A stretch of DNA of 64,000 bases from Kiloniella laminariae (GTDB lineage Bacteria; Pseudomonadota; Alphaproteobacteria; Kiloniellales; Kiloniellaceae). The position numbers and the translations under genes were made by a program. The DNA lies in the NCBI RefSeq assembly GCF_027214005.1, contig NZ_JAPWGY010000003.1, positions 124,001 through 188,000 on the forward strand, in the 5' to 3' direction. The notes under the pieces are model-generated. The model had not been told where the DNA came from and ran no database searches. It saw only the letters and a list, made by a program, of their open reading frames with translations. Shown here piece after piece: positions 1 to 64,000 of the stretch (within the stretch, counting starts at the first letter, position 1; each line of letters begins with the position of its first letter).

Positions 1-98
1 TCGGGAACGACCCAGCGCTGACCTGGCAAACCGTGACATAAACCCATCAAGCTCAAACGGGCTTCTTCGGGTAACGCAATCGCCGAAAATAGGCGCAT
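1..98 (-). CDS. thpR: RNA 2',3'-cyclic phosphodiesterase (ThpR/LigT family), 5' part only
   Basis: The first 32 codons of a minus-strand gene that runs off the left edge. The N-terminus starts MRLFSAIALPEEAR and continues to a LPGQRWVVP stretch, the typical opening of the 2H-phosphoesterase ThpR (older name 2'-5' RNA ligase): a first beta strand, the LPEE helix start and the RWV strand before the first HxT motif, which lies outside the window. A GGAGG sequence sits eight bases before the ATG at 98, so the start is well supported. The family opens 2',3'-cyclic phosphates on RNA ends. No catalytic motif is visible in this fragment. Confidence 0.8.
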   Translation of the reverse strand, partial: MRLFSAIALPEEARLSLMGLCHGLPGQRWVVP

Positions 99-221
99 AA
101 GGATGCCTCCTGTTAACAAACCACCCCAGACACTCGAACCTGCACGAAAACCTCTTACCATAGTCCTCAAAAACAGGCTTCAATGGCAAGGTAATTTCCA
201 GTCGTCAAAGCTCATACATCA

Positions 222-1262
222 CTATGGACAGGGAATCGTATGCCGACGTCCCAGAGCTTCTATTTCAGCAAGAACCTCATCCGAAAGTGTGATCTCTGCA
301 GAAGCTATATTTGTCTTTAATTGCGCCATCTTTGTGGCCCCGATAATCGGGGCCGTAACAAAAGGACGGCTCCGTACATAGGCAAGTGCCATCTGGGCTG
401 GATCAAGACGATATTTATCCGCCAGGGAAACATAATCTTGCACTGCAGCTTCTGCGCGTTGGCCCATATAGCGTTTGTTATCCGGGAACAGGGAAATTCT
501 GGCCCCTTCAGGACGTGCCCCACCAAGGTATTTTCCAGTCAGGACACCCGCAGCAAGCGGGGCATAAGCCAAAAGTCCTATATCCTCGCGAATGGCGATT
601 TCCGCCAATCCCACCTCAAAGCTGCGATTGAGAAAACTGTAGGGGTTCTGGATCGAAACCATGCGAGGGCCCTTGCCTTCACCCGCCAGTCTCAAGAACT
701 CCATTGTTCCCCAGGGCGTTTCATTGGAAATCCCGACATGACGGATTTTTCCGGCCTTCACCAGATCATCAAGCACGGCCAGGGTTTCTTCCGGCTGCGT
801 GATCATCTCTTCATTTCGATGGTCAAAACCAAGTTGGCCAAAGATATTTACATTCCGGTCGGGCCAATGCAGCTGATACAGATCGATATAGTCCGTTTTC
901 AAGCGCTTGAGGGAATTATCCAGCGCTGCTGTAATATGTTTGCGATTAAAGCGGGCAATTTCTCCCCGGATATAGGTCTGGGCCGGACTGGGCCCGGCAA
1001 CCTTGGATGCCAGCACAATCTGGTCCCGTTTTTTTCTATTCTGAAACCAGTTGCCGATGATCTCTTCTGTAGCTCCATAGGTTTCAGCCTTGGGCGGCAC
1101 AGCATAAATTTCAGCGGTATCAAAGAAATTGATCCCCTGATCCACAGCATAATCCATCTGTTCAAAGGCTTCAGCCTGACTGTTCTGTTCTCCCCAGGTC
1201 ATGGTTCCAAGACACAAGCAGCTCACTTTCAGGTCTGTACGGCCCAGCTTTCTGTAATCCAT
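222..1262 (-). CDS. tas: Aldo/keto reductase, Tas type
   Basis: A 346-residue NADPH-dependent aldo/keto reductase most like E. coli Tas. The (beta/alpha)8 fold motifs are in order: GTMTWGEQNS near residue 19, the Asp48/Tyr53 pair in FDTAEIY, Lys87 in ASKVAGP and His132 in LYQLHWP form the expected catalytic tetrad. The PPKAETYG loop and the IQNPYSFLNRSFE segment are characteristic of the Tas group. The open frame extends to a TTG at 1268, but the ATG at 1262 with AGGGA upstream is the better start. It follows the FIST gene by 27 bases and probably ends the same minus-strand operon. Its physiological substrate is unknown. Confidence 0.88.
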   Translation of the reverse strand: MDYRKLGRTDLKVSCLCLGTMTWGEQNSQAEAFEQMDYAVDQGINFFDTAEIYAVPPKAETYGATEEIIGNWFQNRKKRDQIVLASKVAGPSPAQTYIRGEIARFNRKHITAALDNSLKRLKTDYIDLYQLHWPDRNVNIFGQLGFDHRNEEMITQPEETLAVLDDLVKAGKIRHVGISNETPWGTMEFLRLAGEGKGPRMVSIQNPYSFLNRSFEVGLAEIAIREDIGLLAYAPLAAGVLTGKYLGGARPEGARISLFPDNKRYMGQRAEAAVQDYVSLADKYRLDPAQMALAYVRSRPFVTAPIIGATKMAQLKTNIASAEITLSDEVLAEIEALGRRHTIPCP

Positions 1263-1289
1263 GATCAAATTCCCTAAAGATTTCGCAAA

Positions 1290-2462
1290 TCAATAAAACA
1301 ATGTCAGTACACCGGTATAGCCATAAAGGCGATCGTGGGAGATCTCCCCGTTGGCATAGAACCCCACAAGCGGCATATCGCCAAATTCCTGGCGGATAAC
1401 ATTAAGTTCTTCCGAGTTGGGGCCAAACAATGCCTGTCCCCGCCCCAGACAGGAAAAATACAGCCCTGCTTTGGGCGAGCTTGGTAATCTTGCCCGCAAA
1501 TCATCCAGAAGCCGGTTAAGATCTTTACGCGCCGTGTCACTATCCCGCCGACAAAAGAAAATCGGCTGTCCGGGCTGCGTTTCTTCAGTAATCTCAAGAG
1601 AGCCATCACCTGTATCTATGCTCAATATGTTCCGGACCAGATAGTCTTCTGTCTCATTTCCCGCAATCGGGAAGCCAACAAAAATATACCCGCCGATCCG
1701 GCTCAGATCTCTGGAAAGCAGCTCCCCAATATCCTCCTTGAGAACATCAAGGGCAGGCCTGTTATCAATCGTAACGATCCTGCGCCCCTCTGAAACAGTC
1801 ACCATGCGCTGTTCCCCAATCGGGCTACAGCCTTGGGTCAGGCCAGTTATCGCAGGGGCATTGGCATTGAAAAGTACCCCTGAAACAGCGCTCTCGGCGA
1901 CATGGTCCGCCACCTGCAGCATTTCGGTACGCGAAGAGGTCAATCCGCCAACCAGATAGGTTTCAAGCCCTGCCGCAAGCGAAGAAAGCTGAAGTGGCAA
2001 GCTGTAATCCCGTGGATCTGCATGCACCACGCCCAGATAGGGCTTGTTCTCTGTAAGCCATTTTTCAACCCCGTCACCTGTGACCACCAGACGAACGCCT
2101 TCATCCATCTCGATCTGCCCGGCTTCGAAAACCTGGAAGCTGTCTGACGGGAAAGCCCCGATCAAGGCCACAAGAGCTGACTGGTCATAAACTTCACGCG
2201 AATCAATCCGCCCGAACTTGTCACCCGCAATTGAAGCCACTCCGATTCCGACAGTCCCGCACCAATGCTCTATTCCGGTTTTCTCTCGTAGATAGGTCAG
2301 GATACTGCCAAAATCGTCTGCATGGTTATCGGAAAGATAAATGAAGCCCAGATTACTTTCTTCAGGGATGTCCCCCAACCCGAGAAGCACTTCGTTACAG
2401 GCGCTGGACCATTGGGCTGTCTCGGAAAATCCGGCTTTAAACCGGGGAGGCGTTACAGTCAT
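1290..2462 (-). CDS. FIST-domain sensory protein
   Basis: A 390-residue protein with the FIST_N domain in about the first 200 residues and FIST_C after it. The C-terminal half shows family hallmarks: YFSCLGRGQALFG, then PLVGFYANGEI and YGYTGVLTLF at the end. FIST proteins are intracellular sensory modules proposed to bind small ligands such as amino acids. Here the domain stands alone, with no kinase, cyclase or methyl-accepting output fused to it. The ATG at 2462 overlaps the tesA stop as TGATG, so translation is probably coupled. The frame is also open three bases upstream at a TTG, which I reject in favour of the ATG. Confidence 0.82.
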   Translation of the reverse strand: MTVTPPRFKAGFSETAQWSSACNEVLLGLGDIPEESNLGFIYLSDNHADDFGSILTYLREKTGIEHWCGTVGIGVASIAGDKFGRIDSREVYDQSALVALIGAFPSDSFQVFEAGQIEMDEGVRLVVTGDGVEKWLTENKPYLGVVHADPRDYSLPLQLSSLAAGLETYLVGGLTSSRTEMLQVADHVAESAVSGVLFNANAPAITGLTQGCSPIGEQRMVTVSEGRRIVTIDNRPALDVLKEDIGELLSRDLSRIGGYIFVGFPIAGNETEDYLVRNILSIDTGDGSLEITEETQPGQPIFFCRRDSDTARKDLNRLLDDLRARLPSSPKAGLYFSCLGRGQALFGPNSEELNVIRQEFGDMPLVGFYANGEISHDRLYGYTGVLTLFY

Positions 2463-3112
2463 CAACTGCCTTTCTCTGCGGCGATCATACTTTCTATATA
2501 GGGCAGGATAGCTGCAACGATCTTGTCAACGCCAGCCCTGTTTGGATGAATCCCGTCTTTCTGATTCAGATCCCGCTCCATGGCAACACCCTCCAGAAAA
2601 AAGGGATAGAGTTCTACCCCTGTTTCCCTGGCCAGATCCGGATAGATACGGTCAAATTCCTCTACATATTCAGAACCAAGATTTCTCGGTGCCTGCATTC
2701 CAGCCAACAACACGCGTGCCCCGAATTGTTTCAATCCCACGAGTATTGTTCGAAGATTTTTTTTGGTTTCCGCGGGCTCAAGGCCACGTAAACCGTCATT
2801 GGCGCCGAGTTCGACTATCACCAGATCAGGCTCGTCCATTAAAGCCCACTCCAGCCTTGCCAGGCCGGAGGCAGAGGTATCACCAGAGTTCCCCCCATTA
2901 ATAACTTCTACACTATACCCGGCAGCATCCAGAACGGCCTGAAGGCGTTCAGGAAAAGTATCCCCCGCCTCAAGTCCATAACCATGCGTAAGGCTGTCGC
3001 CATAAGCGAGCAGCTTCAAAGGTGTATCTGCAATTGCAGGACGAAACCCTGCCGTTAGCAGAAGGGATGCCAGGAGGAAAAACAGGGAGAAAACTCGGGA
3101 GATTTTTTGCAT
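2462..3112 (-). CDS. tesA: Periplasmic SGNH esterase (TesA: arylesterase/lysophospholipase)
   Basis: A 216-residue secreted GDSL hydrolase. Residues 1-30 form a signal peptide with a long Leu/Phe core. The SGNH blocks follow: Ser40 in AYGDSLTHGYG (nucleophile), the block II Gly in NGGNSGDT, the block III Asn in ELGANDGLRG, and Asp/His in DGIHPNRAG near the C-terminus. This matches E. coli TesA in length and order. It is divergent from the ABC pair ybbA-ybbP, the arrangement commonly seen for these genes, and overlaps the following FIST gene. The ATG at 3112 is preferred over an in-frame TTG at 3118; the ribosome-binding site is weak. Confidence 0.9.
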   Translation of the reverse strand: MQKISRVFSLFFLLASLLLTAGFRPAIADTPLKLLAYGDSLTHGYGLEAGDTFPERLQAVLDAAGYSVEVINGGNSGDTSASGLARLEWALMDEPDLVIVELGANDGLRGLEPAETKKNLRTILVGLKQFGARVLLAGMQAPRNLGSEYVEEFDRIYPDLARETGVELYPFFLEGVAMERDLNQKDGIHPNRAGVDKIVAAILPYIESMIAAEKGS

Positions 3113-3285
3113 CTTCAATAGGATCAGCCAATAATAATGAAATAACGGTAAATGAGACTCTACACTGAGAAATAGGGTTTGTCAGAAGCAGGAACAAGTC
3201 TGAAGCAATTGAATTCCCTCTGCCATGACCCCATATAGCCTCCAGTCAAAGGTTTTCCCGCACTGCTTTGGAAAGATACTGCTCT

Positions 3286-4056
3286 ATGCCACACACTTCT
3301 TCCGCGCTTGTTTCTCTTTCCGATTTACATCTTACCCTCAAATCCCAAGCGGGATCGGTTGATATTCTCAAAGGCATAGATCTGGAAATTAACGCCGGAG
3401 ATACCGTTTCGGTTGTCGGTCCCTCCGGCGCGGGAAAGTCGTCGATGATGATGCTTATGGCCGGACTGGAGGCTGCAACATCAGGCCGAGTGACCATAGA
3501 CGGTAAGGATCTCGGCGCCATGGACGAGGATGCCTTGGCCCGCTTCCGGCGCGACGGAATTGGTATTGTTTTTCAGGATTTCCATTTGATCCCCACGATG
3601 ACCGCCTTGGAAAACGTTGCGGTCTCGCTTGAATTTGCCCGGAAACCTGATGCCCTTGCCCGGGCTCGCGCCCGTCTCGAATCTGTTGGACTGGGTCACC
3701 GCCTTGATCACTTTCCCGGACAACTTTCCGGCGGGGAGCAACAGCGTGTTGCCCTCGCCCGCGCTTTTGCTGCCGAGCCCAAACTTCTGCTAGCCGATGA
3801 ACCAACAGGCAATCTTGATAGTGCCACAGGTGATATTATTATCGACCTGCTGTTCAGCCTGCAGAAGGATCATGGCACCACACTGGTTCTGATCACGCAC
3901 GATCCCAGACTGGCCAAACGCTGCAACCGAACCGTCGTTTTGAAAGATGGTCTGTTGAGCGAGCAACATTCCCCTACAGAGAAATCGGAAAACGTGTCTC
4001 CAGCTTCCGGGACGGGTCCTCGTGTGGCCTCCGCAAATGCAAAAGGCCACGCCTGA
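3286..4056 (+). CDS. ybbA: ABC transporter ATPase, LolD/MacB-like (YbbA)
   Basis: A 256-residue ABC ATPase of the LolD/MacB (3.A.1.122) group. Visible motifs are Walker [10 protein letters not shown], the Q-loop in IVFQDFHL, the signature [14 protein letters not shown], Walker [13 protein letters not shown] and the switch His in LITHD. A 30-residue Ser/Pro-rich tail follows the ATPase fold. The ATG at 3286 has GGAAAG upstream and is preferred over an in-frame TTG at 3268. The stop overlaps the start of the permease gene as TGATG, so the two products almost certainly form one complex. By homology it moves something out of or across the inner membrane; the cargo is not established. Confidence 0.9.
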
Positions 4057-6590
4057 TGCGCCATTCTTTACCCTTCTCCCTTGCCATGACCTTTGCCCTG
4101 CGTGAATTACGCGGGGGAATTAAAGGTTTCAGAATCTTCCTGGGTTGCCTCTTTCTCGGCGTCAGTGCGATTGCGGCAGTCGGTTCGATTTCCGCTTCGA
4201 TTGAACAGGGGCTGCGCAACGATGGCCGTAATCTTCTTGGGGGTGATATCGCGCTAAACCTCGTGCATCAGCAGGCCACTCCTGAACAGATAAACTGGCT
4301 TGGCGACAGGGGAAAAGTCTCTCTGGTACGGGAAATGCGTGCTATGGGACGTCAGGACCAACCCAGTGGCAAGCGCACGCTTATCGAACTTCGTGCTGTT
4401 GATAATGTCTATCCGCTTTATGGAGACATTGTACTGGACCCTGCGGCCCCTCTTCAGGATGTGCTGGAGATGAAAGACGGGCAGTGGGGAGCCGTTGTAG
4501 CTCCTAACCTGCTACGCAAGCTGGATCTGAATATCGGCGATATCATTGTCGTCGGAGATACCCGTTATGTTGTTCGTGGCGCTCTGATCAAGGAGCCCGA
4601 TCTTTCAACCCGTGCTTTCACCTATGGCCCGACAGTGATGGTTTCCGGTGACAGCCTGGAGAGCACCGGACTGATACAGCCAGGCAGCATGGTCCGATAC
4701 GACTATCGGTTGGCCCTGCCTCTGTCCACAGATCTTGCGCAGTTCCAGAACCAGCTTGGCACCAGCTTCCCCGATGCGGGTTGGCGGGTACGCAGTTCGG
4801 AACAGGCCGCCCCAAGAATCAGCCAGTTCATTGATATCCTTGGCATGTATTTAACTCTGATCGGCCTCGCGACGCTGCTGGTCGGCGGCGTTGGTGTAGC
4901 CAATGCTGTCAAAAGTTTTATGGACAGCAAGGTCGCCATTATAGCCACATTCAAATGCCTCGGTGCTTCTTCAAGTCTGATTTTTCAGATCTACCTCGCC
5001 CAGATCCTTTTTCTCACGCTTGCTGGAACGCTTGCAGGCCTGCTTGCAGGGGCTGCGGCACCTTATTTCGCCGCTTCTTTTGCCGGGGATATTCTCGGTT
5101 GGGACATTGCCGCTGGCCTCTACCCGGAACCTTTGCTTCTCGCCGCTGCTTTCGGTTTCTTGACAGCCCTGACCTTTTCACTCTGGTCTCTTTCCCGGGC
5201 CGGGAAAACATCTCCTGCGCGTCTGTTCCAGGATCTGACGTCACCGATTACGGGACGTCCCACACCCCGGGCACTTTGTGTTCTGGCGCTGAGTTCTGCC
5301 TTGCTGGCACTGACAGCTGTCGCCTTTTCCAGCAACCCCAAAATTGCCGGATTTTTCATCACCGGCGCTATTGCCACCTTTATGATCTATCATTTCGTCG
5401 GTTGGGTGGTAACCAGGTTAACCCGTGCTCTGCCCCGGGCAAGCCATCCTGCCCTGCGTACAGCCATTGCCAACTTGCATCGCCCGGGCGCTCCGACATC
5501 CAGCGTGATCCTCTCCATGGGGCTCGGGCTGACTGTGCTGGTGATTGTCGCCCTGCTTGAAGGAAATGTGAGCCGGGCTGTAACCCAGAGCCTGCCTGAA
5601 GAAGCCCCCGGATTTTATTTTATCGATATCCAGCCGGAACAGGTCGAAGACTTTGAGAAACTGGTGCTGGCGACGGATGGCGTCAGTGAACTCCACCGCG
5701 TACCGATGATGCGTGGACGAATCACTGCTGTTAAAGGCACCTCTCCTGATGAGCTTGAGATACCAAGCGAAATCAAATGGGTTTTCCGCAGTGACCGGGG
5801 ACTGACCTGGTCAGCAGAAATGCCGGAAAATACAAAAATTGTCGCCGGGGACTGGTGGCCTGAAGATTATAATGGCAAACCGCTTGTATCCCTTGATGAA
5901 CAGGTTGCCAAAGGCCTCAACCTGTCGCTTGGGGACAGTCTGACCATCAACCTGCTCGGACGTCCCATCGAAGTGGAAATCGCCAACCTGCGCAAGATCG
6001 ACTGGGGCGGTCTTGAGATCAACTTTGTCATGGTATTCTCTCCTGGCCTGATGTCCCGCGCTCCACAAACCCATATTGCCACGGTCAAGGCCGCACCGGA
6101 AATAGAAGACGCGCTTGAGATTGCTGTCACAGATCGTTTTGCCAATGTCTCTTCCATTCGGGTCAAGGAAGCCCTGCAAGCTGCAACAGAACTGCTGGGC
6201 CATGTCGCCCTGGCACTGAGTGTCATCGCCACGGTTGCCCTGCTCGCTGGTACACTGGTTCTCGGTGGAGCCGTTGCTGCAGGTCACCAGCGCCGGGTCT
6301 ACGATGCCGTGGTCCTGAAGGTTCTCGGAGCAAGCAGACGTGCGCTCACCCTGACTTTTTTCCTCGAATTTGGACTATTGGGCATAATCTCGGCTTCTGT
6401 GGCCGTTGTCATCGGCTCTATCGCCTCCTGGGCAATTACGGTCTACATTCTGCGGCTGGAGTTCTCTCTTCTCAGTGAAGTAATGATCCTGACACCCCTG
6501 ATTGCCCTTGTTGCAACGTTGTTGTGTGGATACATCGGTACCTGGAGTGCCCTGCGCCAGCGCCCGGCTCCGCTTTTGCGAAATCAGTAA
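4056..6590 (+). CDS. ybbP: FtsX-family ABC permease (YbbP)
   Basis: An 844-residue inner-membrane permease with two FtsX-like halves. The N-terminal membrane segment is near residues 25-45 (FRIFLGCLFLGVSAIAAVGS) and is followed by a large periplasmic MacB_PCD-like region. A first block of membrane helices spans about residues 260-470, then comes a second periplasmic domain and a final FtsX block of helices from about 715 to the end. The length fits the YbbP family (about 800 residues). Translation is coupled to ybbA through TGATG. Position next to tesA matches other proteobacteria. Substrate remains unknown. Confidence 0.9.
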   Translation: MRHSLPFSLAMTFALRELRGGIKGFRIFLGCLFLGVSAIAAVGSISASIEQGLRNDGRNLLGGDIALNLVHQQATPEQINWLGDRGKVSLVREMRAMGRQDQPSGKRTLIELRAVDNVYPLYGDIVLDPAAPLQDVLEMKDGQWGAVVAPNLLRKLDLNIGDIIVVGDTRYVVRGALIKEPDLSTRAFTYGPTVMVSGDSLESTGLIQPGSMVRYDYRLALPLSTDLAQFQNQLGTSFPDAGWRVRSSEQAAPRISQFIDILGMYLTLIGLATLLVGGVGVANAVKSFMDSKVAIIATFKCLGASSSLIFQIYLAQILFLTLAGTLAGLLAGAAAPYFAASFAGDILGWDIAAGLYPEPLLLAAAFGFLTALTFSLWSLSRAGKTSPARLFQDLTSPITGRPTPRALCVLALSSALLALTAVAFSSNPKIAGFFITGAIATFMIYHFVGWVVTRLTRALPRASHPALRTAIANLHRPGAPTSSVILSMGLGLTVLVIVALLEGNVSRAVTQSLPEEAPGFYFIDIQPEQVEDFEKLVLATDGVSELHRVPMMRGRITAVKGTSPDELEIPSEIKWVFRSDRGLTWSAEMPENTKIVAGDWWPEDYNGKPLVSLDEQVAKGLNLSLGDSLTINLLGRPIEVEIANLRKIDWGGLEINFVMVFSPGLMSRAPQTHIATVKAAPEIEDALEIAVTDRFANVSSIRVKEALQAATELLGHVALALSVIATVALLAGTLVLGGAVAAGHQRRVYDAVVLKVLGASRRALTLTFFLEFGLLGIISASVAVVIGSIASWAITVYILRLEFSLLSEVMILTPLIALVATLLCGYIGTWSALRQRPAPLLRNQ

Positions 6591-6703
6591 ATCATCCCTC
6601 AACCAGCGGGTTATTAAAAAAAATCATCGCTTTGTTATTGATTCTTTTTACAGGACGTCCAATATTAGAGGCAGTTTAACAGGTTTTTGAAACGAGGTTT
6701 CTC

Positions 6704-7420
6704 ATGATCGACCGTCCCGCACATCGTAGTGTAGGTTATGGCCAGGCTTCAGCAGCGGATATTGATGAAGGCCTGCGCGCCTATATGCTCGGTGTCTACA
6801 ACTATATGGCCATCGCCCTCGGGATTACCGGGTTTGTTGCCTTTGGTGTATCACAGAGCCCCGAACTTCTCATGGCCATCTTCGGTACACCCTTGAAATG
6901 GGTGGTAATGCTGGCTCCACTGGGAATGGTGTTTTTCCTCAGTGCCCGTATCCATGCCCTTCAAGCCTCAACCGCCCAGATGCTGTTCTGGGTTTTTGCC
7001 GTTCTGATGGGATTGTCACTCTCAACTGTCTTCATCGCCTATACAGATGAATCAGTTGCCAGAGTATTCTTCATCACAGCTGCTTCCTTTGCTGGTCTGA
7101 GTCTGATTGGTTATACAACCAAAAAAGATCTCTCCGCGATGGGAGCCTTTTTGATTGTTGGTTTGTTTGGCCTGATTATTGCCAGTATCGTAAACATTTT
7201 CATGGCGTCTTCTGGTCTTGAGTTTGTAATTTCAGTTGCAGGTGTGCTGATCTTTGCAGGTCTGACTGCTTACGATACTCAAAAAATCAAACTGATGTAT
7301 CTGGAAAGTGACAGCTCGGAAATTGCCCAGAAAAAATCCATCATGGGGGCTCTGACCCTCTATCTGGACTTCATCAACCTCTTCCTCATGCTGCTACGCC
7401 TTCTTGGCAACCGCGAATGA
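6704..7420 (+). CDS. Bax inhibitor-1/YccA-family membrane protein
   Basis: A 238-residue integral membrane protein with about seven hydrophobic helices after a short soluble N-terminus. The family pattern is clear: an N-terminal RAYMLGVYNYMA helix, the FAGLTAYDTQKIK motif near residue 187 and the ending LTLYLDFINLFL. These are the conserved Asp-containing helices of the TMBIM/BI-1 proton-sensitive channel or regulator family. It is a single-gene unit followed by a strong terminator at 7441. Bacterial members are linked to FtsH/HflKC (YccA) or calcium leak (YetJ); which applies here is not visible. Confidence 0.9.
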   Translation: MIDRPAHRSVGYGQASAADIDEGLRAYMLGVYNYMAIALGITGFVAFGVSQSPELLMAIFGTPLKWVVMLAPLGMVFFLSARIHALQASTAQMLFWVFAVLMGLSLSTVFIAYTDESVARVFFITAASFAGLSLIGYTTKKDLSAMGAFLIVGLFGLIIASIVNIFMASSGLEFVISVAGVLIFAGLTAYDTQKIKLMYLESDSSEIAQKKSIMGALTLYLDFINLFLMLLRLLGNRE

Positions 7421-7440
7421 TCCAGAGTTGATACAAAATA

Positions 7441-7472
7441 AAAAACCGGCTGTTTCTTCAGCCGGTTTTTTT
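7441..7472. terminator. Bidirectional intrinsic terminator
   Basis: A 12-bp stem (AAAAACCGGCTG with its complement) closes a six-base loop and is followed by T residues, with A residues on the other side. It lies between the convergent BI-1 gene and the HPt gene and could stop transcription from both. Confidence 0.85.
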
Positions 7473-7502
7473 ATGCTCACAGCAGAGGGTATGACACTTT
7501 AA

Positions 7503-7907
7503 TCAAGAAATGGCGTCATCCACTTTTTCCTGAAGTGAAGCGGCAACTTTCTGTAAAATCTCGGGGCCTTCCCCTCTGATATCGTTCGCAATAATCGTTT
7601 TCATGGCTGTCAGATGCGCTTCATAAAGCTGCACCACTCCCGGATTTACGCCAGACTGTTTCGCCTGAAATTTTACCAGGGCATGAAAGCTCTCGCCAAT
7701 CCGGGTCATGAGCGGGAAACCAAAACTTGTTCCCTGCCCTTTTACATTGTGAAGCGTTCCGCGCGCCTCAGCAAACGCCTGGGCAGCGTTATCACCCTCT
7801 GATTCCTTGATACGGGACAGTAATGCTCCCAGACTATCAAGATCGGCCTCAACACCTTCCCTGTACAAGGCATTGAGTTCCGCTTCGGTAAGAGGCTTCT
7901 GACTCAA
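7503..7907 (-). CDS. Stand-alone HPt (histidine phosphotransfer) protein
   Basis: A 134-residue, all-helical protein without signal peptide or membrane segment. The HPt signature is LHNVKGQGTSFGFP, giving His53 as the phospho-acceptor and Lys56, with the Gly-Phe stretch on the next helix turn. No kinase or receiver domain is attached or adjacent, so its partners must be encoded elsewhere. A clear paralogue is present at 54559-55029, sharing the H-x-x-K-G-Q core, the FPL-T-G segment and an EAH-x2-AM-x-I-I segment. It is divergent from recQ. I infer a role in a branched phosphorelay; the target is unknown. Confidence 0.8.
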   Translation of the reverse strand: MSQKPLTEAELNALYREGVEADLDSLGALLSRIKESEGDNAAQAFAEARGTLHNVKGQGTSFGFPLMTRIGESFHALVKFQAKQSGVNPGVVQLYEAHLTAMKTIIANDIRGEGPEILQKVAASLQEKVDDAIS

Positions 7908-8078
7908 TTACTCTGTCCCCGTTGATCTCATCTTCTGTAAAAGCTAACCGTTAAACACAAACCGGAAAAGGCAAAAAAACAAACTTGCAAAACCGCCTTT
8001 CCAATTTTCGAACAATAGCGCATTTCTCTTAACAAAGCCTTTTGACCGACTACGGCAGACTTGTCTATAAGCCTAGAC

Positions 8079-9920
8079 ATGGATGCCCTTATCTCTCCCC
8101 TACCGTCTCATCGGGAAACACTGCGCCGGGTTTTTGGCTATGACAGTTTTCGCGGTGATCAGGAAGAAATCATCAGCCACGTGATTGATGGCGGGGATGC
8201 CCTTGTTCTCATGCCAACTGGTGGTGGGAAATCTCTTTGTTACCAAATTCCAGCGTTATGTCGCAGCGGGGTAGCTGTTGTTGTTTCCCCCCTCATTGCC
8301 CTGATGCAGGATCAGGTAACGGCTCTGCAGCAGCTGGGGGTAAAAGCGGATGCCCTGAACTCTTCCCAGTCGTACCCTGATATCCTTGCCACCGAACGGG
8401 CAATGCGTTCGGGAGAGCTGGATATCGTTTATGTCGCACCCGAAAAACTCCTGACCGACGGGTTCCTCAATCTGCTCGAACAATGTGAAATCTCGCTCTT
8501 CGCCATTGATGAGGCCCATTGCGTTTCCCAGTGGGGCCACGATTTCAGACCGGAATACCTGCAACTCAACCTTTTGAAACAGCGATTCCCCTGGGTTCCC
8601 CGCATCGCCTTGACGGCGACAGCAGATGGCCCGACCCGGCAGGATATCTCGCAACGACTGGGACTGGGGGAGGCAAAGGCTTTTGTCGCCGGTTTTGATC
8701 GACCGAACATCCGCTATCGGGTCGGCCTTAAGGCTGCCCCCAAAAAACAGCTCACAGACCTTCTGGAACGCGAACATGCCGGACAATCGGGGATTGTCTA
8801 TTGCATGTCGCGAAACAAGGTGGAGGAAATCGCCGACACGCTCTGCGGTAAAGGCTTCAACGCCCTGCCCTACCACGCCGGGCTGCACAAGGATGTCCGG
8901 GCAAAAAATCAGGACCGCTTTCTCAAGGAAGATGCTGTCATCATGGTGGCAACTGTCGCCTTTGGTATGGGCATCGATAAACCGGACGTCCGCTTTGTTG
9001 TCCACCTGGACCTGCCCAAAAGTCTGGAAGCCTACTATCAGGAAACCGGACGTGGGGGACGAGATGGTCTGCCCGCAGAAGCCTGGATGATCTACAGCAT
9101 GAATGATGTGGCACGGCTCTATCAGATGGCCGCCCAATCAGATGCCCCGGAAGCACAAAAACGGATTGAAAACCGCAAGCTCGAAGCCTTGCTCGGTTTT
9201 TGCGAAACAACCCGCTGTCGTCGTCAGGTTCTCCTGGAGTACTTTGGCGATACGCCTGCAGGGCCTTGTGGCAACTGTGATACCTGCCTTGATCCGGTTG
9301 AAAGTTTTGATGGTACCGAAGCGGCACAAAAAGCCCTCTCCTCGGTTTACCGAACCGGTCAGGTCTTTGGTTCTGCCCATGTGATTGATGTTCTGCTGGG
9401 GGCCAAAACCGAGCGGATCGAAAAACTGGGTCACGACAAACTCAGCACCTTTGGTATTGGCGTCGATTATACCAAGCAGGAATGGCGTTCGATCTTTCGC
9501 CAGCTCGTGGCTCTGGGCCTTCTGAAAGTCGATATGGAGGGGCATGGCTCTTTCCTGCTCGGCCCGCATTGCCGCCCGGTTCTGCGCGGCGAACAAACAG
9601 TTCAGCTGCGTCGGGATCCGCAAAAGAAAACCCGAGCAAGCCTCAGGGAGCATTATAAGAAATCCTTTGGTCCTGCCACAACGATTGATAATCCGGCCGA
9701 TGAAGCTTTGTTTCAGTCGCTGCGGGCGCGCCGCCTGGAACTGGCCAAGGATCAGGGCGTCCCGCCCTATGTTATCTTCAACGACAAGACCCTGCTGGAA
9801 ATGGTGATGGCCCGGCCCCAGGACATGGAAGATATGGCCGAGATTGCCGGGGTTGGAAAACGCAAGCTTGAACGTTACGCAAGCCTCTTTCTTGAGGTCA
9901 TAAACGAAAACAGGGCCTGA
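8079..9920 (+). CDS. recQ: ATP-dependent DNA helicase RecQ
   Basis: A 613-residue superfamily 2 helicase of full RecQ architecture. Motif I is [10 protein letters not shown], motif II DEAH with the RecQ aromatic loop [14 protein letters not shown], and motif [12 protein letters not shown]. The zinc-binding region follows (CETTRCRR then CGNCDTC), then the winged-helix RQC and a C-terminal HRDC domain ending in [13 protein letters not shown]. Start choice is uncertain: neither the ATG at 8079 nor the in-frame TTG at 8061 has a good ribosome-binding site, but the ATG fits family length. The stop codon lies inside the terminator stem at 9907. It acts in recombination and replication fork repair. 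Confidence 0.95.
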
Positions 9921-9941
9921 AGTAACTTCAAGCCCTGTTTT
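9907..9941. terminator. Bidirectional terminator between recQ and the MFS gene
   Basis: AAAACAGGGC pairs with GCCCTGTTTT, and an inner GAAG/CTTC extends the stem around a three-base loop with one mismatch. A and T runs flank it on the two strands. The recQ TGA (9918-9920) is inside the stem. The convergent arrangement suggests use in both directions. Confidence 0.8.
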
Positions 9942-9957
9942 CTATTCAACTATCCCA

Positions 9958-11376
9958 TCAGGATTTTTTACCAGGTGGATTTTCCTGATCCGTGTTGTCT
10001 GCCTCATCATCTTCTTTTGCCCAGAGCGCGGCACCGTCATCGAGCATTTCCGGGCTCTCGACTTCAACTCCCATGCTCTCTGCCAGATTGGCAGCCGTTG
10101 TTGCTTCCGCTTCTGCTTCAGCAATCACCTCTTCATACCACTCTTCCCCTTCAGGGGTCATCGCCACAACCATCGAAGATGCTTCCATAGGCAGACCGAC
10201 ATAATCCCCCTGATCACCCAGAGGAACAGCACTTCTGCGGGTCATACGATAGATCCCGAACAGACCGATCAACAGAAGGGTAAAAGAAAGCGAGTACACA
10301 AAAGCATCCGGACCAAACCGTCCCATTAACAAAGGACTGACCAGAGGGCCGATCATCGCCCCGAAACCACCGATGACAATCAATCCGCTGGTCGCAGCAA
10401 CAATCTCTGACGTTTCCAGATGGTCATTGGTATGAGCAATCGCCAGCGAGTAAAGCGGCATACACAACGCCCCGAAAATAAAGGCGCTGATCAAAAACAG
10501 AACACTAGCCTGAGGACCGGATAGCGGCACAAGAGACAATCCGACAATCGCGGCCAGGACCGAGACAACAATCAGGACCTGCCGACGATCAAAGCGATCC
10601 GAAAGCTTGCCTATAGGCCACTGCAGCGCAATGCCCCCCACGGACATCGCCGCCATAAAAAACGAGATGTCCTGTGGTGTCATCTGCAACTTGCCTCCGT
10701 AAATCGCCCCGATACCAAAGATCTGGGCCTGCGCCAGTCCAACCCCGAAGGCACAGGCAAAACCGAGTGGAGAAATCTGGTACAGACGTTTCAGACTAAC
10801 GGGAGTAGGCGATTCAAAGACAGGTGCCTGGACTGCCGTCATCGTCGTTGGCAACAGCGCAAGTGAAACCAGCACCGACATCAAAACAAACGGCACAAAA
10901 CTGCCCGGGTCTGATACGTTGATCAACAGTTGCCCCAAGGCAAGGAAGCCGTAAAGAACTACCATGTAGATCGACAGAAGTTTCCCGCGCGTCTCATTTG
11001 TCGCGCTGTGGTTCAACCAGCTTTCGGCAACAATATAGAGCCCGGCAAAACAAAACCCGGTAATAAAACGCATCGCCCCCCAGACATAGGGGTCAATAAA
11101 GACGGCATGTAAAAGAGCCGAGGTCGAGGACAGCGAAGCCAGAGCAGCAAAGACACGAACATGCCCGACGGTTTCCAGCGCTTTTGGTGCCGCAAACGAC
11201 CCCATAAAATAGCCAATAAAATAGCAGGCCATCACAAAACCGGTGGTTTCGGTTGAAAAACCTTCCATTGAAGCCCGGACGCTGAGTACCGTACTCTGCA
11301 GGCCATTACCGAGCATCAGGAAGGCTAACCCCAGAAATAGTGCCCAGGATTTAGATACAGCCGAAAACATCATCAT
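9958..11376 (-). CDS. MFS transporter, YcaD-like, with acidic C-terminal tail
   Basis: A 472-residue major facilitator with about 12 membrane helices. The N-terminal half has the motif-A-like region between helices 2 and 3 and the segment FVMACYFIGYFMGSFAAP typical of YcaD-like MFS proteins; the second half includes GKLSDRFDRRQVL between helices 8 and 9. After the last helix (about residue 390) there is a hydrophilic tail of about 80 residues, rich in Glu, Ala and Asp and ending GKKS. Three consecutive ATG codons (11370-11376) follow AAAGG, so the exact start is ambiguous by two residues. Substrate is unknown. It is convergent with recQ. Confidence 0.85.
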   Translation of the reverse strand: MMMFSAVSKSWALFLGLAFLMLGNGLQSTVLSVRASMEGFSTETTGFVMACYFIGYFMGSFAAPKALETVGHVRVFAALASLSSTSALLHAVFIDPYVWGAMRFITGFCFAGLYIVAESWLNHSATNETRGKLLSIYMVVLYGFLALGQLLINVSDPGSFVPFVLMSVLVSLALLPTTMTAVQAPVFESPTPVSLKRLYQISPLGFACAFGVGLAQAQIFGIGAIYGGKLQMTPQDISFFMAAMSVGGIALQWPIGKLSDRFDRRQVLIVVSVLAAIVGLSLVPLSGPQASVLFLISAFIFGALCMPLYSLAIAHTNDHLETSEIVAATSGLIVIGGFGAMIGPLVSPLLMGRFGPDAFVYSLSFTLLLIGLFGIYRMTRRSAVPLGDQGDYVGLPMEASSMVVAMTPEGEEWYEEVIAEAEAEATTAANLAESMGVEVESPEMLDDGAALWAKEDDEADNTDQENPPGKKS

Positions 11377-11684
11377 TACCTTTCACTGCCGGGGCCTCTG
11401 CCAAATAGTCAGATTTCCCAAAAAAACGGAGATGCAGATAAAAAGCACTCCGGGCGACATTACTTCTTCACAAGCGACATGTTTGGTACCAGAAGGGTAT
11501 ACAATCCCGATTTGATACAATCGGGTCCCGGTCGAACCAACACTGCAAAGGTAAATCCTTCTGCCAGCCGCATATTTTTACAATTCCCCGAACCTGTCCT
11601 CAGGACTATATCCTTAGAACGATAAGCTCGGGTTAACGAAAGCAGATCATCGCGTATACCAAAAGGCGGTCTGAATTTTGCGGG
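11377..11684. other. Intergenic stretch without a gene
   Basis: This 308-base gap separates two minus-strand genes, the GST gene and the MFS gene, and should contain the MFS promoter. No convincing open frame is present. The only clear structure is a perfect dyad at 11506-11525. Confidence 0.6.
11506..11525. promoter_or_regulatory. Dyad upstream of the MFS gene
   Basis: CCCGATT and its exact complement AATCGGG are separated by TGATAC. There is no T run after it on either strand, so an operator or mRNA hairpin is more likely than a terminator. It lies about 130 bases before the MFS start. Confidence 0.35.
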
Positions 11685-12323
11685 TCAGGCAAAGGGAGGT
11701 TCGAGACCTTCCTGCTCAAAAGCACGGATGACTGAAGGTCGGAGCACCATATTCCCTATGTGTTGTCCAAGGTTTGGCATATCACCCGGTTTTTGCGTAA
11801 AAAAACGTCCCCAGCGACAGAGCATGAGCAGATAAAAATCCAAAAGCGATATTGCAGGCCCCATCATATAAGGCCCTTTTTTTGCAAGTTGTTCTTCAAT
11901 GATACGGAAATAACCGATCAAACGGGCCTCGGCCGCATCCTTAATTGCTGCCGCATGTTCCGGATCCGTTGAATAGCGATCAGAATAATAATAGACGAGA
12001 AACTCTGTCTGAACGGTATTGGTCAAAAACATCAACCATTGATAAAATTTGGCGCGTTCCGGTGTTGAAATATCCGGAGCCATTTTTGTTTCGATATGCC
12101 GATCGGCCAGATGTAAACAGATTGCCGCTGTTTCGGCAATAACCATCCCGCCATCTTCAAGAACCGGAATTCTTCCGGAAGGATTCAGGGTTAAATAAGC
12201 CGCCTGTTTATGTGCGCCAGCATTCCGGTCAACATAAACCAGTTCATACTCTACACCCATCTCTTCCATAAGCATATGAGGAGCAAGATTGGCGTTTCCC
12301 GGATAATAATGCAGTCTATACAT
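11685..12323 (-). CDS. Glutathione S-transferase family protein
   Basis: A 212-residue protein with an N-terminal thioredoxin-like domain and an all-helical C-terminal domain. It begins MYRLHYYPGNANLAPHM; the cis-Pro motif GRIPVLEDGG and the AETAAICLHLAD segment (Glu-Thr/Ser pair for glutathione) are in the expected places around residues 53-75. The ATG at 12323 is preceded by AGGA at a suitable distance and gives the normal family length; 13 upstream codons remain open but are unlikely to be used. It is transcribed alone. The reaction cannot be assigned from sequence. Confidence 0.85.
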   Translation of the reverse strand: MYRLHYYPGNANLAPHMLMEEMGVEYELVYVDRNAGAHKQAAYLTLNPSGRIPVLEDGGMVIAETAAICLHLADRHIETKMAPDISTPERAKFYQWLMFLTNTVQTEFLVYYYSDRYSTDPEHAAAIKDAAEARLIGYFRIIEEQLAKKGPYMMGPAISLLDFYLLMLCRWGRFFTQKPGDMPNLGQHIGNMVLRPSVIRAFEQEGLEPPFA

Positions 12324-12557
12324 AAGGATAGTCCTGTTTGTAGCTTCAACAATTACGAACAAATCAACTCAAGCATCGCTTGAGGTCAAGATCAAAAACT
12401 TCAGAAATAAAACAGCAGATAGTCCACAATAACCTTTTAGTCATCCCTTCGGGGAATCACAAAGGCTCGCACCTGACATATGCCTACGATTTGAAAGGAA
12501 TTAGTAAGACTTTAGCTTTAGAATCACAGGCATGTGTAATGGGTGCAAGTTTAATCA

Positions 12558-12893
12558 ATGATCGAGAACAGGCAGTACAAAAGATATGCAGCAGGCGATT
12601 GGGCATCGCTGGGGCTAGACGGTTCCTGGCACCCCTGTTCTGTCCATAATCTCTCTGGAAATGGTCTGTTTCTTGAAACTTTCTGTCGGCCTCCCATCGG
12701 AACAGTCGTTGACCTCAAACTTAGCAGTCTGGGCAGCTATAGTGGCACTGTCGTTCGTCACGCTTGGGACGGAATAGGTATCCAGTTTCGTGATGGCGAT
12801 CCCCAGAGCCATCTCACCCCGGATCATCGCCAGGGTGCCTTGTTCAGTGATGTAGAACTCAACCACTCTGACCCTGTTCTGTCTCCCCGATAG
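12558..12893 (+). CDS. PilZ-domain c-di-GMP-binding protein
   Basis: A 111-residue single-domain PilZ protein. Both halves of the c-di-GMP site are intact: RxxxR at Arg5-Arg9 (RQYKR) and (D/N)xSxxG at residues 31-36 (NLSGNG). The beta-barrel continues through GTVVDLKL and GTVVRHAWDGIGIQF. No output domain is attached, so it presumably acts by contacting another protein when the dinucleotide is bound. The ribosome-binding site is poor. It is convergent with the DUF2786-like gene. A c-di-GMP phosphodiesterase candidate is encoded at 55355 in this window, but no functional link is shown. Confidence 0.82.
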   Translation: MIENRQYKRYAAGDWASLGLDGSWHPCSVHNLSGNGLFLETFCRPPIGTVVDLKLSSLGSYSGTVVRHAWDGIGIQFRDGDPQSHLTPDHRQGALFSDVELNHSDPVLSPR

Positions 12894-12962
12894 TACAGCA
12901 GCTGGTCGATCTGCCTTCGCCTGATAAGACCCCTGCTCAAACAATAGCTCAACGTCTGAAAA

Positions 12963-13496
12963 TTATGCTGCTGGCTTACGCAATTTCAATTTCATTGCCG
13001 TGATCTGGTATATATCCAGCCCTGTAATACCTGAAATTTCACGCAAGGAAAGCTGGGTTTCTCTCAACAGCATGGATGCATGTACCCGCGGGCTCATACC
13101 TCTTGGTTTTTTGCTGCGAACCTTTACCGGACTGGCAAGACCTTTTGGCGCCTCATTGTCTTTGGCAAGACCTCTGTCATAGGCAGCCCGCAATGCCGCT
13201 TCATAACGGGCTTTCTCAGCCTGCAGATGCGTATCCATCAGATGCAGTGAATTGGCGAAGACCCGTTCTGTAGCAGACATGCTATAGGAGGATTTGCGTT
13301 CTTTTGGCTGCTGTTTGGGTTCTTCAGGTTCCACCCCTCCGGCAGCAGCTTCCTCCAAGGTCATGTTATGTTTGGCGGCAATCCGTTGCGCAGCAGAAAG
13401 TGCGTTATCCCGTTCTCCTTCATAGGGGCTCAAAGCCGCAACTTGAAGAAGATTGTGGAACCGGATTCTTTCGGCCTCTGTAAAACCCTCGCTAAT
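12963..13496 (-). CDS. DUF2786-like protein with C-terminal HTH-like segment; start codon unresolved
   Basis: The reading frame is certain from a TTG at 13433 downwards (156 codons), but homology to DUF2786 clearly extends further upstream, through AERIRFHNLLQVAALSPYEG, which completes the first helix of the domain. In that frame there is no ATG or GTG: the frame opens after a TGA at 13500-13502, and the first candidate initiator is ATT at 13494-13496, nine bases after AAGGA. An ATG with the right spacing exists at 13501-13503 but is one base out of frame and reads only MSN before a stop. The N-terminal part resembles DUF2786; the C-terminal SLREISGITGLDIYQIT looks like a helix-turn-helix. 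Function unknown. Confidence 0.6.
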   Translation of the reverse strand: MSEGFTEAERIRFHNLLQVAALSPYEGERDNALSAAQRIAAKHNMTLEEAAAGGVEPEEPKQQPKERKSSYSMSATERVFANSLHLMDTHLQAEKARYEAALRAAYDRGLAKDNEAPKGLASPVKVRSKKPRGMSPRVHASMLLRETQLSLREISGITGLDIYQITAMKLKLRKPAA

Positions 13497-13568
13497 TGCT
13501 CATATTCCTTGTTGCTGATTCAGTTCGCCCATTTTAGGCAATCGTTACTTTAAGAGCAGTAAAAAAAA

Positions 13569-13751
13569 CTATTTTTTTGCACGGGCCTGATCCGGACTTT
13601 GCTGATTACCAGATCCAGATAATTTATTCCTGCCAGTTGGCTCCTGCCGCCCGCAAAGCCGGGAGGATATCTTGTCCTCAAAAAAATTGAGCAAAAGGAT
13701 AAAGGGAATAAAAAAAATCCAGGCCAGAAAGTATACCACGCGGGCCATCAT
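13569..13751 (-). CDS. Small single-pass membrane protein
   Basis: A 60-residue protein. Residues 4-23 (RVVYFLAWIFFIPFILLLNF) form one hydrophobic helix, followed by a charged, Gln/Arg/Ser-rich tail. Its ATG overlaps the stop of the upstream gene as ATGATG, which strongly suggests that it is translated and belongs to the same two-gene operon. I do not recognise a family. A membrane-anchored accessory of the upstream protein is a guess only. Confidence 0.55.
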   Translation of the reverse strand: MMARVVYFLAWIFFIPFILLLNFFEDKISSRLCGRQEPTGRNKLSGSGNQQSPDQARAKK

Positions 13752-14176
13752 TTCCGCTCATCCGAAGCAGAGAATGATTGCTCCTTTTCCAAATCGTTTT
13801 CCGGAAGCTCAACTGAAAATCGACCTGCTGTAGAGCCGTGGGCAATACCGGAATGCAGCGCAAGCAAAACAATTTCGGCATCAATCCCGTCATCAAATAC
13901 CTGGGTCAACTCTAGGCGTTTGCGCATTTTCTGTGAGTACTCGACCCCATTCTCTTCGGCAAAGTCTTCCTCGCCCATAAAACAGTATGTCAGGAAGGAC
14001 GCAAGGTCGATCAGAACAGCTTCACTGTCTTCGCGGAGCAGCTCTCGGTTCTTTGCCAAACGCCAGAGTGTTAATTTGACAGCATCAGGTATCGACGAAC
14101 TGAAAGCCCCGCAACGCCGCAAGCCATCATCAATCATATGGATTTCTTTTTTGCGTCCAAACAAGCCGAAAATCAT
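13748..14176 (-). CDS. Uncharacterised soluble protein, first gene of a two-gene operon
   Basis: A 142-residue protein starting MIFGLFGRKKEIH. It is acidic and predicted mostly helical, with no signal peptide, membrane helix or known catalytic motif that I can see. The stretch EDSEAVLIDLASFLTYCFMGEEDF and the Leu/Ala-rich LLALHSGIAHG are its most distinctive parts. The ATG at 14176 is preferred over an in-frame TTG two codons earlier. It is translationally coupled to the small membrane protein at 13569-13751. I do not recognise it and assign no function. Confidence 0.65.
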   Translation of the reverse strand: MIFGLFGRKKEIHMIDDGLRRCGAFSSSIPDAVKLTLWRLAKNRELLREDSEAVLIDLASFLTYCFMGEEDFAEENGVEYSQKMRKRLELTQVFDDGIDAEIVLLALHSGIAHGSTAGRFSVELPENDLEKEQSFSASDERK

Positions 14177-14491
14177 TTGCAAGTCTCAAGATAAGGGATT
14201 CAAAAGAGCCGTTAATCTCTGATACACCCGATGTCACACAAGCGCCCATCAGAGACCTGTCACCAGAGGTCTATAATCGAGGCTAGGTATAAAGCAGCAG
14301 AAGAGGTAAGGAAACCCACAGTTATAATTACGCCCAGCCGCTGTCATTTTGAGCTGCCCCCTCTTTCACTTTTCCCTGGGAAGAATTTTACCTGCTTCCA
14401 GACCTGCAGTTAGCTTTTCTGTTGCCTAAAAATATCACCCGGTTTAGCTTGTTGAACAATAGTTCATTTTCTCTGACCTTTTGAGGCTTGC
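14177..14491. other. Divergent intergenic region without a gene
   Basis: These 315 bases lie between the minus-strand unknown operon and the plus-strand DDAH gene and must hold both promoters. I see short dyads only (AGACCT/AGGTCT near 14250 and TGAAC-AATA-GTTCA near 14453) and no credible gene. Confidence 0.55.
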
Positions 14492-15307
14492 ATGTCCCGC
14501 ACCGGATTATCTCATCGTTTTACCCGCGCCATCGTCCGTGAACCAAGCCGGAGCGTCATCAATGGCCTTCGAGCAGACGACCGTGGTGCACCCAGCCACG
14601 AACAGTTTGTTCTGGATCACCACGCCTATGTTGCCGCCCTTGAACAGGCCGGAGTTACAGTGGATGTCTACCCGGCACTGGAAGACTTTCCGGACTCGGT
14701 TTTTGTTGAAGACGCCGCACTTTGTTTTCCCGAAGGTGCCGTTATTCTCCGCCCCGGTGCACCCAGCCGGACCGGGGAAGCCAAAATCATGAACAAGGTT
14801 CTCCTGTCCTATTACGAAGACATTCAACGGATAGGTGAGGATGAAGGCTATGTTGATGGCGGGGATATTCTGGTAACAGAGGATGCCGTCCTTGTCGGAC
14901 TTTCAGCCAGAACCAATCAAACAGGATTTGATGCGCTCAAACAAAAGATTGCCAAGTGGGGCTATGAAGCCAGGGCAATCAATACGCCTGAAGGTGTGCT
15001 TCATTTCAAAACCGACTGCGGTCTGATCGGTCCCAATGCGGTGTTGGCAACCTATCGTCTGTCCGGCTCTCCATGTTTTGCCGGTATGACAGTGCTGGAA
15101 GTCCCCAGAGGGGAAGAACCTGCGGCCAATGCCATCTGTGTGAACGACACGGTTTTGCTTTCTGCCGGCCACCCCAAAACCGCTGAACTTCTGCGGAATG
15201 CCGGGTACAATGTCGTCGAGATCCCGACCCAGCAGGCAGCGCTGGTAGATGGTGGCCCCTCCTGTATGTCCCTGCGTTTCAATCCTGTACCTTTCAATCC
15301 GGATTAA
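14492..15307 (+). CDS. N(G),N(G)-dimethylarginine dimethylaminohydrolase (DDAH)
   Basis: A 271-residue guanidino-modifying enzyme of the arginine deiminase/DDAH superfamily. It hydrolyses methylated arginine to citrulline and methylamine or dimethylamine by family knowledge. The DDAH motifs are visible: FPDSVFVEDAAL near residue 66, EGYVDGGDIL near 118, catalytic His171 in LHFKTDCG and nucleophile Cys258 in DGGPSCMSLRF. Size matches bacterial DDAH rather than the longer arginine deiminases. It stands alone upstream of the SRAP gene. Dimethylamine release is a possible but unproven tie to the methylated-amine cluster further along. Confidence 0.88.
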   Translation: MSRTGLSHRFTRAIVREPSRSVINGLRADDRGAPSHEQFVLDHHAYVAALEQAGVTVDVYPALEDFPDSVFVEDAALCFPEGAVILRPGAPSRTGEAKIMNKVLLSYYEDIQRIGEDEGYVDGGDILVTEDAVLVGLSARTNQTGFDALKQKIAKWGYEARAINTPEGVLHFKTDCGLIGPNAVLATYRLSGSPCFAGMTVLEVPRGEEPAANAICVNDTVLLSAGHPKTAELLRNAGYNVVEIPTQQAALVDGGPSCMSLRFNPVPFNPD

Positions 15308-15354
15308 AACTGATAGGCTGGGCGAAATCATACCTACAGGAATATCCCTGATTC

Positions 15355-16023
15355 ATGTGCGGACGCTTTGCCCTGACGACTCCCATCGCTGATCTAAGTG
15401 ATCTGATGGGTTTTCCAGAACGGCCCAATCTGGAAGAACGCTATAATATCTGCCCGACACAGCCCATTGCCGTGGTTGTGTTGGGCAAGAATGCCCGAAA
15501 ACATTTCACACTGCATCGCTGGGGCCTGATTCCCAACTGGGTCAAAGAGCCCGACATCAACAAACCTATCCATAATGCCCGCAGCGAAACAGTAAATGAA
15601 AAACCTTCTTTCAGGGGACCATTCCGCGGGCGGCGATGCTTGATTCCCGCCAATGGCTTTTATGAATGGCAAAGCGGACAGCAGGGAAAACAGCCTTATT
15701 ATATTTCGCGACCCGACAATGCCCCCTTTGCTTTTGCCGGAATCTGGGACGACTGGCTTGGGGCCGATGGCAGTGAAGTACAGTCCTGCGCCATTCTGAC
15801 CACAGAAGCCGGCCATGATATCTGTCACATCCACCATAGAATGCCCGTGATTTTACAAAGAGCAGATTACGACAACTGGCTTTATAAAGGTGGGCACAGC
15901 CTACTCAAGCCAGCACCGATCAACAGCCTGAAAGCAACTGCTGTTTCTTCTTATATGAACAGTACCCGCAATCAGGGCCCGGCCTGCCTTACCCCGGAAC
16001 CTGTCCAGGCCGTTCTTTTCTAG
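15355..16023 (+). CDS. yedK: SOS response-associated peptidase (SRAP/HMCES family, YedK)
   Basis: A 222-residue SRAP protein. The start MCGRF places the catalytic Cys at residue 2, which after Met removal forms a thiazolidine crosslink with abasic sites in single-stranded DNA. The other active-site residues are in place: Asn74 in PIHNARSETV, Glu104 in NGFYEW and the His in HHRMPVIL near residue 160. Length and spacing match E. coli YedK. It follows the DDAH gene by 47 bases on the same strand. It shields abasic DNA lesions, by family knowledge. Confidence 0.93.
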   Translation: MCGRFALTTPIADLSDLMGFPERPNLEERYNICPTQPIAVVVLGKNARKHFTLHRWGLIPNWVKEPDINKPIHNARSETVNEKPSFRGPFRGRRCLIPANGFYEWQSGQQGKQPYYISRPDNAPFAFAGIWDDWLGADGSEVQSCAILTTEAGHDICHIHHRMPVILQRADYDNWLYKGGHSLLKPAPINSLKATAVSSYMNSTRNQGPACLTPEPVQAVLF

Positions 16024-16145
16024 GATACACGTCTTCATTCCTGCCAAGACGTTATTTTCTTCTTCAATCCAGAAATCTACCCTGTTTTACTTGTTCCTTT
16101 GGGTTACTCTTCCTTTCCCACCTTTCTTTTTCTATCGAGTTTTTC

Positions 16146-18059
16146 ATGTCCCCGGCGATCGTCAGCAATCTCATTATCTATCCGGTAAAGTCCACAGCAG
16201 GACTATCTCTTCCACAAGCAGAGCTCTTGACTTCGGGCCTTGTCGGAGACCGTCGTTACCTGATCACAAAGCCTGATGGCACCTTCGTTACCGGACGTAC
16301 CCACCCCAAGATCACGTCAATTCGCAGTAACTATCATGGCGAAATACTCAGACTGACCCAGGAAGACATGATTGATCTTGTTCTCGATCCAGCCGGATTT
16401 AGCGAAAGCTATCTTGATACTTCTGTCTGGGGTACAGAATTGATCGGCCAGATTTGTGGGGACAAGGCTGACGACTGGATCAGTACGGTACTTGGGGAAC
16501 CACTGCGCCTGCTCTATTTTGGCAATCGCAGTGAAAGATATATCAAGCAACATCCTGATTGCGATGTCAGTTTTGCCGATGGATACCCCTTGCTGCTGAT
16601 CGGCGACAGTTCTCTTGCCCACCTGAACAACCGGCTACCTGCCCCGGTTTCCATGGCCAACTTTCGACCCAATATCACCGTTTCGGGCAGCCCTGCCTTT
16701 GAAGAAGACGGCTGGTCCCTCATCCGTATTGGTGATGTAAGGTTTGAGCTGCCCAAAGCCTGCGCACGTTGTGTCTTCACCACGGTAGATCCCCATGCCC
16801 ATGTTGCAGACAAAACACTGGAGCCCCTGCGAACCCTGACAAGTTACCGCCAACGCCAGAACAGCCGCGATGTACTTTTTGGCGAAAACATGATTCCCCT
16901 CAACTCTGGCTCTATTCGCATTGGTGATCCGGTCGAGGTTCTCAAAACCAAAACCCGTCCTGTCTATATCGACAACTGGCTCCCCAGTGCGAGCCGGCTG
17001 AGCCAGCAGATGAAACCACCTGCTGCAAAGGACTTTCTGAACAGCCCGGTTTTACTGCGCTGCGTCCAGATAATTCAGGAAACTCACGATATCAGGACCT
17101 TCAAGTTTATCGCCGACCCTCAACAACGCTTTGATTATAAGGCCGGACAATTTCTGACCCTGTTTGTACCGATTGATGGCAAAGTGGTCAGTCGGTGTTA
17201 CACCATATCTTCCAGCCCAAGTCGGCCAGATAGCCTGACAATCACTGTCAAGCGCGTTACAGGGGGCAAGGTATCAAACTGGTTGCACGACCACCTTGCC
17301 ATCGGGTCAACCCTTGAAGCACAAGGCCCATCGGGGCAATTTCACCTGCAGGAGAATCAGCCGCGCCAGCTTCTGTTGCTTTCGGGTGGATCCGGTATCA
17401 CACCGATGCTTTCTATGCTCCGGTTCATTACCGATAATGCCCTGGATTTCGATATTCATTTTCATCACTCTGCACGTAGAAACTGTGACCTCGTTTCCTG
17501 GCAAGAACTTACCCTCCTTGCGCGGCAAGTACCGGGCCTGAAGCTCTCTTTCAACACCAGCCAGGAGAAGCCGGACACCAGCCATAGCAACAAAGTTTTT
17601 GAGGGACGGCTTACCCGGGACAAGCTGATTGAAGTCTGTCCCGACCTGCTTGAGCGAAGCATTTTTGTCTGTGGCCCCGATGCCTTTATGAAAACAGCGC
17701 AAGAGGATTTGAGAATACTTGGCCTTCCCGACGACCAGTATGAACAGGAAAGCTTCTCAATTGTGCCTCTCGCTCCCCCTGAGGATGCCAGAGGAGAGAG
17801 TTATAAAATCCACTTCACCAAAAGTGGCGTCACAACCGAAATCAAAGGGAACCAAACGGTTTTAACTGTGGCCGAAGCTTCAGGTATTGATGCTCCCTAC
17901 AGCTGTCGAGGTGGTATATGCGGAACCTGTAAACAGCTTCTTGTTAGTGGCTCAATCGCAGCACCCAACGCAATGGGCCTGAGTAATGAAGAAGTAGATA
18001 CCGGGTTTTTTCTGCCCTGCTGCAGCTTTCCCAGATCAGACCTCTCTGTCGATATCTGA
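16146..18059 (+). CDS. MOSC-domain protein fused to a flavin/2Fe-2S NAD(P)H reductase
   Basis: A 637-residue fusion. Residues 1-265 are MOSC_N plus MOSC as in YcbX/mARC, with IYPVKSTAGL at the start and Cys206/Cys209 in CARCVFTTVDP, the region that ligates molybdenum cofactor. Residues 300-540 are a ferredoxin-reductase module with flavin motif RCYTISSSP (350-358) and nucleotide motif GGSGITP (414-420). The last 85 residues are a plant-type 2Fe-2S ferredoxin with Cys587, Cys592, Cys595 and a Cys near 625. This looks like a self-sufficient reductase of N-hydroxylated or N-oxide compounds, with the electron supply in the same chain; that role is inferred from mARC/YcbX. Confidence 0.85.
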   Translation: MSPAIVSNLIIYPVKSTAGLSLPQAELLTSGLVGDRRYLITKPDGTFVTGRTHPKITSIRSNYHGEILRLTQEDMIDLVLDPAGFSESYLDTSVWGTELIGQICGDKADDWISTVLGEPLRLLYFGNRSERYIKQHPDCDVSFADGYPLLLIGDSSLAHLNNRLPAPVSMANFRPNITVSGSPAFEEDGWSLIRIGDVRFELPKACARCVFTTVDPHAHVADKTLEPLRTLTSYRQRQNSRDVLFGENMIPLNSGSIRIGDPVEVLKTKTRPVYIDNWLPSASRLSQQMKPPAAKDFLNSPVLLRCVQIIQETHDIRTFKFIADPQQRFDYKAGQFLTLFVPIDGKVVSRCYTISSSPSRPDSLTITVKRVTGGKVSNWLHDHLAIGSTLEAQGPSGQFHLQENQPRQLLLLSGGSGITPMLSMLRFITDNALDFDIHFHHSARRNCDLVSWQELTLLARQVPGLKLSFNTSQEKPDTSHSNKVFEGRLTRDKLIEVCPDLLERSIFVCGPDAFMKTAQEDLRILGLPDDQYEQESFSIVPLAPPEDARGESYKIHFTKSGVTTEIKGNQTVLTVAEASGIDAPYSCRGGICGTCKQLLVSGSIAAPNAMGLSNEEVDTGFFLPCCSFPRSDLSVDI

Positions 18060-18138
18060 GAATTTCACCAACAAAGCTAATCCAGATCTTCCCGATCCCC
18101 ATATAATGGATATTACCTATTCAGCTGATTTGCATACT

Positions 18139-18153
18139 ATTGTATGATACAAT
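18139..18153. promoter_or_regulatory. Perfect 15-base dyad, candidate operator
   Basis: ATTGTAT-G-ATACAAT is a perfect palindrome around a central G, 45 bases before the PAS_5 gene. The shape resembles operators of GntR-family (FCD) regulators, an inference from pattern only. No GntR gene is in the window. Confidence 0.45.
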
Positions 18154-18197
18154 GAACAAATGCTGAACCGTGGAAATAGGTAAGGGTTGGCACTACC

Positions 18198-18740
18198 TTG
18201 GAAAACAATCGGCAAACATTAATCGACTACCAGCTAAAAAGCCTGACAGTTACAGACGCAACCCAGATCAGGGAAGCACTGTTGCGCCGGGTTTTTGAAG
18301 TATGGTCTTCTGTCAGATCGAATAACCGGGAACAGATCCCGACCCGAGAAGGAATGAATTTACCCTTCTCCATTTCCTTTGCTTTGCCGCACGTTGTGTT
18401 GTTTCAGGTTGAGGAAAATCCTCGCCGGTATCTTTATCGATTACAGGGGACCGAGCATGTCCACAATATCGGCAAAGACAGCACGGGCACTTATATGCAC
18501 CAGTCTTTCTCCGGCCCTTTTTATGAGCTTATCCTGGGTCTCAACAACGCCGCGGTCGATAAAAGAGATGCTGAGTATTCCACCTTTTACACCCCCTGGA
18601 TCTCTGTACAGAAGTATGCCCGTCTTGCCCTGCCTCTCTGTCAGGCAGGGAATAACCGGGTCACTCAGCTCCTGATCGTTGCTGAACTTGCTTTCGACAG
18701 AAATAAAATGGTTCCCTACAAAGACGGTATTGCACAATAG
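18198..18740 (+). CDS. PAS_5-type PAS-domain protein
   Basis: A 180-residue protein resembling the PAS_5 family widespread in alphaproteobacteria. It has a helical N-terminus, a central LPHVVLFQVEENP strand pair, the GTEHVHNIGKDSTG core and the late strand LALPLCQAGNNRVTQLLI. No output domain is fused. The start is a TTG at 18198: the frame is closed by TAG at 18177 and contains no ATG before this point, so TTG is the only sensible initiator, with an AAGGG about 12 bases before it. It is convergent with the acetoacetyl-CoA synthetase gene. Ligand unknown. Confidence 0.7.
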   Translation: MENNRQTLIDYQLKSLTVTDATQIREALLRRVFEVWSSVRSNNREQIPTREGMNLPFSISFALPHVVLFQVEENPRRYLYRLQGTEHVHNIGKDSTGTYMHQSFSGPFYELILGLNNAAVDKRDAEYSTFYTPWISVQKYARLALPLCQAGNNRVTQLLIVAELAFDRNKMVPYKDGIAQ

Positions 18741-18767
18741 CGCTGTCTCAGATTTGGCAGGTTTGTA

Positions 18768-20735
18768 TCACTCCTCCTGCAAAGCGGGAATATTCCGATA
18801 TAGATCAAGAGCTTCAGGATTAGCCAGAGCTTCCTTGTTTCCGACTTCACGACCATTGATAATGTCTCTGACCGCCAGTTCGGTAATCTTTCCCGATCGG
18901 GTTCTTGGGATATCCGAAACCGCGACAACCTTGGCCGGAACATGGCGGGGTGTACAGCCAGTCCGAATGGCTGTTTTTATCTTCTTGATCAGCCCCTCAT
19001 CCAAGCTGGCGACCTCTGCCTGCAAGATAACAAAGAGAACGACCCGGACATCCCCGTCCCAGTTCTGCCCGACCACAATTGCTTCTCGAATTTCCTCAAG
19101 CCGTTCAACCTGACGATAGATTTCTGCAGTACCAATCCGGACTCCTCCAGGATTGAGCGTCGCATCAGAACGCCCATGAATCACCAAACCTCCGTTTGGA
19201 GTGACTTCCAGAAAGTCACCATGAGTCCAGATGTTCTTGAAGCGGGCAAAATAGGCTTTGTGATACCGGGACCCGTCCTCATCATCCCAAAAACACAACG
19301 GCATGGAAGGGAATGGCTCGGTGCAGACCAATTCACCGCGATCTTTCGCAACAGGCTTTCCTGTGTCATCAAAAGCGGCAACAGCACAGCCAAGTGCTGG
19401 CGTCTGGATTTCACCCCGGTAAACCGGGCCAATCGGATTTCCCAGCATAAAGCAGCCAAGAATATCCGTTCCTCCAGCGATTGACGCCAGCTGCACGTCT
19501 TTTTTGACATTGTTGTAGACAAAATCAAATGCTTCCGGAAGCAGGGGGGATCCAGTCGAGTAGATCGTGCGCAAAGTGGGAAGACTGTATTTCAGAACCG
19601 GGCTCTCTCCCGATTTTTTCAGCGTATCAAGATACTTTGGCGACGTACCGAAATGTGTAACCTTTTCCTGCTCTGCCAAATCGAACAACACAGTCGGGCT
19701 TCCGGCAAAGGGAGAGCCGTCATAACAGATAAGCGTGGCACCACAGGCAAGACCAGCGGCAAACCAGTTCCACATCATCCAGCCACAGGTCGTGAAATAA
19801 AACAGCCGATCTCCTTCTTTAAGGTCTCCGTGGAATCGGTGTTCAACCAGCTGTTTCATCAGGGCGCCACCGGCACGGTGGACGATGCACTTTGGTGCTC
19901 CCGTCGTACCCGAAGAAAACATGATGAACAGTGGATGATCAAAAGACTGTCGGCTGAAATCAATTTCTCCAGGACTGTAGGGAGCGACAAAATCGCGGTA
20001 ATCACTTGCCTGTTCTATCCCCGTCAGATCCAGTGTTTTCCCCGCCCAGGAAACAATCACGACCTTTTCAATCGACGGAATTTGTCCTGCAACATCCCGA
20101 ACTTTCCCGAGAACATCGTGATTTTTGAGATTATAGTCATAACTGTCCGGCGCAATCAGCACCTTGGGTGAAATCTGGCCGAAACGATCCAGAATACCCT
20201 GAACCCCAAAATCAGGAGAAGCAGATGACCAGACGGCACCGATCGCCGAAGTTGCCAACATGGCAATAATTGCTTCAGGCATGTTAGGCATCAAGCCTGC
20301 TACACGGTCTCCTGGTCTGACCCCCTGGGCTCTTAGAGCCTGAGACAAACGGGAAACTTCGGCATAGAGCAAATCCCTGCTGAAAGCCTTTTCGCGCCCC
20401 TTCTCACTCCAGAACACCAATGCCTCTTCTGATCCCCGGTAACGCAGCAGATTTTCGGCAAAATTCACCCGGGCATCCCCAAACCACTTACTGGTCTTGA
20501 TATCCCCGTCATTCCGGGTAAAGGCGTGTCCACCTTTGGCCCCGATAACGCCCAGATAATCCCAGGCAGAAGACCAGAATTCTGCGATCTGTTCCACCGA
20601 CCAGCGATGCAGTGAGGCAAAATCATCAACCGTTACTTTGCCTTCTTTTTCCAACCAGGACATAAAATCAGTGACGATCGCATTTTTGATTCTCTCATCA
20701 CTAGGTTGCCATTGGGGTTTTGCCACAAATGTCAT
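18768..20735 (-). CDS. Acetoacetyl-CoA synthetase
   Basis: A 655-residue acyl-adenylate-forming ligase (EC 6.2.1.16). The N-terminal ACAS segment is followed by the AMP-binding signature MFSSGTTGAPKCIVHR and the ASPDFGVQGILDRFGQI segment that separates acetoacetyl-CoA synthetases from acetyl-CoA synthetases. The C-terminal catalytic Lys is in TRSGKITELAVRD. It activates acetoacetate for ketone body or polyhydroxybutyrate turnover. The ATG at 20735 has AAGGG upstream. A true acetyl-CoA synthetase is encoded separately at 57239. Only 27 bases separate its end from the convergent PAS_5 gene. Confidence 0.93.
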   Translation of the reverse strand: MTFVAKPQWQPSDERIKNAIVTDFMSWLEKEGKVTVDDFASLHRWSVEQIAEFWSSAWDYLGVIGAKGGHAFTRNDGDIKTSKWFGDARVNFAENLLRYRGSEEALVFWSEKGREKAFSRDLLYAEVSRLSQALRAQGVRPGDRVAGLMPNMPEAIIAMLATSAIGAVWSSASPDFGVQGILDRFGQISPKVLIAPDSYDYNLKNHDVLGKVRDVAGQIPSIEKVVIVSWAGKTLDLTGIEQASDYRDFVAPYSPGEIDFSRQSFDHPLFIMFSSGTTGAPKCIVHRAGGALMKQLVEHRFHGDLKEGDRLFYFTTCGWMMWNWFAAGLACGATLICYDGSPFAGSPTVLFDLAEQEKVTHFGTSPKYLDTLKKSGESPVLKYSLPTLRTIYSTGSPLLPEAFDFVYNNVKKDVQLASIAGGTDILGCFMLGNPIGPVYRGEIQTPALGCAVAAFDDTGKPVAKDRGELVCTEPFPSMPLCFWDDEDGSRYHKAYFARFKNIWTHGDFLEVTPNGGLVIHGRSDATLNPGGVRIGTAEIYRQVERLEEIREAIVVGQNWDGDVRVVLFVILQAEVASLDEGLIKKIKTAIRTGCTPRHVPAKVVAVSDIPRTRSGKITELAVRDIINGREVGNKEALANPEALDLYRNIPALQEE

Positions 20736-20931
20736 GATTGCCCTTGCTCCCGATTGGTTTCTTCAGCTGGTTGGTTTTTTTAGTTATGTTGCAGCGCACA
20801 CCTTAGCGCCAAGCCCGCGGGTTTCAAACAGATTTTTCTTTCAGGCCAACCCGACAGGTCAAGAATATGGAGATCTGCCAGCAGAAAAGCTTGTCATTTT
20901 CTGACGAGGATCAATCCTTTTGCGCAACTGA

Positions 20932-21831
20932 TCAGACCCTGGAATGATCAAGCCGGGAATCTGTGGTATCACTGTGAAGGCTATCCATTGAACCTGTAAT
21001 ATAGTTGACCAGGCGCAACCCTGCTTCACTCAGGTCGGGCTGCCGATAAAACAAGCCGACCTCAACATCTGCTAGGCCCGGAAACCCGTTTTCAACTGCT
21101 ATCGGCACCAAACTAGAGGGAACTGTCTTCTCTGAAAGGACTGTCACTCCCAGCCCCGCTTTGACCGCGGCTTCAATTCCAGACTGGCTCGGACTGCTAT
21201 AGGCTACCCGCCAATTTCTTCCCGCACGGTTCAATGCTTCGACTGTCCGCTGCCGGTAAAGACACCCCTGCGGATAGACGATCAGTGGTAGTGGCTCCTC
21301 AGCCAGCAGGCTGGCGTCTCCGTTACTGACCCAGACAAGCCTGTCTGTCCAGGTCTTGGCCAGTGAAACAAACGGGCTCTCTCCGCAAAGGGCAATAACA
21401 ACGTCATAATCCTGTTTTTCCATTCCCCGCACAAGATCGCGAGAGATACCACAGGTCACTTCCAGTGTTATGCCATCATGAGCCCGGGTGAAGCCCCCCA
21501 GAATTGTCGGAAGGATAGAGACAGCAAAATCACTGGGCAAGCCGACACGCACCACGCCCCCAACACGCGGAGAACGCAGCCGGGAAACGGCTTCATCATT
21601 CAAAGCAAGAATCTGTCGGGCATAAACTCCAAGCGCTTCACCATCTTCTGTCAGCTTCACTCTTTTACCCGCGCGAACGAAAAGAGGTATATCAATCAAT
21701 TCTTCGAGACGCTTTAGCTGCAGACTGATTGCCGGTTGCGAGCGTCCCAGTACTTCTGCTGCCCGGGTTATTCCCCCAAGGTCCATGACTGTCGTGAAGG
21801 TACGAAGCAGATCTGTTGGCAAGTTGATCAT
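20932..21831 (-). CDS. LysR-family transcriptional regulator
   Basis: A 299-residue LysR regulator. The winged helix is at residues 5-65 with recognition segment RSQPAISLQLKRLEE, and a periplasmic-binding-like effector domain follows (GVVRVGLPSDFA onward). The ATG at 21831 gives the usual five residues before the first helix; an in-frame TTG at 21882 would add 17 residues and I reject it. It lies downstream of the creatinase gene on the same strand but is separated from it by a strong terminator, so it has its own promoter. Target genes are not evident. Confidence 0.85.
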   Translation of the reverse strand: MINLPTDLLRTFTTVMDLGGITRAAEVLGRSQPAISLQLKRLEELIDIPLFVRAGKRVKLTEDGEALGVYARQILALNDEAVSRLRSPRVGGVVRVGLPSDFAVSILPTILGGFTRAHDGITLEVTCGISRDLVRGMEKQDYDVVIALCGESPFVSLAKTWTDRLVWVSNGDASLLAEEPLPLIVYPQGCLYRQRTVEALNRAGRNWRVAYSSPSQSGIEAAVKAGLGVTVLSEKTVPSSLVPIAVENGFPGLADVEVGLFYRQPDLSEAGLRLVNYITGSMDSLHSDTTDSRLDHSRV

Positions 21832-21937
21832 CTGGAAGCCATACCGACTGTTTCCTCTGTAGCCCTGAAATGTGTCTCTCAACTCTTTGCCAACTATATA
21901 CCGCCTGGCAAGAAGAACCCAAACCTCATGATATATA

Positions 21938-21970
21938 AAAGCCCGATACCTTTAAAAAGTATCGGGCTTT
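21938..21970. terminator. Terminator after the creatinase gene
   Basis: AAAGCCCGATAC and its exact complement form a 12-bp stem around nine bases. On the minus strand TTTTATATAT follows it, so it terminates creatinase transcription ahead of the LysR gene. It starts 28 bases beyond the creatinase stop. Confidence 0.82.
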
Positions 21971-21997
21971 AAATAAAGCAGCTTTTATAAACAGATA

Positions 21998-23206
21998 TTA
22001 TTTCTTGATAATGTTATGTTCTGGCCCGTAGGGGAACTTGGTAATGTTTTCCGCTCCCTGATCACCAACAACCAGAATATCGTGTTCACGGTAGCCACCA
22101 GCCCCAGGCTTTCCTTCAGCAATCATGATCATCGGCTCCATGGAAACCACCATCCCCGGTTCCAGCACGGTTTCCACATCCTCACGCAATTCCAGCCCTG
22201 CTTCCCGGCCATAGTAATGGCTGAGCGTGCCAAAGGAATGGCCATAGCCAAAGGTCCGGAACTGTAACATCTGGTGCTCACGGAAGATTTCATTTAGTTC
22301 CAGGGCAATATCACAACAGCGAACACCCGGTTTAATCAGTTTCAGGCCTGCTTCATGGACCTTTACGTTCACTTCCCAATACCGCAGGTGCGCATCAGAA
22401 ACATGCTCTGCAAAAAGTGTCCGCTCCAGAGCAGTATAGTACCCGGCAATCATCGGAAAACAGTTCAGGCTAAGAATATCCCCCGCCTCTATCCGCCGGC
22501 TGGTAACAGGGTTATGGGCTCCATCGGTGTTGATTCCGGACTGGAACCAGGTCCAGCTATCCATCAGTTCACCATGAGGGAATGTTTTGGCAATGTGCCG
22601 TACCATCGCCTGGGTTGAATGCAGGGCCACTTCGTGTTCTGGCACACCAACTGCAATTGCCTCAACACAGGCCGCGCCCCCGATATCAGCAGTTGCGGCC
22701 CCATGTTTGATAATCGCGATCTCTTCTGCCGACTTGTTCATCCGCATCCGCATGGTCGGGGCACCAACATCGACAAATGTCGGATCCCCAAGTGCAACAG
22801 CCATCTTGTTTTTGTTGTCAATATTAATGTGGTCAAATTCCAGTCCGACCCGGTTGAGTTTCTGACCAGCAAGTTCCTGTTGAATGGCAAAGAAATAGTT
22901 ATCCTTTTGCCAGTCTGTATAGATCACGTTGTCATCAAAACTGCGGCGCCAGGGTTGGGCGCCATCAATATTCGCCGTCACGGAAATATGTTTGTCCTGG
23001 GTTACAATCAGTCCGTAGGGACGCCCGAAAGAACAATAAACAAAATCATTGAAATAATTGATATTGTGGTACGAGGTCAGAATAACCGCATCAATATTCT
23101 TGTCAGCCATAAAAGCACGAAGTCTGGCATTACGGCGTTCCATTTCCTGCCGGGAATAGGTCCCCTGGACCTTTTCACCATTGCGGATGCGCAAAGTACG
23201 TTCCAT
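21998..23206 (-). CDS. Creatinase (creatine amidinohydrolase)
   Basis: A 402-residue M24 'pita-bread' protein that is creatinase rather than a metallo-aminopeptidase. Sequence agreement with Pseudomonas creatinase is long and near-continuous, including TLRIRNGEKV, TSYHNINYFNDFVYCSFGRPY, the TWFQSGINTDGAHNP segment with catalytic His231, and GYGHSFGTLSHYYGREAG. The five metal ligands of aminopeptidases are not expected in this group. It converts creatine to sarcosine and urea. The ATG at 23206 with AGGAG eight bases upstream is the start. No creatininase, sarcosine oxidase or urease lies next to it; the neighbours are LysR and an AT-rich patch. Confidence 0.93.
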   Translation of the reverse strand: MERTLRIRNGEKVQGTYSRQEMERRNARLRAFMADKNIDAVILTSYHNINYFNDFVYCSFGRPYGLIVTQDKHISVTANIDGAQPWRRSFDDNVIYTDWQKDNYFFAIQQELAGQKLNRVGLEFDHINIDNKNKMAVALGDPTFVDVGAPTMRMRMNKSAEEIAIIKHGAATADIGGAACVEAIAVGVPEHEVALHSTQAMVRHIAKTFPHGELMDSWTWFQSGINTDGAHNPVTSRRIEAGDILSLNCFPMIAGYYTALERTLFAEHVSDAHLRYWEVNVKVHEAGLKLIKPGVRCCDIALELNEIFREHQMLQFRTFGYGHSFGTLSHYYGREAGLELREDVETVLEPGMVVSMEPMIMIAEGKPGAGGYREHDILVVGDQGAENITKFPYGPEHNIIKK

Positions 23207-23279
23207 GATTTTACTCCTGATTCTGAACATTTTGCGAATCAGGCCTCTGTGGGCAGATATCGGCAGATATGTTCTGTTA

Positions 23280-23292
23280 GCGAAACTTTCGC
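23280..23292. promoter_or_regulatory. Dyad upstream of creatinase
   Basis: GCGAAA-C-TTTCGC is a perfect 13-base palindrome, 74 bases before the creatinase start. It is a reasonable operator candidate; the neighbouring LysR regulator would be expected to use a T-N11-A type site, which this is not. Confidence 0.4.
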
Positions 23293-23391
23293 CTCACATG
23301 TAACAGCAAGAAAATCATAAACATAATCAATAATATCAATGAATATATTTACAATATTTATGAGTTGTAGGGTCAGCTTGAATAAAGGTTT

Positions 23392-23425
23392 GCGAGGGTC
23401 ACCCTCGGGGGAAGGCAACCCTCGC
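23392..23425. promoter_or_regulatory. GC-rich hairpin in the creatinase upstream region
   Basis: GCGAGGGT pairs with ACCCTCGC across 18 bases, and an inner ACCCTCG can form an alternative pairing with the same left arm. It stands out in AT-rich surroundings. Two mutually exclusive pairings could be a leader structure or chance; no known riboswitch consensus is recognised. Confidence 0.3.
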
Positions 23426-23885
23426 TACGATGGACCCCCAACTCCAAGGGAAGAGTGAAAACCCAATCGTTTCGGCAACTCATTCAGGATCACGATAAGC
23501 TCTCGGCATAAGCCTTCGCGCAACTGTCAATCAGGGCTTGAGAAAAGCTGAATCACAGGGACAAATCAACAAATAAATATTGAGAATAATTTATCTAAAA
23601 TTTTATCTATCTTCTTGAAAGGTATACAAAAAATATAATTTCACCGACAAACTTATACAGACTCATCCTGTCTCTGAATCTGATCTCGGAGTCTCTAGAG
23701 TAACACCTTGAAATTTTTGAAATTCATCCTCTTGCCAAAACAAAGACCGTATATTCTCGTTCGATTTCAATTTGTCATGTCTTGAATTTTTGTTCTGGAA
23801 AACAATTTGAAATCTAAGGATATTTTTACGGCAGAATGATTATGCCAAGCTCGGGAATTGAAATCACTTCTGTCTTTATGAGATA

Positions 23886-24134
23886 ATGATTTTGAGGGCG
23901 GAAAACGTATATGATGACATCTTCGAGAAGCTTATCTTGGATTTAGCGTCAAAAGAAATGGTTGAAGAGGCATATTTTGAAACCGTTACAGAAGCCCTTG
24001 CCCGAAACGAATCTCTTCTGACAGCACATAAAGAAGGGGTGACCGCTGCGGCAATGCTTTTAGCAGCTATGACTGGCACAGAAGAAGATGACGCCAGAAA
24101 AGAGGTTGTCGCCCTGGACCTCCGCCCCCAGTAG
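23886..24134 (+). CDS. Small acidic hypothetical protein
   Basis: An 82-residue frame starting MILRAENVYDDIFEK. The composition is protein-like: acidic, helix-forming, with an Ala/Met-rich stretch TAAAMLLAAMTG near residue 55. The antisense frame is Ser-rich and less plausible. There is no good ribosome-binding site and I recognise no family. It sits in the AT-rich patch and is convergent with the FkbM gene. It may be a real small gene or a chance frame. Confidence 0.4.
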   Translation: MILRAENVYDDIFEKLILDLASKEMVEEAYFETVTEALARNESLLTAHKEGVTAAAMLLAAMTGTEEDDARKEVVALDLRPQ

Positions 24135-24191
24135 TCAAGATACGACCCGGTGTCGGAAACATTCTGGTTGAGCGAATGTCCTATCAATAAA

Positions 24192-24866
24192 TCAATGCCA
24201 AATATACAACTTATGAATATTATTTAAATATTGTTTAATTTTGCGTTCCCTTTTTTCAATTAAGGCCTTTTCTTCACCAACCATAAATTGGCTGTGAAAT
24301 TCTATAAATATAAACCTTACATTATTGAAAAGATCTTCCTTTATCAGTTTTTCAAGTACATCATATTCACTCGACTCAATATCCATTTTGATAATTATTT
24401 CATCATAATGGAGCTTGGACTTCAAGAGGGCAGCAAAATCGATAGTAGAAACTTTCGTTGCTTTAGTACTATCTGCCTCATAAAACACAGTATTATGAGT
24501 AGAAACAATGGATGCTCCATCCGATTTTGAACCACGTTCATCCTCGACTAAACCAAACAAGTCTAATGTTCCTTCCTCCGTCCATACAGCTGCTTCTATA
24601 ATTTCAAGATTTTCAATATTGCTGTACTTTTCTTTAAGCGTAATCACACAATTTGGATTAGGCTCTATTAAGATATAATCATAAAATCTATTGGGAAAAT
24701 ATTTACTAAAAAATGTAAAGCCCTGACCAATATTTGATCCACAATCTATAAACAATCTCTTCTTTTTTGAGCTAATAAAAAAGAGACGTATAGAATAAAA
24801 TTTGAATATCCATCGTTTTCTTATTCGTGAAATTAGAGAAATTTTCATTTTGGGTAAATATTCCAT
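24192..24866 (-). CDS. FkbM-family SAM-dependent methyltransferase
   Basis: A 224-residue protein with a class I methyltransferase fold. Motif I is LFIDCGSNIGQG, the acidic end of the second strand is ILIEPNPNC, and the FkbM-type KMDIESSEYDVLEKL motif is near residue 160. Such enzymes often methylate sugars in surface polysaccharide or glycan pathways. Base and codon use is strikingly AT-rich (many Lys, Ile, Asn, Phe) compared with the rest of the window, and it lies beside a tRNA gene, so horizontal acquisition is likely. The start may be the ATG at 24866 or the one at 24848, which has GGAA upstream. Confidence 0.8.
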   Translation of the reverse strand: MEYLPKMKISLISRIRKRWIFKFYSIRLFFISSKKKRLFIDCGSNIGQGFTFFSKYFPNRFYDYILIEPNPNCVITLKEKYSNIENLEIIEAAVWTEEGTLDLFGLVEDERGSKSDGASIVSTHNTVFYEADSTKATKVSTIDFAALLKSKLHYDEIIIKMDIESSEYDVLEKLIKEDLFNNVRFIFIEFHSQFMVGEEKALIEKRERKIKQYLNNIHKLYIWH

Positions 24867-24904
24867 AGAATAACAACATATTATAAGTATTAGATCCGAT
24901 AACC

Positions 24905-24940
24905 TCTTATAATCAACTCATCAAAGAGCTGATTATAAGA
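24905..24940. terminator. Hairpin downstream of tRNA-Thr
   Basis: TCTTATAATCA and its exact complement form an 11-bp stem, extended after one mismatch by CTC/GAG around a short loop. It starts eight bases after the tRNA 3' end on the minus strand. There is no long T run, so it may be a terminator or processing structure. Confidence 0.45.
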
Positions 24941-24947
24941 ATTAAAG

Positions 24948-25023
24948 TGGTGCTCCAAAGCAGACTTGAACTGCTGACCCCCTCATTACGAATGAGGTGC
25001 TCTACCAACTGAGCTATTGGAGC
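24948..25023 (-). tRNA. tRNA-Thr (anticodon CGT)
   Basis: A complete 76-nt cloverleaf. The acceptor GCTCCAA pairs with TTGGAGC; the D arm is GCTC-AGTTGGTA-GAGC; the anticodon arm is CCTCA-TTCGTAA-TGAGG with CGT at positions 34-36, reading ACG; the T arm is AGCAG-TTCAAGT-CTGCT. Discriminator A and the 3' CCA are encoded. tRNA genes are common integration targets, and the AT-rich patch begins just past its 3' end. Confidence 0.95.
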
Positions 25024-25195
25024 ACATGAAAAATTGTTAACATAGCATTGCGTCGAAGACCAGTATGGAGAACACGAACCATCATGATTATTCGGTATCG
25101 TGAAACCTCTGTCCTTAGGGGCTTAGCCTAAGCTTCGTCTCATATTATTCGTGTTGCAGAAAACTGTGCCGCCCAATCGATCAGACTGAGTTCGG

Positions 25196-25879
25196 TCAGA
25201 CTGGGTTTTTATCCTCATGTCTTGCCATTATCTGTTCTGATCTGGTTGGAAAGATAGAAACCAGAAGACGGGCCATCAACAGGCTCGACGCCTTATTATC
25301 AAGAAAATCGGGTGTTATATGCATCCTGACCCAGAGACCATCGACCATGGTATCGAGGGTATCCGCGACCGAGGCCGGGCTCCAGACGTGATCTTGGATC
25401 AAGGCTGCCGCGCCTTCACAAAGTCGCAGAATAATGCTGTAGCGTTCGCGATCAAAATCATCACACAGCTTTGCAAATCTGGGTCGCGCTGTTACTTCGC
25501 CCCAGAATGAATTCCAGAGTGTCAGATTCCGGGGGTTACAGATTTTTGGGTCCAGGTCAGCGAGCACCAGAGCAGTGATTTTTTCGACAGGATCATCAGG
25601 GGCCTTTTCAAGTTCTTCCTGCCAAAGGTCCTGATACTCCTGATAGTGATACCGCAAGGTCTCGACCAGAAGGTTTTCTTTGGTCTGGAAGTAAAAGACC
25701 GCCGCCCCCTGGGACAGACCAGCCGACTTGGCTACAGTCGCCAGTGTCGTGGCCGACATACCATGCTCGACAATTGAATCAATAGCAGCTTCAATCAACT
25801 GCCGTCGTCGTCGAGAGGTATTTTCGGTTTGCTGCCCCTTCGGTCGACCGGGACGTTTTTTTTCCTGTGCTTGTTGCAT
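25196..25879 (-). CDS. TetR/BetI-like transcriptional regulator 1
   Basis: A 227-residue TetR-family repressor. After a basic tail (KKRPGRPKG) the HTH occupies residues 24-70, with LATVAKSAGLSQGAAVFYFQTKENLL. The C-terminal domain resembles BetI, including LWNSFWGEV near residue 120. It is paralogous to the regulator at 32963, sharing the layout of a Leu-rich TLRYHYQEY-like segment and the W-x-x-FWGE motif. BetI represses choline and betaine genes, so a quaternary or related amine effector is plausible. It lies downstream of the Rieske gene, separated by a terminator. Confidence 0.85.
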   Translation of the reverse strand: MQQAQEKKRPGRPKGQQTENTSRRRRQLIEAAIDSIVEHGMSATTLATVAKSAGLSQGAAVFYFQTKENLLVETLRYHYQEYQDLWQEELEKAPDDPVEKITALVLADLDPKICNPRNLTLWNSFWGEVTARPRFAKLCDDFDRERYSIILRLCEGAAALIQDHVWSPASVADTLDTMVDGLWVRMHITPDFLDNKASSLLMARLLVSIFPTRSEQIMARHEDKNPV

Positions 25880-25943
25880 ACCCTCTGGTGCAATCTCCTA
25901 CAGCGAACTGAACTTTGCTCGCAAATATAGCATTACAACAGAA

Positions 25944-25982
25944 AAAGCGAGTAATTTCATAAACAACAGCCTTACTCGCTTT
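25944..25982 (-). terminator. Terminator of the Rieske oxygenase gene
   Basis: AAAGCGAGTAA and its exact complement form an 11-bp stem around 17 bases. On the minus strand the distal arm runs into TTTTT. It lies 31 bases after the oxygenase stop and before the TetR gene. Confidence 0.75.
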
Positions 25983-26012
25983 GCCTTTTCTGATGCAGGA
26001 AGCATTTATACC

Positions 26013-27227
26013 CTAAATCTCTCGCATCTGAGCATTCACAGCCTTTACGGTATTGAGAGCAGGAGGCTGGTCCAGATTCATCACCGGCAGATCCCGCCTG
26101 AACGCATCGTGGTAACACCTGACGTTATATTCTAGGTCAGAGAGAACGATGCCATCAAAAGCACTGGAGTTCATTGCCTCACAGGACCATTCAATCAACT
26201 GTGTATCCTCATCCGTCGTTTCATTATCTATTCGCGTAGAAAGATACCGGGCCAGGCGCATACCCCTGCTTTCATCAGCATGGCGATAAATTGCCCCGCG
26301 TTGATGGGTTCGCCCGGCAGAAATCGGATGCTCTTGGTAAAATGAGACCGTACAGGGATAGAAAGACAAAACCATGTTCGGATAAATACCGATATACAGC
26401 CAGGCCCTTTGGTTTCCTTCTGGCAGGTGCGCCACTTTCGGTAAAATTTTCTTGTATTTCTGTACACTCCAGATCTTTCCTGGCGTGTCGGTAAATTCAG
26501 CATAGGAGCGACAGCTGCCGTTTATCAGTGGTTCATCCGAATAGTTACCACCATAGAGTTCCTGCAGCTCTGGATGAGCCATTCTGACATGATACCCCTC
26601 GTTATCCACGTCGCGAACCGACTTCCAGTTTACGTCCATGTCGTGGCTCCAGTAATTCGAACCTGCAGGCACCATAGTCTCTGATCGATAATGTGCTATT
26701 TCTTCCGCATGTCTGGCCAAAAGCTCTGCAACAGGCGGCTGATCTCCTGGCAAGAAGCGGACAAACACAAACCCCATCCAGACCTCAAACTCTATCGGCT
26801 TAAGTCCATGTTCAATGGAATCAAGTTTAGGCAAGGTTTCCGGGGAGGCAGCCCCCAGCAAGGCACCATCAAGGCCATAGCTCCAGCCATGAAAAGGGCA
26901 AACAATTGCCCGTTTGCAATTGCCTTTTGATTCACACAGGACACGCGATCCACGATGGCGACAAAGGTTATGAAAAGCCCGGATCTGACCGTCTTTTCCG
27001 CGCATGAGCACAGCCCGTTCGCCGACAATATCAAAGGTTACATAATCACCAGATTCAGGAATATCGGAAACATGACATGCGACCTGCCAATGTCGCCGGA
27101 AAAGAACTTCCTTTTCCAGTTCCGTCAACTCCTCATTGTGGTAGGTCCAGCCAGGCAATCCACCCCGGTCCCAATCCTGATAACTGCTCTCTTCTGACTT
27201 CAAATCCCCAGCAGGTATTGTGTTCAT
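26013..27227 (-). CDS. Rieske non-heme iron oxygenase, quaternary-amine type
   Basis: A 404-residue oxygenase alpha subunit. The Rieske 2Fe-2S ligands are Cys89/His91 (CRHRGSR) and Cys110/His113 (CPFHGW). The mononuclear iron is bound by His213 and His218 in NEGYHVRMAHPE, with Asp341 as the probable third ligand. The residue bridging the two centres is Glu210 rather than the usual Asp, as in glycine betaine (GbcA) and carnitine (CntA) oxygenases, which demethylate or cleave quaternary amines. No beta subunit is present. The likely reductase is encoded at 43414. A palindrome shared with the aminotransferase promoter lies 24 bases upstream. The actual substrate is unknown. Confidence 0.88.
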   Translation of the reverse strand: MNTIPAGDLKSEESSYQDWDRGGLPGWTYHNEELTELEKEVLFRRHWQVACHVSDIPESGDYVTFDIVGERAVLMRGKDGQIRAFHNLCRHRGSRVLCESKGNCKRAIVCPFHGWSYGLDGALLGAASPETLPKLDSIEHGLKPIEFEVWMGFVFVRFLPGDQPPVAELLARHAEEIAHYRSETMVPAGSNYWSHDMDVNWKSVRDVDNEGYHVRMAHPELQELYGGNYSDEPLINGSCRSYAEFTDTPGKIWSVQKYKKILPKVAHLPEGNQRAWLYIGIYPNMVLSFYPCTVSFYQEHPISAGRTHQRGAIYRHADESRGMRLARYLSTRIDNETTDEDTQLIEWSCEAMNSSAFDGIVLSDLEYNVRCYHDAFRRDLPVMNLDQPPALNTVKAVNAQMREI

Positions 27228-27250
27228 TTCTTCATACCTTTTATTTTATT

Positions 27251-27260
27251 TGAGCGCTTA
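27251..27260. promoter_or_regulatory. Candidate regulator site upstream of the Rieske gene
   Basis: TGAGCGCTTA differs by one base from the perfect palindrome TGAGCGCTCA at 33716 in the aminotransferase promoter region. It is 24 bases before the oxygenase start, in an AT-rich promoter-like stretch. A shared TetR/BetI operator is my inference. Confidence 0.45.
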
Positions 27261-27443
27261 TATAAATTAATATAAAAAAAGTAATTTGTCACCCCCTATC
27301 AGCTCGATTTTCACTGAAGATCAGAACAATCAACAAAAGGACGATTGAGGATCAAGAGCCAGAGAACGGCTCCCCAAAGAAACACCGCTCCTGTCTTTTG
27401 AGCAGGAGTAATCCATCTGCTTTCAAATACAGGTTACAGATCG

Positions 27444-28256
27444 CTATAGCCGGTATTTCTGCCGTGCCTGATGCCTCATAATCAGGCCTGCACAGATAAC
27501 CCCCAATGCCACAGCCAGAATAATCAATGTCGCCAGGGCATTAATGTCTGGCGTCACCCCGAGCTTCACTTTCGAGAAGATCACCATGGGCAGCGTGCTG
27601 CTGCCCGGCCCCGACACAAAGCTGGCAATCACCAGATCGTCCAGGGACATCGTAAAGGAAAGAAGCCAGCCTGCGATCATGGCCGGCATCAGCAGGGGAA
27701 GAGTGATATCCCAGAGAACACGCAAAGGCTTGCCGCCCAGATCCATAGCCGCTTCCTCCAGATTCTCCTCCATCCCCGAAAGAGCGGACTGAACAATTAT
27801 CGCCACATACGCCATGCTGAAGGTTATATGAGCAATGGTTATTGTTGTAACACCACGGCCATTTGGCCAGCCAACCAGATCCTCCATCGAGACAAACAGT
27901 AACAATAGGGACAGTCCCGTGATCACTTCTGGCATGACAAGCGGTGCTGTGATCATCCCGGTAAAGGCCAATCGGCCTCGAAATCGACCAAACCGCGACA
28001 AGGCCAGCCCCGCCAGCACCCCGAGAATGACAGAAAAGGTTGCCGACACAGCAGCGATCCGAAAACTGAGAAGAGCAGCATTAATAATCAGATCATTCTG
28101 AAACAGTTCTCCGTACCATTTAACAGAGAAACCACCCCAGATCGTCGCAAGACGAGAACTGTTAAAGGAATAGAAAATCAGTGACAGGATCGGCACATAC
28201 AAAAAGGCAAAACCGAAAACCAGCACAGAAAGCAGAAAAGTAGAACGTTTTTTCAT
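27444..28256 (-). CDS. ABC transporter permease, PotC-like
   Basis: A 270-residue inner-membrane permease of the spermidine/putrescine (PotC) family with six membrane helices. The EAA loop that docks the ATPase is visible as EEAAMDLGGKPLRVLWDITLP near residue 170. It is the last gene of a potD-A-B-C-type operon. The stop of the preceding permease gene is three bases before its ATG, and a GGAG-AGG ribosome-binding site overlaps that stop. Related importers also carry glycine betaine-like or other cationic amines, so the substrate should not be assumed to be a polyamine. Confidence 0.9.
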   Translation of the reverse strand: MKKRSTFLLSVLVFGFAFLYVPILSLIFYSFNSSRLATIWGGFSVKWYGELFQNDLIINAALLSFRIAAVSATFSVILGVLAGLALSRFGRFRGRLAFTGMITAPLVMPEVITGLSLLLLFVSMEDLVGWPNGRGVTTITIAHITFSMAYVAIIVQSALSGMEENLEEAAMDLGGKPLRVLWDITLPLLMPAMIAGWLLSFTMSLDDLVIASFVSGPGSSTLPMVIFSKVKLGVTPDINALATLIILAVALGVICAGLIMRHQARQKYRL

Positions 28257-28259
28257 GAC

Positions 28260-29231
28260 CTAGCTCCGCTCCCCGTCTTTTGCCTGAAAATGCTGATACA
28301 TCATGATCGGCACCACCAGAAAAGCCAGAAGAGCAACGGCTACAGCAGAGGCAACAGGCCAATCCCGGTTACTGAAGAATTCATCAAACAGAACCCGCCC
28401 GATCATCAGGGTGTCATAATTACCCAACAGTGCCGGAATAACGTACTCACCTGTTGCCGGAATAAAGACCAGCAACGATCCGGCAACTATACCCGGAAGC
28501 GTCAACGGTAACGTTACGGTGTAAAAAACCGTAAAAGGCTTGCCCCCCAGATCCGCCGCCGCCTCATTCAGGCTTTCATCCAGCTTTTCCATCGTCGCGT
28601 AGAGCGGCAAGATCATAAAGGGGAGATAGGAATAAACGATACCGACATAGATCGCCCCCTCGGTAAACATCATGTTCAGGGGTTCATCAATAATTCCCAT
28701 TGAAAGCAAGGCACCGTTAATAATGCCGTTTTTATTCAGCAATCCCATCCAGGCATAAATACGCAAGAGAAACGACGTCCAGAAGGGCAAAACCACCATC
28801 AGCAACAGTATGCCCCTGATATCAGAACGGGAACGGGCTATCCCGTAGGCCATTGGATAGCCGATCAACAGGCAGATAATTGTCGACTTTCCCGCAAGAA
28901 AGAGAGAATTGAGATAGGAAGAATAATAGAGATCATCCGTCACAAGGAACCTGAAGTTCTCGAAGGTGACCGAAATCGTAAAACTCAGATCCTCAGCCCA
29001 CTCGAACAAAGGTGTGAAAGGCGGACGGGCAATCATCCCTTCTGCCAGGCTGATCTTGAGAACAATAACAAAAGGAACGATAAAGAAAATCAACAGCCAG
29101 ACAAGCGGTACGGCGATGACAAAACGTTTCCAGTTCCGCTGTATCAATTTTCCACTCAAATCCCCGGCCATCTTTACAATGGAGCCCGCTGATAAAGTCG
29201 GAAGCTTTTTGTTTGCCGCATCCCTGCTCAT
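28260..29231 (-). CDS. ABC transporter permease, PotB-like
   Basis: A 323-residue permease with one N-terminal and five to six core membrane helices. The EAA motif reads NEAAADLGGKPFTVFYTVTLP near residue 220. A soluble N-terminal stretch of about 35 residues precedes the first helix (FVIAVPLVWLLIFFIVPFVI). The ATG at 29231 overlaps the ATPase stop as ATGA; a longer open frame reaching 29264 is rejected for this reason. It pairs with the PotC-like subunit to form the membrane channel of the importer. Confidence 0.9.
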   Translation of the reverse strand: MSRDAANKKLPTLSAGSIVKMAGDLSGKLIQRNWKRFVIAVPLVWLLIFFIVPFVIVLKISLAEGMIARPPFTPLFEWAEDLSFTISVTFENFRFLVTDDLYYSSYLNSLFLAGKSTIICLLIGYPMAYGIARSRSDIRGILLLMVVLPFWTSFLLRIYAWMGLLNKNGIINGALLSMGIIDEPLNMMFTEGAIYVGIVYSYLPFMILPLYATMEKLDESLNEAAADLGGKPFTVFYTVTLPLTLPGIVAGSLLVFIPATGEYVIPALLGNYDTLMIGRVLFDEFFSNRDWPVASAVAVALLAFLVVPIMMYQHFQAKDGERS

Positions 29232-30379
29232 TTCATCAACACCACCATGCTGGAGGGCTCCCACGAGACAAAAACAGCATCTTCCCAGGTGAGATTGCGC
29301 TCTCCCTCTGAAGAGCGGCGCAGGTTCGGCGTCGTCGCCTGCAGGATCTGGCCATTTGCCAAACGGATCCTGTAAATTGTATGGGTCCCCATATAGGCAA
29401 TATCATGAATGAAAGCGGGCAGCTCGTTTACGCCATTTTCGACCGTAGATTGGCGGGAAATCTGGATTTTCTCGGGCCGGACTGCCAACCAAAGCTGCCG
29501 GGCTTCCTTCACGGCAACACCACGGTCCAGGTAAAAATCTTGCGCCAGAGCCCCACAATGCGCCACCAGATGATCACGGCCACTTTCCTTGACATGACAA
29601 TCAAACATATTGATTGAACCGATGAATTCAGCAGTGAATTTTGTTTCAGGACTTTCGTAAATATCCGACGGCGTTCCAACCTGGATAACATTTCCCTTGT
29701 CCATCACAGCGATCCGGCTGGACAGGGTCATGGCCTCTTCCTGATCATGGGTTACCACGACAAAAGTAATTCCCAGCTTATCCTGAATATTCATCAATTC
29801 GAATTGGGTATGTTCCCGCAGCCTTTTATCCAGCGCCCCCAGCGGCTCATCCAGCAGCAGAACTTTTGGGCGCTTCACCAGAGAACGGGCCAAAGCCACA
29901 CGTTGTTTCTGCCCCCCGGACAATTGATTGGGTTTGCGTTTTGCAAAGTCGGACATCTCGACCAAGGCAAGCATATCAGCAACACGTTCACGGGTTTCCA
30001 CCTTTGAAACGCCATCCCGGTGCAAACCATACGCGACATTTTTTTCTACCGTCATATGCGGAAAAAGCGCATAGGACTGAAACATCATATTTACCGGCCG
30101 TTCATAGGGCGGCATATCGGTTACATCCGTGCCGTCAATAATGACCCGGCCTTTGCTGGGTTTTTCAAAGCCCGCCAGGATACGCAACAGTGTCGTCTTG
30201 CCACAACCCGATCCGCCAAGAAGCGAGAAAAGCTCGCCCTTGTATATTTTCAGGCTGATATCGTCGATTGCAGTAAAAACACCAAACTTCTTTCCCACAC
30301 CCTGGATATCAATAAAAGGCTCTGCCTCGGCATCAAAAGCAGGTCTATCCCCAACAATCGGTTTTTTGAATTCGGTCAT
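29228..30379 (-). CDS. ABC transporter ATPase, PotA-like
   Basis: A 383-residue ATPase of the polyamine/opine/osmolyte import class. Visible motifs: Walker A GGSGCGKTT, Q-loop MFQSYALFPHM, signature LSGGQKQRVALARS, Walker B VLLLDEPLGALD, switch His in VVVTHDQEEA. The C-terminal 130 residues form the TOBE_2 regulatory domain (WLAVRPEKIQIS). The ATG at 30379 has AGGAG ten bases upstream. A strong hairpin separates it from the binding-protein gene, which would let the binding protein be made in excess. Confidence 0.93.
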   Translation of the reverse strand: MTEFKKPIVGDRPAFDAEAEPFIDIQGVGKKFGVFTAIDDISLKIYKGELFSLLGGSGCGKTTLLRILAGFEKPSKGRVIIDGTDVTDMPPYERPVNMMFQSYALFPHMTVEKNVAYGLHRDGVSKVETRERVADMLALVEMSDFAKRKPNQLSGGQKQRVALARSLVKRPKVLLLDEPLGALDKRLREHTQFELMNIQDKLGITFVVVTHDQEEAMTLSSRIAVMDKGNVIQVGTPSDIYESPETKFTAEFIGSINMFDCHVKESGRDHLVAHCGALAQDFYLDRGVAVKEARQLWLAVRPEKIQISRQSTVENGVNELPAFIHDIAYMGTHTIYRIRLANGQILQATTPNLRRSSEGERNLTWEDAVFVSWEPSSMVVLMK

Positions 30380-30405
30380 CACACGCTTTCTCCTAAAGCG
30401 GGAAC

Positions 30406-30442
30406 GGGTAACCCTGCTCTTGATCTGTCAGCAGGGTTACCC
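30406..30442. terminator. 13-bp hairpin between binding-protein and ATPase genes
   Basis: GGGTAACCCTGCT and its exact complement enclose 11 bases. No T run follows on the minus strand, so it fits an mRNA-stabilising or partial-termination hairpin better than a full terminator. Such structures are common after the binding-protein gene of ABC operons. Confidence 0.6.
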
Positions 30443-30449
30443 ACTGAAG

Positions 30450-31577
30450 TTAGCTTCCAGTCTTGATCCGGCTCCAGCTGCGCGTACGAACGCGCTCTAC
30501 CTTTGGCGGCAATGTTTTTGCAAGATACATCCGTTCCATGGCCTTGCTATCAGGATAAACGGCCGGATTGGTCCGGATCTCCTCATCAACCAACGGAGTA
30601 GCAGCCTTGTTTGCATTAGCATACCAGGTATAGTTTGTTGCAGCAGCAATCACTTCGGGACGCATCATATAGTTGAGCCACTTGTAAGCTGCTTCCTTGT
30701 TCGGCGCATCACTCGGGATCGCCCACATATCAAACCAGGCTCCGGCACCTTCTTTCGGCACAAAGTAATTCAGATTGATGTCCACGCCCGCTTCTTCAGC
30801 CCGGGATGCCGCCACCGCATAGTCACCGGACCAGGTCATGGCAATACAGCGTTCTTTGCTTGGTAACGCGTTCAGATAGTTGGAACTGTCAAAGGTTGTC
30901 ACACTCCCCCTGATCGCGGATACAGCCTCGACAACCTTGTCGTAATCTTCCGGGTTGGTCGACATGGGATCCAGCCCCAGATAGGAAAGAGTCATCGGGA
31001 TCACATCAACAGGTGAATCCAGCAAGGATATGCCACAGTCAGCAAACTTTGAAATGATCGAGGGATCCAGAATCATGCTGAAGGAACCTATGGGCGCATC
31101 AGGCATCCGCTCCTTGATCATATCGACATTGTAAGTGATGCCGACAGTACCCCACATATAGGGCACCCCGTATTTGTTGCCCTGATCCCAGCTTTCCACG
31201 ACCTTCAGGATATCCACATCAAGGTTGGCATAATTATCAAGCTTGCTTTTATCAAGAACCTCAAACACACCCGCCTCAATAAGGCGCGGCATAAATGAGC
31301 CCGCGTGCAAAACAACATCATAACCTGAACTGCCGGTAATCAGTTTTGCGTCAACTGTTTCACTGGAATCATAGGTGTCATAAATGACCTTGATTCCTGT
31401 TTCAGCTTCAAAATCGGCGATTGTACTTTCACCGATATAATCGACCCAGTTATAGACGTGTAATTCGTCTGCTTTTGCAGATGACAAGGCAATGGATAGA
31501 GAAACAGCTGTTCCTGCAATCAACGCCATCGTCGCGACATTGCCCAACACACCCGTTATCTTTTTTCTTGTACTCAT
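30450..31577 (-). CDS. Periplasmic solute-binding protein, PotD/PotF-like
   Basis: A 375-residue secreted binding protein. The signal peptide covers about residues 1-35 and ends SLSIALSSAKA before DELHVYNWVDYIG, the standard start of mature PotD/PotF proteins. Middle segments such as GVPYMWGTVGITYN and IAMTWSGDYAVA match the family ligand-binding fold. The ATG at 31577 with GGGAG upstream is preferred over an in-frame start six codons earlier. It would deliver the amine substrate to the PotABC-like complex. Ligand identity cannot be read from the motifs. Confidence 0.9.
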   Translation of the reverse strand: MSTRKKITGVLGNVATMALIAGTAVSLSIALSSAKADELHVYNWVDYIGESTIADFEAETGIKVIYDTYDSSETVDAKLITGSSGYDVVLHAGSFMPRLIEAGVFEVLDKSKLDNYANLDVDILKVVESWDQGNKYGVPYMWGTVGITYNVDMIKERMPDAPIGSFSMILDPSIISKFADCGISLLDSPVDVIPMTLSYLGLDPMSTNPEDYDKVVEAVSAIRGSVTTFDSSNYLNALPSKERCIAMTWSGDYAVAASRAEEAGVDINLNYFVPKEGAGAWFDMWAIPSDAPNKEAAYKWLNYMMRPEVIAAATNYTWYANANKAATPLVDEEIRTNPAVYPDSKAMERMYLAKTLPPKVERVRTRSWSRIKTGS

Positions 31578-31730
31578 GAGTATCTCCCAGTTCATTGACG
31601 TGCGCGCTCCCTGATTTTTTTATATTCTTCAGCGCATGCCCAATTTAATCAGAAGGTACCTCAACCAGATCTTGTTGTTTGTTACTGTCTTGTTTTTATG
31701 CTGGATAGAAGTCCCGCTTAAACATCAAGC

Positions 31731-32918
31731 TCATGTGTTCGTTGATCCAATCAGACCATCCAACCCACGTTTATTAAAAATTCCTCCTATTATTAATCTC
31801 TGGATTTCACTGGTTCCTTCCCAGATTCTGTCCACTCTGACTTCGCGGTAGAAGCGTTCGGCAGGGTTTTCACGCATGTATCCCCGACCGCCAAAAATCT
31901 GGACACAACGATCCGCGACCCGTCCGACCATTTCTGACGCATAGAGTTTGACCATGGAACAGCGCGCGTGAAGGCGCTTCAAATCTTCTCCCCGGTCATG
32001 AGCCTGGGCAGCTTCATAGGTCATCAGCCGGGCCGCCCAAAGCTCAGTCGCACTGTCTGCAAGCATGGCCTGGACCAATTGATATTGGGCAATAGCCTGT
32101 CCGTTAGAGAGGCGGTTATTGGCAAAAACCCTGACCTCTTCAAGAAGCCGTTCCGCTGCCCCGCAGCTCCGTGCTGCAATCATCAGGCGCTCCCGCCGGA
32201 ACCAGGCACGGGTATAGTCCATACCCGCCCCCTCATCACCAATCCGGTTTGCCACCGGAACCTTCACATCCCTGAAGCGATAGGTGGGATGGTGCGCCTC
32301 GAAAGTATGCGAGAACAGCGGCGTATCAATTACTTCTATGCCCGCGGTATCCAGATCAACAAAGAACAGAACATGCGCCCCCGCATGTATCCCTCCTTCA
32401 AGCCGAGCCTGGAAAATGGCAAAATCAGCAAGATTTGCAGATGTCACAAACCACTTCTCTCCATTGAGAATATAATGGTCACCTTCCTGCCTGGCGGTAG
32501 CGTCCAAACCATCGACATCAGAGCCTGACTCTGCTTCGGTAATGGCGTAACACTCATGCCGTTCACCTTTCAGAATCGGCACAACATAACGATTGATCTG
32601 ATCATCACTGCAGGCTTCAAACATCCATTTGTGCGCTTCACTGAAACACCAGCCCAGAGCATTCGTTACCCGGCCCAATTGCTCATAGATCGCAACCTGC
32701 TCGACAACACTGAGCTCCAATCCTCCGTACTGCTTCGGCGCATCCATTCCCGATAGATTGAAATCCAGAGCTTTCTGCCGTTGCCGCTGCCGGATCTCCG
32801 GGCGCAAATCACCACCATTCAACTCGGCCTCAACTTCAAAAGGAATAAGGTCGTGATCAACAAATTCACGCACTTTCCCAGCCCAAACCCGCGCCTCTTC
32901 TGGCAAGCGAAAGTCCAT
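31731..32918 (-). CDS. Acyl-CoA dehydrogenase
   Basis: A 395-residue flavoenzyme with the three-part acyl-CoA dehydrogenase fold: N-terminal helices (FRLPEEARVWAGKVREF), the middle strand domain with AITEAESGSDVDG, and a C-terminal helical domain with VQIFGGRGYM and the IWEGTSEIQRLIIG segment that carries the usual catalytic Glu. FAD is the cofactor by family knowledge. The ATG at 32918 has AGGAG upstream. It lies 44 bases after the BetI-like regulator and 153 bases before the binding protein on the same strand. With the CoA ligase at 39603 it implies a CoA-thioester step in the pathway. Confidence 0.92.
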   Translation of the reverse strand: MDFRLPEEARVWAGKVREFVDHDLIPFEVEAELNGGDLRPEIRQRQRQKALDFNLSGMDAPKQYGGLELSVVEQVAIYEQLGRVTNALGWCFSEAHKWMFEACSDDQINRYVVPILKGERHECYAITEAESGSDVDGLDATARQEGDHYILNGEKWFVTSANLADFAIFQARLEGGIHAGAHVLFFVDLDTAGIEVIDTPLFSHTFEAHHPTYRFRDVKVPVANRIGDEGAGMDYTRAWFRRERLMIAARSCGAAERLLEEVRVFANNRLSNGQAIAQYQLVQAMLADSATELWAARLMTYEAAQAHDRGEDLKRLHARCSMVKLYASEMVGRVADRCVQIFGGRGYMRENPAERFYREVRVDRIWEGTSEIQRLIIGGIFNKRGLDGLIGSTNT

Positions 32919-32962
32919 CACCCTGCTCCTGTATTGCTGATCGACCTGTATTGATCGGCCGT

Positions 32963-33625
32963 TTATTTTTTGTTTGGTTTTAAACTCTCGATCTGAGTTG
33001 CCTTTGAGGGGAAAAGTGCCTTCATCAATTCAAATGAAGCGTTCGCCGCCTCCTGTTTCTTTATCGACTTGGGTGTAATCAGATACCTTTGCCACAAGCT
33101 GTCCGTCATACCTTCGATCGCGAAAGCCGCAATCTGCGGGTCAACTATGGCGCCCCCCTGATCACAGACTTTTCGACAGAGATCACAGAGAACTTCGGTG
33201 TGCGCCTCATCAAGGGAACCACATTCCTTCATGTAGGTTGGCCTTGACTTTGACTCACCCCAAAAAGCGTACCAGACCGCGATTTTCTTCCGGTTGAAAA
33301 CCGAACGATTGAAATCAGCCCTTACAACCGCACAAAGCTGTTCAACCGGGTCCTCACCCGCCTCTTCAAGGGCTGTCGCCCAGGCATTGCGATATTCCTC
33401 TGCCATAAACCTGAGCGTCTCAAGAAAAAGGATATCCTTGCTCTTGAAGTGAAAAATCACAATTCCCTGTGACACCCCTGCACGATCGGCAACCTTCGCC
33501 AGGGTCGTATCGGAAAACCCCAGCCGATCTATGCAGTCGATAGTCGCATCGATCAATTGCTGTTTTCTGAAGACCTTTTGGGCTGCTCTGCTGCGCCTCG
33601 GAGTCTGTTTCATTTTCATATCCAT
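32963..33625 (-). CDS. TetR/BetI-like transcriptional regulator 2
   Basis: A 220-residue TetR-family protein close to BetI in layout. The HTH at residues 20-65 includes TTLAKVADRAGVSQGIVIFHF, followed by FLETLRFMAEEYRNAW and the BetI-like WYAFWGESKSRP near residue 116. It is divergent from the aminotransferase operon, with a TGAGCGCTCA palindrome and very AT-rich sequence between them. This position makes it the best candidate for control of both arms. Several ATG codons near the start leave a few residues of uncertainty. Confidence 0.87.
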   Translation of the reverse strand: MDMKMKQTPRRSRAAQKVFRKQQLIDATIDCIDRLGFSDTTLAKVADRAGVSQGIVIFHFKSKDILFLETLRFMAEEYRNAWATALEEAGEDPVEQLCAVVRADFNRSVFNRKKIAVWYAFWGESKSRPTYMKECGSLDEAHTEVLCDLCRKVCDQGGAIVDPQIAAFAIEGMTDSLWQRYLITPKSIKKQEAANASFELMKALFPSKATQIESLKPNKK

Positions 33626-33715
33626 ATTGACTAAAAGCTTTAGTTTAATAATTTTATATCGTCAATAATAAAATATATTACGTTAAATATCAATAGCTTA
33701 TATATAAATATTGAA

Positions 33716-33725
33716 TGAGCGCTCA
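33716..33725. promoter_or_regulatory. Perfect palindrome in the divergent promoter region
   Basis: TGAGCGCTCA lies between the BetI-like regulator gene and the aminotransferase operon, 68 bases before the aminotransferase start. A nine-of-ten match occurs upstream of the Rieske gene at 27251. The most economical reading is a TetR-family operator that lets one regulator govern both arms. Confidence 0.5.
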
Positions 33726-33793
33726 GTTTATTATGGACAATTTAAAATTCCAAAACCACAATGCAGCAACAAAATGTTTGAAAGGTCCAAATC

Positions 33794-35107
33794 ATGCGAT
33801 CCCTCACCAAAAGCAACGCTCAGTTCAAAAAAGCCCTTAAAAAGCTGCCCCTTGGCGTAGCTTCAAACTTTCGCTACTGGGGCGATGACAAGACGATTTA
33901 TGTCAAACAGGGAAAGGGCGCCCGTTTCTCGGATTTGGACGACAATCAATACATCGATTATCGCATGGGATATGGCCCTGGAATTCTAGGTTACGCAGAT
34001 GATCGCGTTGACGCCGCTGCCATTGAAGGAATGAAAGTCGGTGGCGTCTTTGCTCTTGCTACAGAGCTGGAATACACCGTCGCGAATCGAATTTCTCAGA
34101 TGGTACCCGCGGCTGAGCTGGTTCGTTTTTCCAATTCCGGGACCGAAGCTGTCATGGCAGCTCTACGCATTGCTCGCGGCTATACCGGCAAGGATTCCTA
34201 TATCATTATCGAAGGCGGTTACCACGGACTGTTTGACGCTGCCCTCTGGTACACACCCATGGAAGACTGGGTCGAGGGCCAAGGCGATCCGGAACTGGTT
34301 CCCTATAGCGACGGCGTTCCCCAGATGCTCAAAAAGCTGATTCACACCGTCCCCCTCAACGACGCCAACAAACTCGAAGACGTGCTCAAGAAACACGGAT
34401 CTGATATCGGGGCGCTGCTGATCGAACCCATTATGGGAAACTGCTGCAGTATTGCCGCAAACGCAGAATACATTCATCAGGTTCGAGAACTCTGCGATCA
34501 TTATGGCGTCGTCATGATTATCGACGAAGTCAAAACAGGCTTCCGGGTAGCAAAAGGCGGTGTTCAGGAACTTTATGGGGTCAAAGCCGACCTCTGTACC
34601 TTTGCCAAAGCTGTCGCCAATGGTTATCCGATCTCGATCGTCGCCGGACGCGAAGAGATCATGCGCAAAGTCGGCAATGGGATTGCCCATGGCGGCACCT
34701 ATACCGCCCATTCTGTTTCTCTGGCCGCTGCCAACAAAACTCTTGAAATTCTGGACGAAACCTCAGCGCTTGAAGATATCGCCAACTTTGGTCTCGACAT
34801 GCAAAAAGGTATCAGCGAAATCCTGGATAGCCGGAATATCGCCCACTCCTTCTCAGGCCATCCTTCCATGGGAGGGCTGTTCTTCAACGAACATCCGCCA
34901 GTGAACTACCGCAGCTGGAAAAAAAGCGACTATTCCTTCTATGACACCATGGCCCAGCACCTCCATGAGCTGGGCATCCTCTGTGAACCGGATAGCCGGG
35001 AACCCTGGTTTATCTCCGCGGCACACGACAAAAGCTGCCTTGTTGAAACATTGAACAAGTTCGAAAAAGCCGTCGATCAAACCTGTGAACAGCTAAAAGT
35101 CGCTTAA
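33794..35107 (+). CDS. Class III aminotransferase (glutamate-1-semialdehyde aminomutase-like)
   Basis: A 437-residue PLP-dependent enzyme. The phosphate-binding SNSGTEAVMAALR is at 113-125, Asp244 in MIIDEVKTGFR contacts the PLP ring nitrogen and Lys272 in TFAKAVANGYP forms the Schiff base. Overall it resembles glutamate-1-semialdehyde 2,1-aminomutases, but its catabolic setting argues against a role in heme synthesis. It opens the plus-strand operon, divergent from the BetI-like regulator. An omega-amino acid or amino aldehyde substrate is likely, by inference. Confidence 0.9.
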   Translation: MRSLTKSNAQFKKALKKLPLGVASNFRYWGDDKTIYVKQGKGARFSDLDDNQYIDYRMGYGPGILGYADDRVDAAAIEGMKVGGVFALATELEYTVANRISQMVPAAELVRFSNSGTEAVMAALRIARGYTGKDSYIIIEGGYHGLFDAALWYTPMEDWVEGQGDPELVPYSDGVPQMLKKLIHTVPLNDANKLEDVLKKHGSDIGALLIEPIMGNCCSIAANAEYIHQVRELCDHYGVVMIIDEVKTGFRVAKGGVQELYGVKADLCTFAKAVANGYPISIVAGREEIMRKVGNGIAHGGTYTAHSVSLAAANKTLEILDETSALEDIANFGLDMQKGISEILDSRNIAHSFSGHPSMGGLFFNEHPPVNYRSWKKSDYSFYDTMAQHLHELGILCEPDSREPWFISAAHDKSCLVETLNKFEKAVDQTCEQLKVA

Positions 35108-35173
35108 TCCGGCCTTTCTACGCGCATCTCTTTTCTACTGGGGAGGCAGGCCAAGCGGCTCGCCACAGATAAA

Positions 35174-36787
35174 ATGAACCAAACACGTTATGATGCCATC
35201 ATCATCGGCGCCGGACACAATGGTCTGACGACTGCCTGCTTTATGGCAAAAGCCGGCCTCAAGGTCCTGGTCCTGGAAAAAAACGATTATCTCGGCGGTG
35301 CCGCGGTCAGTCTGGAACTTCATCCAGGCTGGACCTATTCGAACTGTTCCTATGTCTGTAGCTTGCTGCGGCCGGAAATTGTCCGGGATCTCGACCTGCC
35401 CAAATATGGTCTTCAGGTCATTCCCTATTCCGGTGGCGGGGTCTTCATGCAAAACGGGGATCACCTCTGCAACTACACTGACCATGATGCCCACCGCCTT
35501 GAGCTGGCGCGTCATTCGAAAAAAGACTCTGAAGCCTATGACCGCTATTCAACCGACCTGATGCGGCAATGCCGTTTTATCAAGCCGCTCTTGATGCGCA
35601 TGGCCCCCGATCCCACGTCCTTCAAACCACGGGATCTGGCGGAACTGGCCTATCTCGGCAAGCGGTTCCATGATTTTTCAGAAGCACAGATGGCAGAGAC
35701 TCTCCGCTTCTGGACCATGAGCGTGGCAGAGTTTCTCGACGAATATTTCGAATCAGATGTGATCAAGGCCTATTACGCCGGCTCGGGTATCATTGGCACG
35801 GCTCTGGGCCCCATGTCCCCCGGTACAGCCTATGTGCTGCTGCATCACTACATGGGCGAGGTTGATGGCAACATCGGCGCCTGGGGCTTCGCACGGGGCG
35901 GTATGGGCTCCATAAGCAAAGCCATGGCCGCTTGTTTTGAAGACCATGGCGGAGAAATCCGTAGCGGCTGTGGCGTGGACAAGGTCCTGGTGAAGAATGG
36001 TCGTACCATCGGAGTTGTTCTGAAGAACGGTGATGACTATTACGCCAACACCGTAATTTCCAACGCGGATGTGAAACATACCTTCCTCGATATCGTCGAG
36101 CGGAACGACCTTCCCGAAGACTTTGTCCGTCAGGTTGAACGCTTCAAGATCAGAGGTTCTTCCGGGAAACTGAATATTGCCCTGGATGGCATGCCGGAAT
36201 TTCCACAGGTCCCGAAAGATTCCCCGATCTTCAACGGCGACATGCACTTTACAGACAGCATCGAACGGATGGAACGGGGTTACGATGACTGGAAAAATGG
36301 AACCTGGTCAAAAGATCCCTATCTCGACATGTTGTTGCCCACCCGGATAGACCCGACCATGGCACCACCCGGAAAGCACTACATGACTGTGTTTGTCCAA
36401 TATGCCCCCTATCACCTTGCCAATAACGAAAGCTGGGATGGCCCCAACCGGGACGCCTTTGCCCAGACGGTCTTTAACCAGATTTCGGAATACAGCCCGA
36501 ATTTCAAAGACATGATTCTACACTACGAATGCCGGACACCGCTTGATATCGAAAGAGAAGCAGGCATTACCGAAGGGAATATTTTCCAGGGCGAGCTCAC
36601 TTTTGACCAGTTGCTCTTTAACCGCCCGGTTCCCGGTTATGCCCAGTACAGATCACCCATCAAGGGCCTTTATATGTGCGGTTCCTCAACCCATCCCGGT
36701 GGGGGTGTGATGGGAGCACCAGGAGCAAATGCAGCACGCGAAGTATTGCGGGACCTTGGCGCACGCCAGACGGTTCGGGGGTATTAA
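35174..36787 (+). CDS. FAD-dependent oxidoreductase, PYROXD2/phytoene-desaturase-like (1)
   Basis: A 537-residue flavoprotein. The Rossmann dinucleotide motif IIGAGHNGLTTA is at residues 10-21, followed by VLEKNDYLGGAA; the C-terminal FAD-binding signature is MCGSSTHPGGGVMGAPGAN. This layout is that of the CrtI-like PYROXD2 group, not carotenoid synthesis: no other carotenoid gene is near. GGGGAGG lies upstream of the ATG. Only three bases separate its stop from the next gene, a paralogue. Human PYROXD2 variation is associated with methylamine levels, which makes an N-methyl amine substrate an attractive inference here. Confidence 0.85.
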   Translation: MNQTRYDAIIIGAGHNGLTTACFMAKAGLKVLVLEKNDYLGGAAVSLELHPGWTYSNCSYVCSLLRPEIVRDLDLPKYGLQVIPYSGGGVFMQNGDHLCNYTDHDAHRLELARHSKKDSEAYDRYSTDLMRQCRFIKPLLMRMAPDPTSFKPRDLAELAYLGKRFHDFSEAQMAETLRFWTMSVAEFLDEYFESDVIKAYYAGSGIIGTALGPMSPGTAYVLLHHYMGEVDGNIGAWGFARGGMGSISKAMAACFEDHGGEIRSGCGVDKVLVKNGRTIGVVLKNGDDYYANTVISNADVKHTFLDIVERNDLPEDFVRQVERFKIRGSSGKLNIALDGMPEFPQVPKDSPIFNGDMHFTDSIERMERGYDDWKNGTWSKDPYLDMLLPTRIDPTMAPPGKHYMTVFVQYAPYHLANNESWDGPNRDAFAQTVFNQISEYSPNFKDMILHYECRTPLDIEREAGITEGNIFQGELTFDQLLFNRPVPGYAQYRSPIKGLYMCGSSTHPGGGVMGAPGANAAREVLRDLGARQTVRGY

Positions 36788-36790
36788 AAA

Positions 36791-38356
36791 ATGACGACAA
36801 GATATGACACAATTGTAATCGGGGCCGGTCACAATGGCCTGACCTGTGCCGCCTATCTTGCCAAGGCGGGCAAAAAGGTTCTGGTTCTCGAAGCAAAAGA
36901 CCGGATTGGCGGCATGGCTATCACAGAACCAACTGAAGACGGGGTTCTGATCCCGACCTGTGCCCATCTGCTGTACCAGCTTCACCCTGACGTTATCCGG
37001 GACCTGAACCTGAATTTGAAGATGGCCGCCTCTTCCCTCCCGACCATTGCTCTGGGCTCTGATGGCCGCCACCTCAAAATACTGGGAGAAACCCTCACCG
37101 CCATGAATGGCGCGGATTTATCTTCCAAGGACCAGGAAAATTACACCCAGGTTATGCGGGATCTGAAAAAATTTGCCCGCGTCCTTGGTGCTTTACTCGG
37201 GCAGAAACCTCCCCGCCTCAAAAACCGGGACTGGGAAGATACCAAAACCCTGCTTAAACTTGGCCTCTCGATCCGGATGATGGGCCGTAAATCCATGCAG
37301 GAATTTTTGCGAATTGCCCTGCTCAATATTGCCGATCAATTGGAAGATCACCTGGAAAACGATCTTTTAATGGGGGTAACGGCCATGGAAGCTGTCTGGG
37401 GAACCCATCTCGCCCCCCGATCACCCGGTTCCGTTCTTAGCCTGATGTATAGACTTGCCGGAAGCATGGAAGGTACTCAGGGTGCCATCGGTATTCCCGC
37501 AGGGGGCATGGGTAAAGTTTCTGAAGCACTCGAGCAAGCAGCAACCAGAGCAGGGGCAACCATCCGTACCAATGCGCCGGTTAAGTCCCTTCTTGTTGAA
37601 AATGATACCGTGATCGGCGTAGAGCTGGAATCAGGCGAAAAACTTCTGGCCAACTCCGTTGCTTCAAGTGCAGATCCACAGCGGACCTTTCTCTCGCTTC
37701 TCGGCGCAGAACACCTGGATGCCGGTTTCACCCGACGTCTTAACAAGATTCGAAATCGGGGGGATGCAGCAAAGGTAAATCTGGTTCTGGATGGTTTGCC
37801 GGAATTCAACGGCTTGAGCCAACAGGATCTCGCAGCGAAACTGGTCATCGCCCCCAGCATCAACTATATCGAAAAAGCCTTCAACCACGCAAAATACGGG
37901 GAGTTCAGCGAACATCCTGCATTGGAGATCACACTTCCCACTGTGGTTGATCCAGCCAGTTCCCGATCGAACAAACATGTTCTCTCCATTGTGGCCCAAT
38001 ACGCCCCTTATCAGCTCAAAGCAGGCTGGAGTGAAGAACAACGGGCAGATCTTGGAGAGGCCGTAATTCGTACACTGGAGGCCTATGCCCCCAACATCCG
38101 CAAGCAGATTGTTTCACAGCAGGTATTAACGCCATCAGATCTGGAACAGCTTTTCAATGTTACAGGTGGTCATTGGCACCACCTCGAAATCCAGGTCGAT
38201 CAGCTGTTGATGATGCGCCCGCTTCATGGGACAGCCCAGTATGAAACCCCCATCGGAGGCCTGTTCCTTTGTGGTGCCGGGGCGCATCCAGGTGGAAATG
38301 TTACCGGAGCACCCGGCATGAATGCCGCCCAACGTATTCTGTCCAGAAAGGGCTGA
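36791..38356 (+). CDS. FAD-dependent oxidoreductase, PYROXD2/phytoene-desaturase-like (2)
   Basis: A 521-residue paralogue of the preceding protein, with VIGAGHNGLTCA at residues 9-20, VLEAKDRIGGMA and the C-terminal LCGAGAHPGGNVTGAPGMN. The two share the same domain order but differ widely in the central substrate region, so they probably act on different substrates or form a heteromer. The genes are almost touching (three bases), and the GcvT-like gene follows four bases later, so all are co-translated from one mRNA. Confidence 0.85.
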   Translation: MTTRYDTIVIGAGHNGLTCAAYLAKAGKKVLVLEAKDRIGGMAITEPTEDGVLIPTCAHLLYQLHPDVIRDLNLNLKMAASSLPTIALGSDGRHLKILGETLTAMNGADLSSKDQENYTQVMRDLKKFARVLGALLGQKPPRLKNRDWEDTKTLLKLGLSIRMMGRKSMQEFLRIALLNIADQLEDHLENDLLMGVTAMEAVWGTHLAPRSPGSVLSLMYRLAGSMEGTQGAIGIPAGGMGKVSEALEQAATRAGATIRTNAPVKSLLVENDTVIGVELESGEKLLANSVASSADPQRTFLSLLGAEHLDAGFTRRLNKIRNRGDAAKVNLVLDGLPEFNGLSQQDLAAKLVIAPSINYIEKAFNHAKYGEFSEHPALEITLPTVVDPASSRSNKHVLSIVAQYAPYQLKAGWSEEQRADLGEAVIRTLEAYAPNIRKQIVSQQVLTPSDLEQLFNVTGGHWHHLEIQVDQLLMMRPLHGTAQYETPIGGLFLCGAGAHPGGNVTGAPGMNAAQRILSRKG

Positions 38357-38359
38357 GCC

Positions 38360-39592
38360 ATGACAAAATCCATTTCGCCCCGGAAGTCTGAACTCCTCTC
38401 CGCAAAACCGCGCATTAATGCTGGCCGGAAGCCGACACCCTTTCACCCAAGACAGGTCGAAAAATGTGAGACCAACGACTGGACACTCTGGGCTGGATAC
38501 AGCGTTCCGAACAGCTATCACAGTGTCGAACTGGAATACTTCTCCATCCGCAACGGCGCCACTCTTTATGACATCTCGCCCATGTGTAAATATCGCATCA
38601 AGGGTCCGGATGCCGAACGCTTTATGAACCGGTTTGTCCCAAGAGATGTCAAAAAAATCAAACCGGGCCGGGTTGCCTATGCCATCTGGTGTAACGATGA
38701 AGGCCATATACTGGATGATGGCACAATATTCAGGTTTGGCCCTGATGATTTCCGGCTGTGCAGCCAGGAACGCCAATACGCCTGGCTGATGGACTCCGCC
38801 CTTGGATTTAATGTCGAGATCCTCGACGAAACCGACGATATCGCCGCCCTCCAGTTCCAAGGGCCGACAACCTTTGCCATTCTCGAAGCCATGGGAATTA
38901 AAGGTGTCGAGACACTCAAACCCTTTGATCACAAAAATTTCCCCTTTGCCGGAACGGAGCTGATGGTCTCCCGGACAGGCTTTACCGGTGATTTGGGGTA
39001 TGAGCTCTGGATAGAGCCGGGCAAAGCCCTTGAGCTCTGGGATGCCCTGATGGCAGCGGGTGCGGACAGAACCATATCCCCGATCGGCTCACTTGCTCTC
39101 GACATGGCGCGAATAGAAGCCGGGTTTATCCAGCCGACCGTCGACTTTCTTCATGCAGAACACGTCGTGCGGCACACCAGAGGACGTTCACCCTTTGAAC
39201 TGGGTCTCGATTGGCAGGTTGACTTTGGCAAAGGGCACTTCACTGGGCGCCGGGCCCTGTTAAAGGAAAAAGAGGGCAACAGCTCGCGCTATTGCTTTGT
39301 CGGTCTCGAAATTGAAGGCAACAAGCCCGCCCATAACGCGCTGGTCTATCACAAACAAAAAAAGGAAATAGGTCACATTACCTCGGCAGTCTGGTCACCA
39401 ACCATGAAAAACAATCTCGCCATGGCGCTGCTCCAGCGTCCCTTTGGCGTAGATATCCAAGAAGACCTCTGGGTCGAGATCTATGTCGACAAGGAACTGA
39501 AATGGGACCGGGTAATGGCCAAGGCGAAAATTGTTGACCGCCCTTTTTTCAATCCCCCCAGAAAACGCCTGACACCACCAGCAAGATTCTAG
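38360..39592 (+). CDS. GcvT-like aminomethyltransferase/THF-dependent demethylase
   Basis: A 410-residue protein of the GCV_T plus GCV_T_C fold. After a 50-residue N-terminal extension come the GcvT landmarks LYDISPMCKYRIKGPD, the ELMVSRTGFTGDLGYELW folate-site region and LALDMARIEAGF. The family includes glycine cleavage T protein, sarcosine/dimethylglycine dehydrogenase domains and DMSP demethylase, all of which pass one-carbon units to tetrahydrofolate. No lipoyl H-protein or GcvP is nearby, so a role in stripping a methyl group released by the FAD enzymes is the best inference. Confidence 0.87.
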   Translation: MTKSISPRKSELLSAKPRINAGRKPTPFHPRQVEKCETNDWTLWAGYSVPNSYHSVELEYFSIRNGATLYDISPMCKYRIKGPDAERFMNRFVPRDVKKIKPGRVAYAIWCNDEGHILDDGTIFRFGPDDFRLCSQERQYAWLMDSALGFNVEILDETDDIAALQFQGPTTFAILEAMGIKGVETLKPFDHKNFPFAGTELMVSRTGFTGDLGYELWIEPGKALELWDALMAAGADRTISPIGSLALDMARIEAGFIQPTVDFLHAEHVVRHTRGRSPFELGLDWQVDFGKGHFTGRRALLKEKEGNSSRYCFVGLEIEGNKPAHNALVYHKQKKEIGHITSAVWSPTMKNNLAMALLQRPFGVDIQEDLWVEIYVDKELKWDRVMAKAKIVDRPFFNPPRKRLTPPARF

Positions 39593-39602
39593 GGAGCTAC
39601 GC

Positions 39603-41702
39603 GTGCGCCATCGTTTATCTTCTCTGCTTGACCCCCGGTCAATTGCCCTGATCGGGGCCAGTGCCAAGGCCGGATCTGTTGGACAGATCATGTTACAACA
39701 CATCCGGATTGGTGGGTTTGCCGGACCTGTGTTTGCTATCCATCCAACCAACGACGAGGTCGAAGGCTTTCGCTGTTACCCCGGCCTGGGTGACTTACCC
39801 GAAGTGCCAGAGCATGCTATTCTCTGCGTCGGCGATCATCAGGTCGTAGAACGCCTGTCAGAATGTGCGGCTCTTGGTATAAAAGCCGTAACCATCCTTT
39901 CTCCTCTTCATGGTGACGATGACAATCCTGATAGCCTGAAGCAGGCTGTTTGCAACATTGCCGAAGAGACGGGCATCCTGGTCGTTGGCGGAAACTGTAA
40001 CGGATTTTACAATTTCTGCTCCGGCCTCTGGGCCTGCGGCTTTCCAACCCGCCATGATCACCGTGCAGGCGGCATCACTCTTCTGACCCACTCAGGTTCA
40101 TTGTTTAACGCCATTCTCGATACAGACTCCCGACTTGATTACAACTATGTGGTCTCTACGGGGCAAGAATTAACAACAGATCTGGCTGACTACATGGACT
40201 TCGCGCTCGAGCAGGACTCGACCCGGGTTATCGGATTGTTTATGGAAACGGCACGGAATCCCGAAGGTTTCGCCAAAGCCCTCGCCAAAGCCGCAGAACG
40301 TAAAATCCCTGTCGTCGCCCTCAAGGTTGGCCGAACCGAAAAATCGGCCCGGTTGGCCGCCAGTCACAGCGGTGCTTTGGTTGGGAATGATCAGGCCTAC
40401 ACTGCGCTCTTTGACCGCTATGGCGTACGACGTGTCGAGACGATTGACGAACTGGTTTTCACTCTGATGCTTTTTGCTGAGCCAACCCGGGTGGGAAGCG
40501 GGGCTCTTGCCTCAATCCACGATTCCGGGGGCGAACGCGAACTGATGGTTGATCTTGCCGAACAGATAAAAGTTCCCTTTGCCGAACTTTCTGCTGATAC
40601 CCGCCAACGTATCCAGTTAAAACTGGGGCCGGGCCTTAAAGCAGAGAACCCGCTGGATGCCTGGCATTCCTATAACAATTACGAGGAAAGTTACGGACAG
40701 AACCTGATTGAGATGATGTCCGATCCGCAGGTAGCCCTGGGCGTCATCGTGGGAGACCGAGGCCCTGGCGGGCAGATTTACCCTGAGTACATCCGCTACG
40801 CTCAAGCCGCAAAAGATACTTCTGGAAAGACTGTCTGCATTGTAGCCAATCATCAGGGAACCGGGACCTGTCCTTCTGTGATAGAGGCAACCCGCAAGGG
40901 AATTCCAGTGCTTGATGGCATCACCCCTTTTTTGAAGGCTGCCAGCCACCTTTTTGCCTATCGGGATTTTCAGATCCGTCAGGAAACATCCGCCCCCCAG
41001 CCCCCTTGTGATGTGGTTGAGAAATGGCGCGACTATCTGATCAGAAAAGGGTCTCTGGATGAATATACCGCTTCCCGGCTTCTTCAGGAATTCGGTATCC
41101 CAGTTCCAGCGTCCCAACTGGCGCAATCGGCATTTGAAACCGTCGTTGCAGCCCGGAAAATCGGTTATCCCGTTGTGGTCAAAACCGCCGAAGCCGGGAT
41201 CAATCATAAATCAGATTCAGGCGGGGTTTTCCTCAATCTAACCAACGATGCAGCTGTTTCCAGTGCCTATGACCAGCTTTCGAAAAAGTTGAGCCCCAGG
41301 GTTATGGTTGCCTCGATGATTCAGGGGAAAGGCGTCGAGATGATTTTGGGGATGGTCAATGATCCTCAGTTCGGCCCTGTAGTGATGGTCGGATTTGGCG
41401 GAATTCATGCCGAGATTCTCGCAGATACTGCTGTCGCCCTGCCACCCTTCGGTGAAGAAACAGCACTGAGGATGATCAACAGCTTGAAATTACGAAAACT
41501 TCTGGATGGTGTGCGCGGTGCTCCGCCCGTGGATATGACCGCGCTTGTCGGGTGTATCACCCGCTTTTCCAGCATGATTCATTCCCTTGGTGATCTGATC
41601 AGCGACTTTGATATCAATCCCCTTCTGGTCTTGCCTCAGGGGTGCATTGCTCTGGATGCCCTGGTGCTCCGGGATAACCCCGAGGCAAAAGCTGCAGAAT
41701 AA
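39603..41702 (+). CDS. Fused NDP-forming acyl-CoA synthetase
   Basis: A 699-residue ligase with alpha and beta parts in one chain. It has an N-terminal CoA-binding Rossmann domain (PRSIALIGASAKAGSVGQ), the succinyl-CoA-ligase-like domains with the LTHSGSLFNAI and AASHSGALVGND segments, and a C-terminal ATP-grasp domain starting near residue 480 (ASRLLQEFGIPVPA) with GYPVVVKTAEAGINHKSD. Such enzymes make acyl-CoA with ADP and phosphate as products. The start is a GTG at 39603 with AGGGAG eight bases upstream. It should thioesterify the carboxylic acid that the acyl-CoA dehydrogenase then oxidises, or an end product. Confidence 0.88.
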   Translation: MRHRLSSLLDPRSIALIGASAKAGSVGQIMLQHIRIGGFAGPVFAIHPTNDEVEGFRCYPGLGDLPEVPEHAILCVGDHQVVERLSECAALGIKAVTILSPLHGDDDNPDSLKQAVCNIAEETGILVVGGNCNGFYNFCSGLWACGFPTRHDHRAGGITLLTHSGSLFNAILDTDSRLDYNYVVSTGQELTTDLADYMDFALEQDSTRVIGLFMETARNPEGFAKALAKAAERKIPVVALKVGRTEKSARLAASHSGALVGNDQAYTALFDRYGVRRVETIDELVFTLMLFAEPTRVGSGALASIHDSGGERELMVDLAEQIKVPFAELSADTRQRIQLKLGPGLKAENPLDAWHSYNNYEESYGQNLIEMMSDPQVALGVIVGDRGPGGQIYPEYIRYAQAAKDTSGKTVCIVANHQGTGTCPSVIEATRKGIPVLDGITPFLKAASHLFAYRDFQIRQETSAPQPPCDVVEKWRDYLIRKGSLDEYTASRLLQEFGIPVPASQLAQSAFETVVAARKIGYPVVVKTAEAGINHKSDSGGVFLNLTNDAAVSSAYDQLSKKLSPRVMVASMIQGKGVEMILGMVNDPQFGPVVMVGFGGIHAEILADTAVALPPFGEETALRMINSLKLRKLLDGVRGAPPVDMTALVGCITRFSSMIHSLGDLISDFDINPLLVLPQGCIALDALVLRDNPEAKAAE

Positions 41703-41748
41703 ACACTGACTAAGTACTGAAAAACATAAGAGCCGGGAGAAACCAAAG

Positions 41749-43272
41749 ATGCATCTCAACCAGGTTGAACATTACAGCAAAAGTGACTGGCAAAAACTCG
41801 CTTCCCATTTCCATCCTGAAACGGGCCTGTTCATTGACGGGTCTTATCAAAAGGCGCTCAGGGGCGACAGCTTTCAATCCATCAATCCCGCAACAGGCAC
41901 CCCTGTTGCCGAACTGGCTCTGGGAACAGAGGCAGACATCGACAGGGCTGTTGCCGCCGCACAGAAATCTTTCCGCTCCGGCAACTGGTCGCGGATGGCT
42001 CCAAGGGATCGGATGTCTGTCCTCTATCGCCTGGCAGACCTGATTGAGGAAAACGGGGCTGAGCTGGCTTTGATGGACTCGCTTGATATGGGGAAGCCGA
42101 TCGCGGATTGCATCGCTGTTGACGTACCTGAAGTTGCCAAAACCTTCCGCTTTTTTGCAGAATGCATCGACAAGATTGAAGGCAGTGTAACAGCCACAGA
42201 ATATAGTGTTCTCAGCATGGTTCTGCGCGAACCCATCGGGGTTGTCGCCGCAATTTCTCCCTGGAACTACCCTCTGTTGATGGCGACCTGGAAAGTTGCT
42301 CCTGCTCTCGCGGCAGGGAACAGCGTTATTCTCAAACCTGCTGAACAATCTCCATTAAGCTGTTTGAAACTGGCCGAGCTTTTTGTCCAGGCGGGTGGCC
42401 CCGAAGGTGTCTTCAACGTCGTCAATGGCATGGGCGAAGTTGCTGGCAAAGCCCTGGCACTGCATATGGATGTCGGCAAAGTCAGTTTTACCGGGTCGAC
42501 CGAAGTCGGCAAGCTGATGCTGATTTACGCAGGCCAAAGCAATATGAAAAAAGTCTCGCTGGAATGCGGTGGCAAGAGTCCGCATATTTTCCTCGGCGAT
42601 CTCAGCGGTGACCATCTGGATACAGCCGTCGAAACGGCTTGTGGAGCAATATATAGCAACATGGGTGAAGTCTGTAGCGCAGGATCCCGTATCATTGTTG
42701 ACAGCTCCATTCACGAGGAATTCGTCGAACGGTTTATCCGGAAGGGTAAAGATGCCTTCATTCCTGGTGACCCGCTTGATCCCGCAACAAACATGGGGCC
42801 ACTTGTCGACCACAGTTCACAGGCCCGGGTCTTGAAAATGACAGAAGATGCCATTCGTGAAGGTGCAAAGCTTCAATTCGGAGGGGATGTTCCCGGCGGC
42901 GCGCTGTCTTCAGGGGCTTATGTAAATCCTACGCTTTTCACCTCTGTCCATAATGACATGTCCATAGCCCGGAATGAAGTCTTCGGCCCTGTTGCCTCCA
43001 TTATCAAGGTAGATGGTCTTGATGAAGCTCTGGCTATCGCCAATGACAGTAACTATGGTCTCGCTGCCGGAATCTGGACCAATGACCTCAACCAGGCACA
43101 CCGTTTCGTCAAGGAAGTGGAAAGCGGAACCGTTTTTGTCAATTCCTATGATGAAGGGGATATGACACAACCCTTTGGCGGCTTCAAACAGTCCGGTAAT
43201 GCCAAGGACAAATGTTTCGAAAGCCTCCTCAGCTATACCCGATCCAAAGCTGCCTGGTATCGATTACGTTAA
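41749..43272 (+). CDS. NAD(P)-dependent aldehyde dehydrogenase
   Basis: A 507-residue ALDH-superfamily enzyme. Active-site residues are Asn173 in SPWNYP, the general base Glu272 in LECGGKSP and the nucleophile Cys309 in GEVCSAGSR; the cofactor loop is FTGSTEVG at 247-254. It is most like gamma-glutamyl-aminobutyraldehyde/betaine-aldehyde type dehydrogenases of amine catabolism. GGGAG lies ahead of the ATG. It would oxidise the aldehyde produced by oxygenase cleavage or transamination. Confidence 0.92.
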   Translation: MHLNQVEHYSKSDWQKLASHFHPETGLFIDGSYQKALRGDSFQSINPATGTPVAELALGTEADIDRAVAAAQKSFRSGNWSRMAPRDRMSVLYRLADLIEENGAELALMDSLDMGKPIADCIAVDVPEVAKTFRFFAECIDKIEGSVTATEYSVLSMVLREPIGVVAAISPWNYPLLMATWKVAPALAAGNSVILKPAEQSPLSCLKLAELFVQAGGPEGVFNVVNGMGEVAGKALALHMDVGKVSFTGSTEVGKLMLIYAGQSNMKKVSLECGGKSPHIFLGDLSGDHLDTAVETACGAIYSNMGEVCSAGSRIIVDSSIHEEFVERFIRKGKDAFIPGDPLDPATNMGPLVDHSSQARVLKMTEDAIREGAKLQFGGDVPGGALSSGAYVNPTLFTSVHNDMSIARNEVFGPVASIIKVDGLDEALAIANDSNYGLAAGIWTNDLNQAHRFVKEVESGTVFVNSYDEGDMTQPFGGFKQSGNAKDKCFESLLSYTRSKAAWYRLR

Positions 43273-43289
43273 GACAGGTGCAGAGTTTT

Positions 43290-43394
43290 ATGGCTTATTT
43301 TGGTAAAAAGCCTGCCGCAGCACCCGACAGGCCTTTTACAAACAGGGGAATATACCCAACTATAAATCAGGGTCCGGCAAGGCCTCTACGATAA
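43290..43394 (+). CDS. Possible 34-residue basic peptide between ALDH and reductase genes
   Basis: A short frame starting MAYFGKKPAAAPDRPF and ending PARPLR, rich in Pro, Arg and Lys. It fills most of the 141-base gap between the aldehyde dehydrogenase and the reductase. A weak AGGTG-CAGAG sequence precedes the ATG. I recognise no family, and the gap could equally be an ordinary leader. Confidence 0.3.
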   Translation: MAYFGKKPAAAPDRPFTNRGIYPTINQGPARPLR

Positions 43395-43413
43395 CAGCGG
43401 GAGAAAACAAGTT

Positions 43414-44370
43414 ATGGTGCCGAAACTCATCGTCCGTATCGAAGCGGTCAAAGAGGAAGCAGAGAATATCCGCTCGTATGAACTCCGTTCACCCGACGGC
43501 ACGGACCTTCCCGTTTTTTCGGCTGGCTCACATATTGATTTTTTTCTTCCCTCAAACATGATCCGGCAATATTCGCTCTCGAATGATCCGGTTGAACGCC
43601 ACAGATACGTTGTTGCCGTTCAAAAGGAAGAAAATGGACGGGGCGGTTCCAGCTATGTTCATACGAGCCTGAAGCCCGGTGATCAGATCGAGATCTCTCA
43701 TCCCAGAAATCACTTCGAGCTCGATGAAACGGCAGAGCGATACAAACTGATTGCAGGCGGCATTGGTATAACCCCCATCCTCTCGATGGCGCGTCGCCTG
43801 AAATCACTTGGAAAACCGTTTCAGCTTTATTATGCCTGTCGCAACAAACAGCGGGCAGCTTTCACCGAAGAGATGATCGCTTCGGGACTGTCCGGCCATC
43901 TGCTTTATTCTTTTGATGATCAGCAAGGCCCCTTGAAAACACAGGCGCTGTTTGGATTGCCGGAACAAGGTGTCCAGATCTATTGCTGTGGCCCGACCGG
44001 GCTCATGGATGCAGTCAAATCTGCAACCAGAAGCTGGCCTGTCGGAACCGTGCGTTTTGAGCATTTTTCCGCTGATGAAACCACAGGCCCCCGTGCAGAT
44101 GACGGCAGCTTTGAAGTCGTGATCAACAGCACCGGCAAACGTTACCAGATTCCAGCCGGGAAAAGCATACTGTCTGTTCTGGCTGAAAACGGTATTTTTG
44201 TCGACAATGCCTGCTGTGAAGGAATCTGCGGCACCTGCGAAACTGGCCTGCTTGAAGGAGAGGCCGATCATCGGGATATGGTTTTGAGCGATCAGGAAAA
44301 AACCGAAAACCGCCATATCATGCTCTGTTGCTCCCGCGCGAAGAGCGCCAGCCTTACTCTGGATCTCTAA
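43414..44370 (+). CDS. Oxygenase reductase (VanB/CntB type: FMN, NAD, 2Fe-2S)
   Basis: A 318-residue phthalate-dioxygenase-reductase-like protein. The flavin motif RQYSLSN is at 51-57, the nucleotide-binding GGIGITP at 115-121 and YCCGPTGLM near 190-198; the C-terminal 2Fe-2S domain has Cys267, Cys272, Cys275 and a Cys near 305. This is the single-component electron supplier normally paired with alpha-only Rieske oxygenases such as VanA, CntA and GbcA. The only Rieske oxygenase in the window is at 26013, so I infer that the two work together despite lying in opposite arms of the cluster. Confidence 0.92.
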   Translation: MVPKLIVRIEAVKEEAENIRSYELRSPDGTDLPVFSAGSHIDFFLPSNMIRQYSLSNDPVERHRYVVAVQKEENGRGGSSYVHTSLKPGDQIEISHPRNHFELDETAERYKLIAGGIGITPILSMARRLKSLGKPFQLYYACRNKQRAAFTEEMIASGLSGHLLYSFDDQQGPLKTQALFGLPEQGVQIYCCGPTGLMDAVKSATRSWPVGTVRFEHFSADETTGPRADDGSFEVVINSTGKRYQIPAGKSILSVLAENGIFVDNACCEGICGTCETGLLEGEADHRDMVLSDQEKTENRHIMLCCSRAKSASLTLDL

Positions 44371-44400
44371 CCCGAAGTCCCTGACCAGAACCTGGAAGAT

Positions 44401-44431
44401 AAAGGCTCCTCATCCGAAATGGGGAGCCTTT
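44401..44431. terminator. Terminator between the reductase gene and hemY
   Basis: A 13-bp stem including one G-T pair (AAAGGCTCCTCAT with ATGGGGAGCCTTT) closes a five-base loop. It lies between convergent genes and is probably used from both sides, although the T runs are short. Confidence 0.7.
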
Positions 44432-44450
44432 ACGAAATCGTTAGCCTGAA

Positions 44451-45926
44451 TCAGGCTCCGAGATCCCGGGCAGCGCCCTCGATCTCCGCTGTCGGAGCTT
44501 TAAGGGTTTTCTTCCCGCTTTCATGATCAAGAACAGCAGGCAATTTTTTTACCTCCTGTATTTCGTTCCCGACAACCCGATCCAGAGCAGCTTTTTGCCC
44601 GGCTGGCTGTGATGGAACATCCGGACTTTTCACAAGGGTTGGTCGTTTCCAGGTCAAGCTGTCAAACCGCCCACAATCCCCACAGTGGGCTTGCCATTGA
44701 TCAGCGATTGCGCCACAGGAATCACAGATCCAGTTGTGTGCAACCAGCGCTGTTTCTGCTTTTTCGAACCAGGCCGCCGCCGCTTTGCTGTTGCCATGCT
44801 CTTCCTGCTCCAGCTGCCCCATAAGACGGCAGACCAGTCGGCTGGCCCCCTTGTCTTCCTCTGCCAGCTTGAGGTGGCGTCGGGCCTCGCCCCAGAGTTT
44901 GGCCCGAAGGTTCGCTTCTGCCAGGGCAATATGACTTTCATAATGGTCCGGGTTTGAGGCAACCATTTGCCCCAGCCGTTTTACCCGTTCGACAGGGGTT
45001 TCTGAAGGCCACAGGCTCATATAGGCCCGGGCAAGTTCTCGGTGAGGCTGGTTTTTCCAGGCCTTGTTCAGCGTTTTGGCTGCAGCGCGAACTTTTCCAG
45101 CCCGCGCGTTCATTTCTGCCAGAAGACTTACCGCGGGCACCAGATCTGGAGCAAGTTTGTAAGCCTCCCGGGCAAGAACAAGCGCTTCGTCATGACGTCC
45201 GTCATCGCGAGAGATCAAAGCCTGCTCAAGTTTGATAACCGCTCTTTTACGTGTGGCTTCTGCAGAGCTCAGATTTTTGGTTTTTGCGCCGTCTTTCAGG
45301 GCCTGATCCGCTATTGCAAAATCTCCTGACGCCTCAGAAAGTTCAAAAAGACTTTCCAGTACCCAGGGAGTTTTGGGACTTATTGCATGGGCTTGCTTTG
45401 CCAGTTCCAGCGCCAGGGGCAAATCCCCCCGGCGTTGCGCCTGGATCAACAGGCCCCGCAGACCAAGAAACCGGGTTTCACCACTTTCCAGCATGGCGGT
45501 AAAATAGTTTGTCGCAGCTTCTTCATCGCCTTGTAACTGGGCCGATTGCGCAGAAAGCAGCATGGTCAGAGGCGGCTCATCTGCCAGCAGGGCTTCTGCT
45601 TTTCTGGCCATCAACGTCGCTGTCTGGGCATCTCCGGCAGCCACGGCAACCATCCCCTGGGTCAGGGCCTTGTATCCACGTTTTTTGCGGTTATCCTGAC
45701 GTGCCTGACCAAACAGGGCTGGTGCCTTGATCAGCCCACGCCATAAACGATAAAGATAGGCCGCCAGCATCGCGATAAAAACAACACCAAGAAAAAGAAT
45801 ACCTACCGATGTTTCCAGACGGTAGCCGATCCAGTCGATTTCCACCGTCCCCGGGCGGTTTGCGATCCAGATAACAACAGCCAGAAGCAAGGCGAGCTTG
45901 AGAAAGTAATACAGTGTCCGTTTCAT
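44451..45926 (-). CDS. hemY: HemY-family TPR membrane protein with C-terminal zinc ribbon
   Basis: A 491-residue protein. Two membrane helices (about residues 5-21 and 40-58) form the HemY_N domain, and TPR-like helical repeats fill residues 100-395. A CxxC-x10-CxxC rubredoxin-like ribbon follows (Cys401, Cys404, Cys415, Cys418 in WICDSCG and CGDCGRF), then a low-complexity tail. The membrane-TPR-rubredoxin order recalls LapB/YciM. HemY is encoded with heme genes but its biochemical role is not settled. It is the last gene of the hemC-D-mitofilin-hemY unit, starting directly after the preceding stop. Confidence 0.9.
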   Translation of the reverse strand: MKRTLYYFLKLALLLAVVIWIANRPGTVEIDWIGYRLETSVGILFLGVVFIAMLAAYLYRLWRGLIKAPALFGQARQDNRKKRGYKALTQGMVAVAAGDAQTATLMARKAEALLADEPPLTMLLSAQSAQLQGDEEAATNYFTAMLESGETRFLGLRGLLIQAQRRGDLPLALELAKQAHAISPKTPWVLESLFELSEASGDFAIADQALKDGAKTKNLSSAEATRKRAVIKLEQALISRDDGRHDEALVLAREAYKLAPDLVPAVSLLAEMNARAGKVRAAAKTLNKAWKNQPHRELARAYMSLWPSETPVERVKRLGQMVASNPDHYESHIALAEANLRAKLWGEARRHLKLAEEDKGASRLVCRLMGQLEQEEHGNSKAAAAWFEKAETALVAHNWICDSCGAIADQWQAHCGDCGRFDSLTWKRPTLVKSPDVPSQPAGQKAALDRVVGNEIQEVKKLPAVLDHESGKKTLKAPTAEIEGAARDLGA

Positions 45927-47615
45927 TTACTGGACTCCCCCTGTGCCGCTGCCCTGCTCGGTAACCCCGATCAACAGCAAAGCCAGCTTTCCGCTCACCC
46001 TTTCACCTTCCAGACGGTGCCCGGCCTGCAACAGCCAGGTCTCCATTCCCGAACGTGCTGCAGAGGTCAGCCCTTCCAGTTCACGTACCGCACCGGTCAG
46101 ATCGCCCTCAAGCAAATAGTTTTCTGCCCGCGCCAGCACCGAAGCTGTTCCTTGCCCGTCAAGCACATCGACCGGACGAATACTGATGACGTTAGAGATA
46201 CGGCCAAGAGCCTTGTCTACCCAGGTTTGTCCCCCGGCAACCTTGTCGGCTGAAAGAGCGGATCTTGCAGCCGCAGGAAAATCTGCCCGCAACTCTGTCA
46301 TGCTTGGCAGTCCTTCCGATGCGAAAGAAGAAAGCGGCGCAACCAGATCCTGCAAGGTTGCATTTTCACTTGAAACCGCGCGTACCAGATCAAGTTCACG
46401 GATAAAGGGGCCAGAGCCGCGCAGAGCATCACGCAGTTGCAACACCGCCAGTGCAAGATAGACATCGTTCGTAGCAGGCCCTGGTCGCGTAGTCTGCCCC
46501 GTACCCAGATTGTCAAAACGAGCAGATAAACTCGCTACTTCGGACTGAAGAGCTTCCAGCCTGCTTGCCTGCGCTGGATCAAACGAGGCAACAGAACCAC
46601 TGTTCCCCTGTCCTCCTGACTGCTCCAGTTTTTTCAGACGGCTGCCGGTTTCGGCTAGTTCCTTACGCAGCGAATCCATAAGGCCGCGGTCAACATTCGC
46701 CGTCGTTACCACAACTCCGCCATCCGTCAGGTTTGAGAGTTGGCGTTCCAGCTCGGACTGGGCAAGCTTGAGGGTGCGGACCTGTTCGGACAAAGACAGA
46801 AAGCGGTTTTCAGTTACACCCTGCCCCTGATTAGTCAGAGCATGCTGTTCAAGCCCGACAATACGTTCTTCCAGATTTTCCAGCGATATCTGGTTTTCAC
46901 TTGCCCCGATAACCGGCAGGCGTTCGACCATGGGAAGCCAGTATCCCCGGGTATAGACCACTGCCGCCAGGACCAAAGCACAGGTTCCGACACCAAACAG
47001 AAAGGAATTCATCCCCCCGCTCCGACGTGGCGACACTGCTGCGGGACTTTCTGCCTGAGAAAACGATTTATCCGACTCCTCTTTCTTAATGTCAGACTTA
47101 CCGTCAGAAATATCGATTTTTGTTGTTTTCACGGACACTTCCGGACCTTTACCTGATACAGGCTTCCCGCCAGAAGCAGGAACAGATCCACCGTTTTTAC
47201 TGTCATCAGAACCGCTCGAAGTTCCTGCGGGAACTGATGAACTTTTTACAGTTGCCTCCTTGCTCTCCGTTTCTTTCTCGGAAACAACAGCGGCTTGATC
47301 TTCGGTTTCGTTATTCAACTGATCACTTTCCCTTACCCTGGCAACGTCCAATTTTATGTTCGCTTTTGCAGCAGCTTGGAGGATTTCCTCATGCCGGGCC
47401 GCCGGAATGGAATCCCGTTCCTTCCATCCCTGAACCGTGCTCACTGCAATCCCAAGGCGATTGGCTAAAGGGCGCAATCCACCAAAAGCAGAGATAATCT
47501 CCTGTGCGGGACTTTCTCCGCTGCTGGGAGTTTCCACACCGTCAGATCCTTTAGGATTTTTCCCTGGTGTTTTGGTTTCCGGGGACGTCGGTTTATCACC
47601 CTGTTTGCTTGCCAT
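45927..47615 (-). CDS. Mitofilin/Mic60-like inner-membrane protein with N-terminal HTH-like segment
   Basis: A 562-residue protein in the usual alphaproteobacterial place between hemD and hemY. Residues 36-85 (AQEIISAFGGLRPLANRLGI onward, then STVQGWKERDSIP) look like a Cro/YdaS-type helix-turn-helix. A Ser/Lys/Asp-rich linker leads to a single membrane helix (about 204-222), a coiled coil (about 240-370) and the C-terminal mitofilin-like region (DVYLALAVLQLRDALRGSGPF to the end). Mic60 proteins shape inner membranes and contact the outer membrane. The DNA-binding-like head on a membrane protein is unusual and its use is unknown. Confidence 0.82.
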   Translation of the reverse strand: MASKQGDKPTSPETKTPGKNPKGSDGVETPSSGESPAQEIISAFGGLRPLANRLGIAVSTVQGWKERDSIPAARHEEILQAAAKANIKLDVARVRESDQLNNETEDQAAVVSEKETESKEATVKSSSVPAGTSSGSDDSKNGGSVPASGGKPVSGKGPEVSVKTTKIDISDGKSDIKKEESDKSFSQAESPAAVSPRRSGGMNSFLFGVGTCALVLAAVVYTRGYWLPMVERLPVIGASENQISLENLEERIVGLEQHALTNQGQGVTENRFLSLSEQVRTLKLAQSELERQLSNLTDGGVVVTTANVDRGLMDSLRKELAETGSRLKKLEQSGGQGNSGSVASFDPAQASRLEALQSEVASLSARFDNLGTGQTTRPGPATNDVYLALAVLQLRDALRGSGPFIRELDLVRAVSSENATLQDLVAPLSSFASEGLPSMTELRADFPAAARSALSADKVAGGQTWVDKALGRISNVISIRPVDVLDGQGTASVLARAENYLLEGDLTGAVRELEGLTSAARSGMETWLLQAGHRLEGERVSGKLALLLIGVTEQGSGTGGVQ

Positions 47616-47697
47616 TCCTGAACCTCTGTCGCGTCGAAAGGGAATTTCACTCCAACTATGCGCCAGACCAGAAGGAAAATCCAGTACGTACGTACTC

Positions 47698-48411
47698 TCA
47701 GGTGTTTTTCATAATTAGCTGTTTCATGGCATCCCCTGTCGGTTCTGATGCTGTATAAATTTTTGCCTGGTCAAACACTCGCAAGGATTCTGACACAGCA
47801 TAACTGAGGCAAAAAATCCGACAGCCCGCCAAAGTCACATTTAATCCTGACGTGGCGACTAGCTGTGAGAATATTCTTGAAGATCTTGGTGAAAAAAAGC
47901 TTATCTCATTGATATTGTTTGTTTTTAATTGATTTATCGTTGCGGGAAAGAATACTTTAGACGCCGCAGCATAGTAGAGAATTTCACGTCGATAGCAGAA
48001 ACCAGATCGCTCAAGCTCACCTTTGAGATCTCCTGCCAATTCCGAAGCCGCAGGATGAAATAAAACACCGTTACCAGGGTTCAGTTGCTTGCATATAAGG
48101 GTCGCCAGATTTGTAACATCACCTTGAGCTGAAAATACTTTTTCGAATCCGGATTTTCTGGCCTCGGTTGCCGAAGCGTCTCCGACGCAATAAACCGGAG
48201 TATCAAAAGGAACCGGATACTGTTTCAGCGCACGTACACCATTGGCTGATGTAATGACAAAAGCCTGTACGCCTGTGAAATCAATATCCTTGCCGGGATA
48301 GAACTCGATTTCGATCACCGGATCACACAAGACCGTACGCCCCATGGAACGAAGATCAGAAACCAGGGGCTCACAATCAACTGTCGGCCGGGTAACAAGA
48401 TGCAAAATCAT
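47698..48411 (-). CDS. hemD: Uroporphyrinogen-III synthase
   Basis: A 237-residue cytosolic enzyme that closes hydroxymethylbilane into uroporphyrinogen III. It shows the weakly conserved HemD pattern: LVTRP at the start, FVITSANGVRAL near residue 50, VYCVGDASA near 72, and ISFFSPRSSRIF in the second lobe. Position immediately after hemC (15 bases) settles the call despite low overall conservation of this family. Confidence 0.9.
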   Translation of the reverse strand: MILHLVTRPTVDCEPLVSDLRSMGRTVLCDPVIEIEFYPGKDIDFTGVQAFVITSANGVRALKQYPVPFDTPVYCVGDASATEARKSGFEKVFSAQGDVTNLATLICKQLNPGNGVLFHPAASELAGDLKGELERSGFCYRREILYYAAASKVFFPATINQLKTNNINEISFFSPRSSRIFSQLVATSGLNVTLAGCRIFCLSYAVSESLRVFDQAKIYTASEPTGDAMKQLIMKNT

Positions 48412-48426
48412 CTCTCACCCCTTGAT

Positions 48427-49389
48427 TCAGAGTTGCTGGGCTTCCAGCTCTTTAAAAAATGCCTCGCCAGCCTGCTCTTTGAGATCCTGCCCTGCAGAGC
48501 GCCCAAGTTTCTCAGCATCACCAAGTGCGCCTCGTCTTTCTGCCCGGAAAATCTGGCTGCCATCTGTCGACGCCAGAAGAGTACGCAAATAAAGCTGATC
48601 CCCTTCAATCTCGGCCAGAGCCGCAATCGGCGTTCGGCAGGACCCGTCAAGTTCTGCGAGACAGGCGCGTTCTGCAGAAATCCGCTGCATTGTCGGAAGA
48701 TGATGGATCGCATCCACATAGGAGCGCACCCTTGAATCCCCGCTGCGAATTTCGAGTCCAACCGCACCCTGAGCCGGAGCAGGAAGCATTTCCTCAATAG
48801 AAAGCGCTGCAGTAATCAGTTCTGACTGTTTCAGGCGGTTCAAGCCAGCCACGGCCAATAATGTTGCATCGACTTGGCCTTCTGCCAGTTTACGCAAACG
48901 GGTTTGCACGGACCCCCTGAATGTAATCACCTCCAGATCCGGGCGACGGGCCTTGATCTGTGCCTGACGTCGCAGGGACGCAGTACCGACAACCGCACCT
49001 TGCGGCAAAGCATCCAGGGATGATGCCTTGTTTGAGAACCAGGCGTCACGGGGGTCTTCACGTTCAAGAACAGTTGAAATTTCAAGCCCCTCTGGCAACC
49101 AGGTCGGGACATCTTTCATTGAATGCACGGCAACATCAATACTTTGATCCTGCAGTCCTTCTTCGATTTCCTTGGTGAACAACCCCTTGCCACCAATCGC
49201 CGCAAGCGCCCGGTCCTGGATCATGTCCCCTGTGGTTTTGATCACCACAATCTCAATCGCGTCATCCTGAGCCAGTTCCTCATGAGCCGCAGCCAGCAAC
49301 CGTTTCACTTCGTTGGCCTGAGCCAGAGCAAGCGGGCTCCCCCGTGTCCCAAGTCGCAAAATAGGTAGATCAGTCATTAGTAACGCCAT
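48427..49389 (-). CDS. hemC: Porphobilinogen deaminase (hydroxymethylbilane synthase)
   Basis: A protein of about 320 residues that polymerises four porphobilinogens. Motifs include RLGTRGSPLALAQA near the start, VHSMKDVPT, GTASLRRQAQI and the cofactor-attachment Cys in ELDGSCRTPIAALA. The start is uncertain: the frame is open to a GTG at 49440, and ATG codons at 49389 and 49377 both give plausible lengths; none has a strong ribosome-binding site. In many alphaproteobacteria hemC is divergent from tsaD; here two genes separate them. Confidence 0.93.
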   Translation of the reverse strand: MALLMTDLPILRLGTRGSPLALAQANEVKRLLAAAHEELAQDDAIEIVVIKTTGDMIQDRALAAIGGKGLFTKEIEEGLQDQSIDVAVHSMKDVPTWLPEGLEISTVLEREDPRDAWFSNKASSLDALPQGAVVGTASLRRQAQIKARRPDLEVITFRGSVQTRLRKLAEGQVDATLLAVAGLNRLKQSELITAALSIEEMLPAPAQGAVGLEIRSGDSRVRSYVDAIHHLPTMQRISAERACLAELDGSCRTPIAALAEIEGDQLYLRTLLASTDGSQIFRAERRGALGDAEKLGRSAGQDLKEQAGEAFFKELEAQQL

Positions 49390-49441
49390 TATATTTCGGG
49401 TGTTATTCGGGCCCGGTTTCTCCGGATGATTCTGCTGCACT

Positions 49442-50305
49442 CTACCCGTTCAGGATGATTCCGACAATTCCCATCGCCAGAAACAGCGACGCGACCAAGC
49501 GACGCAGAACAGCGCCTTCTCTGAAATAGAGTCCTCCAATAAGCACGGATATGGGAATGGAGGCCTGTCGCACTGTCGCGACAGCAGCAACATCAGCACC
49601 TTCACTATAAACGTAGAGAATGAGGAAATAAGAGCTGTAGCATATCGCTCCAATCATAAAATAATGAACCGGGCGGGCAATAAAGGCCTTAACCGTGCGC
49701 ACCCCGGCATTATCACGATCAATAAGCCAGTAAAGCAGACAGTAACTGGGAAAACAGAAAAGGTTGACCCAAAAATTGAGCACTGACGGCTCAAGAACCT
49801 GCATGGCCGTTGCATCCGCAAGGGTATAAATTCCGGTCCCGAGCAGAGACAAAAGTGCAAAACCCAGGGTTACCGGATCATCAAACAGCCGGTGTCCTCG
49901 CCGGTATTGCAACATAAAGGCAGCAAAGAGAACCAGCAGGACAAAAAGGATGACAAGAAGGTCATATGACTGGCCTAAAACCAGAAAATTAAAGGCTATC
50001 ACAATCAACGGCGTCGAGCGGATAATCGGATAATAGGCCGAAAGGTCGCCTCTTCTGAGCACAGCAACCAGCCCGCTGCCATAGCACATCTGACCGATCC
50101 AGGAAAAAATCACCAGATCCCATGCTTCAAAAGCAGCAAATAAATCAAACCCGGACAACAGGCTGTGACCAAAAGCAATAGTGATCATGCCCAAGGTCAG
50201 TGCCAGAAATCCGGTTCTCTGGTTTTCTCCCTTCTTGATCAGGGTATTCCAGAGTGGATGCAGGCAAGCTGATAACAACACCAGCGCAGCGATTGTAAGT
50301 CCCAT
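49442..50305 (-). CDS. EamA/DMT-family transporter
   Basis: A 287-residue membrane protein with ten predicted helices in two EamA repeats. The first helix is IAALVLLSACLHPLWNTL; the second repeat includes ALLSLLGTGIYTLADATAM and ends with a Gly-Ile-rich helix before the short C-terminus ILNG. The ATG at 50305 is preferred over a TTG nine codons upstream. It abuts the hemC region on the same strand but is functionally unrelated. Substrate unknown. Confidence 0.87.
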   Translation of the reverse strand: MGLTIAALVLLSACLHPLWNTLIKKGENQRTGFLALTLGMITIAFGHSLLSGFDLFAAFEAWDLVIFSWIGQMCYGSGLVAVLRRGDLSAYYPIIRSTPLIVIAFNFLVLGQSYDLLVILFVLLVLFAAFMLQYRRGHRLFDDPVTLGFALLSLLGTGIYTLADATAMQVLEPSVLNFWVNLFCFPSYCLLYWLIDRDNAGVRTVKAFIARPVHYFMIGAICYSSYFLILYVYSEGADVAAVATVRQASIPISVLIGGLYFREGAVLRRLVASLFLAMGIVGIILNG

Positions 50306-50507
50306 AAAAAAGTACCCGGGCAGGACTCGCAATCATAACGGATTTTCTCATCCGGGATTTACGTGTCACAAAAAAAAAATAAACACATAATGTTGTATTC
50401 ACCTCATTCCTGAGGGGCAACTTTTTTATCAAATAACTGATATTAATAGTAATTGTTAAGTTTATCGTTTTGTCAGAAAAGACATGTAACGGATTTGGAA
50501 AGGTCTG

Positions 50508-51341
50508 TTACCGGGTTATGTGTTTTTCGGCCCATTCCATCCCCTGCGCAAGCCATTCCATCTTGATATGATGCCCACCCGGATGAAGGCACAGCTCCAG
50601 CACCCTGCCAGAGTTGCAATTATCCCAGACCTGACAAACCAGTTCTGCTAACCTCTGCTCGACGGGCTCACCTTTACAGCCATTTTCATCTTGCCATATA
50701 GCCACACCTTCCCGTACATCGCCCTGATACCAGCGGCTGCCAATCTGACGACCTTTCATCGGCACCACCGTGTCCGAAAGGCCATGAATGTGCCGCAAGT
50801 TAACCGCCGTTTGGCAACTTGGTGGATGTGGACGCCAGAACGAACCCGCAACCGGGAAAAATGCCGTGAATTCTTCACCCGTATAACAGGCAACATCCCA
50901 GACCATGGACCCGCCCTGGGAAAACCCGCTCGCCCAGATCCTCGTGTCATCCAGTCGCCAGGTGGCTCGCAAATCATGTAATATATTACGGGTAAAGGTT
51001 ATTTCGTCCCTTTTTTCACTCGGTGCTCCCACGTTTGACCAGCTTCGGTTCAAACCATCTGGCACAACAAGCAAAACCCCTTTATGCGCCGCCAGCGCCC
51101 GCAAGTTCCGGTTTTTGATCACGCTTTCAGCTGACTGGCCATACCCGTGATAATAAAACAGTACTGGCATGGCCTGGTCCACGAGACCATTCCCCGGCAA
51201 GACAACAAGATAATGCCCTCCCGCAACATCCCTTTTCTGAACAAGTGTATCGTCTTCTGGTGTTTCGGCCTGAGAGATTGAGGCAATTAACAGACCCAAG
51301 GCAAATACACCCAATACGACAAACAACTCTAAATGTTTCAT
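50508..51341 (-). CDS. Secreted PHB-depolymerase/LpqC-like esterase
   Basis: A 277-residue alpha/beta hydrolase with a signal peptide (residues 1-25, ending SISQAET). The oxyanion-hole region is LFYYHGYGQSAES, the nucleophile Ser lies in GFSQGGSM, the acid Asp in HGLSDTVVP and the His in HPGGHHIKMEW near the end. The layout matches the polyhydroxybutyrate depolymerase/feruloyl esterase (LpqC) family. It is divergent from tsaD across a 252-base gap. The true ester substrate is unknown. Confidence 0.85.
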   Translation of the reverse strand: MKHLELFVVLGVFALGLLIASISQAETPEDDTLVQKRDVAGGHYLVVLPGNGLVDQAMPVLFYYHGYGQSAESVIKNRNLRALAAHKGVLLVVPDGLNRSWSNVGAPSEKRDEITFTRNILHDLRATWRLDDTRIWASGFSQGGSMVWDVACYTGEEFTAFFPVAGSFWRPHPPSCQTAVNLRHIHGLSDTVVPMKGRQIGSRWYQGDVREGVAIWQDENGCKGEPVEQRLAELVCQVWDNCNSGRVLELCLHPGGHHIKMEWLAQGMEWAEKHITR

Positions 51342-51593
51342 GATTTGATCGCCTGCACCTGGCTTGTGTTAATGCCACATGATCAGGCTTCAGATGTTTA
51401 TGTAAAAACAATTTTTGGTTATCTATCACCGGATGGGTTGCGGAAGACGCGCCCTTCATCATAATCCTTCAGCAAAGACTTGCCGCAGCGCGGCAGATAG
51501 TATTTTCTGGTTACAGAAACAAACGAGTCTTGGCTGAACTGTATAATTTCCGCCTGCTCCTCACGACAGCCACTTCAGACAGCAACGGGAAAA

Positions 51594-52661
51594 ATGAAGG
51601 TTCTTGGTATCGAAACCAGCTGCGATGAAACAGCCGCAGCAATTGTCGACAGCGATCACAACATTCTGGCAAACAGGGTGCTTTCCCAGCTTGAAGAACA
51701 TGAACCCTATGGCGGGGTGGTACCGGAAATCGCAGCCCGCAGCCACATGGATCATCTCGATCGGCTGATCCGTGAAGCACTCGAAGAAGCCAGACTTGGT
51801 TTCGAGGACCTGGACGGGATTGCCGCAACAGCCGGCCCCGGTTTGATTGGCGGGGTTTTTGTCGGGGTCATGACAGCAAAAGCAATTGCCGCTGCCCGAA
51901 AATTGCCTTTTCTGGCTGTAAACCATCTGGAAGGTCACGCCCTTACAGCCCGATTGACCGAAGGAGAAGCAGCGGCATTTCCCTATCTCCTGCTGTTGGT
52001 GTCAGGCGGCCACTGTCAGCTGCTCGCCGTGGAGGCTGTCGGCTGCTACAGCAGGCTTGGGGGAACAATTGACGATGCTGTCGGGGAAGCTTTTGACAAA
52101 ACCGCAAAAATGATGGGACTTCCTTATCCTGGCGGCCCCTTGATGGAACAGATTGCGAAGAAAGGTGATCCTGAGCGCTTTGATCTTCCCCGTCCGATGA
52201 AAGGACGACCTGGATGTGATTTTTCCTTTTCCGGGCTGAAAACTGCAGTACGCAACAAGATTCTCGAACTGGCTGGCGAAGACGGTGCAATTTCCAATCT
52301 TACTGATCAGGACAAATCAGATCTCGCAGCCTCTTTCCAGGCTGCCGTGGGTGACGTTCTGATTGATCGCTGCTCGCATGCAATGGATCTTTTCCAAGCC
52401 AGATACGGACGCCCCGGCCCCCTGGTTGTCGCAGGGGGTGTCGCGGCAAATCTCGCCCTGCGTGACCGCCTTACCGCGCTGACAGACCAGCGTCAAACCA
52501 GCCTGCTGGCCCCACCTGTAAAACTTTGCACCGATAACGGAGTCATGATTGCCTGGGCCGGGCTTGAACGGCTGCAGCTGGGTCTGACGGACTCGCTTGA
52601 TTTTGCCCCCCGCCCCCGCTGGCCGCTGGACCAGCTTACAGGTGTAAAGGATCGCGCCTGA
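51594..52661 (+). CDS. tsaD: tRNA N6-threonylcarbamoyladenosine transferase TsaD
   Basis: A 355-residue ASKHA-fold protein that transfers the threonylcarbamoyl group to A37 of ANN-decoding tRNAs, working with TsaB, TsaC and TsaE. It starts [16 protein letters not shown], and the metal-binding HLEGH motif has His111 and His115. The phosphate loop [11 protein letters not shown] and the C-terminal [13 protein letters not shown] are intact. Its stop overlaps the gpsA start as TGATG. TsaB, C and E are not in the window. Confidence 0.96.
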
Positions 52662-53665
52662 TGTCTGACACATGCTCTGCTTCTGTTGGCGTGATCGGCT
52701 CCGGTGCGTGGGGAACTGCCCTCGCAGCTGTTGCTGCAAATGCGGGTAACAGTGTGGCCATCTGGTCGAGAAATCCACAAGTAGTAGACGATATAAACAA
52801 TCAGCATGAGAATGCCCTCTATCTAAAAGGTGCCGCGCTTGATCCCACTATTCGTGCAACCACGGATGCCAAGGATCTTGAGAATGCCGATCTATTACTG
52901 CTGGTTACCCCTTCCCAACATCTCCGGTCTGTGATTACCCCGATCAAACCATTGATTGACCCGGATGTTCCCCTGGTACTCTGTGCCAAAGGTGTTGAGA
53001 TCAGTAGTGGCCTGTTGATGAGTGAGATGCTCGAAGAGGTACTGCCCAAGAACCCTCTGGCCGTACTTTCCGGACCAACTTTTGCCATCGAAGTTGCCCG
53101 GGATCTGCCGACAGCCGTTACACTGGCCTGTGCAGATGCGGCTCTTGGACGAAAATTGGCCAACACGCTCGGCAGCCGTGCCTTCAGAATCTATCATTCG
53201 ACTGATCCCGTTGGTGCCGAAATTGGCGGGGCCGTTAAAAATGTTATCGCCATTGCTTGCGGCATCGTTGATGGCCGTCAACTGGGTGACAACGCCCGGG
53301 CTGCCCTTATTACCAGAGGCCTGTCCGAGATCGTACAGCTTGGCATCGCCAAGGGGGCGCGTCGGGAAACCCTGATGGGCCTTGCGGGTATGGGCGATCT
53401 GACCCTCACCTGCACAGCAACACAATCACGCAACTATGCCCTGGGCAAAGCTTTGGGCAGCGGCGAGAAGCTGGCAGATTACCTAAAGGGACGCATTACC
53501 GTGGCGGAGGGCCTTGGCTCAAGCAAATCCGTCTCGGCTCTTGCCCGAAAACTCCAGATCGACATGCCAATCTGCAATGCCATCTGTGACGTACTCCATC
53601 ATCAGGCTGACATTGATCAGACCATTGCTGATTTACTCGCCCGTCCCCAAAAAGCAGAATTCTAA
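52661..53665 (+). CDS. gpsA: Glycerol-3-phosphate dehydrogenase [NAD(P)+]
   Basis: A 334-residue enzyme that makes sn-glycerol 3-phosphate for phospholipids. The N-terminal Rossmann motif GSGAWGTALA, the LVLCAKGVE strand, the GPTFAIEVA segment and the catalytic Lys region IGGAVKNVIAIACG are all present, followed by GLAGMGDLTLTC in the helical domain. Translation is coupled to tsaD. The order tsaD-gpsA-YciI-EVE is common in alphaproteobacteria. Confidence 0.96.
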   Translation: MSDTCSASVGVIGSGAWGTALAAVAANAGNSVAIWSRNPQVVDDINNQHENALYLKGAALDPTIRATTDAKDLENADLLLLVTPSQHLRSVITPIKPLIDPDVPLVLCAKGVEISSGLLMSEMLEEVLPKNPLAVLSGPTFAIEVARDLPTAVTLACADAALGRKLANTLGSRAFRIYHSTDPVGAEIGGAVKNVIAIACGIVDGRQLGDNARAALITRGLSEIVQLGIAKGARRETLMGLAGMGDLTLTCTATQSRNYALGKALGSGEKLADYLKGRITVAEGLGSSKSVSALARKLQIDMPICNAICDVLHHQADIDQTIADLLARPQKAEF

Positions 53666-53694
53666 CTATCGATTGCCACAACAGGAAAATACCA

Positions 53695-53976
53695 ATGAAA
53701 TTTATCTTTTCTTGCGTTGATAAAAAAGACCATGCCCACATCCGCGCTGAAAACCGCCCGGCTCACCTCGAATATCTGGGCAAGTTCATGGATCGGGTCG
53801 TTGTTGCCGGTCCTACTCTTGGTGCCGATGGAGAAAGCATGACTGGTAGCCTTCTCATCCTTGAATTCGACGATGCCATCGCCGCTCAGGAATTTGCCGA
53901 GAACGACCCTTACAAACTGGCAGGACTATTCGAACAGGTCACGATTACACCCTGGAAACAGGTTTTACCTAAATAG
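53695..53976 (+). CDS. YciI-family protein
   Basis: A 93-residue ferredoxin-like alpha/beta protein. It starts MKFIFSCVDKKDH and carries the family pattern RPAHLEYLGKF followed by VVAGPTLGADGESMTGSLLI and AAQEFAENDPY. The conserved His-Asp pair of the proposed active site is partly visible (His in PAHLEYL, Asp in FAENDP). It lies 29 bases after gpsA. Enzymatic function is unproven for most of the family. Confidence 0.9.
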   Translation: MKFIFSCVDKKDHAHIRAENRPAHLEYLGKFMDRVVVAGPTLGADGESMTGSLLILEFDDAIAAQEFAENDPYKLAGLFEQVTITPWKQVLPK

Positions 53977-54084
53977 ATTATTACCAGTCCCTGTTTCCTT
54001 CCAGCCTGACAGCGACGGACAACAGCGTTGTCTTGAAAATTCACAATGTTATGCTGGCCCTGGTTGGAAACAGGGAGAGTCTCG

Positions 54085-54504
54085 ATGGCATACTGGCTGA
54101 TCAAAACCGAACCCGGCAGCTGGTCCTGGCAGGATCAGGTCGAGAAGGGAAACGAGCACTGGAATGGTGTGCGCAACTATCAGGCTTCAAATTACATGAA
54201 AGCGATGAAGCTGGGCGATCACGCTTTTTTTTATCATTCGGTGAAAGAGAAAAGCGTGGTCGGAATCGTTGAAATTTCCCGTGAGTATTATCCGGATCAC
54301 ACTGATGAAAGCGGCCGTTTTGGCATGGTCGATGTTCGGACCGTCAAAGCGCTGAACAGACCTGTTAGCCTTGCAGAAATAAAAGCAGAAAAAGACCTTC
54401 AGGAAATGGCCTTGTTAAAACAGTCCCGTCTTTCGGTCATGCCTGTTACCAACGCTGAATGGCAGATTATTTGTAAAATGGGGCAGACAGTTCCAGACGT
54501 ATAA
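54085..54504 (+). CDS. EVE-domain protein
   Basis: A 139-residue EVE (PUA-like) domain protein beginning MAYWLIKTEPGSWSW, with WNGVRNYQASNYMKAM and GDHAFFYHS, the aromatic cage region that reads modified bases. The ATG at 54085 follows GGGAGAG and fits family length; longer upstream frames are spurious. EVE domains bind modified nucleic acid bases; the target here is unknown. It belongs to the tsaD-gpsA-YciI block. Confidence 0.92.
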   Translation: MAYWLIKTEPGSWSWQDQVEKGNEHWNGVRNYQASNYMKAMKLGDHAFFYHSVKEKSVVGIVEISREYYPDHTDESGRFGMVDVRTVKALNRPVSLAEIKAEKDLQEMALLKQSRLSVMPVTNAEWQIICKMGQTVPDV

Positions 54505-54558
54505 ACGGATATTCCGCAAACACCAAAAACCACCCGAGGGGAAGAAATACCAGAATTT

Positions 54559-55029
54559 CTATTTTTTCCCGCCTTCAGAGAGAACCTTTTCCACAGCCTG
54601 ATTCAGGGCTGATGTCAGGCTTTTGCCAACAGCACCACCACTTCCCTTGATACCCTGAGAGATAATGATCCGCATGGCATCAACATGTGCTTCAATCAAA
54701 TCGAGCCGCTGACAGGCCGCGACCATGTCCTTCTGGATCAATTTGCAGAGGGATTTACCTGTTTCAGTCAGCAGGGGAAAGTTAAAGGTCCCCGCCTGAC
54801 CTTTGATGTCATGGCTGATTCCCTGTATTTCATCGATCAGAGCTTCGGGAGCCGGACTACTTTCCCGGGCCTTCTCCAACAATCTGGAAATTTTCTCTAC
54901 ATCCTCGGCGACCCAAACCTCGTACTCCTGCTCCATATCCTGCAAAGCAGATTCGGCTGAGGCCACAATGTCTTCAAGATCAGGTCCCCCCCGTGTCGGG
55001 ACTTTGGATTTGAGATTATTCGTCGGCAT
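54559..55029 (-). CDS. Stand-alone HPt protein, paralogue of the one at 7503
   Basis: A 156-residue helical protein. The phospho-acceptor is His73 in ISHDIKGQAGTFNFP (numbering from the ATG at 55029), with Lys76 in the HxxKG pattern. It aligns well with the HPt protein at 7503-7907 beyond the motif, including EAHVDAMRIIISQGIKG. An in-frame GTG at 55047 is an alternative start. It is divergent from the PAS/EAL protein at 55355, suggesting a signalling pair, though this is inference from position only. Confidence 0.78.
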   Translation of the reverse strand: MPTNNLKSKVPTRGGPDLEDIVASAESALQDMEQEYEVWVAEDVEKISRLLEKARESSPAPEALIDEIQGISHDIKGQAGTFNFPLLTETGKSLCKLIQKDMVAACQRLDLIEAHVDAMRIIISQGIKGSGGAVGKSLTSALNQAVEKVLSEGGKK

Positions 55030-55354
55030 TTGCACGTTCGCTTCCACTTATCGACACTTTGATCAATGCCCCTGGCTCTTCATAAAACATTTGGACCCAA
55101 GGGGGCTTTATTGCAGTTTAAAGCAAAATTCTTAACCAAGTAACAACAAGAACAAATAGAGTAACTTGTTAATTTTAAAAATAAAAAATAAACATCAACC
55201 AGGATCTGCTTCTTATCAATTTCATTTATTACCTATTAACTCCTGCTCATTAGAATAAGACTAAATATAATAGATCCCTGCCGCCCGAATTCGTTATCAC
55301 CAATGTATGACCCCAAGGTAACAGCATGGATCAGTGAAGCCATTCGGAGCACCC
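55030..55354. other. Divergent AT-rich promoter region
   Basis: These 325 bases separate the minus-strand HPt gene from the plus-strand EAL gene. The middle is very AT-rich. It should hold both promoters; I see no gene and no long dyad. Confidence 0.5.
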
Positions 55355-57013
55355 ATGAGTGAAAACGAGGTAATCGCTTCTCTACGTCAGGCCCGTGATC
55401 GTTTCCTGGCTTTTGCCTTCTGTCGTGCAGACTTGCTGATCGAACTTTCTGATACCCACAAAATTGTCTTTATCAGTGGCGCTACCCAAAGCCTATTCGG
55501 TCGCACAGTAGACGATTTGACGGGGCAGTCATTACTTGATCTCGTTGTTCCCCATGAGCGGCCCGTGCTCCACCAACTGCTCAACGGCATGGTTGGAGGA
55601 GACCGCCCCGACCCCATCAATATCCGTTTTGTTAAAAAATCGAAAGAGCCACGGGACCTTTCGATTACCGGATACTATGTCGAGGATCTCGAAAAACATT
55701 TCTTTCTTTCCTGCAAAATTCCTTCCGCTCATGCTGTGACAGCCCCACAGGTTCACGACAGACTCAGTTTTGGCCAAGCTGTGATTGAGCATCAGAAAAG
55801 CAATCCAGAAGACAAGCTGACCTTTATTGAACTGGAAAATTATGATGAATTTTCCAAACGCCTGACCAAGGAAACCAGATCTGAACTTAGCGAAACCATT
55901 AACAGCTATCTGCGTGCCAGCTCTTCAGAAGCCAACTCGGCTGCGTCTTTTGGCAATGGTCGCTATGGTTTGATCAGCCGCCCTGATCTGGATATTGAGC
56001 ATCTCAGCAACGAAATCACCCGTCAGGTTCAGGCAGCAGATCCTACGGGTGTTGGCCTCAAGATTGAAAAAGCCAGCATCGCGCTTGCTGACAGTGGCAT
56101 CTCTGGCGGAAATGCCGCCCAGGCCCTGAGTTTCATGATCCAGCAGTTTGCCCAGGACCATAATCAGGCCTTTAGTCTGGAAGAGTTGGCCCATTCGCTG
56201 CCGGAAATTCTTGTCCGGATACAAAAGACCGCAACACGGATCAAAAACGTGATCAACGGCGCTGATTTCATGATCGTTTTTCAGCCGATTATTGATCTCA
56301 AAACTCGCAGAACCCATCATTACGAAGTTCTCGCACGTATTAACGATGAAACAGGATCACCCCAGGATTTCATCAGATCAGCCGAAGATCTTAACCTGAT
56401 CAAAGGTTTCGATCTTGCTGTCTGCCGTAAAGCAATCAAATGGCTGGAAAATAATCCGAGCAAAAATTTCAGGCGGCAACTGGCTGTCAATCTCTCTGCC
56501 GCCTCGATTGGAGAACAGGATTTCATCGAAAAACTGATCCCCATGCTCGAACCCTTCAAGGATACCCCTGAGAAGTTATTGTTCGAAATAACGGAATCCA
56601 CCAAAATTCCTGATCCGGTACTCGCCAATCAATCGATACAGAGCTTGCGTAAACTGGGGCATAAAGTGTGCCTGGACGATTTTGGTGTCGGCGAGGCTTC
56701 CTTGCAATATCTTAGAATGTTCCAGATTGATATTCTCAAGATTGATGGCAGTTATGTTAGGGAAGCATTGAATGATACAACCTCGACCCACATCCTCTCT
56801 TCCATTGCTGATCTGTGTAAAAAACTGAATATCACGACTGTTGCAGAAATGGTCGAGGATGAAGCCACGACCAATATGCTGATTGGCTGTGCTATCGATT
56901 TGGGACAGGGCTATTATTTCGGACGCCCCTGTAATGACATAACGGTATTTGAGGAACCGGATAAACCTAAAATCGTCGTTCGCCGCGGCCAGAGTTCCGA
57001 AACATGGTCCTGA
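55355..57013 (+). CDS. PAS - degenerate GGDEF - EAL c-di-GMP phosphodiesterase candidate
   Basis: A 552-residue signalling protein. A PAS domain covers about residues 15-120 (LIELSDTHKIVFISGATQSLFG). Residues 140-235 have the size and pattern of a GGDEF domain, but the active loop reads FGNGRYGLI, so it cannot be a cyclase. The EAL domain keeps its key residues: Glu324 in EVLAR, Asn in AVNLSA, Glu in LFEITEST, Asp-Asp in CLDDFG, Lys in LKIDGSYV, Glu in TVAEMVE and Gln in GQGYYFGRP. Phosphodiesterase activity is therefore plausible. The ATG at 55355 with GGAG upstream is preferred to a GTG at 55334. No membrane helices. Confidence 0.85.
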   Translation: MSENEVIASLRQARDRFLAFAFCRADLLIELSDTHKIVFISGATQSLFGRTVDDLTGQSLLDLVVPHERPVLHQLLNGMVGGDRPDPINIRFVKKSKEPRDLSITGYYVEDLEKHFFLSCKIPSAHAVTAPQVHDRLSFGQAVIEHQKSNPEDKLTFIELENYDEFSKRLTKETRSELSETINSYLRASSSEANSAASFGNGRYGLISRPDLDIEHLSNEITRQVQAADPTGVGLKIEKASIALADSGISGGNAAQALSFMIQQFAQDHNQAFSLEELAHSLPEILVRIQKTATRIKNVINGADFMIVFQPIIDLKTRRTHHYEVLARINDETGSPQDFIRSAEDLNLIKGFDLAVCRKAIKWLENNPSKNFRRQLAVNLSAASIGEQDFIEKLIPMLEPFKDTPEKLLFEITESTKIPDPVLANQSIQSLRKLGHKVCLDDFGVGEASLQYLRMFQIDILKIDGSYVREALNDTTSTHILSSIADLCKKLNITTVAEMVEDEATTNMLIGCAIDLGQGYYFGRPCNDITVFEEPDKPKIVVRRGQSSETWS

Positions 57014-57238
57014 AGTCCTAAATTTTTACTGTCCGACCAAATTTCAAATATTTCAAAACTTTGCTGTAAAGATTTTGCTGCATTGCGGTATAATTTTTCA
57101 TTATCAGACCAATAACTTATCGAAAATTTCCAGATAGATCTTGAGAAAGCATCTTTTTGCGTAAATAATCCCTGCGAAGAAAAATTCGCCGCTCAAAGAA
57201 GTGGCGCAACAATAAATAAAAATAAGGGAGACCGAAGC

Positions 57239-59179
57239 ATGTCGGACGCCACTGTTTTCCCAGTCCCGGAAAATCTTGCCGAAAAAGCCTGGGTAGATGA
57301 ATCTCGTTATCTGCAGATGTATCAACAATCCGTCGAGGACCCGGAAGCATTCTGGGCCAAACATGGCAAAAGAATACATTGGTTCAAACCCTTTACCAAA
57401 GTAAAGGATATCAATTTCGGGCCAGAAGATGTTCATATCCGGTGGTATGAGGACGGCACCACCAACGTCTGTTACAACTGTATTGACCGCCATTTACCCA
57501 CGAAAAAAGATGACACCGCGATTATCTGGGAAGGCGATGACCCCAGCGAACATGAGTATATCACTTATGGTCAGCTCTATGATCACGTCTGCCGTTTTGC
57601 CAATGCGCTAAAAGCCCGAGGTGTAAAGAAGGGGGACCGGGTCACCATCTACATGCCGATGATCCCTGAAGCCACCTACGCCATGCTCGCCTGTGCCAGA
57701 ATTGGTGCTGTGCACTCCATCGTTTTTGGCGGCTTCTCTCCCGATGCCCTCGCCGGCCGCATTCAGGGCTGTCAATCAAACTGTGTGATTACAGCTGATG
57801 AAGGGCTTCGCGGCGGCAAAAGCATTCCGCTTAAAGCCAACGCCGACAAGGCACTTGAAAGTTGTCCCGGTGTCGACACGGTATTTGTGGTCAAACGCAC
57901 AGGCGGCAATATCAGCTGGAATGACAAACGCGACGTCTGGTGGCACGAAGCCTGCGAAGCCGCAGACAACAGCTGCCCGGCTGAAGAAATGAATGCCGAA
58001 GATCCTCTGTTCATTCTCTATACCTCCGGCTCGACCGGCCAGCCGAAAGGTGTCTTGCACACGACCGGTGGTTATCTCGTCTATGCCTCGATGACCCATA
58101 AATATGTCTTCGACTATCACGACGGCGATATTTACTGGTGTACAGCTGATGTGGGCTGGATTACCGGACACAGCTATATCGTTTACGGCCCTTTGACCAA
58201 TGGTGCGACTACACTTGTTTTTGAGGGTGTCCCCAACTACCCAAGCGCCTCGCGATTCTGGGAAGTTTGCGACAAACACAAGGTCAATATCTTCTACACT
58301 GCACCAACAGCCATCCGTGCCCTGATGCGCGAAGGCCTTGCAGCGGTGAAAAAAACCTCCCGCTCCTCCCTGCGACTGTTGGGGTCGGTTGGCGAACCAA
58401 TCAATCCCGAAGCCTGGATGTGGTACCACGAGGTTGTTGGCGAGGGGCGATGCCCAATCGTCGATACCTGGTGGCAGACAGAAACAGGCGGCATTCTGAT
58501 CACACCGCTGCCTGGCGCCACCCCACTCAAACCAGGTTCTGCGACACGTCCCTTCTTTGGCGTGAAACCCCTGCTGGTTGATAACGACGGGAACACGCTA
58601 GAAGGCGCGACAGAGGGCAACCTCTGCCTTTCAGATTCCTGGCCCGGCCAGATGCGGTCGGTCTATGGCGATCACGAGCGCTTCATCCAGACTTACTTCT
58701 CGACGTACAAGGGCCTCTATTTCACCGGAGATGGCTGTCGCCGGGATGAAGACGGTTATTACTGGATCACCGGACGGGTCGATGACGTCATCAACGTCTC
58801 AGGCCACCGCATGGGAACCGCCGAAGTTGAATCCGCACTTGTCGCCCACCCAAAGGTCGCCGAAGCCGCCGTCGTTGGCTATCCCCACGATATCAAAGGT
58901 CAGGGCATCTATACTTACGTAACCCTGAACCTTGGGGAAGAGCCAAGTGATGAACTGCGCAAGGAGCTTGTTACCTGGGTGCGCAAGGAAATCGGCCCGA
59001 TAGCCACCCCGGATCTGTTGCAGTGGGCTCCCGGTCTGCCCAAGACCCGTTCCGGTAAAATCATGCGCCGGATCCTGCGCAAGATTGCCGAAAATGATTA
59101 CGGCAGCCTTGGCGATACCTCGACGCTTGCTGACCCAAGTGTGGTTGACGATCTGATCGAAAACCGCATGAACAGATAG
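57239..59179 (+). CDS. acs: Acetyl-CoA synthetase (AMP-forming)
   Basis: A 646-residue acetate-activating enzyme. The N-terminal ACAS region ([17 protein letters not shown]) precedes the P-loop [18 protein letters not shown] and the [16 protein letters not shown] acyl-site motif; the catalytic, acetylation-prone Lys is in [14 protein letters not shown] near the C-terminus. AGGGAGA sits before the ATG. A TATAAT at 57089-57094 could be its -10 element, but no good -35 is seen at the usual spacing. It ends at a strong terminator. Confidence 0.96.
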
Positions 59180-59191
59180 ACTACAAAATAG

Positions 59192-59237
59192 AAAAGAGGC
59201 AAAGCAGCATCAGTCCGCTTTGCCTCTTTTACTTTTC
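59192..59237. terminator. Bidirectional terminator after acs
   Basis: AAAAGAGGCAAAGC and its exact complement form a 14-bp stem around 11 bases, with a T-rich tail on the plus strand and the mirror A/T arrangement on the other. It separates the convergent acs and LysR genes. Confidence 0.88.
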
Positions 59238-59252
59238 TATCCATATCTTAAA

Positions 59253-60128
59253 TCAATTCCATTTCTGCTTCAGAAAATCCAGAAAAACCCTAAGCTTTAG
59301 CGGTACGTACTCCAGCTGCTGGTAATAGGCCCACATCTCGAAGGGGGCGCTGGAAAGCTCCTGCAGGACAGGGGCCAATTCTCCTCGCGCCAATTCCTTT
59401 TCGATAATCAGGGCCGGGATATAGGCAATCCCCTGACCATCGACCGCAGCGGCAATAATAGCGTCAGTATTGTCACTTCTCAGTTTCCCTTCGACCATCA
59501 CTGGAGCATGCCCCGGAAACTGCCACTCCGTTCTCCCTTTCCCCAACCCATAACACAGGCATTGATGTGCAGACAGATCTGAAAGGAGTCCGGGCTCTCC
59601 CCGCGCAGCCAGATAGCTTGGAGCAGCAAAAAGGAAATTATGATATCGGCATATCCGCGCACCGACAAACGCCCCTGAATCAAAGCCAGATATCCAACGT
59701 GCCAAGGATACATCAACCTGAGACAGGGGCAGCTTGTCATAATTGACAGCCTGCAGTTCGGTTTCAATATCTGGATAACGGCGCATAAACTCACCGATAG
59801 CAGGTACCAAAAACCGGTTTAAGAGAGGTGCCGGAGCCGCAATTGTCAATTTCCCACGCGGGGTCTGCCCAAGACTGGCTGTCTCTTCCAGCAGGGTTTG
59901 CCATTCTCCTCCCAGAAACCGCATCCTGTTGTAAAAATGCTCTCCAGCTTCTGTTAGTGAAATCCGGCGTGTGGTTCGTCGCAACAGCTGAACTCCGAGC
60001 AGGTTCTCAAGTTCGACAAGCCGCTTACTGACCACTGAAGGGCTGACATGCAACGCCCTCGCAGCTCCTGCCATGGTCCCCTGCTCCACAACCAACCGAA
60101 GCATCAGACCACGATCAAAATCATCCAT
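59253..60128 (-). CDS. LysR-family transcriptional regulator
   Basis: A 291-residue LysR regulator of the DsdC/CrgA-like group. The HTH is at residues 5-60 (AGAARALHVSPSVVSKRLVELE) and the effector domain starts at GKLTIAAPAPLLNR. The ATG at 60128 follows GTGGAAA and fits family length; 14 further open codons upstream are rejected. It is divergent from the small monooxygenase-like gene at 60237, its most likely target. Confidence 0.87.
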   Translation of the reverse strand: MDDFDRGLMLRLVVEQGTMAGAARALHVSPSVVSKRLVELENLLGVQLLRRTTRRISLTEAGEHFYNRMRFLGGEWQTLLEETASLGQTPRGKLTIAAPAPLLNRFLVPAIGEFMRRYPDIETELQAVNYDKLPLSQVDVSLARWISGFDSGAFVGARICRYHNFLFAAPSYLAARGEPGLLSDLSAHQCLCYGLGKGRTEWQFPGHAPVMVEGKLRSDNTDAIIAAAVDGQGIAYIPALIIEKELARGELAPVLQELSSAPFEMWAYYQQLEYVPLKLRVFLDFLKQKWN

Positions 60129-60236
60129 ATTATTTCCACTACAAGAACATTCACTTCGAAAATACAGCAATTGTTTTCATCTTATCCAGCAATAAAGTGG
60201 TATCTGCTTTAAACGATACCGAACAAGGAAGTTGAA

Positions 60237-60554
60237 ATGTATGTAATTGAAACTGTCAGCTGGAACGCAAAGCCCGGTGTAATGGATCAACAAATGATCA
60301 AAGCTGTCAGTGTAATGGTCCCGGATTTGGTGCAGTTACCAGGCTTCCTGCACCAGAGTCTGGTCAAAACGTCACAGGGAAAATGGATTGGCATTTACTA
60401 CTGGGATACCGAGGCCAATGCCCATGCCTCCAATGATCTCATGGCAGGCAAGGCCTCTCTGGAACAGCTTGTTTCCCTGATTGATCTGGAGAGCCTCGCA
60501 ATAGAAGTCATGGCACCGCTTCAGGAATCCACGCCCCTCATAATCACGAGATAA
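60237..60554 (+). CDS. Small dimeric alpha-beta barrel (ABM-like) protein
   Basis: A 105-residue protein that begins MYVIETVSWNAKPGV and contains LPGFLHQSLVKTSQGKWIGIYYW, the strand pattern of antibiotic-biosynthesis-monooxygenase-like ferredoxin folds. Such proteins handle quinones, heme or unknown metabolites. It is divergent from the LysR regulator across 108 bases, so it is probably regulated by it. Function cannot be set more precisely. Confidence 0.7.
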   Translation: MYVIETVSWNAKPGVMDQQMIKAVSVMVPDLVQLPGFLHQSLVKTSQGKWIGIYYWDTEANAHASNDLMAGKASLEQLVSLIDLESLAIEVMAPLQESTPLIITR

Positions 60555-60626
60555 CCCGTAGAGAAGAGAAAGGGCTTAGGGGCCTACTCCACCTGTGTTA
60601 TCAAAACATCCAGCACAGCAGCGCCT

Positions 60627-61547
60627 CTAGACCAATCCTTCGTAAATCTTTCGCTCCGGATCAACCGCGGCGCGCTCGTCTCGCTGTAAAGCCTTCCAGA
60701 TCTGAAACAGGGCATCCGAAAGGCTGGTTTCACCGGCCAAAGGTATCGCCTGTGGATCGGCGCAAATCAGGCCGCTGTTCAATCCTTGATAATAAATGAT
60801 CCATTTCTGTGCGGTTTCTGCGGACAGACCCTGATCCTGAAAAATCTGGGACCACTGGTCTTCGGGAAGAGAAATCGCAGCAATATGTTTGCTCAGAACA
60901 TTGCGAACCGCTTCTGAAATATCGTCAAGGTTGAAAGCCCGGGGACCGTGTAATTCCAGCAACTGCTGCCCGGCTGCCGGGTCAAGGAGCGCGGACAGCA
61001 ATAAGGACACCACATCCCTGTTTGCCACCATTGGGAAAGCGGGGCCATCAGCCAGGAAAACAGGAAACACCGAATGGCTTTTTGCCATTGTCAGGGCGGG
61101 CGCCAGGTTTTCCATCAGGAACGCGATCCTCAGCACCGTCAGATCTCTGCAGCGGTCCATAAGTTTCTTTTCGACATCAGAGAAAAAATCGGCCCAACCT
61201 GTGGCTTCTCCTGCACCCATGGCAGAAAGGAGTATCACTTCGGGTTTTTCCGGCAAATCATCCAGAGCCTCAAACAGAGCCTTGCAATAGTTTTCCCGGT
61301 ACGTGAAGGAGCCATCATCCCGGCTGAAGGGCGGTAATATAAGCAATAGCCGCTGGGCACCGTCCAGTGCCTTTATCCAGCTCGCTTTATGTGCGGGATC
61401 TCCTTCGTTCACCTCTGCTCCCCGCCCCCGCCAGAGATCTCGACAGCTCGCATCCGCCGTCAGAATTCTGACCAGTAGGCCTTGCCCGACCAGCTGTTCG
61501 GTTACAGAGCGGCCTATCGTGCCTGCAGCATCAGCAATGAGGTACAT
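60627..61547 (-). CDS. NmrA-like NAD(P)-binding protein
   Basis: A 306-residue atypical short-chain dehydrogenase. The Rossmann start is MYLIADAAGTIGRSVTEQL, giving a GxxGxxG-like variant, and AQRLLLILPP and VILLSAMGAGEATGWADFF are the next strands. There is no Tyr-x3-Lys catalytic pair in the usual place, so it resembles NmrA/QOR2-type quinone reductases or redox sensors. It is divergent from an HxlR regulator, a pairing typical of quinone or electrophile stress genes. Confidence 0.8.
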   Translation of the reverse strand: MYLIADAAGTIGRSVTEQLVGQGLLVRILTADASCRDLWRGRGAEVNEGDPAHKASWIKALDGAQRLLLILPPFSRDDGSFTYRENYCKALFEALDDLPEKPEVILLSAMGAGEATGWADFFSDVEKKLMDRCRDLTVLRIAFLMENLAPALTMAKSHSVFPVFLADGPAFPMVANRDVVSLLLSALLDPAAGQQLLELHGPRAFNLDDISEAVRNVLSKHIAAISLPEDQWSQIFQDQGLSAETAQKWIIYYQGLNSGLICADPQAIPLAGETSLSDALFQIWKALQRDERAAVDPERKIYEGLV

Positions 61548-61744
61548 CCAAATTTTCCTTACAACAATTCGCTCCCTTTATCACTCTCTCAACAACTTGG
61601 GACAAGCTGCAAAAAAGCCGCAGCCCAGAGAAATCGGAAAAGGAGAAATCTGAAAACCGGAGAAACTCTGTTGCTTTATTTTTGAAAGGGGCTCTGTGAT
61701 AGACTATGACATCAGGATTAATACCGCTCTGCTAAAGGTCAGTC

Positions 61745-62092
61745 ATGCGCTCCAGTTGTCCCATTTCCCGGTCACTTGATATTCTTGGCGACAGGTGGAC
61801 CTTGCTTGTCATTCGCGACTTGATGTTTTTCGGCAAAAACCAATATGGGGAATTCCTGGCCTCGCCAGAAGGAATTTCCACCAATATCCTTGCAGATCGA
61901 CTGAAAAATCTGGAGCAGGTCGGCATCATAAGCAAAGAAGCCTATCAGCATAACCCGGTTAGATATACCTACTCCCTGACCTCGAAAGGCAAGGATTTAC
62001 AACCTGCTCTTGCTGCTCTCTTTAGTTGGGGGCTTGAGCATGTGGAAAATTCCATCCCGCCAGACCAATCCCTTCTTAAACTGCAGGATTGA
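61745..62092 (+). CDS. HxlR-family transcriptional regulator
   Basis: A 115-residue winged-helix regulator. The HxlR signature is complete: Cys5-Pro6 then SLDILGDRWTLLVIRDL, FLASPEGISTNILADRLKNLE as recognition region and VRYTYSLTSKGKDL as the wing. The N-terminal Cys is the usual redox-sensing residue in this family. It is divergent from the NmrA-like gene with 197 bases between, so that gene is the likely target. Confidence 0.9.
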   Translation: MRSSCPISRSLDILGDRWTLLVIRDLMFFGKNQYGEFLASPEGISTNILADRLKNLEQVGIISKEAYQHNPVRYTYSLTSKGKDLQPALAALFSWGLEHVENSIPPDQSLLKLQD

Positions 62093-62098
62093 TCCCCT

Positions 62099-62794
62099 CT
62101 AACAAGGTACATCAACAGCCTTGCAGAGAAAATGCATCATAGGCATGGCCGCTTTATAGGACTTCACAACATCCTGTAAAAATTCAGGTTTCTGCGCAGC
62201 TTCTGGTGAAGCCCGATGCATCAGAAAAAAAGTTTTGCGTTTCAGATCATCAAGATGCGGACTAGCTGCCGTAAATCCCTTTGGCGGGCGTTGTAATCCA
62301 TCACCCCCGACACCTCCAAACATTTTTTTCAGCGCCTTGTCCTCAATGACCTTGCTCCAGGCTTCAGGGCGATCAGTAATTGCCCGGCGGATTTTGTAGA
62401 GAGCGTCACTGGGGGGCAACCAGATCCCAGCGCCATAGAAAACCTCATCTGTTGCCAGGTGAACATAAAACCCCGGTGCATGAACATCTCGTCCCAGACC
62501 ATGACGAAAATGACAGGCCGCATGCTCCTTATAGGGACGTTTGTCTTTGGAAAAACGTACATCGCGATGAATCCGGAACATGGAACCACCATTGCGGCGC
62601 GCATCCGCAACAAAATGCGGCGTTAGTTCTGCCAGAGGATCAACCATAGCCTGGATAAAATCGAGCAGAGGATCTTGCAACGTTTCCCGATAACGTTTTT
62701 TATTGGCCTGAAACCAGTCGCGGGTGTTGTTTTCCTTCAATTCATCAAGAAAATCAAAACCGGCTTTGGGAAAACCGGAAAATCCCGAACTCAT
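62099..62794 (-). CDS. DUF2461 protein
   Basis: A 231-residue protein of the DUF2461 (TIGR02453-like) family. Hallmarks are FLDELKENNTRDWFQANK near the start, FRIHRDVRFSKDKRPYKEH near residue 75 and PGFYVHLATDEVFYGAGIW. No function is established. AAGGAG before its ATG overlaps the end of the GFA gene, and only two bases separate the genes, so they form an operon. Confidence 0.9.
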   Translation of the reverse strand: MSSGFSGFPKAGFDFLDELKENNTRDWFQANKKRYRETLQDPLLDFIQAMVDPLAELTPHFVADARRNGGSMFRIHRDVRFSKDKRPYKEHAACHFRHGLGRDVHAPGFYVHLATDEVFYGAGIWLPPSDALYKIRRAITDRPEAWSKVIEDKALKKMFGGVGGDGLQRPPKGFTAASPHLDDLKRKTFFLMHRASPEAAQKPEFLQDVVKSYKAAMPMMHFLCKAVDVPC

Positions 62795-62796
62795 AT

Positions 62797-63219
62797 CTAG
62801 CTCCTTCTTGGCGGAAAAGCGTCAAACTTGGGAATGGTATCATCCATTGAATCCCAAGGCAGTGCATTTTTGACAAACATATCCGCTGTCGGTCTGTAAA
62901 GCTCAGGACGATCCAATGTTGCCGCCCCGATCAGGACAAGCCCCGGGCCTATTTCGGGTTTGCCATAAAGGCGACTGTTACAGCTGGCGCAAAAAAAAGT
63001 GCGCATTTTTTTACCGCTGCCGCCTGTTGTCTCAAAACAGGTAACCTCCCCTGTCACAGAAAAACTGTTTTCAGGAACTCCCAGTAAAGAAATATAGGCA
63101 GCGCCACTCAGCTTCTGGCAGTTGCGGCAGTGGCAGTTAACCTTGAAGGCTGAATCAAGACAACTTGTCTTATATCTGACCTTGCCACAAAAACACCCGC
63201 CTTCCAGGACATCGATCAT
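62797..63219 (-). CDS. GFA-family zinc-binding protein (CENP-V/GFA)
   Basis: A 140-residue protein of the glutathione-dependent formaldehyde-activating-enzyme fold. Zinc ligands are seen in GGCFCGKVRY, CHCRNCQKLSG and FFCASCNSRLYG. Many members have no role in formaldehyde metabolism, so the name should not be taken as function. The ATG at 63219 follows GAGGAGG at a good distance; an open extension to 63312 is rejected. It is the first gene of a pair with DUF2461. Confidence 0.9.
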   Translation of the reverse strand: MIDVLEGGCFCGKVRYKTSCLDSAFKVNCHCRNCQKLSGAAYISLLGVPENSFSVTGEVTCFETTGGSGKKMRTFFCASCNSRLYGKPEIGPGLVLIGAATLDRPELYRPTADMFVKNALPWDSMDDTIPKFDAFPPRRS

Positions 63220-63597
63220 ATTTTCCTCCTCAGACCTGACCTGTTTTTTTACAATTACATAACTTGCAAAACAAAAGTGACTTGAATATGTCAAATCAGA
63301 ATAAGAATTCAACCCGAAGATCTTGTTGGATCAATCTTTAATAGCCCCATTCCGCAAGAACCCTGAACAGACAAATGCCACAGCTTTGCGATGAGAGAAG
63401 CATTTTTGCCTCATCTGCCTCGACACTATGACAGATCAGTCAAATTATTGCCTTTATTCAGTCACTTACCCTTTTTGTGACACAAAAATGTACAAAGAGG
63501 ATGCCCAAGTTTGACCAGATCTTGTCCCTTCACTTTGCCCCGTGCCCCACCCTATGTTTTGAGGACAGCAACAACAGAACAATAAAGGAACTATACA
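63220..63597. other. Divergent intergenic region without a gene
   Basis: These 378 bases lie between the GFA operon (minus) and the DUF1344 gene (plus) and should hold both promoters. I see no credible gene and no notable dyad. Confidence 0.5.
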
Positions 63598-63852
63598 ATG
63601 AATAAATTGCTTCTTGCTTCTTGTGCTCTGGGTCTTCTTGGCGTGGCTTCCCTTGCTAATGCTGCTGAGGTCGCTGGTCGGGTCATGACAACCGACCCGG
63701 CCTCCAACACAATTGTAATGGAAGATGGAACAGTGCTGCAGCTGCCAGAAAACCAGACGGTAGAAGGCCTTGCGCCCGGGACAGAGATCATTGTGACCTT
63801 TGATGAGCAAGATGGAAAAAACATGGTCACCGATATCAAACCTGCTTCATAA
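63598..63852 (+). CDS. Secreted DUF1344 protein
   Basis: An 84-residue small periplasmic protein. A signal peptide (MNKLLLASCALGLLGVASLANA, cleavage after ANA) is followed by a compact beta-rich domain with EVAGRVMTTDPASNTIVM, TVLQLPENQ and GTEIIVTFDEQDG, the DUF1344 pattern. AAAGGAAC precedes the ATG. It is a single-gene unit ahead of a strong hairpin. Function unknown. Confidence 0.88.
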   Translation: MNKLLLASCALGLLGVASLANAAEVAGRVMTTDPASNTIVMEDGTVLQLPENQTVEGLAPGTEIIVTFDEQDGKNMVTDIKPAS

Positions 63853-63881
63853 CAACAGGTTTATCATTAACGGTACTTATA

Positions 63882-63909
63882 ACAGGGGCGTGTATATACA
63901 CGCCCCTGT
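63882..63909. terminator. 28-base perfect palindrome, likely bidirectional terminator
   Basis: ACAGGGGCGTGT and its complement flank TATA to give an uninterrupted 28-base palindrome. It lies between the DUF1344 gene and the convergent partial gene at the right edge. T runs are weak, so a regulatory role cannot be excluded. Confidence 0.65.
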
Positions 63910-63919
63910 CTGTTCATTT

Positions 63920-64000
63920 TCAGGAAGGTATATCGTCGATGGCATTAAGTCCTGCCAGACGTTTTTTCCGGGCTTCAGCATAGCGTGTTGCCAGTTTGAA
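63920..64000 (-). CDS. 3' end of an unidentified gene (partial)
   Basis: The last 26 codons of a minus-strand gene that enters from the right edge. The readable end is LATRYAEARKKRLAGLNAID followed by DIPS and TGA. The basic amphipathic helix and short acidic end are not enough to name a family. It converges on the DUF1344 gene with a palindrome between. Confidence 0.55.
   Translation of the reverse strand, partial: FKLATRYAEARKKRLAGLNAIDDIPS

Follow-up and report, generated by a model that had tools for sequence, protein, structure and literature searches.

A 19-kb block of genes is shared by two Kiloniella genomes, that of the window (the whole 64,000-nucleotide stretch of Kiloniella DNA analysed here) and that of K. 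laminariae (L106), and its two arms are a single unit that forms a discrete block within the genus. We tentatively propose, at somewhat less than an even chance, that this island is a regulon for the breakdown of an N-methylated, polyamine-like amine, one of whose ends is a free primary amine and the other a methylated nitrogen, and we infer its substrate, its reactions and their order.

Gene content of the island

All 15 open reading frames, with outer ends at 25196 and 44370 of the window, were confirmed and classified by Pfam and NCBIfam profiles, in agreement with the positions and families of the original prediction. The two FAD oxidoreductases that it had labelled PYROXD2-like are present, their profile matches being amine-oxidase/CrtO-like, and its two BetI-like regulators are TetR proteins with a BetI-type C-terminus (25196-25879 and 32963-33625). 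The features are as follows.

24948..25023, minus strand: tRNA-Thr (cgt), found by ARAGORN; left boundary of the island, outside the pathway
25196..25879, minus strand: TetR1, BetI-like regulator (Pfam TetR_N/TetR_C_6; below the BetI equivalog cut-off)
26013..27227, minus strand: Rieske oxygenase alpha subunit, CntA/Stc2-like fold, with DVDNEGYHV at residues 206-214
27251..27260, plus strand: TGAGCGCTTA, candidate operator upstream of the Rieske gene
27444..28256, minus strand: PotI-like permease (57% identity to E. coli PotI)
28260..29264, minus strand: PotH-like permease (54% identity to E. coli PotH)
29228..30382, minus strand: PotG-like ATPase (above the potA subfamily cut-off; 52% identity to PotG)
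30450..31595, minus strand: PotF-like binding protein (W37, D39, W244, D247 and D278 kept)
31731..32921, minus strand: acyl-CoA dehydrogenase (ACAD) with the Trp/Glu signature GWCFSE, by profile and alignment
32963..33625, minus strand: TetR2, BetI-like regulator, by profiles
33716..33725, no strand assigned: TGAGCGCTCA, palindromic candidate operator in the divergent TetR2/aminotransferase promoter
33794..35107, plus strand: class III aminotransferase AT3, HemL/GntE-like, by profiles
35174..36787, plus strand: FAD1, FAD amine-oxidase/CrtO-like oxidoreductase, by profiles; part of the conserved core
36791..38356, plus strand: FAD2, second FAD oxidoreductase, by profiles; part of the conserved core
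38360..39592, plus strand: GcvT-like folate-dependent one-carbon transferase, by profiles, motifs conserved
39603..41702, plus strand: NDP-forming acyl-CoA ligase of the 4HB-CoA ligase/DddX family, with Trp354 at the position of DddX W391
41749..43272, plus strand: aldehyde dehydrogenase (ALDH), PuuC/BADH-like (47% identity to E. coli PuuC)
43414..44370, plus strand: FAD/NAD/2Fe-2S reductase (36% identity to YeaX)

GcvT lies in the frame of FAD2 and starts one codon past its stop. No island protein reached an NCBIfam equivalog cut-off among the best 25 matches considered for the larger families, and PotG alone exceeded a subfamily cut-off in the same matches (potA, 422 against 355.6 bits), so the set can be assigned to no named pathway. 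The predicted structure of FAD1 is poor (AlphaFold, pLDDT 54). Promoter-like sites were fewer than in shuffled sequences (12 against 18.3), and terminator-like sites were slightly above them (28 against 22.7, sd 5.4).

Conservation of the two arms

Both arms lie between tRNA-Thr and hemY in the window's Kiloniella and in K. laminariae, and both are absent from this site in all six of the other near-complete Kiloniella genomes. The distance from M24 to hemY is 21.2 kb with the island and 1.2-7.1 kb in the six congeners with the empty site; tRNA-Thr adjoins TetR1 in K. laminariae (L106) and adjoins hemY in G008 (L168). The assembly of K. laminariae places the Rieske gene and the other island genes on separate contigs, and both pieces are at contig ends.

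The FAD1 family has at least 594 pattern matches in sequenced genomes, at least 583 of them confirmed, and we compared the best 80 loci, which range from marine-named single cells and metagenome-assembled genomes to rhizobia; gene families were counted only when named by a profile or sequence search. FAD1, FAD2 and GcvT follow each other directly in 73/80 loci; the seven without the full trio are truncated, each stopping no more than 1.8 kb from where its last detected core gene starts. Parts of the set are found in other proteobacteria, and most of both arms is present, with gene order kept, in L053, L061, L085, L099 and L100. Among 385 genomes, Rieske occurs in 10, FAD1 in 18 and both in 7, against 0.5 expected (hypergeometric 1.5e-8; 6 genomes and 2.3e-7 with the window's own genome removed). 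FAD1 has no close Rieske gene in 11 of its 18 genomes, and Rieske no close FAD1 in 3 of its 10; in G026 and G027 no close FAD1 accompanies the Rieske and ABC genes. On plasmids, the seven records with FAD1 at 60% identity or more are the seven best Rieske records (52-58%), the next among the matches listed being 37%. Of four pattern matches on viral contigs, none was a relative of GcvT.

In many relatives a TetR-type operator is found upstream of both the Rieske and the FAD1 genes. It lies near the gene start in 14/46 cases for Rieske and 12/95 for FAD1, compared with 1/395 for the FAD2, GcvT, Pot, ligase and ALDH genes together; the p-values of this comparison take no account of relatedness, and the motif was picked after the sites had been seen. 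The Rieske site in the window deviates from the motif, and with one mismatch allowed the motif is not in excess in the window (7 against 6.7). The BetI-like TetR repressors would act on both arms at this predicted TGANCGNTCA-like operator.

The original prediction had named a gene-neighbourhood search among its checks and arms never found together in other genomes as a sign of unrelated neighbours. Both arms do recur together, and the single two-armed regulon stands because the arms are jointly present or jointly absent at one site in the genus, recur jointly elsewhere and share an operator in relatives. The set is more than a chance assembly, since it recurs in other genomes and is a discrete block in the genus.

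Evidence from the individual enzymes

The Rieske model (pLDDT 82) retrieved CntA, Stc2 and one putative oxygenase (3n0q) at Foldseek ranks 1-18, with a modest margin over ring-hydroxylating folds (E values of 6e-24 and 1e-20, TM similar). According to an excerpt of PMC7948474, group V is defined at CntA position 203, by an aromatic residue in Va and by Asn in Vb. The island enzyme has neither and carries Asp208 there, as do 36/36 orthologues at 48% identity or more; 26 more distant matches have Tyr or Phe (19) or Asn (3), with 4 unread, and the Rieske2 members of relatives have Tyr in 13/13. The Cys-X-X-Cys pair (206/209), described for some group V members in part of PMC10952381, is also missing, with Gly/Val in 36/36 orthologues. 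The bridging Glu (CntA E205) is kept as E210 of the full-length protein and is invariant in the alignment, where it is numbered 209 without the start Met. The enzyme shares with CntAB/YeaWX and Stc2 the nearest solved folds, the bridging Glu and a YeaX-like reductase in the same island, but differs in Asp at position 203 and in the missing Cys pair; its identity to YeaW is 29%. Over 318 aa the reductase has 36% identity to YeaX, which is the reductase of E. coli carnitine monooxygenase, and this supports its proposed role as partner of the Rieske oxygenase. Both proteins fall below the NCBIfam equivalog cut-offs for GbcAB of glycine betaine demethylation (140.5 against 670 bits for the oxygenase and 89.4 against 500 bits for the reductase).

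In GcvT the DD motif is kept in 85/91 and the GYE motif in 91/91 sequences, both of which we take to have roles in GcvT-type folate one-carbon transferases. Its nearest solved relative is the trimethylamine N-oxide demethylase Tdm, which is also nearest among NCBIfam models, so that it resembles the folate-linked N-demethylases (Tdm, DMGDH, sarcosine oxidase) with motifs kept. In Tdm, however, the GcvT part is the C-terminal portion of a longer protein, whereas the island encodes it as a gene of its own, with CrtO-like FAD enzymes as partners.

The importer was originally described as PotDABC-type; it is indeed a polyamine-type ABC importer, but it is PotFGHI-like, with 45-57% identity to E. 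coli PotF/G/H/I. On the residue roles given in PMC8666671, D39 and D247 of the primary-amine site and W37 and W244 of the aromatic box are retained in the PotF-like protein, while S38, which also belongs to the primary-amine site, is V; of the distal acidic residues D278 is kept and E185 is D, and the pocket further differs from E. coli PotF by F276 to W and S85 to A. Ser occupies position 185 in L100 and L118, and Thr occupies position 278 in four distant PotF-like proteins (L071, L077, L078, L094). Two aminotransferase subfamilies use one slot, in 18 and 44 loci and never both (45% identity thresholds). L098 and L100 have neither and carry PuuA- and PuuB-like genes (in L100 at 36% identity to E. 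coli PuuA and 41% to PuuB); since PuuA-like genes adjoin an aminotransferase in 4/7 loci, this pair is no strict replacement. The importer, the ALDH and these Puu-like genes of some relatives recall the PotFGHI/Puu putrescine pathway of E. coli, whose puu region as annotated differs from the island in having no Rieske, FAD1/FAD2 or GcvT gene. Together, the primary-amine site of PotF and the omega/HemL aminotransferases make a polyamine-like compound that carries a free primary amine a likelier substrate than a classical betaine such as carnitine, stachydrine or trigonelline.

The CoA ligase belongs to the same ACD family as 4-hydroxybutyrate-CoA ligase and the ATP-dependent DMSP lyase DddX, for which PMC8163506 gives W391 as the cation-pi residue, H292 as the phospho-His and E432 as the base. 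Equivalents of W391 and H292 are kept in 10/10 distinct cluster orthologues; the Trp is also found in one of four paralogues (L070, past a 4-residue insertion), and another has Tyr. E432 is Glu in the window's ligase but in just 3/10 distinct orthologues. A DMSP-like lyase role was rejected on this ground, and the enzyme is more likely a plain ligase because the lyase base is not conserved. In the ACAD, the GWCFSE segment, which we take to line the acyl pocket, has its Trp in 13/13 and its Glu in 12/13 cluster members examined (L113 being without Glu), against 0/5 paralogues for each, three of which have Tyr in place of Trp. These residues of ligase and ACAD hint at a cationic acyl group. A glutaryl-CoA dehydrogenase role of the ACAD, leading from delta-valerobetaine to glutarate, was considered and is not claimed. 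Similar logic is seen in the Cai pathway for carnitine and gamma-butyrobetaine, with ligase and ACAD, plus an enoyl-CoA hydratase in 2/80 loci (L061, L085); AcuI is likewise in 2/80 (L061, L104). The ACAD, however, is 28% identical to CaiA, the annotated cai region has no demethylase, and CaiC is presumably of another ligase family.

Proposed pathway and its alternatives

In the proposed scheme, the PotFGHI-type importer would take up the methylated polyamine-like amine, and the Rieske oxygenase with its YeaX-like reductase would oxidatively remove an N-methyl group at the most substituted nitrogen. FAD1 and FAD2 would oxidise the remaining N-methyl groups, the adjacent GcvT handing the methylene carbon to tetrahydrofolate. 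The aminotransferase (perhaps, in two relatives, the PuuA/PuuB-like pair in its place) would convert the primary-amine end to an aldehyde and the ALDH would oxidise it to the acid, which the NDP-forming ligase would activate with the positive charge still on the molecule. The ACAD may then desaturate the CoA ester to begin beta-oxidation, and the BetI-like repressors would act on both arms. The logic of the original prediction, in which a folate-linked GcvT takes part in N-demethylation and is joined by aldehyde oxidation, transamination and CoA-dependent oxidation, remains plausible within the two-armed regulon, with a polyamine-like amine now preferred to a classical betaine as substrate. 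It had also remarked that it knew of no described pathway using all these pieces, and no operon matching the island was found in the open-access full-text literature that was searched.

The alternative that we weigh most seriously, though rather unlikely, is a betaine route. Its substrate would be gamma-butyrobetaine, delta-valerobetaine or carnitine, which after import would be demethylated or CoA-activated and beta-oxidised, the aminotransferase acting on the amino acid left by demethylation (GABA or 5-aminovalerate). The BetI-like regulators, the CntA/Stc2-like oxygenase with its YeaX-like reductase and the residues suited to a cationic acyl-CoA would all fit, as would the hydratase and AcuI of a few relatives for conversion of a C5 chain to acryloyl-CoA; against this, a conserved primary-amine site is superfluous for a betaine without a primary amine, the ACAD diverges from CaiA with a different pocket segment, and the Rieske enzyme lacks the group V signatures. 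A methylated lysine or other methylated diamino acid, such as trimethyllysine (the laminine of Laminaria, a kelp), demethylated to lysine-like intermediates, is unlikely. Such a dicationic compound with a primary amine would suit the PotF-like protein, K. laminariae is the sister species and the demethylation core is present, but the aminotransferases are of HemL/GntE and omega types, not alpha-transaminases, and we know of no PotF-type protein that binds alpha-amino acids.

It is also quite unlikely that the substrate is an unmethylated polyamine, with the FAD enzymes as polyamine dehydrogenases, Rieske hydroxylating the chain and GcvT having no folate role. The polyamine-type importer, the PuuC-like ALDH, the PuuA/PuuB-like genes of some relatives and the Pfam amine-oxidase match of both FAD enzymes agree with it, but GcvT keeps its motifs and is among the most constant members (73/80), and a Rieske amine oxygenase and GcvT would be left without a clear role. 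That the arms are two unrelated operons, neighbours by accident, is very improbable and already largely refuted: the separate contig of the K. laminariae Rieske gene and the genomes with one arm (G026, G027 and the 11/18 with FAD1) speak for it, whereas the joint empty site, the co-occurrence above chance, the operator common to both arms in relatives and the contig-end positions of both K. laminariae pieces speak against it. Homarine or another N-methylpyridinium carboxylate is equally far-fetched, although ring hydroxylation is found in the Rieske family and the host is, we assume, marine. Mgd is reported to take part in homarine catabolism (as cited in an excerpt of PMC13390433), but no Mgd gene is named among the island families by Pfam or NCBIfam, and the polyamine-type pocket is a poor match.

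Returning to a methylated polyamine-like substrate, a bolder extension, which we consider doubtful, is that N-methylated polyamines in general have a widespread pathway of their own that is still undescribed; examples of such substrates are methylated diamines and the N-methylated oligopropylene amines found in diatom silica. Shortening of the chain would start at the primary-amine end and run through amine, aldehyde, acid, CoA ester and acryloyl/propionyl-CoA, with a new FAD-FAD-GcvT demethylase delivering the methyl groups to folate and a new DVDNEGYHV clade of Rieske oxygenases. ACAD, ligase and ALDH occur in 10, 8 and 7 of the 80 loci at the thresholds used and the reductase in one (40% threshold), that of K. 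laminariae, so that the end route or the substrate may differ in most of the wider family. If the island is a demethylation pathway, it would consume methylated nitrogen compounds as a sink so far unrecognised, supply one-carbon units and flag substrates that current annotation does not reveal. With Asp at the cation site, the Rieske clade would offer a test of how such oxygenases discriminate quaternary from protonated amines. The FAD1 family has hundreds of relatives among sequenced genomes. Some relatives carry a histamine/trimethylamine-dehydrogenase-like member, which, like the CntA/Stc2-like Rieske fold, speaks for a methylated amine, and a SAM methyltransferase, which has no role in the proposed scheme, is present in 34/80 loci.

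Gene content of the island and its site in Kiloniella

The original prediction had placed a set of 15 genes at 25196-44370, and all of them were found there with the families it had named, in the window (contig C33, 124001-188000) of a genome of 4.38 Mb:

Left arm, minus strand: TetR2, acyl-CoA dehydrogenase (ACAD), PotF/G/H/I-like importer, Rieske oxygenase, TetR1 (TetR1 and TetR2 are BetI-like regulators)
Right arm, plus strand: class III aminotransferase (AT3), two FAD amine-oxidase/CrtO-like oxidoreductases (FAD1, FAD2), GcvT, NDP-forming CoA ligase, aldehyde dehydrogenase (ALDH), reductase

None of the island proteins reached an NCBIfam equivalog cut-off among the profile matches listed. 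Among the FAD1 matches listed, the nearest from a named genome is that of Kiloniella laminariae DSM 19542 (L025), 98% identical to the window protein. FAD2 and GcvT are read in one common frame, a TGA stop plus a single codon lying between the two (38340-38365), a near-fusion that recalls fused flavin-GcvT demethylases.

In the window genome, 21.2 kb separate the M24 peptidase gene (end 23230) from hemY (start 44451). In six other near-complete Kiloniella genomes, all with both flanking genes on one contig, the gap measured between match ends is 1158, 1278, 1562, 2661, 2864 and 7066 bases. Queried with the window genes plus nine additional family members (E <=1e-5), these six stretches gave no cluster genes, the sole other match being a hydratase (31%) in the congener G008. 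In a seventh congener (G005, 77% complete), neither flanking gene was found. The tRNA-Thr gene adjoins TetR1 in the window genome and in K. laminariae, adjoins hemY in G008, and was not found at the M24/hemY junction in the other five near-complete congeners. In the two sister species, then, both arms occupy the interval from tRNA-Thr to hemY, and the remaining congeners lack them there. The flank distances, the empty stretches and the tRNA-Thr placement bear out the prediction of a single two-armed unit: at this site both arms are present or missing as a whole.

In K. laminariae, the Rieske gene starts 451 bases into a separate contig, and PotI is found close to the beginning of the main one, a split that fits an assembly break between the two genes. 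The start of the Rieske contig (L106:1-270), judged by eye, resembles the final part of a transposase gene; this suggests that an insertion element lies between Rieske and PotI, which would explain the contig break. At the same junction, G008 has some 4.7 kb of other sequence (L168:2175-6874) with a hydratase-like gene beside tRNA-Thr, and the tRNA-Thr/hemY junction may therefore be an insertion hotspot.

Recurrence in other genomes

Scanning genome contigs with the FAD1 alignment gave at least 594 pattern matches, of which 583 were confirmed and the best 80 used. FAD1, FAD2 and GcvT are consecutive on the same strand in 73 of these 80 loci. The other seven hold FAD1 and FAD2 (L046, L051, L062, L095, L099) or FAD1 alone (L094, L102), and each of these loci ends no more than 1.8 kb beyond the point where its last detected core gene starts. 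The neighbourhood search that had been proposed did recover the set elsewhere: most of both arms occur in L053, L061, L085, L099 and L100, with the whole or a large part of the Kiloniella-type order PotIHGF-ACAD-TetR, AT3-FAD1-FAD2-GcvT-ligase-ALDH.

Family counts in the 80 loci, taken at set identity thresholds, are lower bounds because the flanks were at most 10 kb: the importer (at least two of PotG/H/I) in 54, an aminotransferase in 62, any Rieske in 39, ACAD in 10, the ligase in eight (one of them, L094, passing in the ATP-grasp part only), ALDH in seven and the reductase in one, that of K. laminariae. Only a minority of the loci carry the end-route genes ACAD, ligase and ALDH. In Fuscovulum ytuae (L126:24647-27899), the cluster runs on into genes whose annotations read DMSP lyase family, amidohydrolase and methyltransferase.

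A separate type of Rieske oxygenase

In a class survey of 385 genomes (FAD1 at E <=1e-150, Rieske at E <=1e-90), FAD1 was found in 18 and Rieske in 10, with both in 7 against 0.47 expected (hypergeometric 1.5e-8, or 2.3e-7 minus the own genome, relatedness not corrected). Rieske at this threshold is missing in 11 of the 18 FAD1 genomes, and FAD1 in three of the 10 Rieske genomes. Among annotated plasmids, the top seven Rieske records (52-58%) are the same seven that have FAD1 of at least 60%; the Rieske record listed after them stands at 37%. Two genomes (G026, G027) carry Rieske without a close FAD1, beside polyamine-type ABC genes. On a Sphingobium plasmid (L128:8166-10958), a Rieske protein (37%) and a FAD1-like protein (38%) are immediate neighbours, with a sodium symporter alongside; this pair is possibly a related two-gene system.

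The best Foldseek matches of the Rieske model (pLDDT 82) are CntA and Stc2, other Rieske folds following close behind. According to PMC7948474 and PMC10952381, positions 203/205/206/209 of CntA carry residues characteristic of group V Rieske oxygenases. The window protein has Asp208/Glu210/Gly211/Val214 there, and all 36 orthologues at 48% identity or more have Asp/Glu/Gly/Val. Among 26 more distant Rieske matches in the loci, position 203 is Tyr/Phe in 19, Asn in three and unreadable in four; Rieske2, a further type in the relatives, has Tyr/Glu/Cys/Cys in 13 of 13. With Asp208/Gly211/Val214 instead of the group V residues, the window protein is, by this residue pattern, a sister type outside group V as defined.

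Candidate shared operator

Two sites were noted as candidate operators:

33716-33725: palindrome TGAGCGCTCA, divergent TetR2/AT3 promoter
27251-27260: TGAGCGCTTA, upstream of the Rieske gene

The pattern TGAGCGCTYA, chosen after seeing the sites, has three matches over both strands of the window (two places) against 0.22 in shuffles; with one mismatch it shows no excess there (7 against 6.7). In the relatives, TGANCGNTCA, generalised after sites were seen in the same loci, was counted from 220 bases before to 30 bases after the estimated gene start. It occurs at 14 of 46 Rieske, 12 of 95 FAD1 and 3 of 20 AT3 genes (background 0.007 per 250 bases), though kinship among many of the loci (Shinella, Hoeflea) makes the independent events fewer than these counts; the site upstream of Rieske in the window itself, one base off, is left out. 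It stands at one of 395 FAD2, GcvT, PotF/G/H/I, ligase and ALDH genes. The other classes gave 0/14 (Rieske2), 1/6 (Rieske3, another further type), 2/54 (second aminotransferase), 1/15 (ACAD) and 5/41 (methyltransferase).

Binding pockets and variable slots

The window binding protein is 45% identical to E. coli PotF and keeps W37, D39, Y40, S87, W244, D247, D278 and Y314; it differs by the substitutions E185D, F276W, S38V, S85A and A182S. According to PMC8666671, S38/D39/D247 of E. coli PotF hold the primary amine N1, W37/W244/F276 form an aromatic box, E185 and D278 are among the distal residues, and F276W raises spermidine affinity and lowers putrescine affinity. The kept residues together with the change of F276 to W indicate a primary amine with a second cation as the likely ligand, perhaps larger than putrescine. 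Distant PotF-like proteins vary, with Ser at 185 in L100 and L118 and Thr at 278 in L071, L077, L078 and L094.

Among solved structures, the CoA ligase comes closest to 4-hydroxybutyrate-CoA ligase (301 bits), followed by DddX (290 bits). In DddX, PMC8163506 names W391 as cation-pi residue, H292, and E432 as base. Equivalents of W391 and H292 are present in 10 of 10 distinct cluster ligases, and E432 is Glu in three of them. Four ligase paralogues have a gap (two), Tyr (one) or Trp after an insertion (L070) at the W391 position. The ACAD segment GWCFSE..KW, which we take from work on medium-chain ACAD to line the acyl pocket, has Trp in all 13 distinct cluster orthologues that were aligned and Glu in 12 of them; five paralogues have neither, with Tyr at the Trp place in three. 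GcvT, whose nearest solved relative is TMAO demethylase, has the DD motif in 85 of 91 and GYE in 91 of 91 sequences.

In 18 loci the aminotransferase slot holds a member of the HemL/GntE-like subfamily seen in the window, in 44 a member of another class III subfamily; no locus has both. The second subfamily is 24-32% identical to AT3, and one member passes the NCBIfam PRK07036 cut-off. Neither was found in 18 loci at the 45% threshold, among them L056, which has a more distant homologue below it. PuuA-like genes occur in seven loci, beside an aminotransferase in L026, L061, L085 and L092 and without one in L090, L098 and L100; the last two also have a PuuB-like gene, and in L100 the PuuA-like protein shares 36% and the PuuB-like protein 41% identity with its E. 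coli counterpart.

A SAM methyltransferase is present in 34 of the 80 loci, 30 of them with the second aminotransferase subfamily and none with the window's; it has no role in the demethylation scheme proposed below. One example (L113:13860-14645) is weakly like sarcosine/dimethylglycine and ArsM types. The binding protein of second-type loci is mostly about 20-30% identical to the window PotF, or unmatched, in view of which the wider family may use other substrates on the same core.

Proposed route

We infer the following reactions and their order. The substrate would be imported and then oxidatively N-demethylated by the Rieske oxygenase with the YeaX-like reductase (36% identical to YeaX), and also by FAD1/FAD2, GcvT handing the carbon to tetrahydrofolate. 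The aminotransferase would convert the primary amine to an aldehyde, which a PuuC-like ALDH (47% identical to E. coli PuuC) would oxidize to the acid; a CoA thioester would then be formed and desaturated by ACAD.

Full-text searches of an open-access library turned up no described pathway with this gene set. PMC13390433 cites a report that Mgd takes part in homarine catabolism. We infer that the island joins polyamine-type import to amine demethylation and CoA-linked chain oxidation, a variation on known themes, and its distinctive parts would be the separate Rieske clade and the FAD-FAD-GcvT core of putative chemistry.

Among the 80 loci, chain-route additions are an enoyl-CoA hydratase in two and acrylyl-CoA reductase AcuI in two; the one AcuI scanned passes its cut-off. 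If AcuI, present in these two loci only, belongs to the route, one would expect a C5 or a C3 unit that ends as acryloyl-CoA. A histamine/trimethylamine-dehydrogenase-like enzyme occurs at threshold in two of the 80 loci and also in the genomes G031 and G347.
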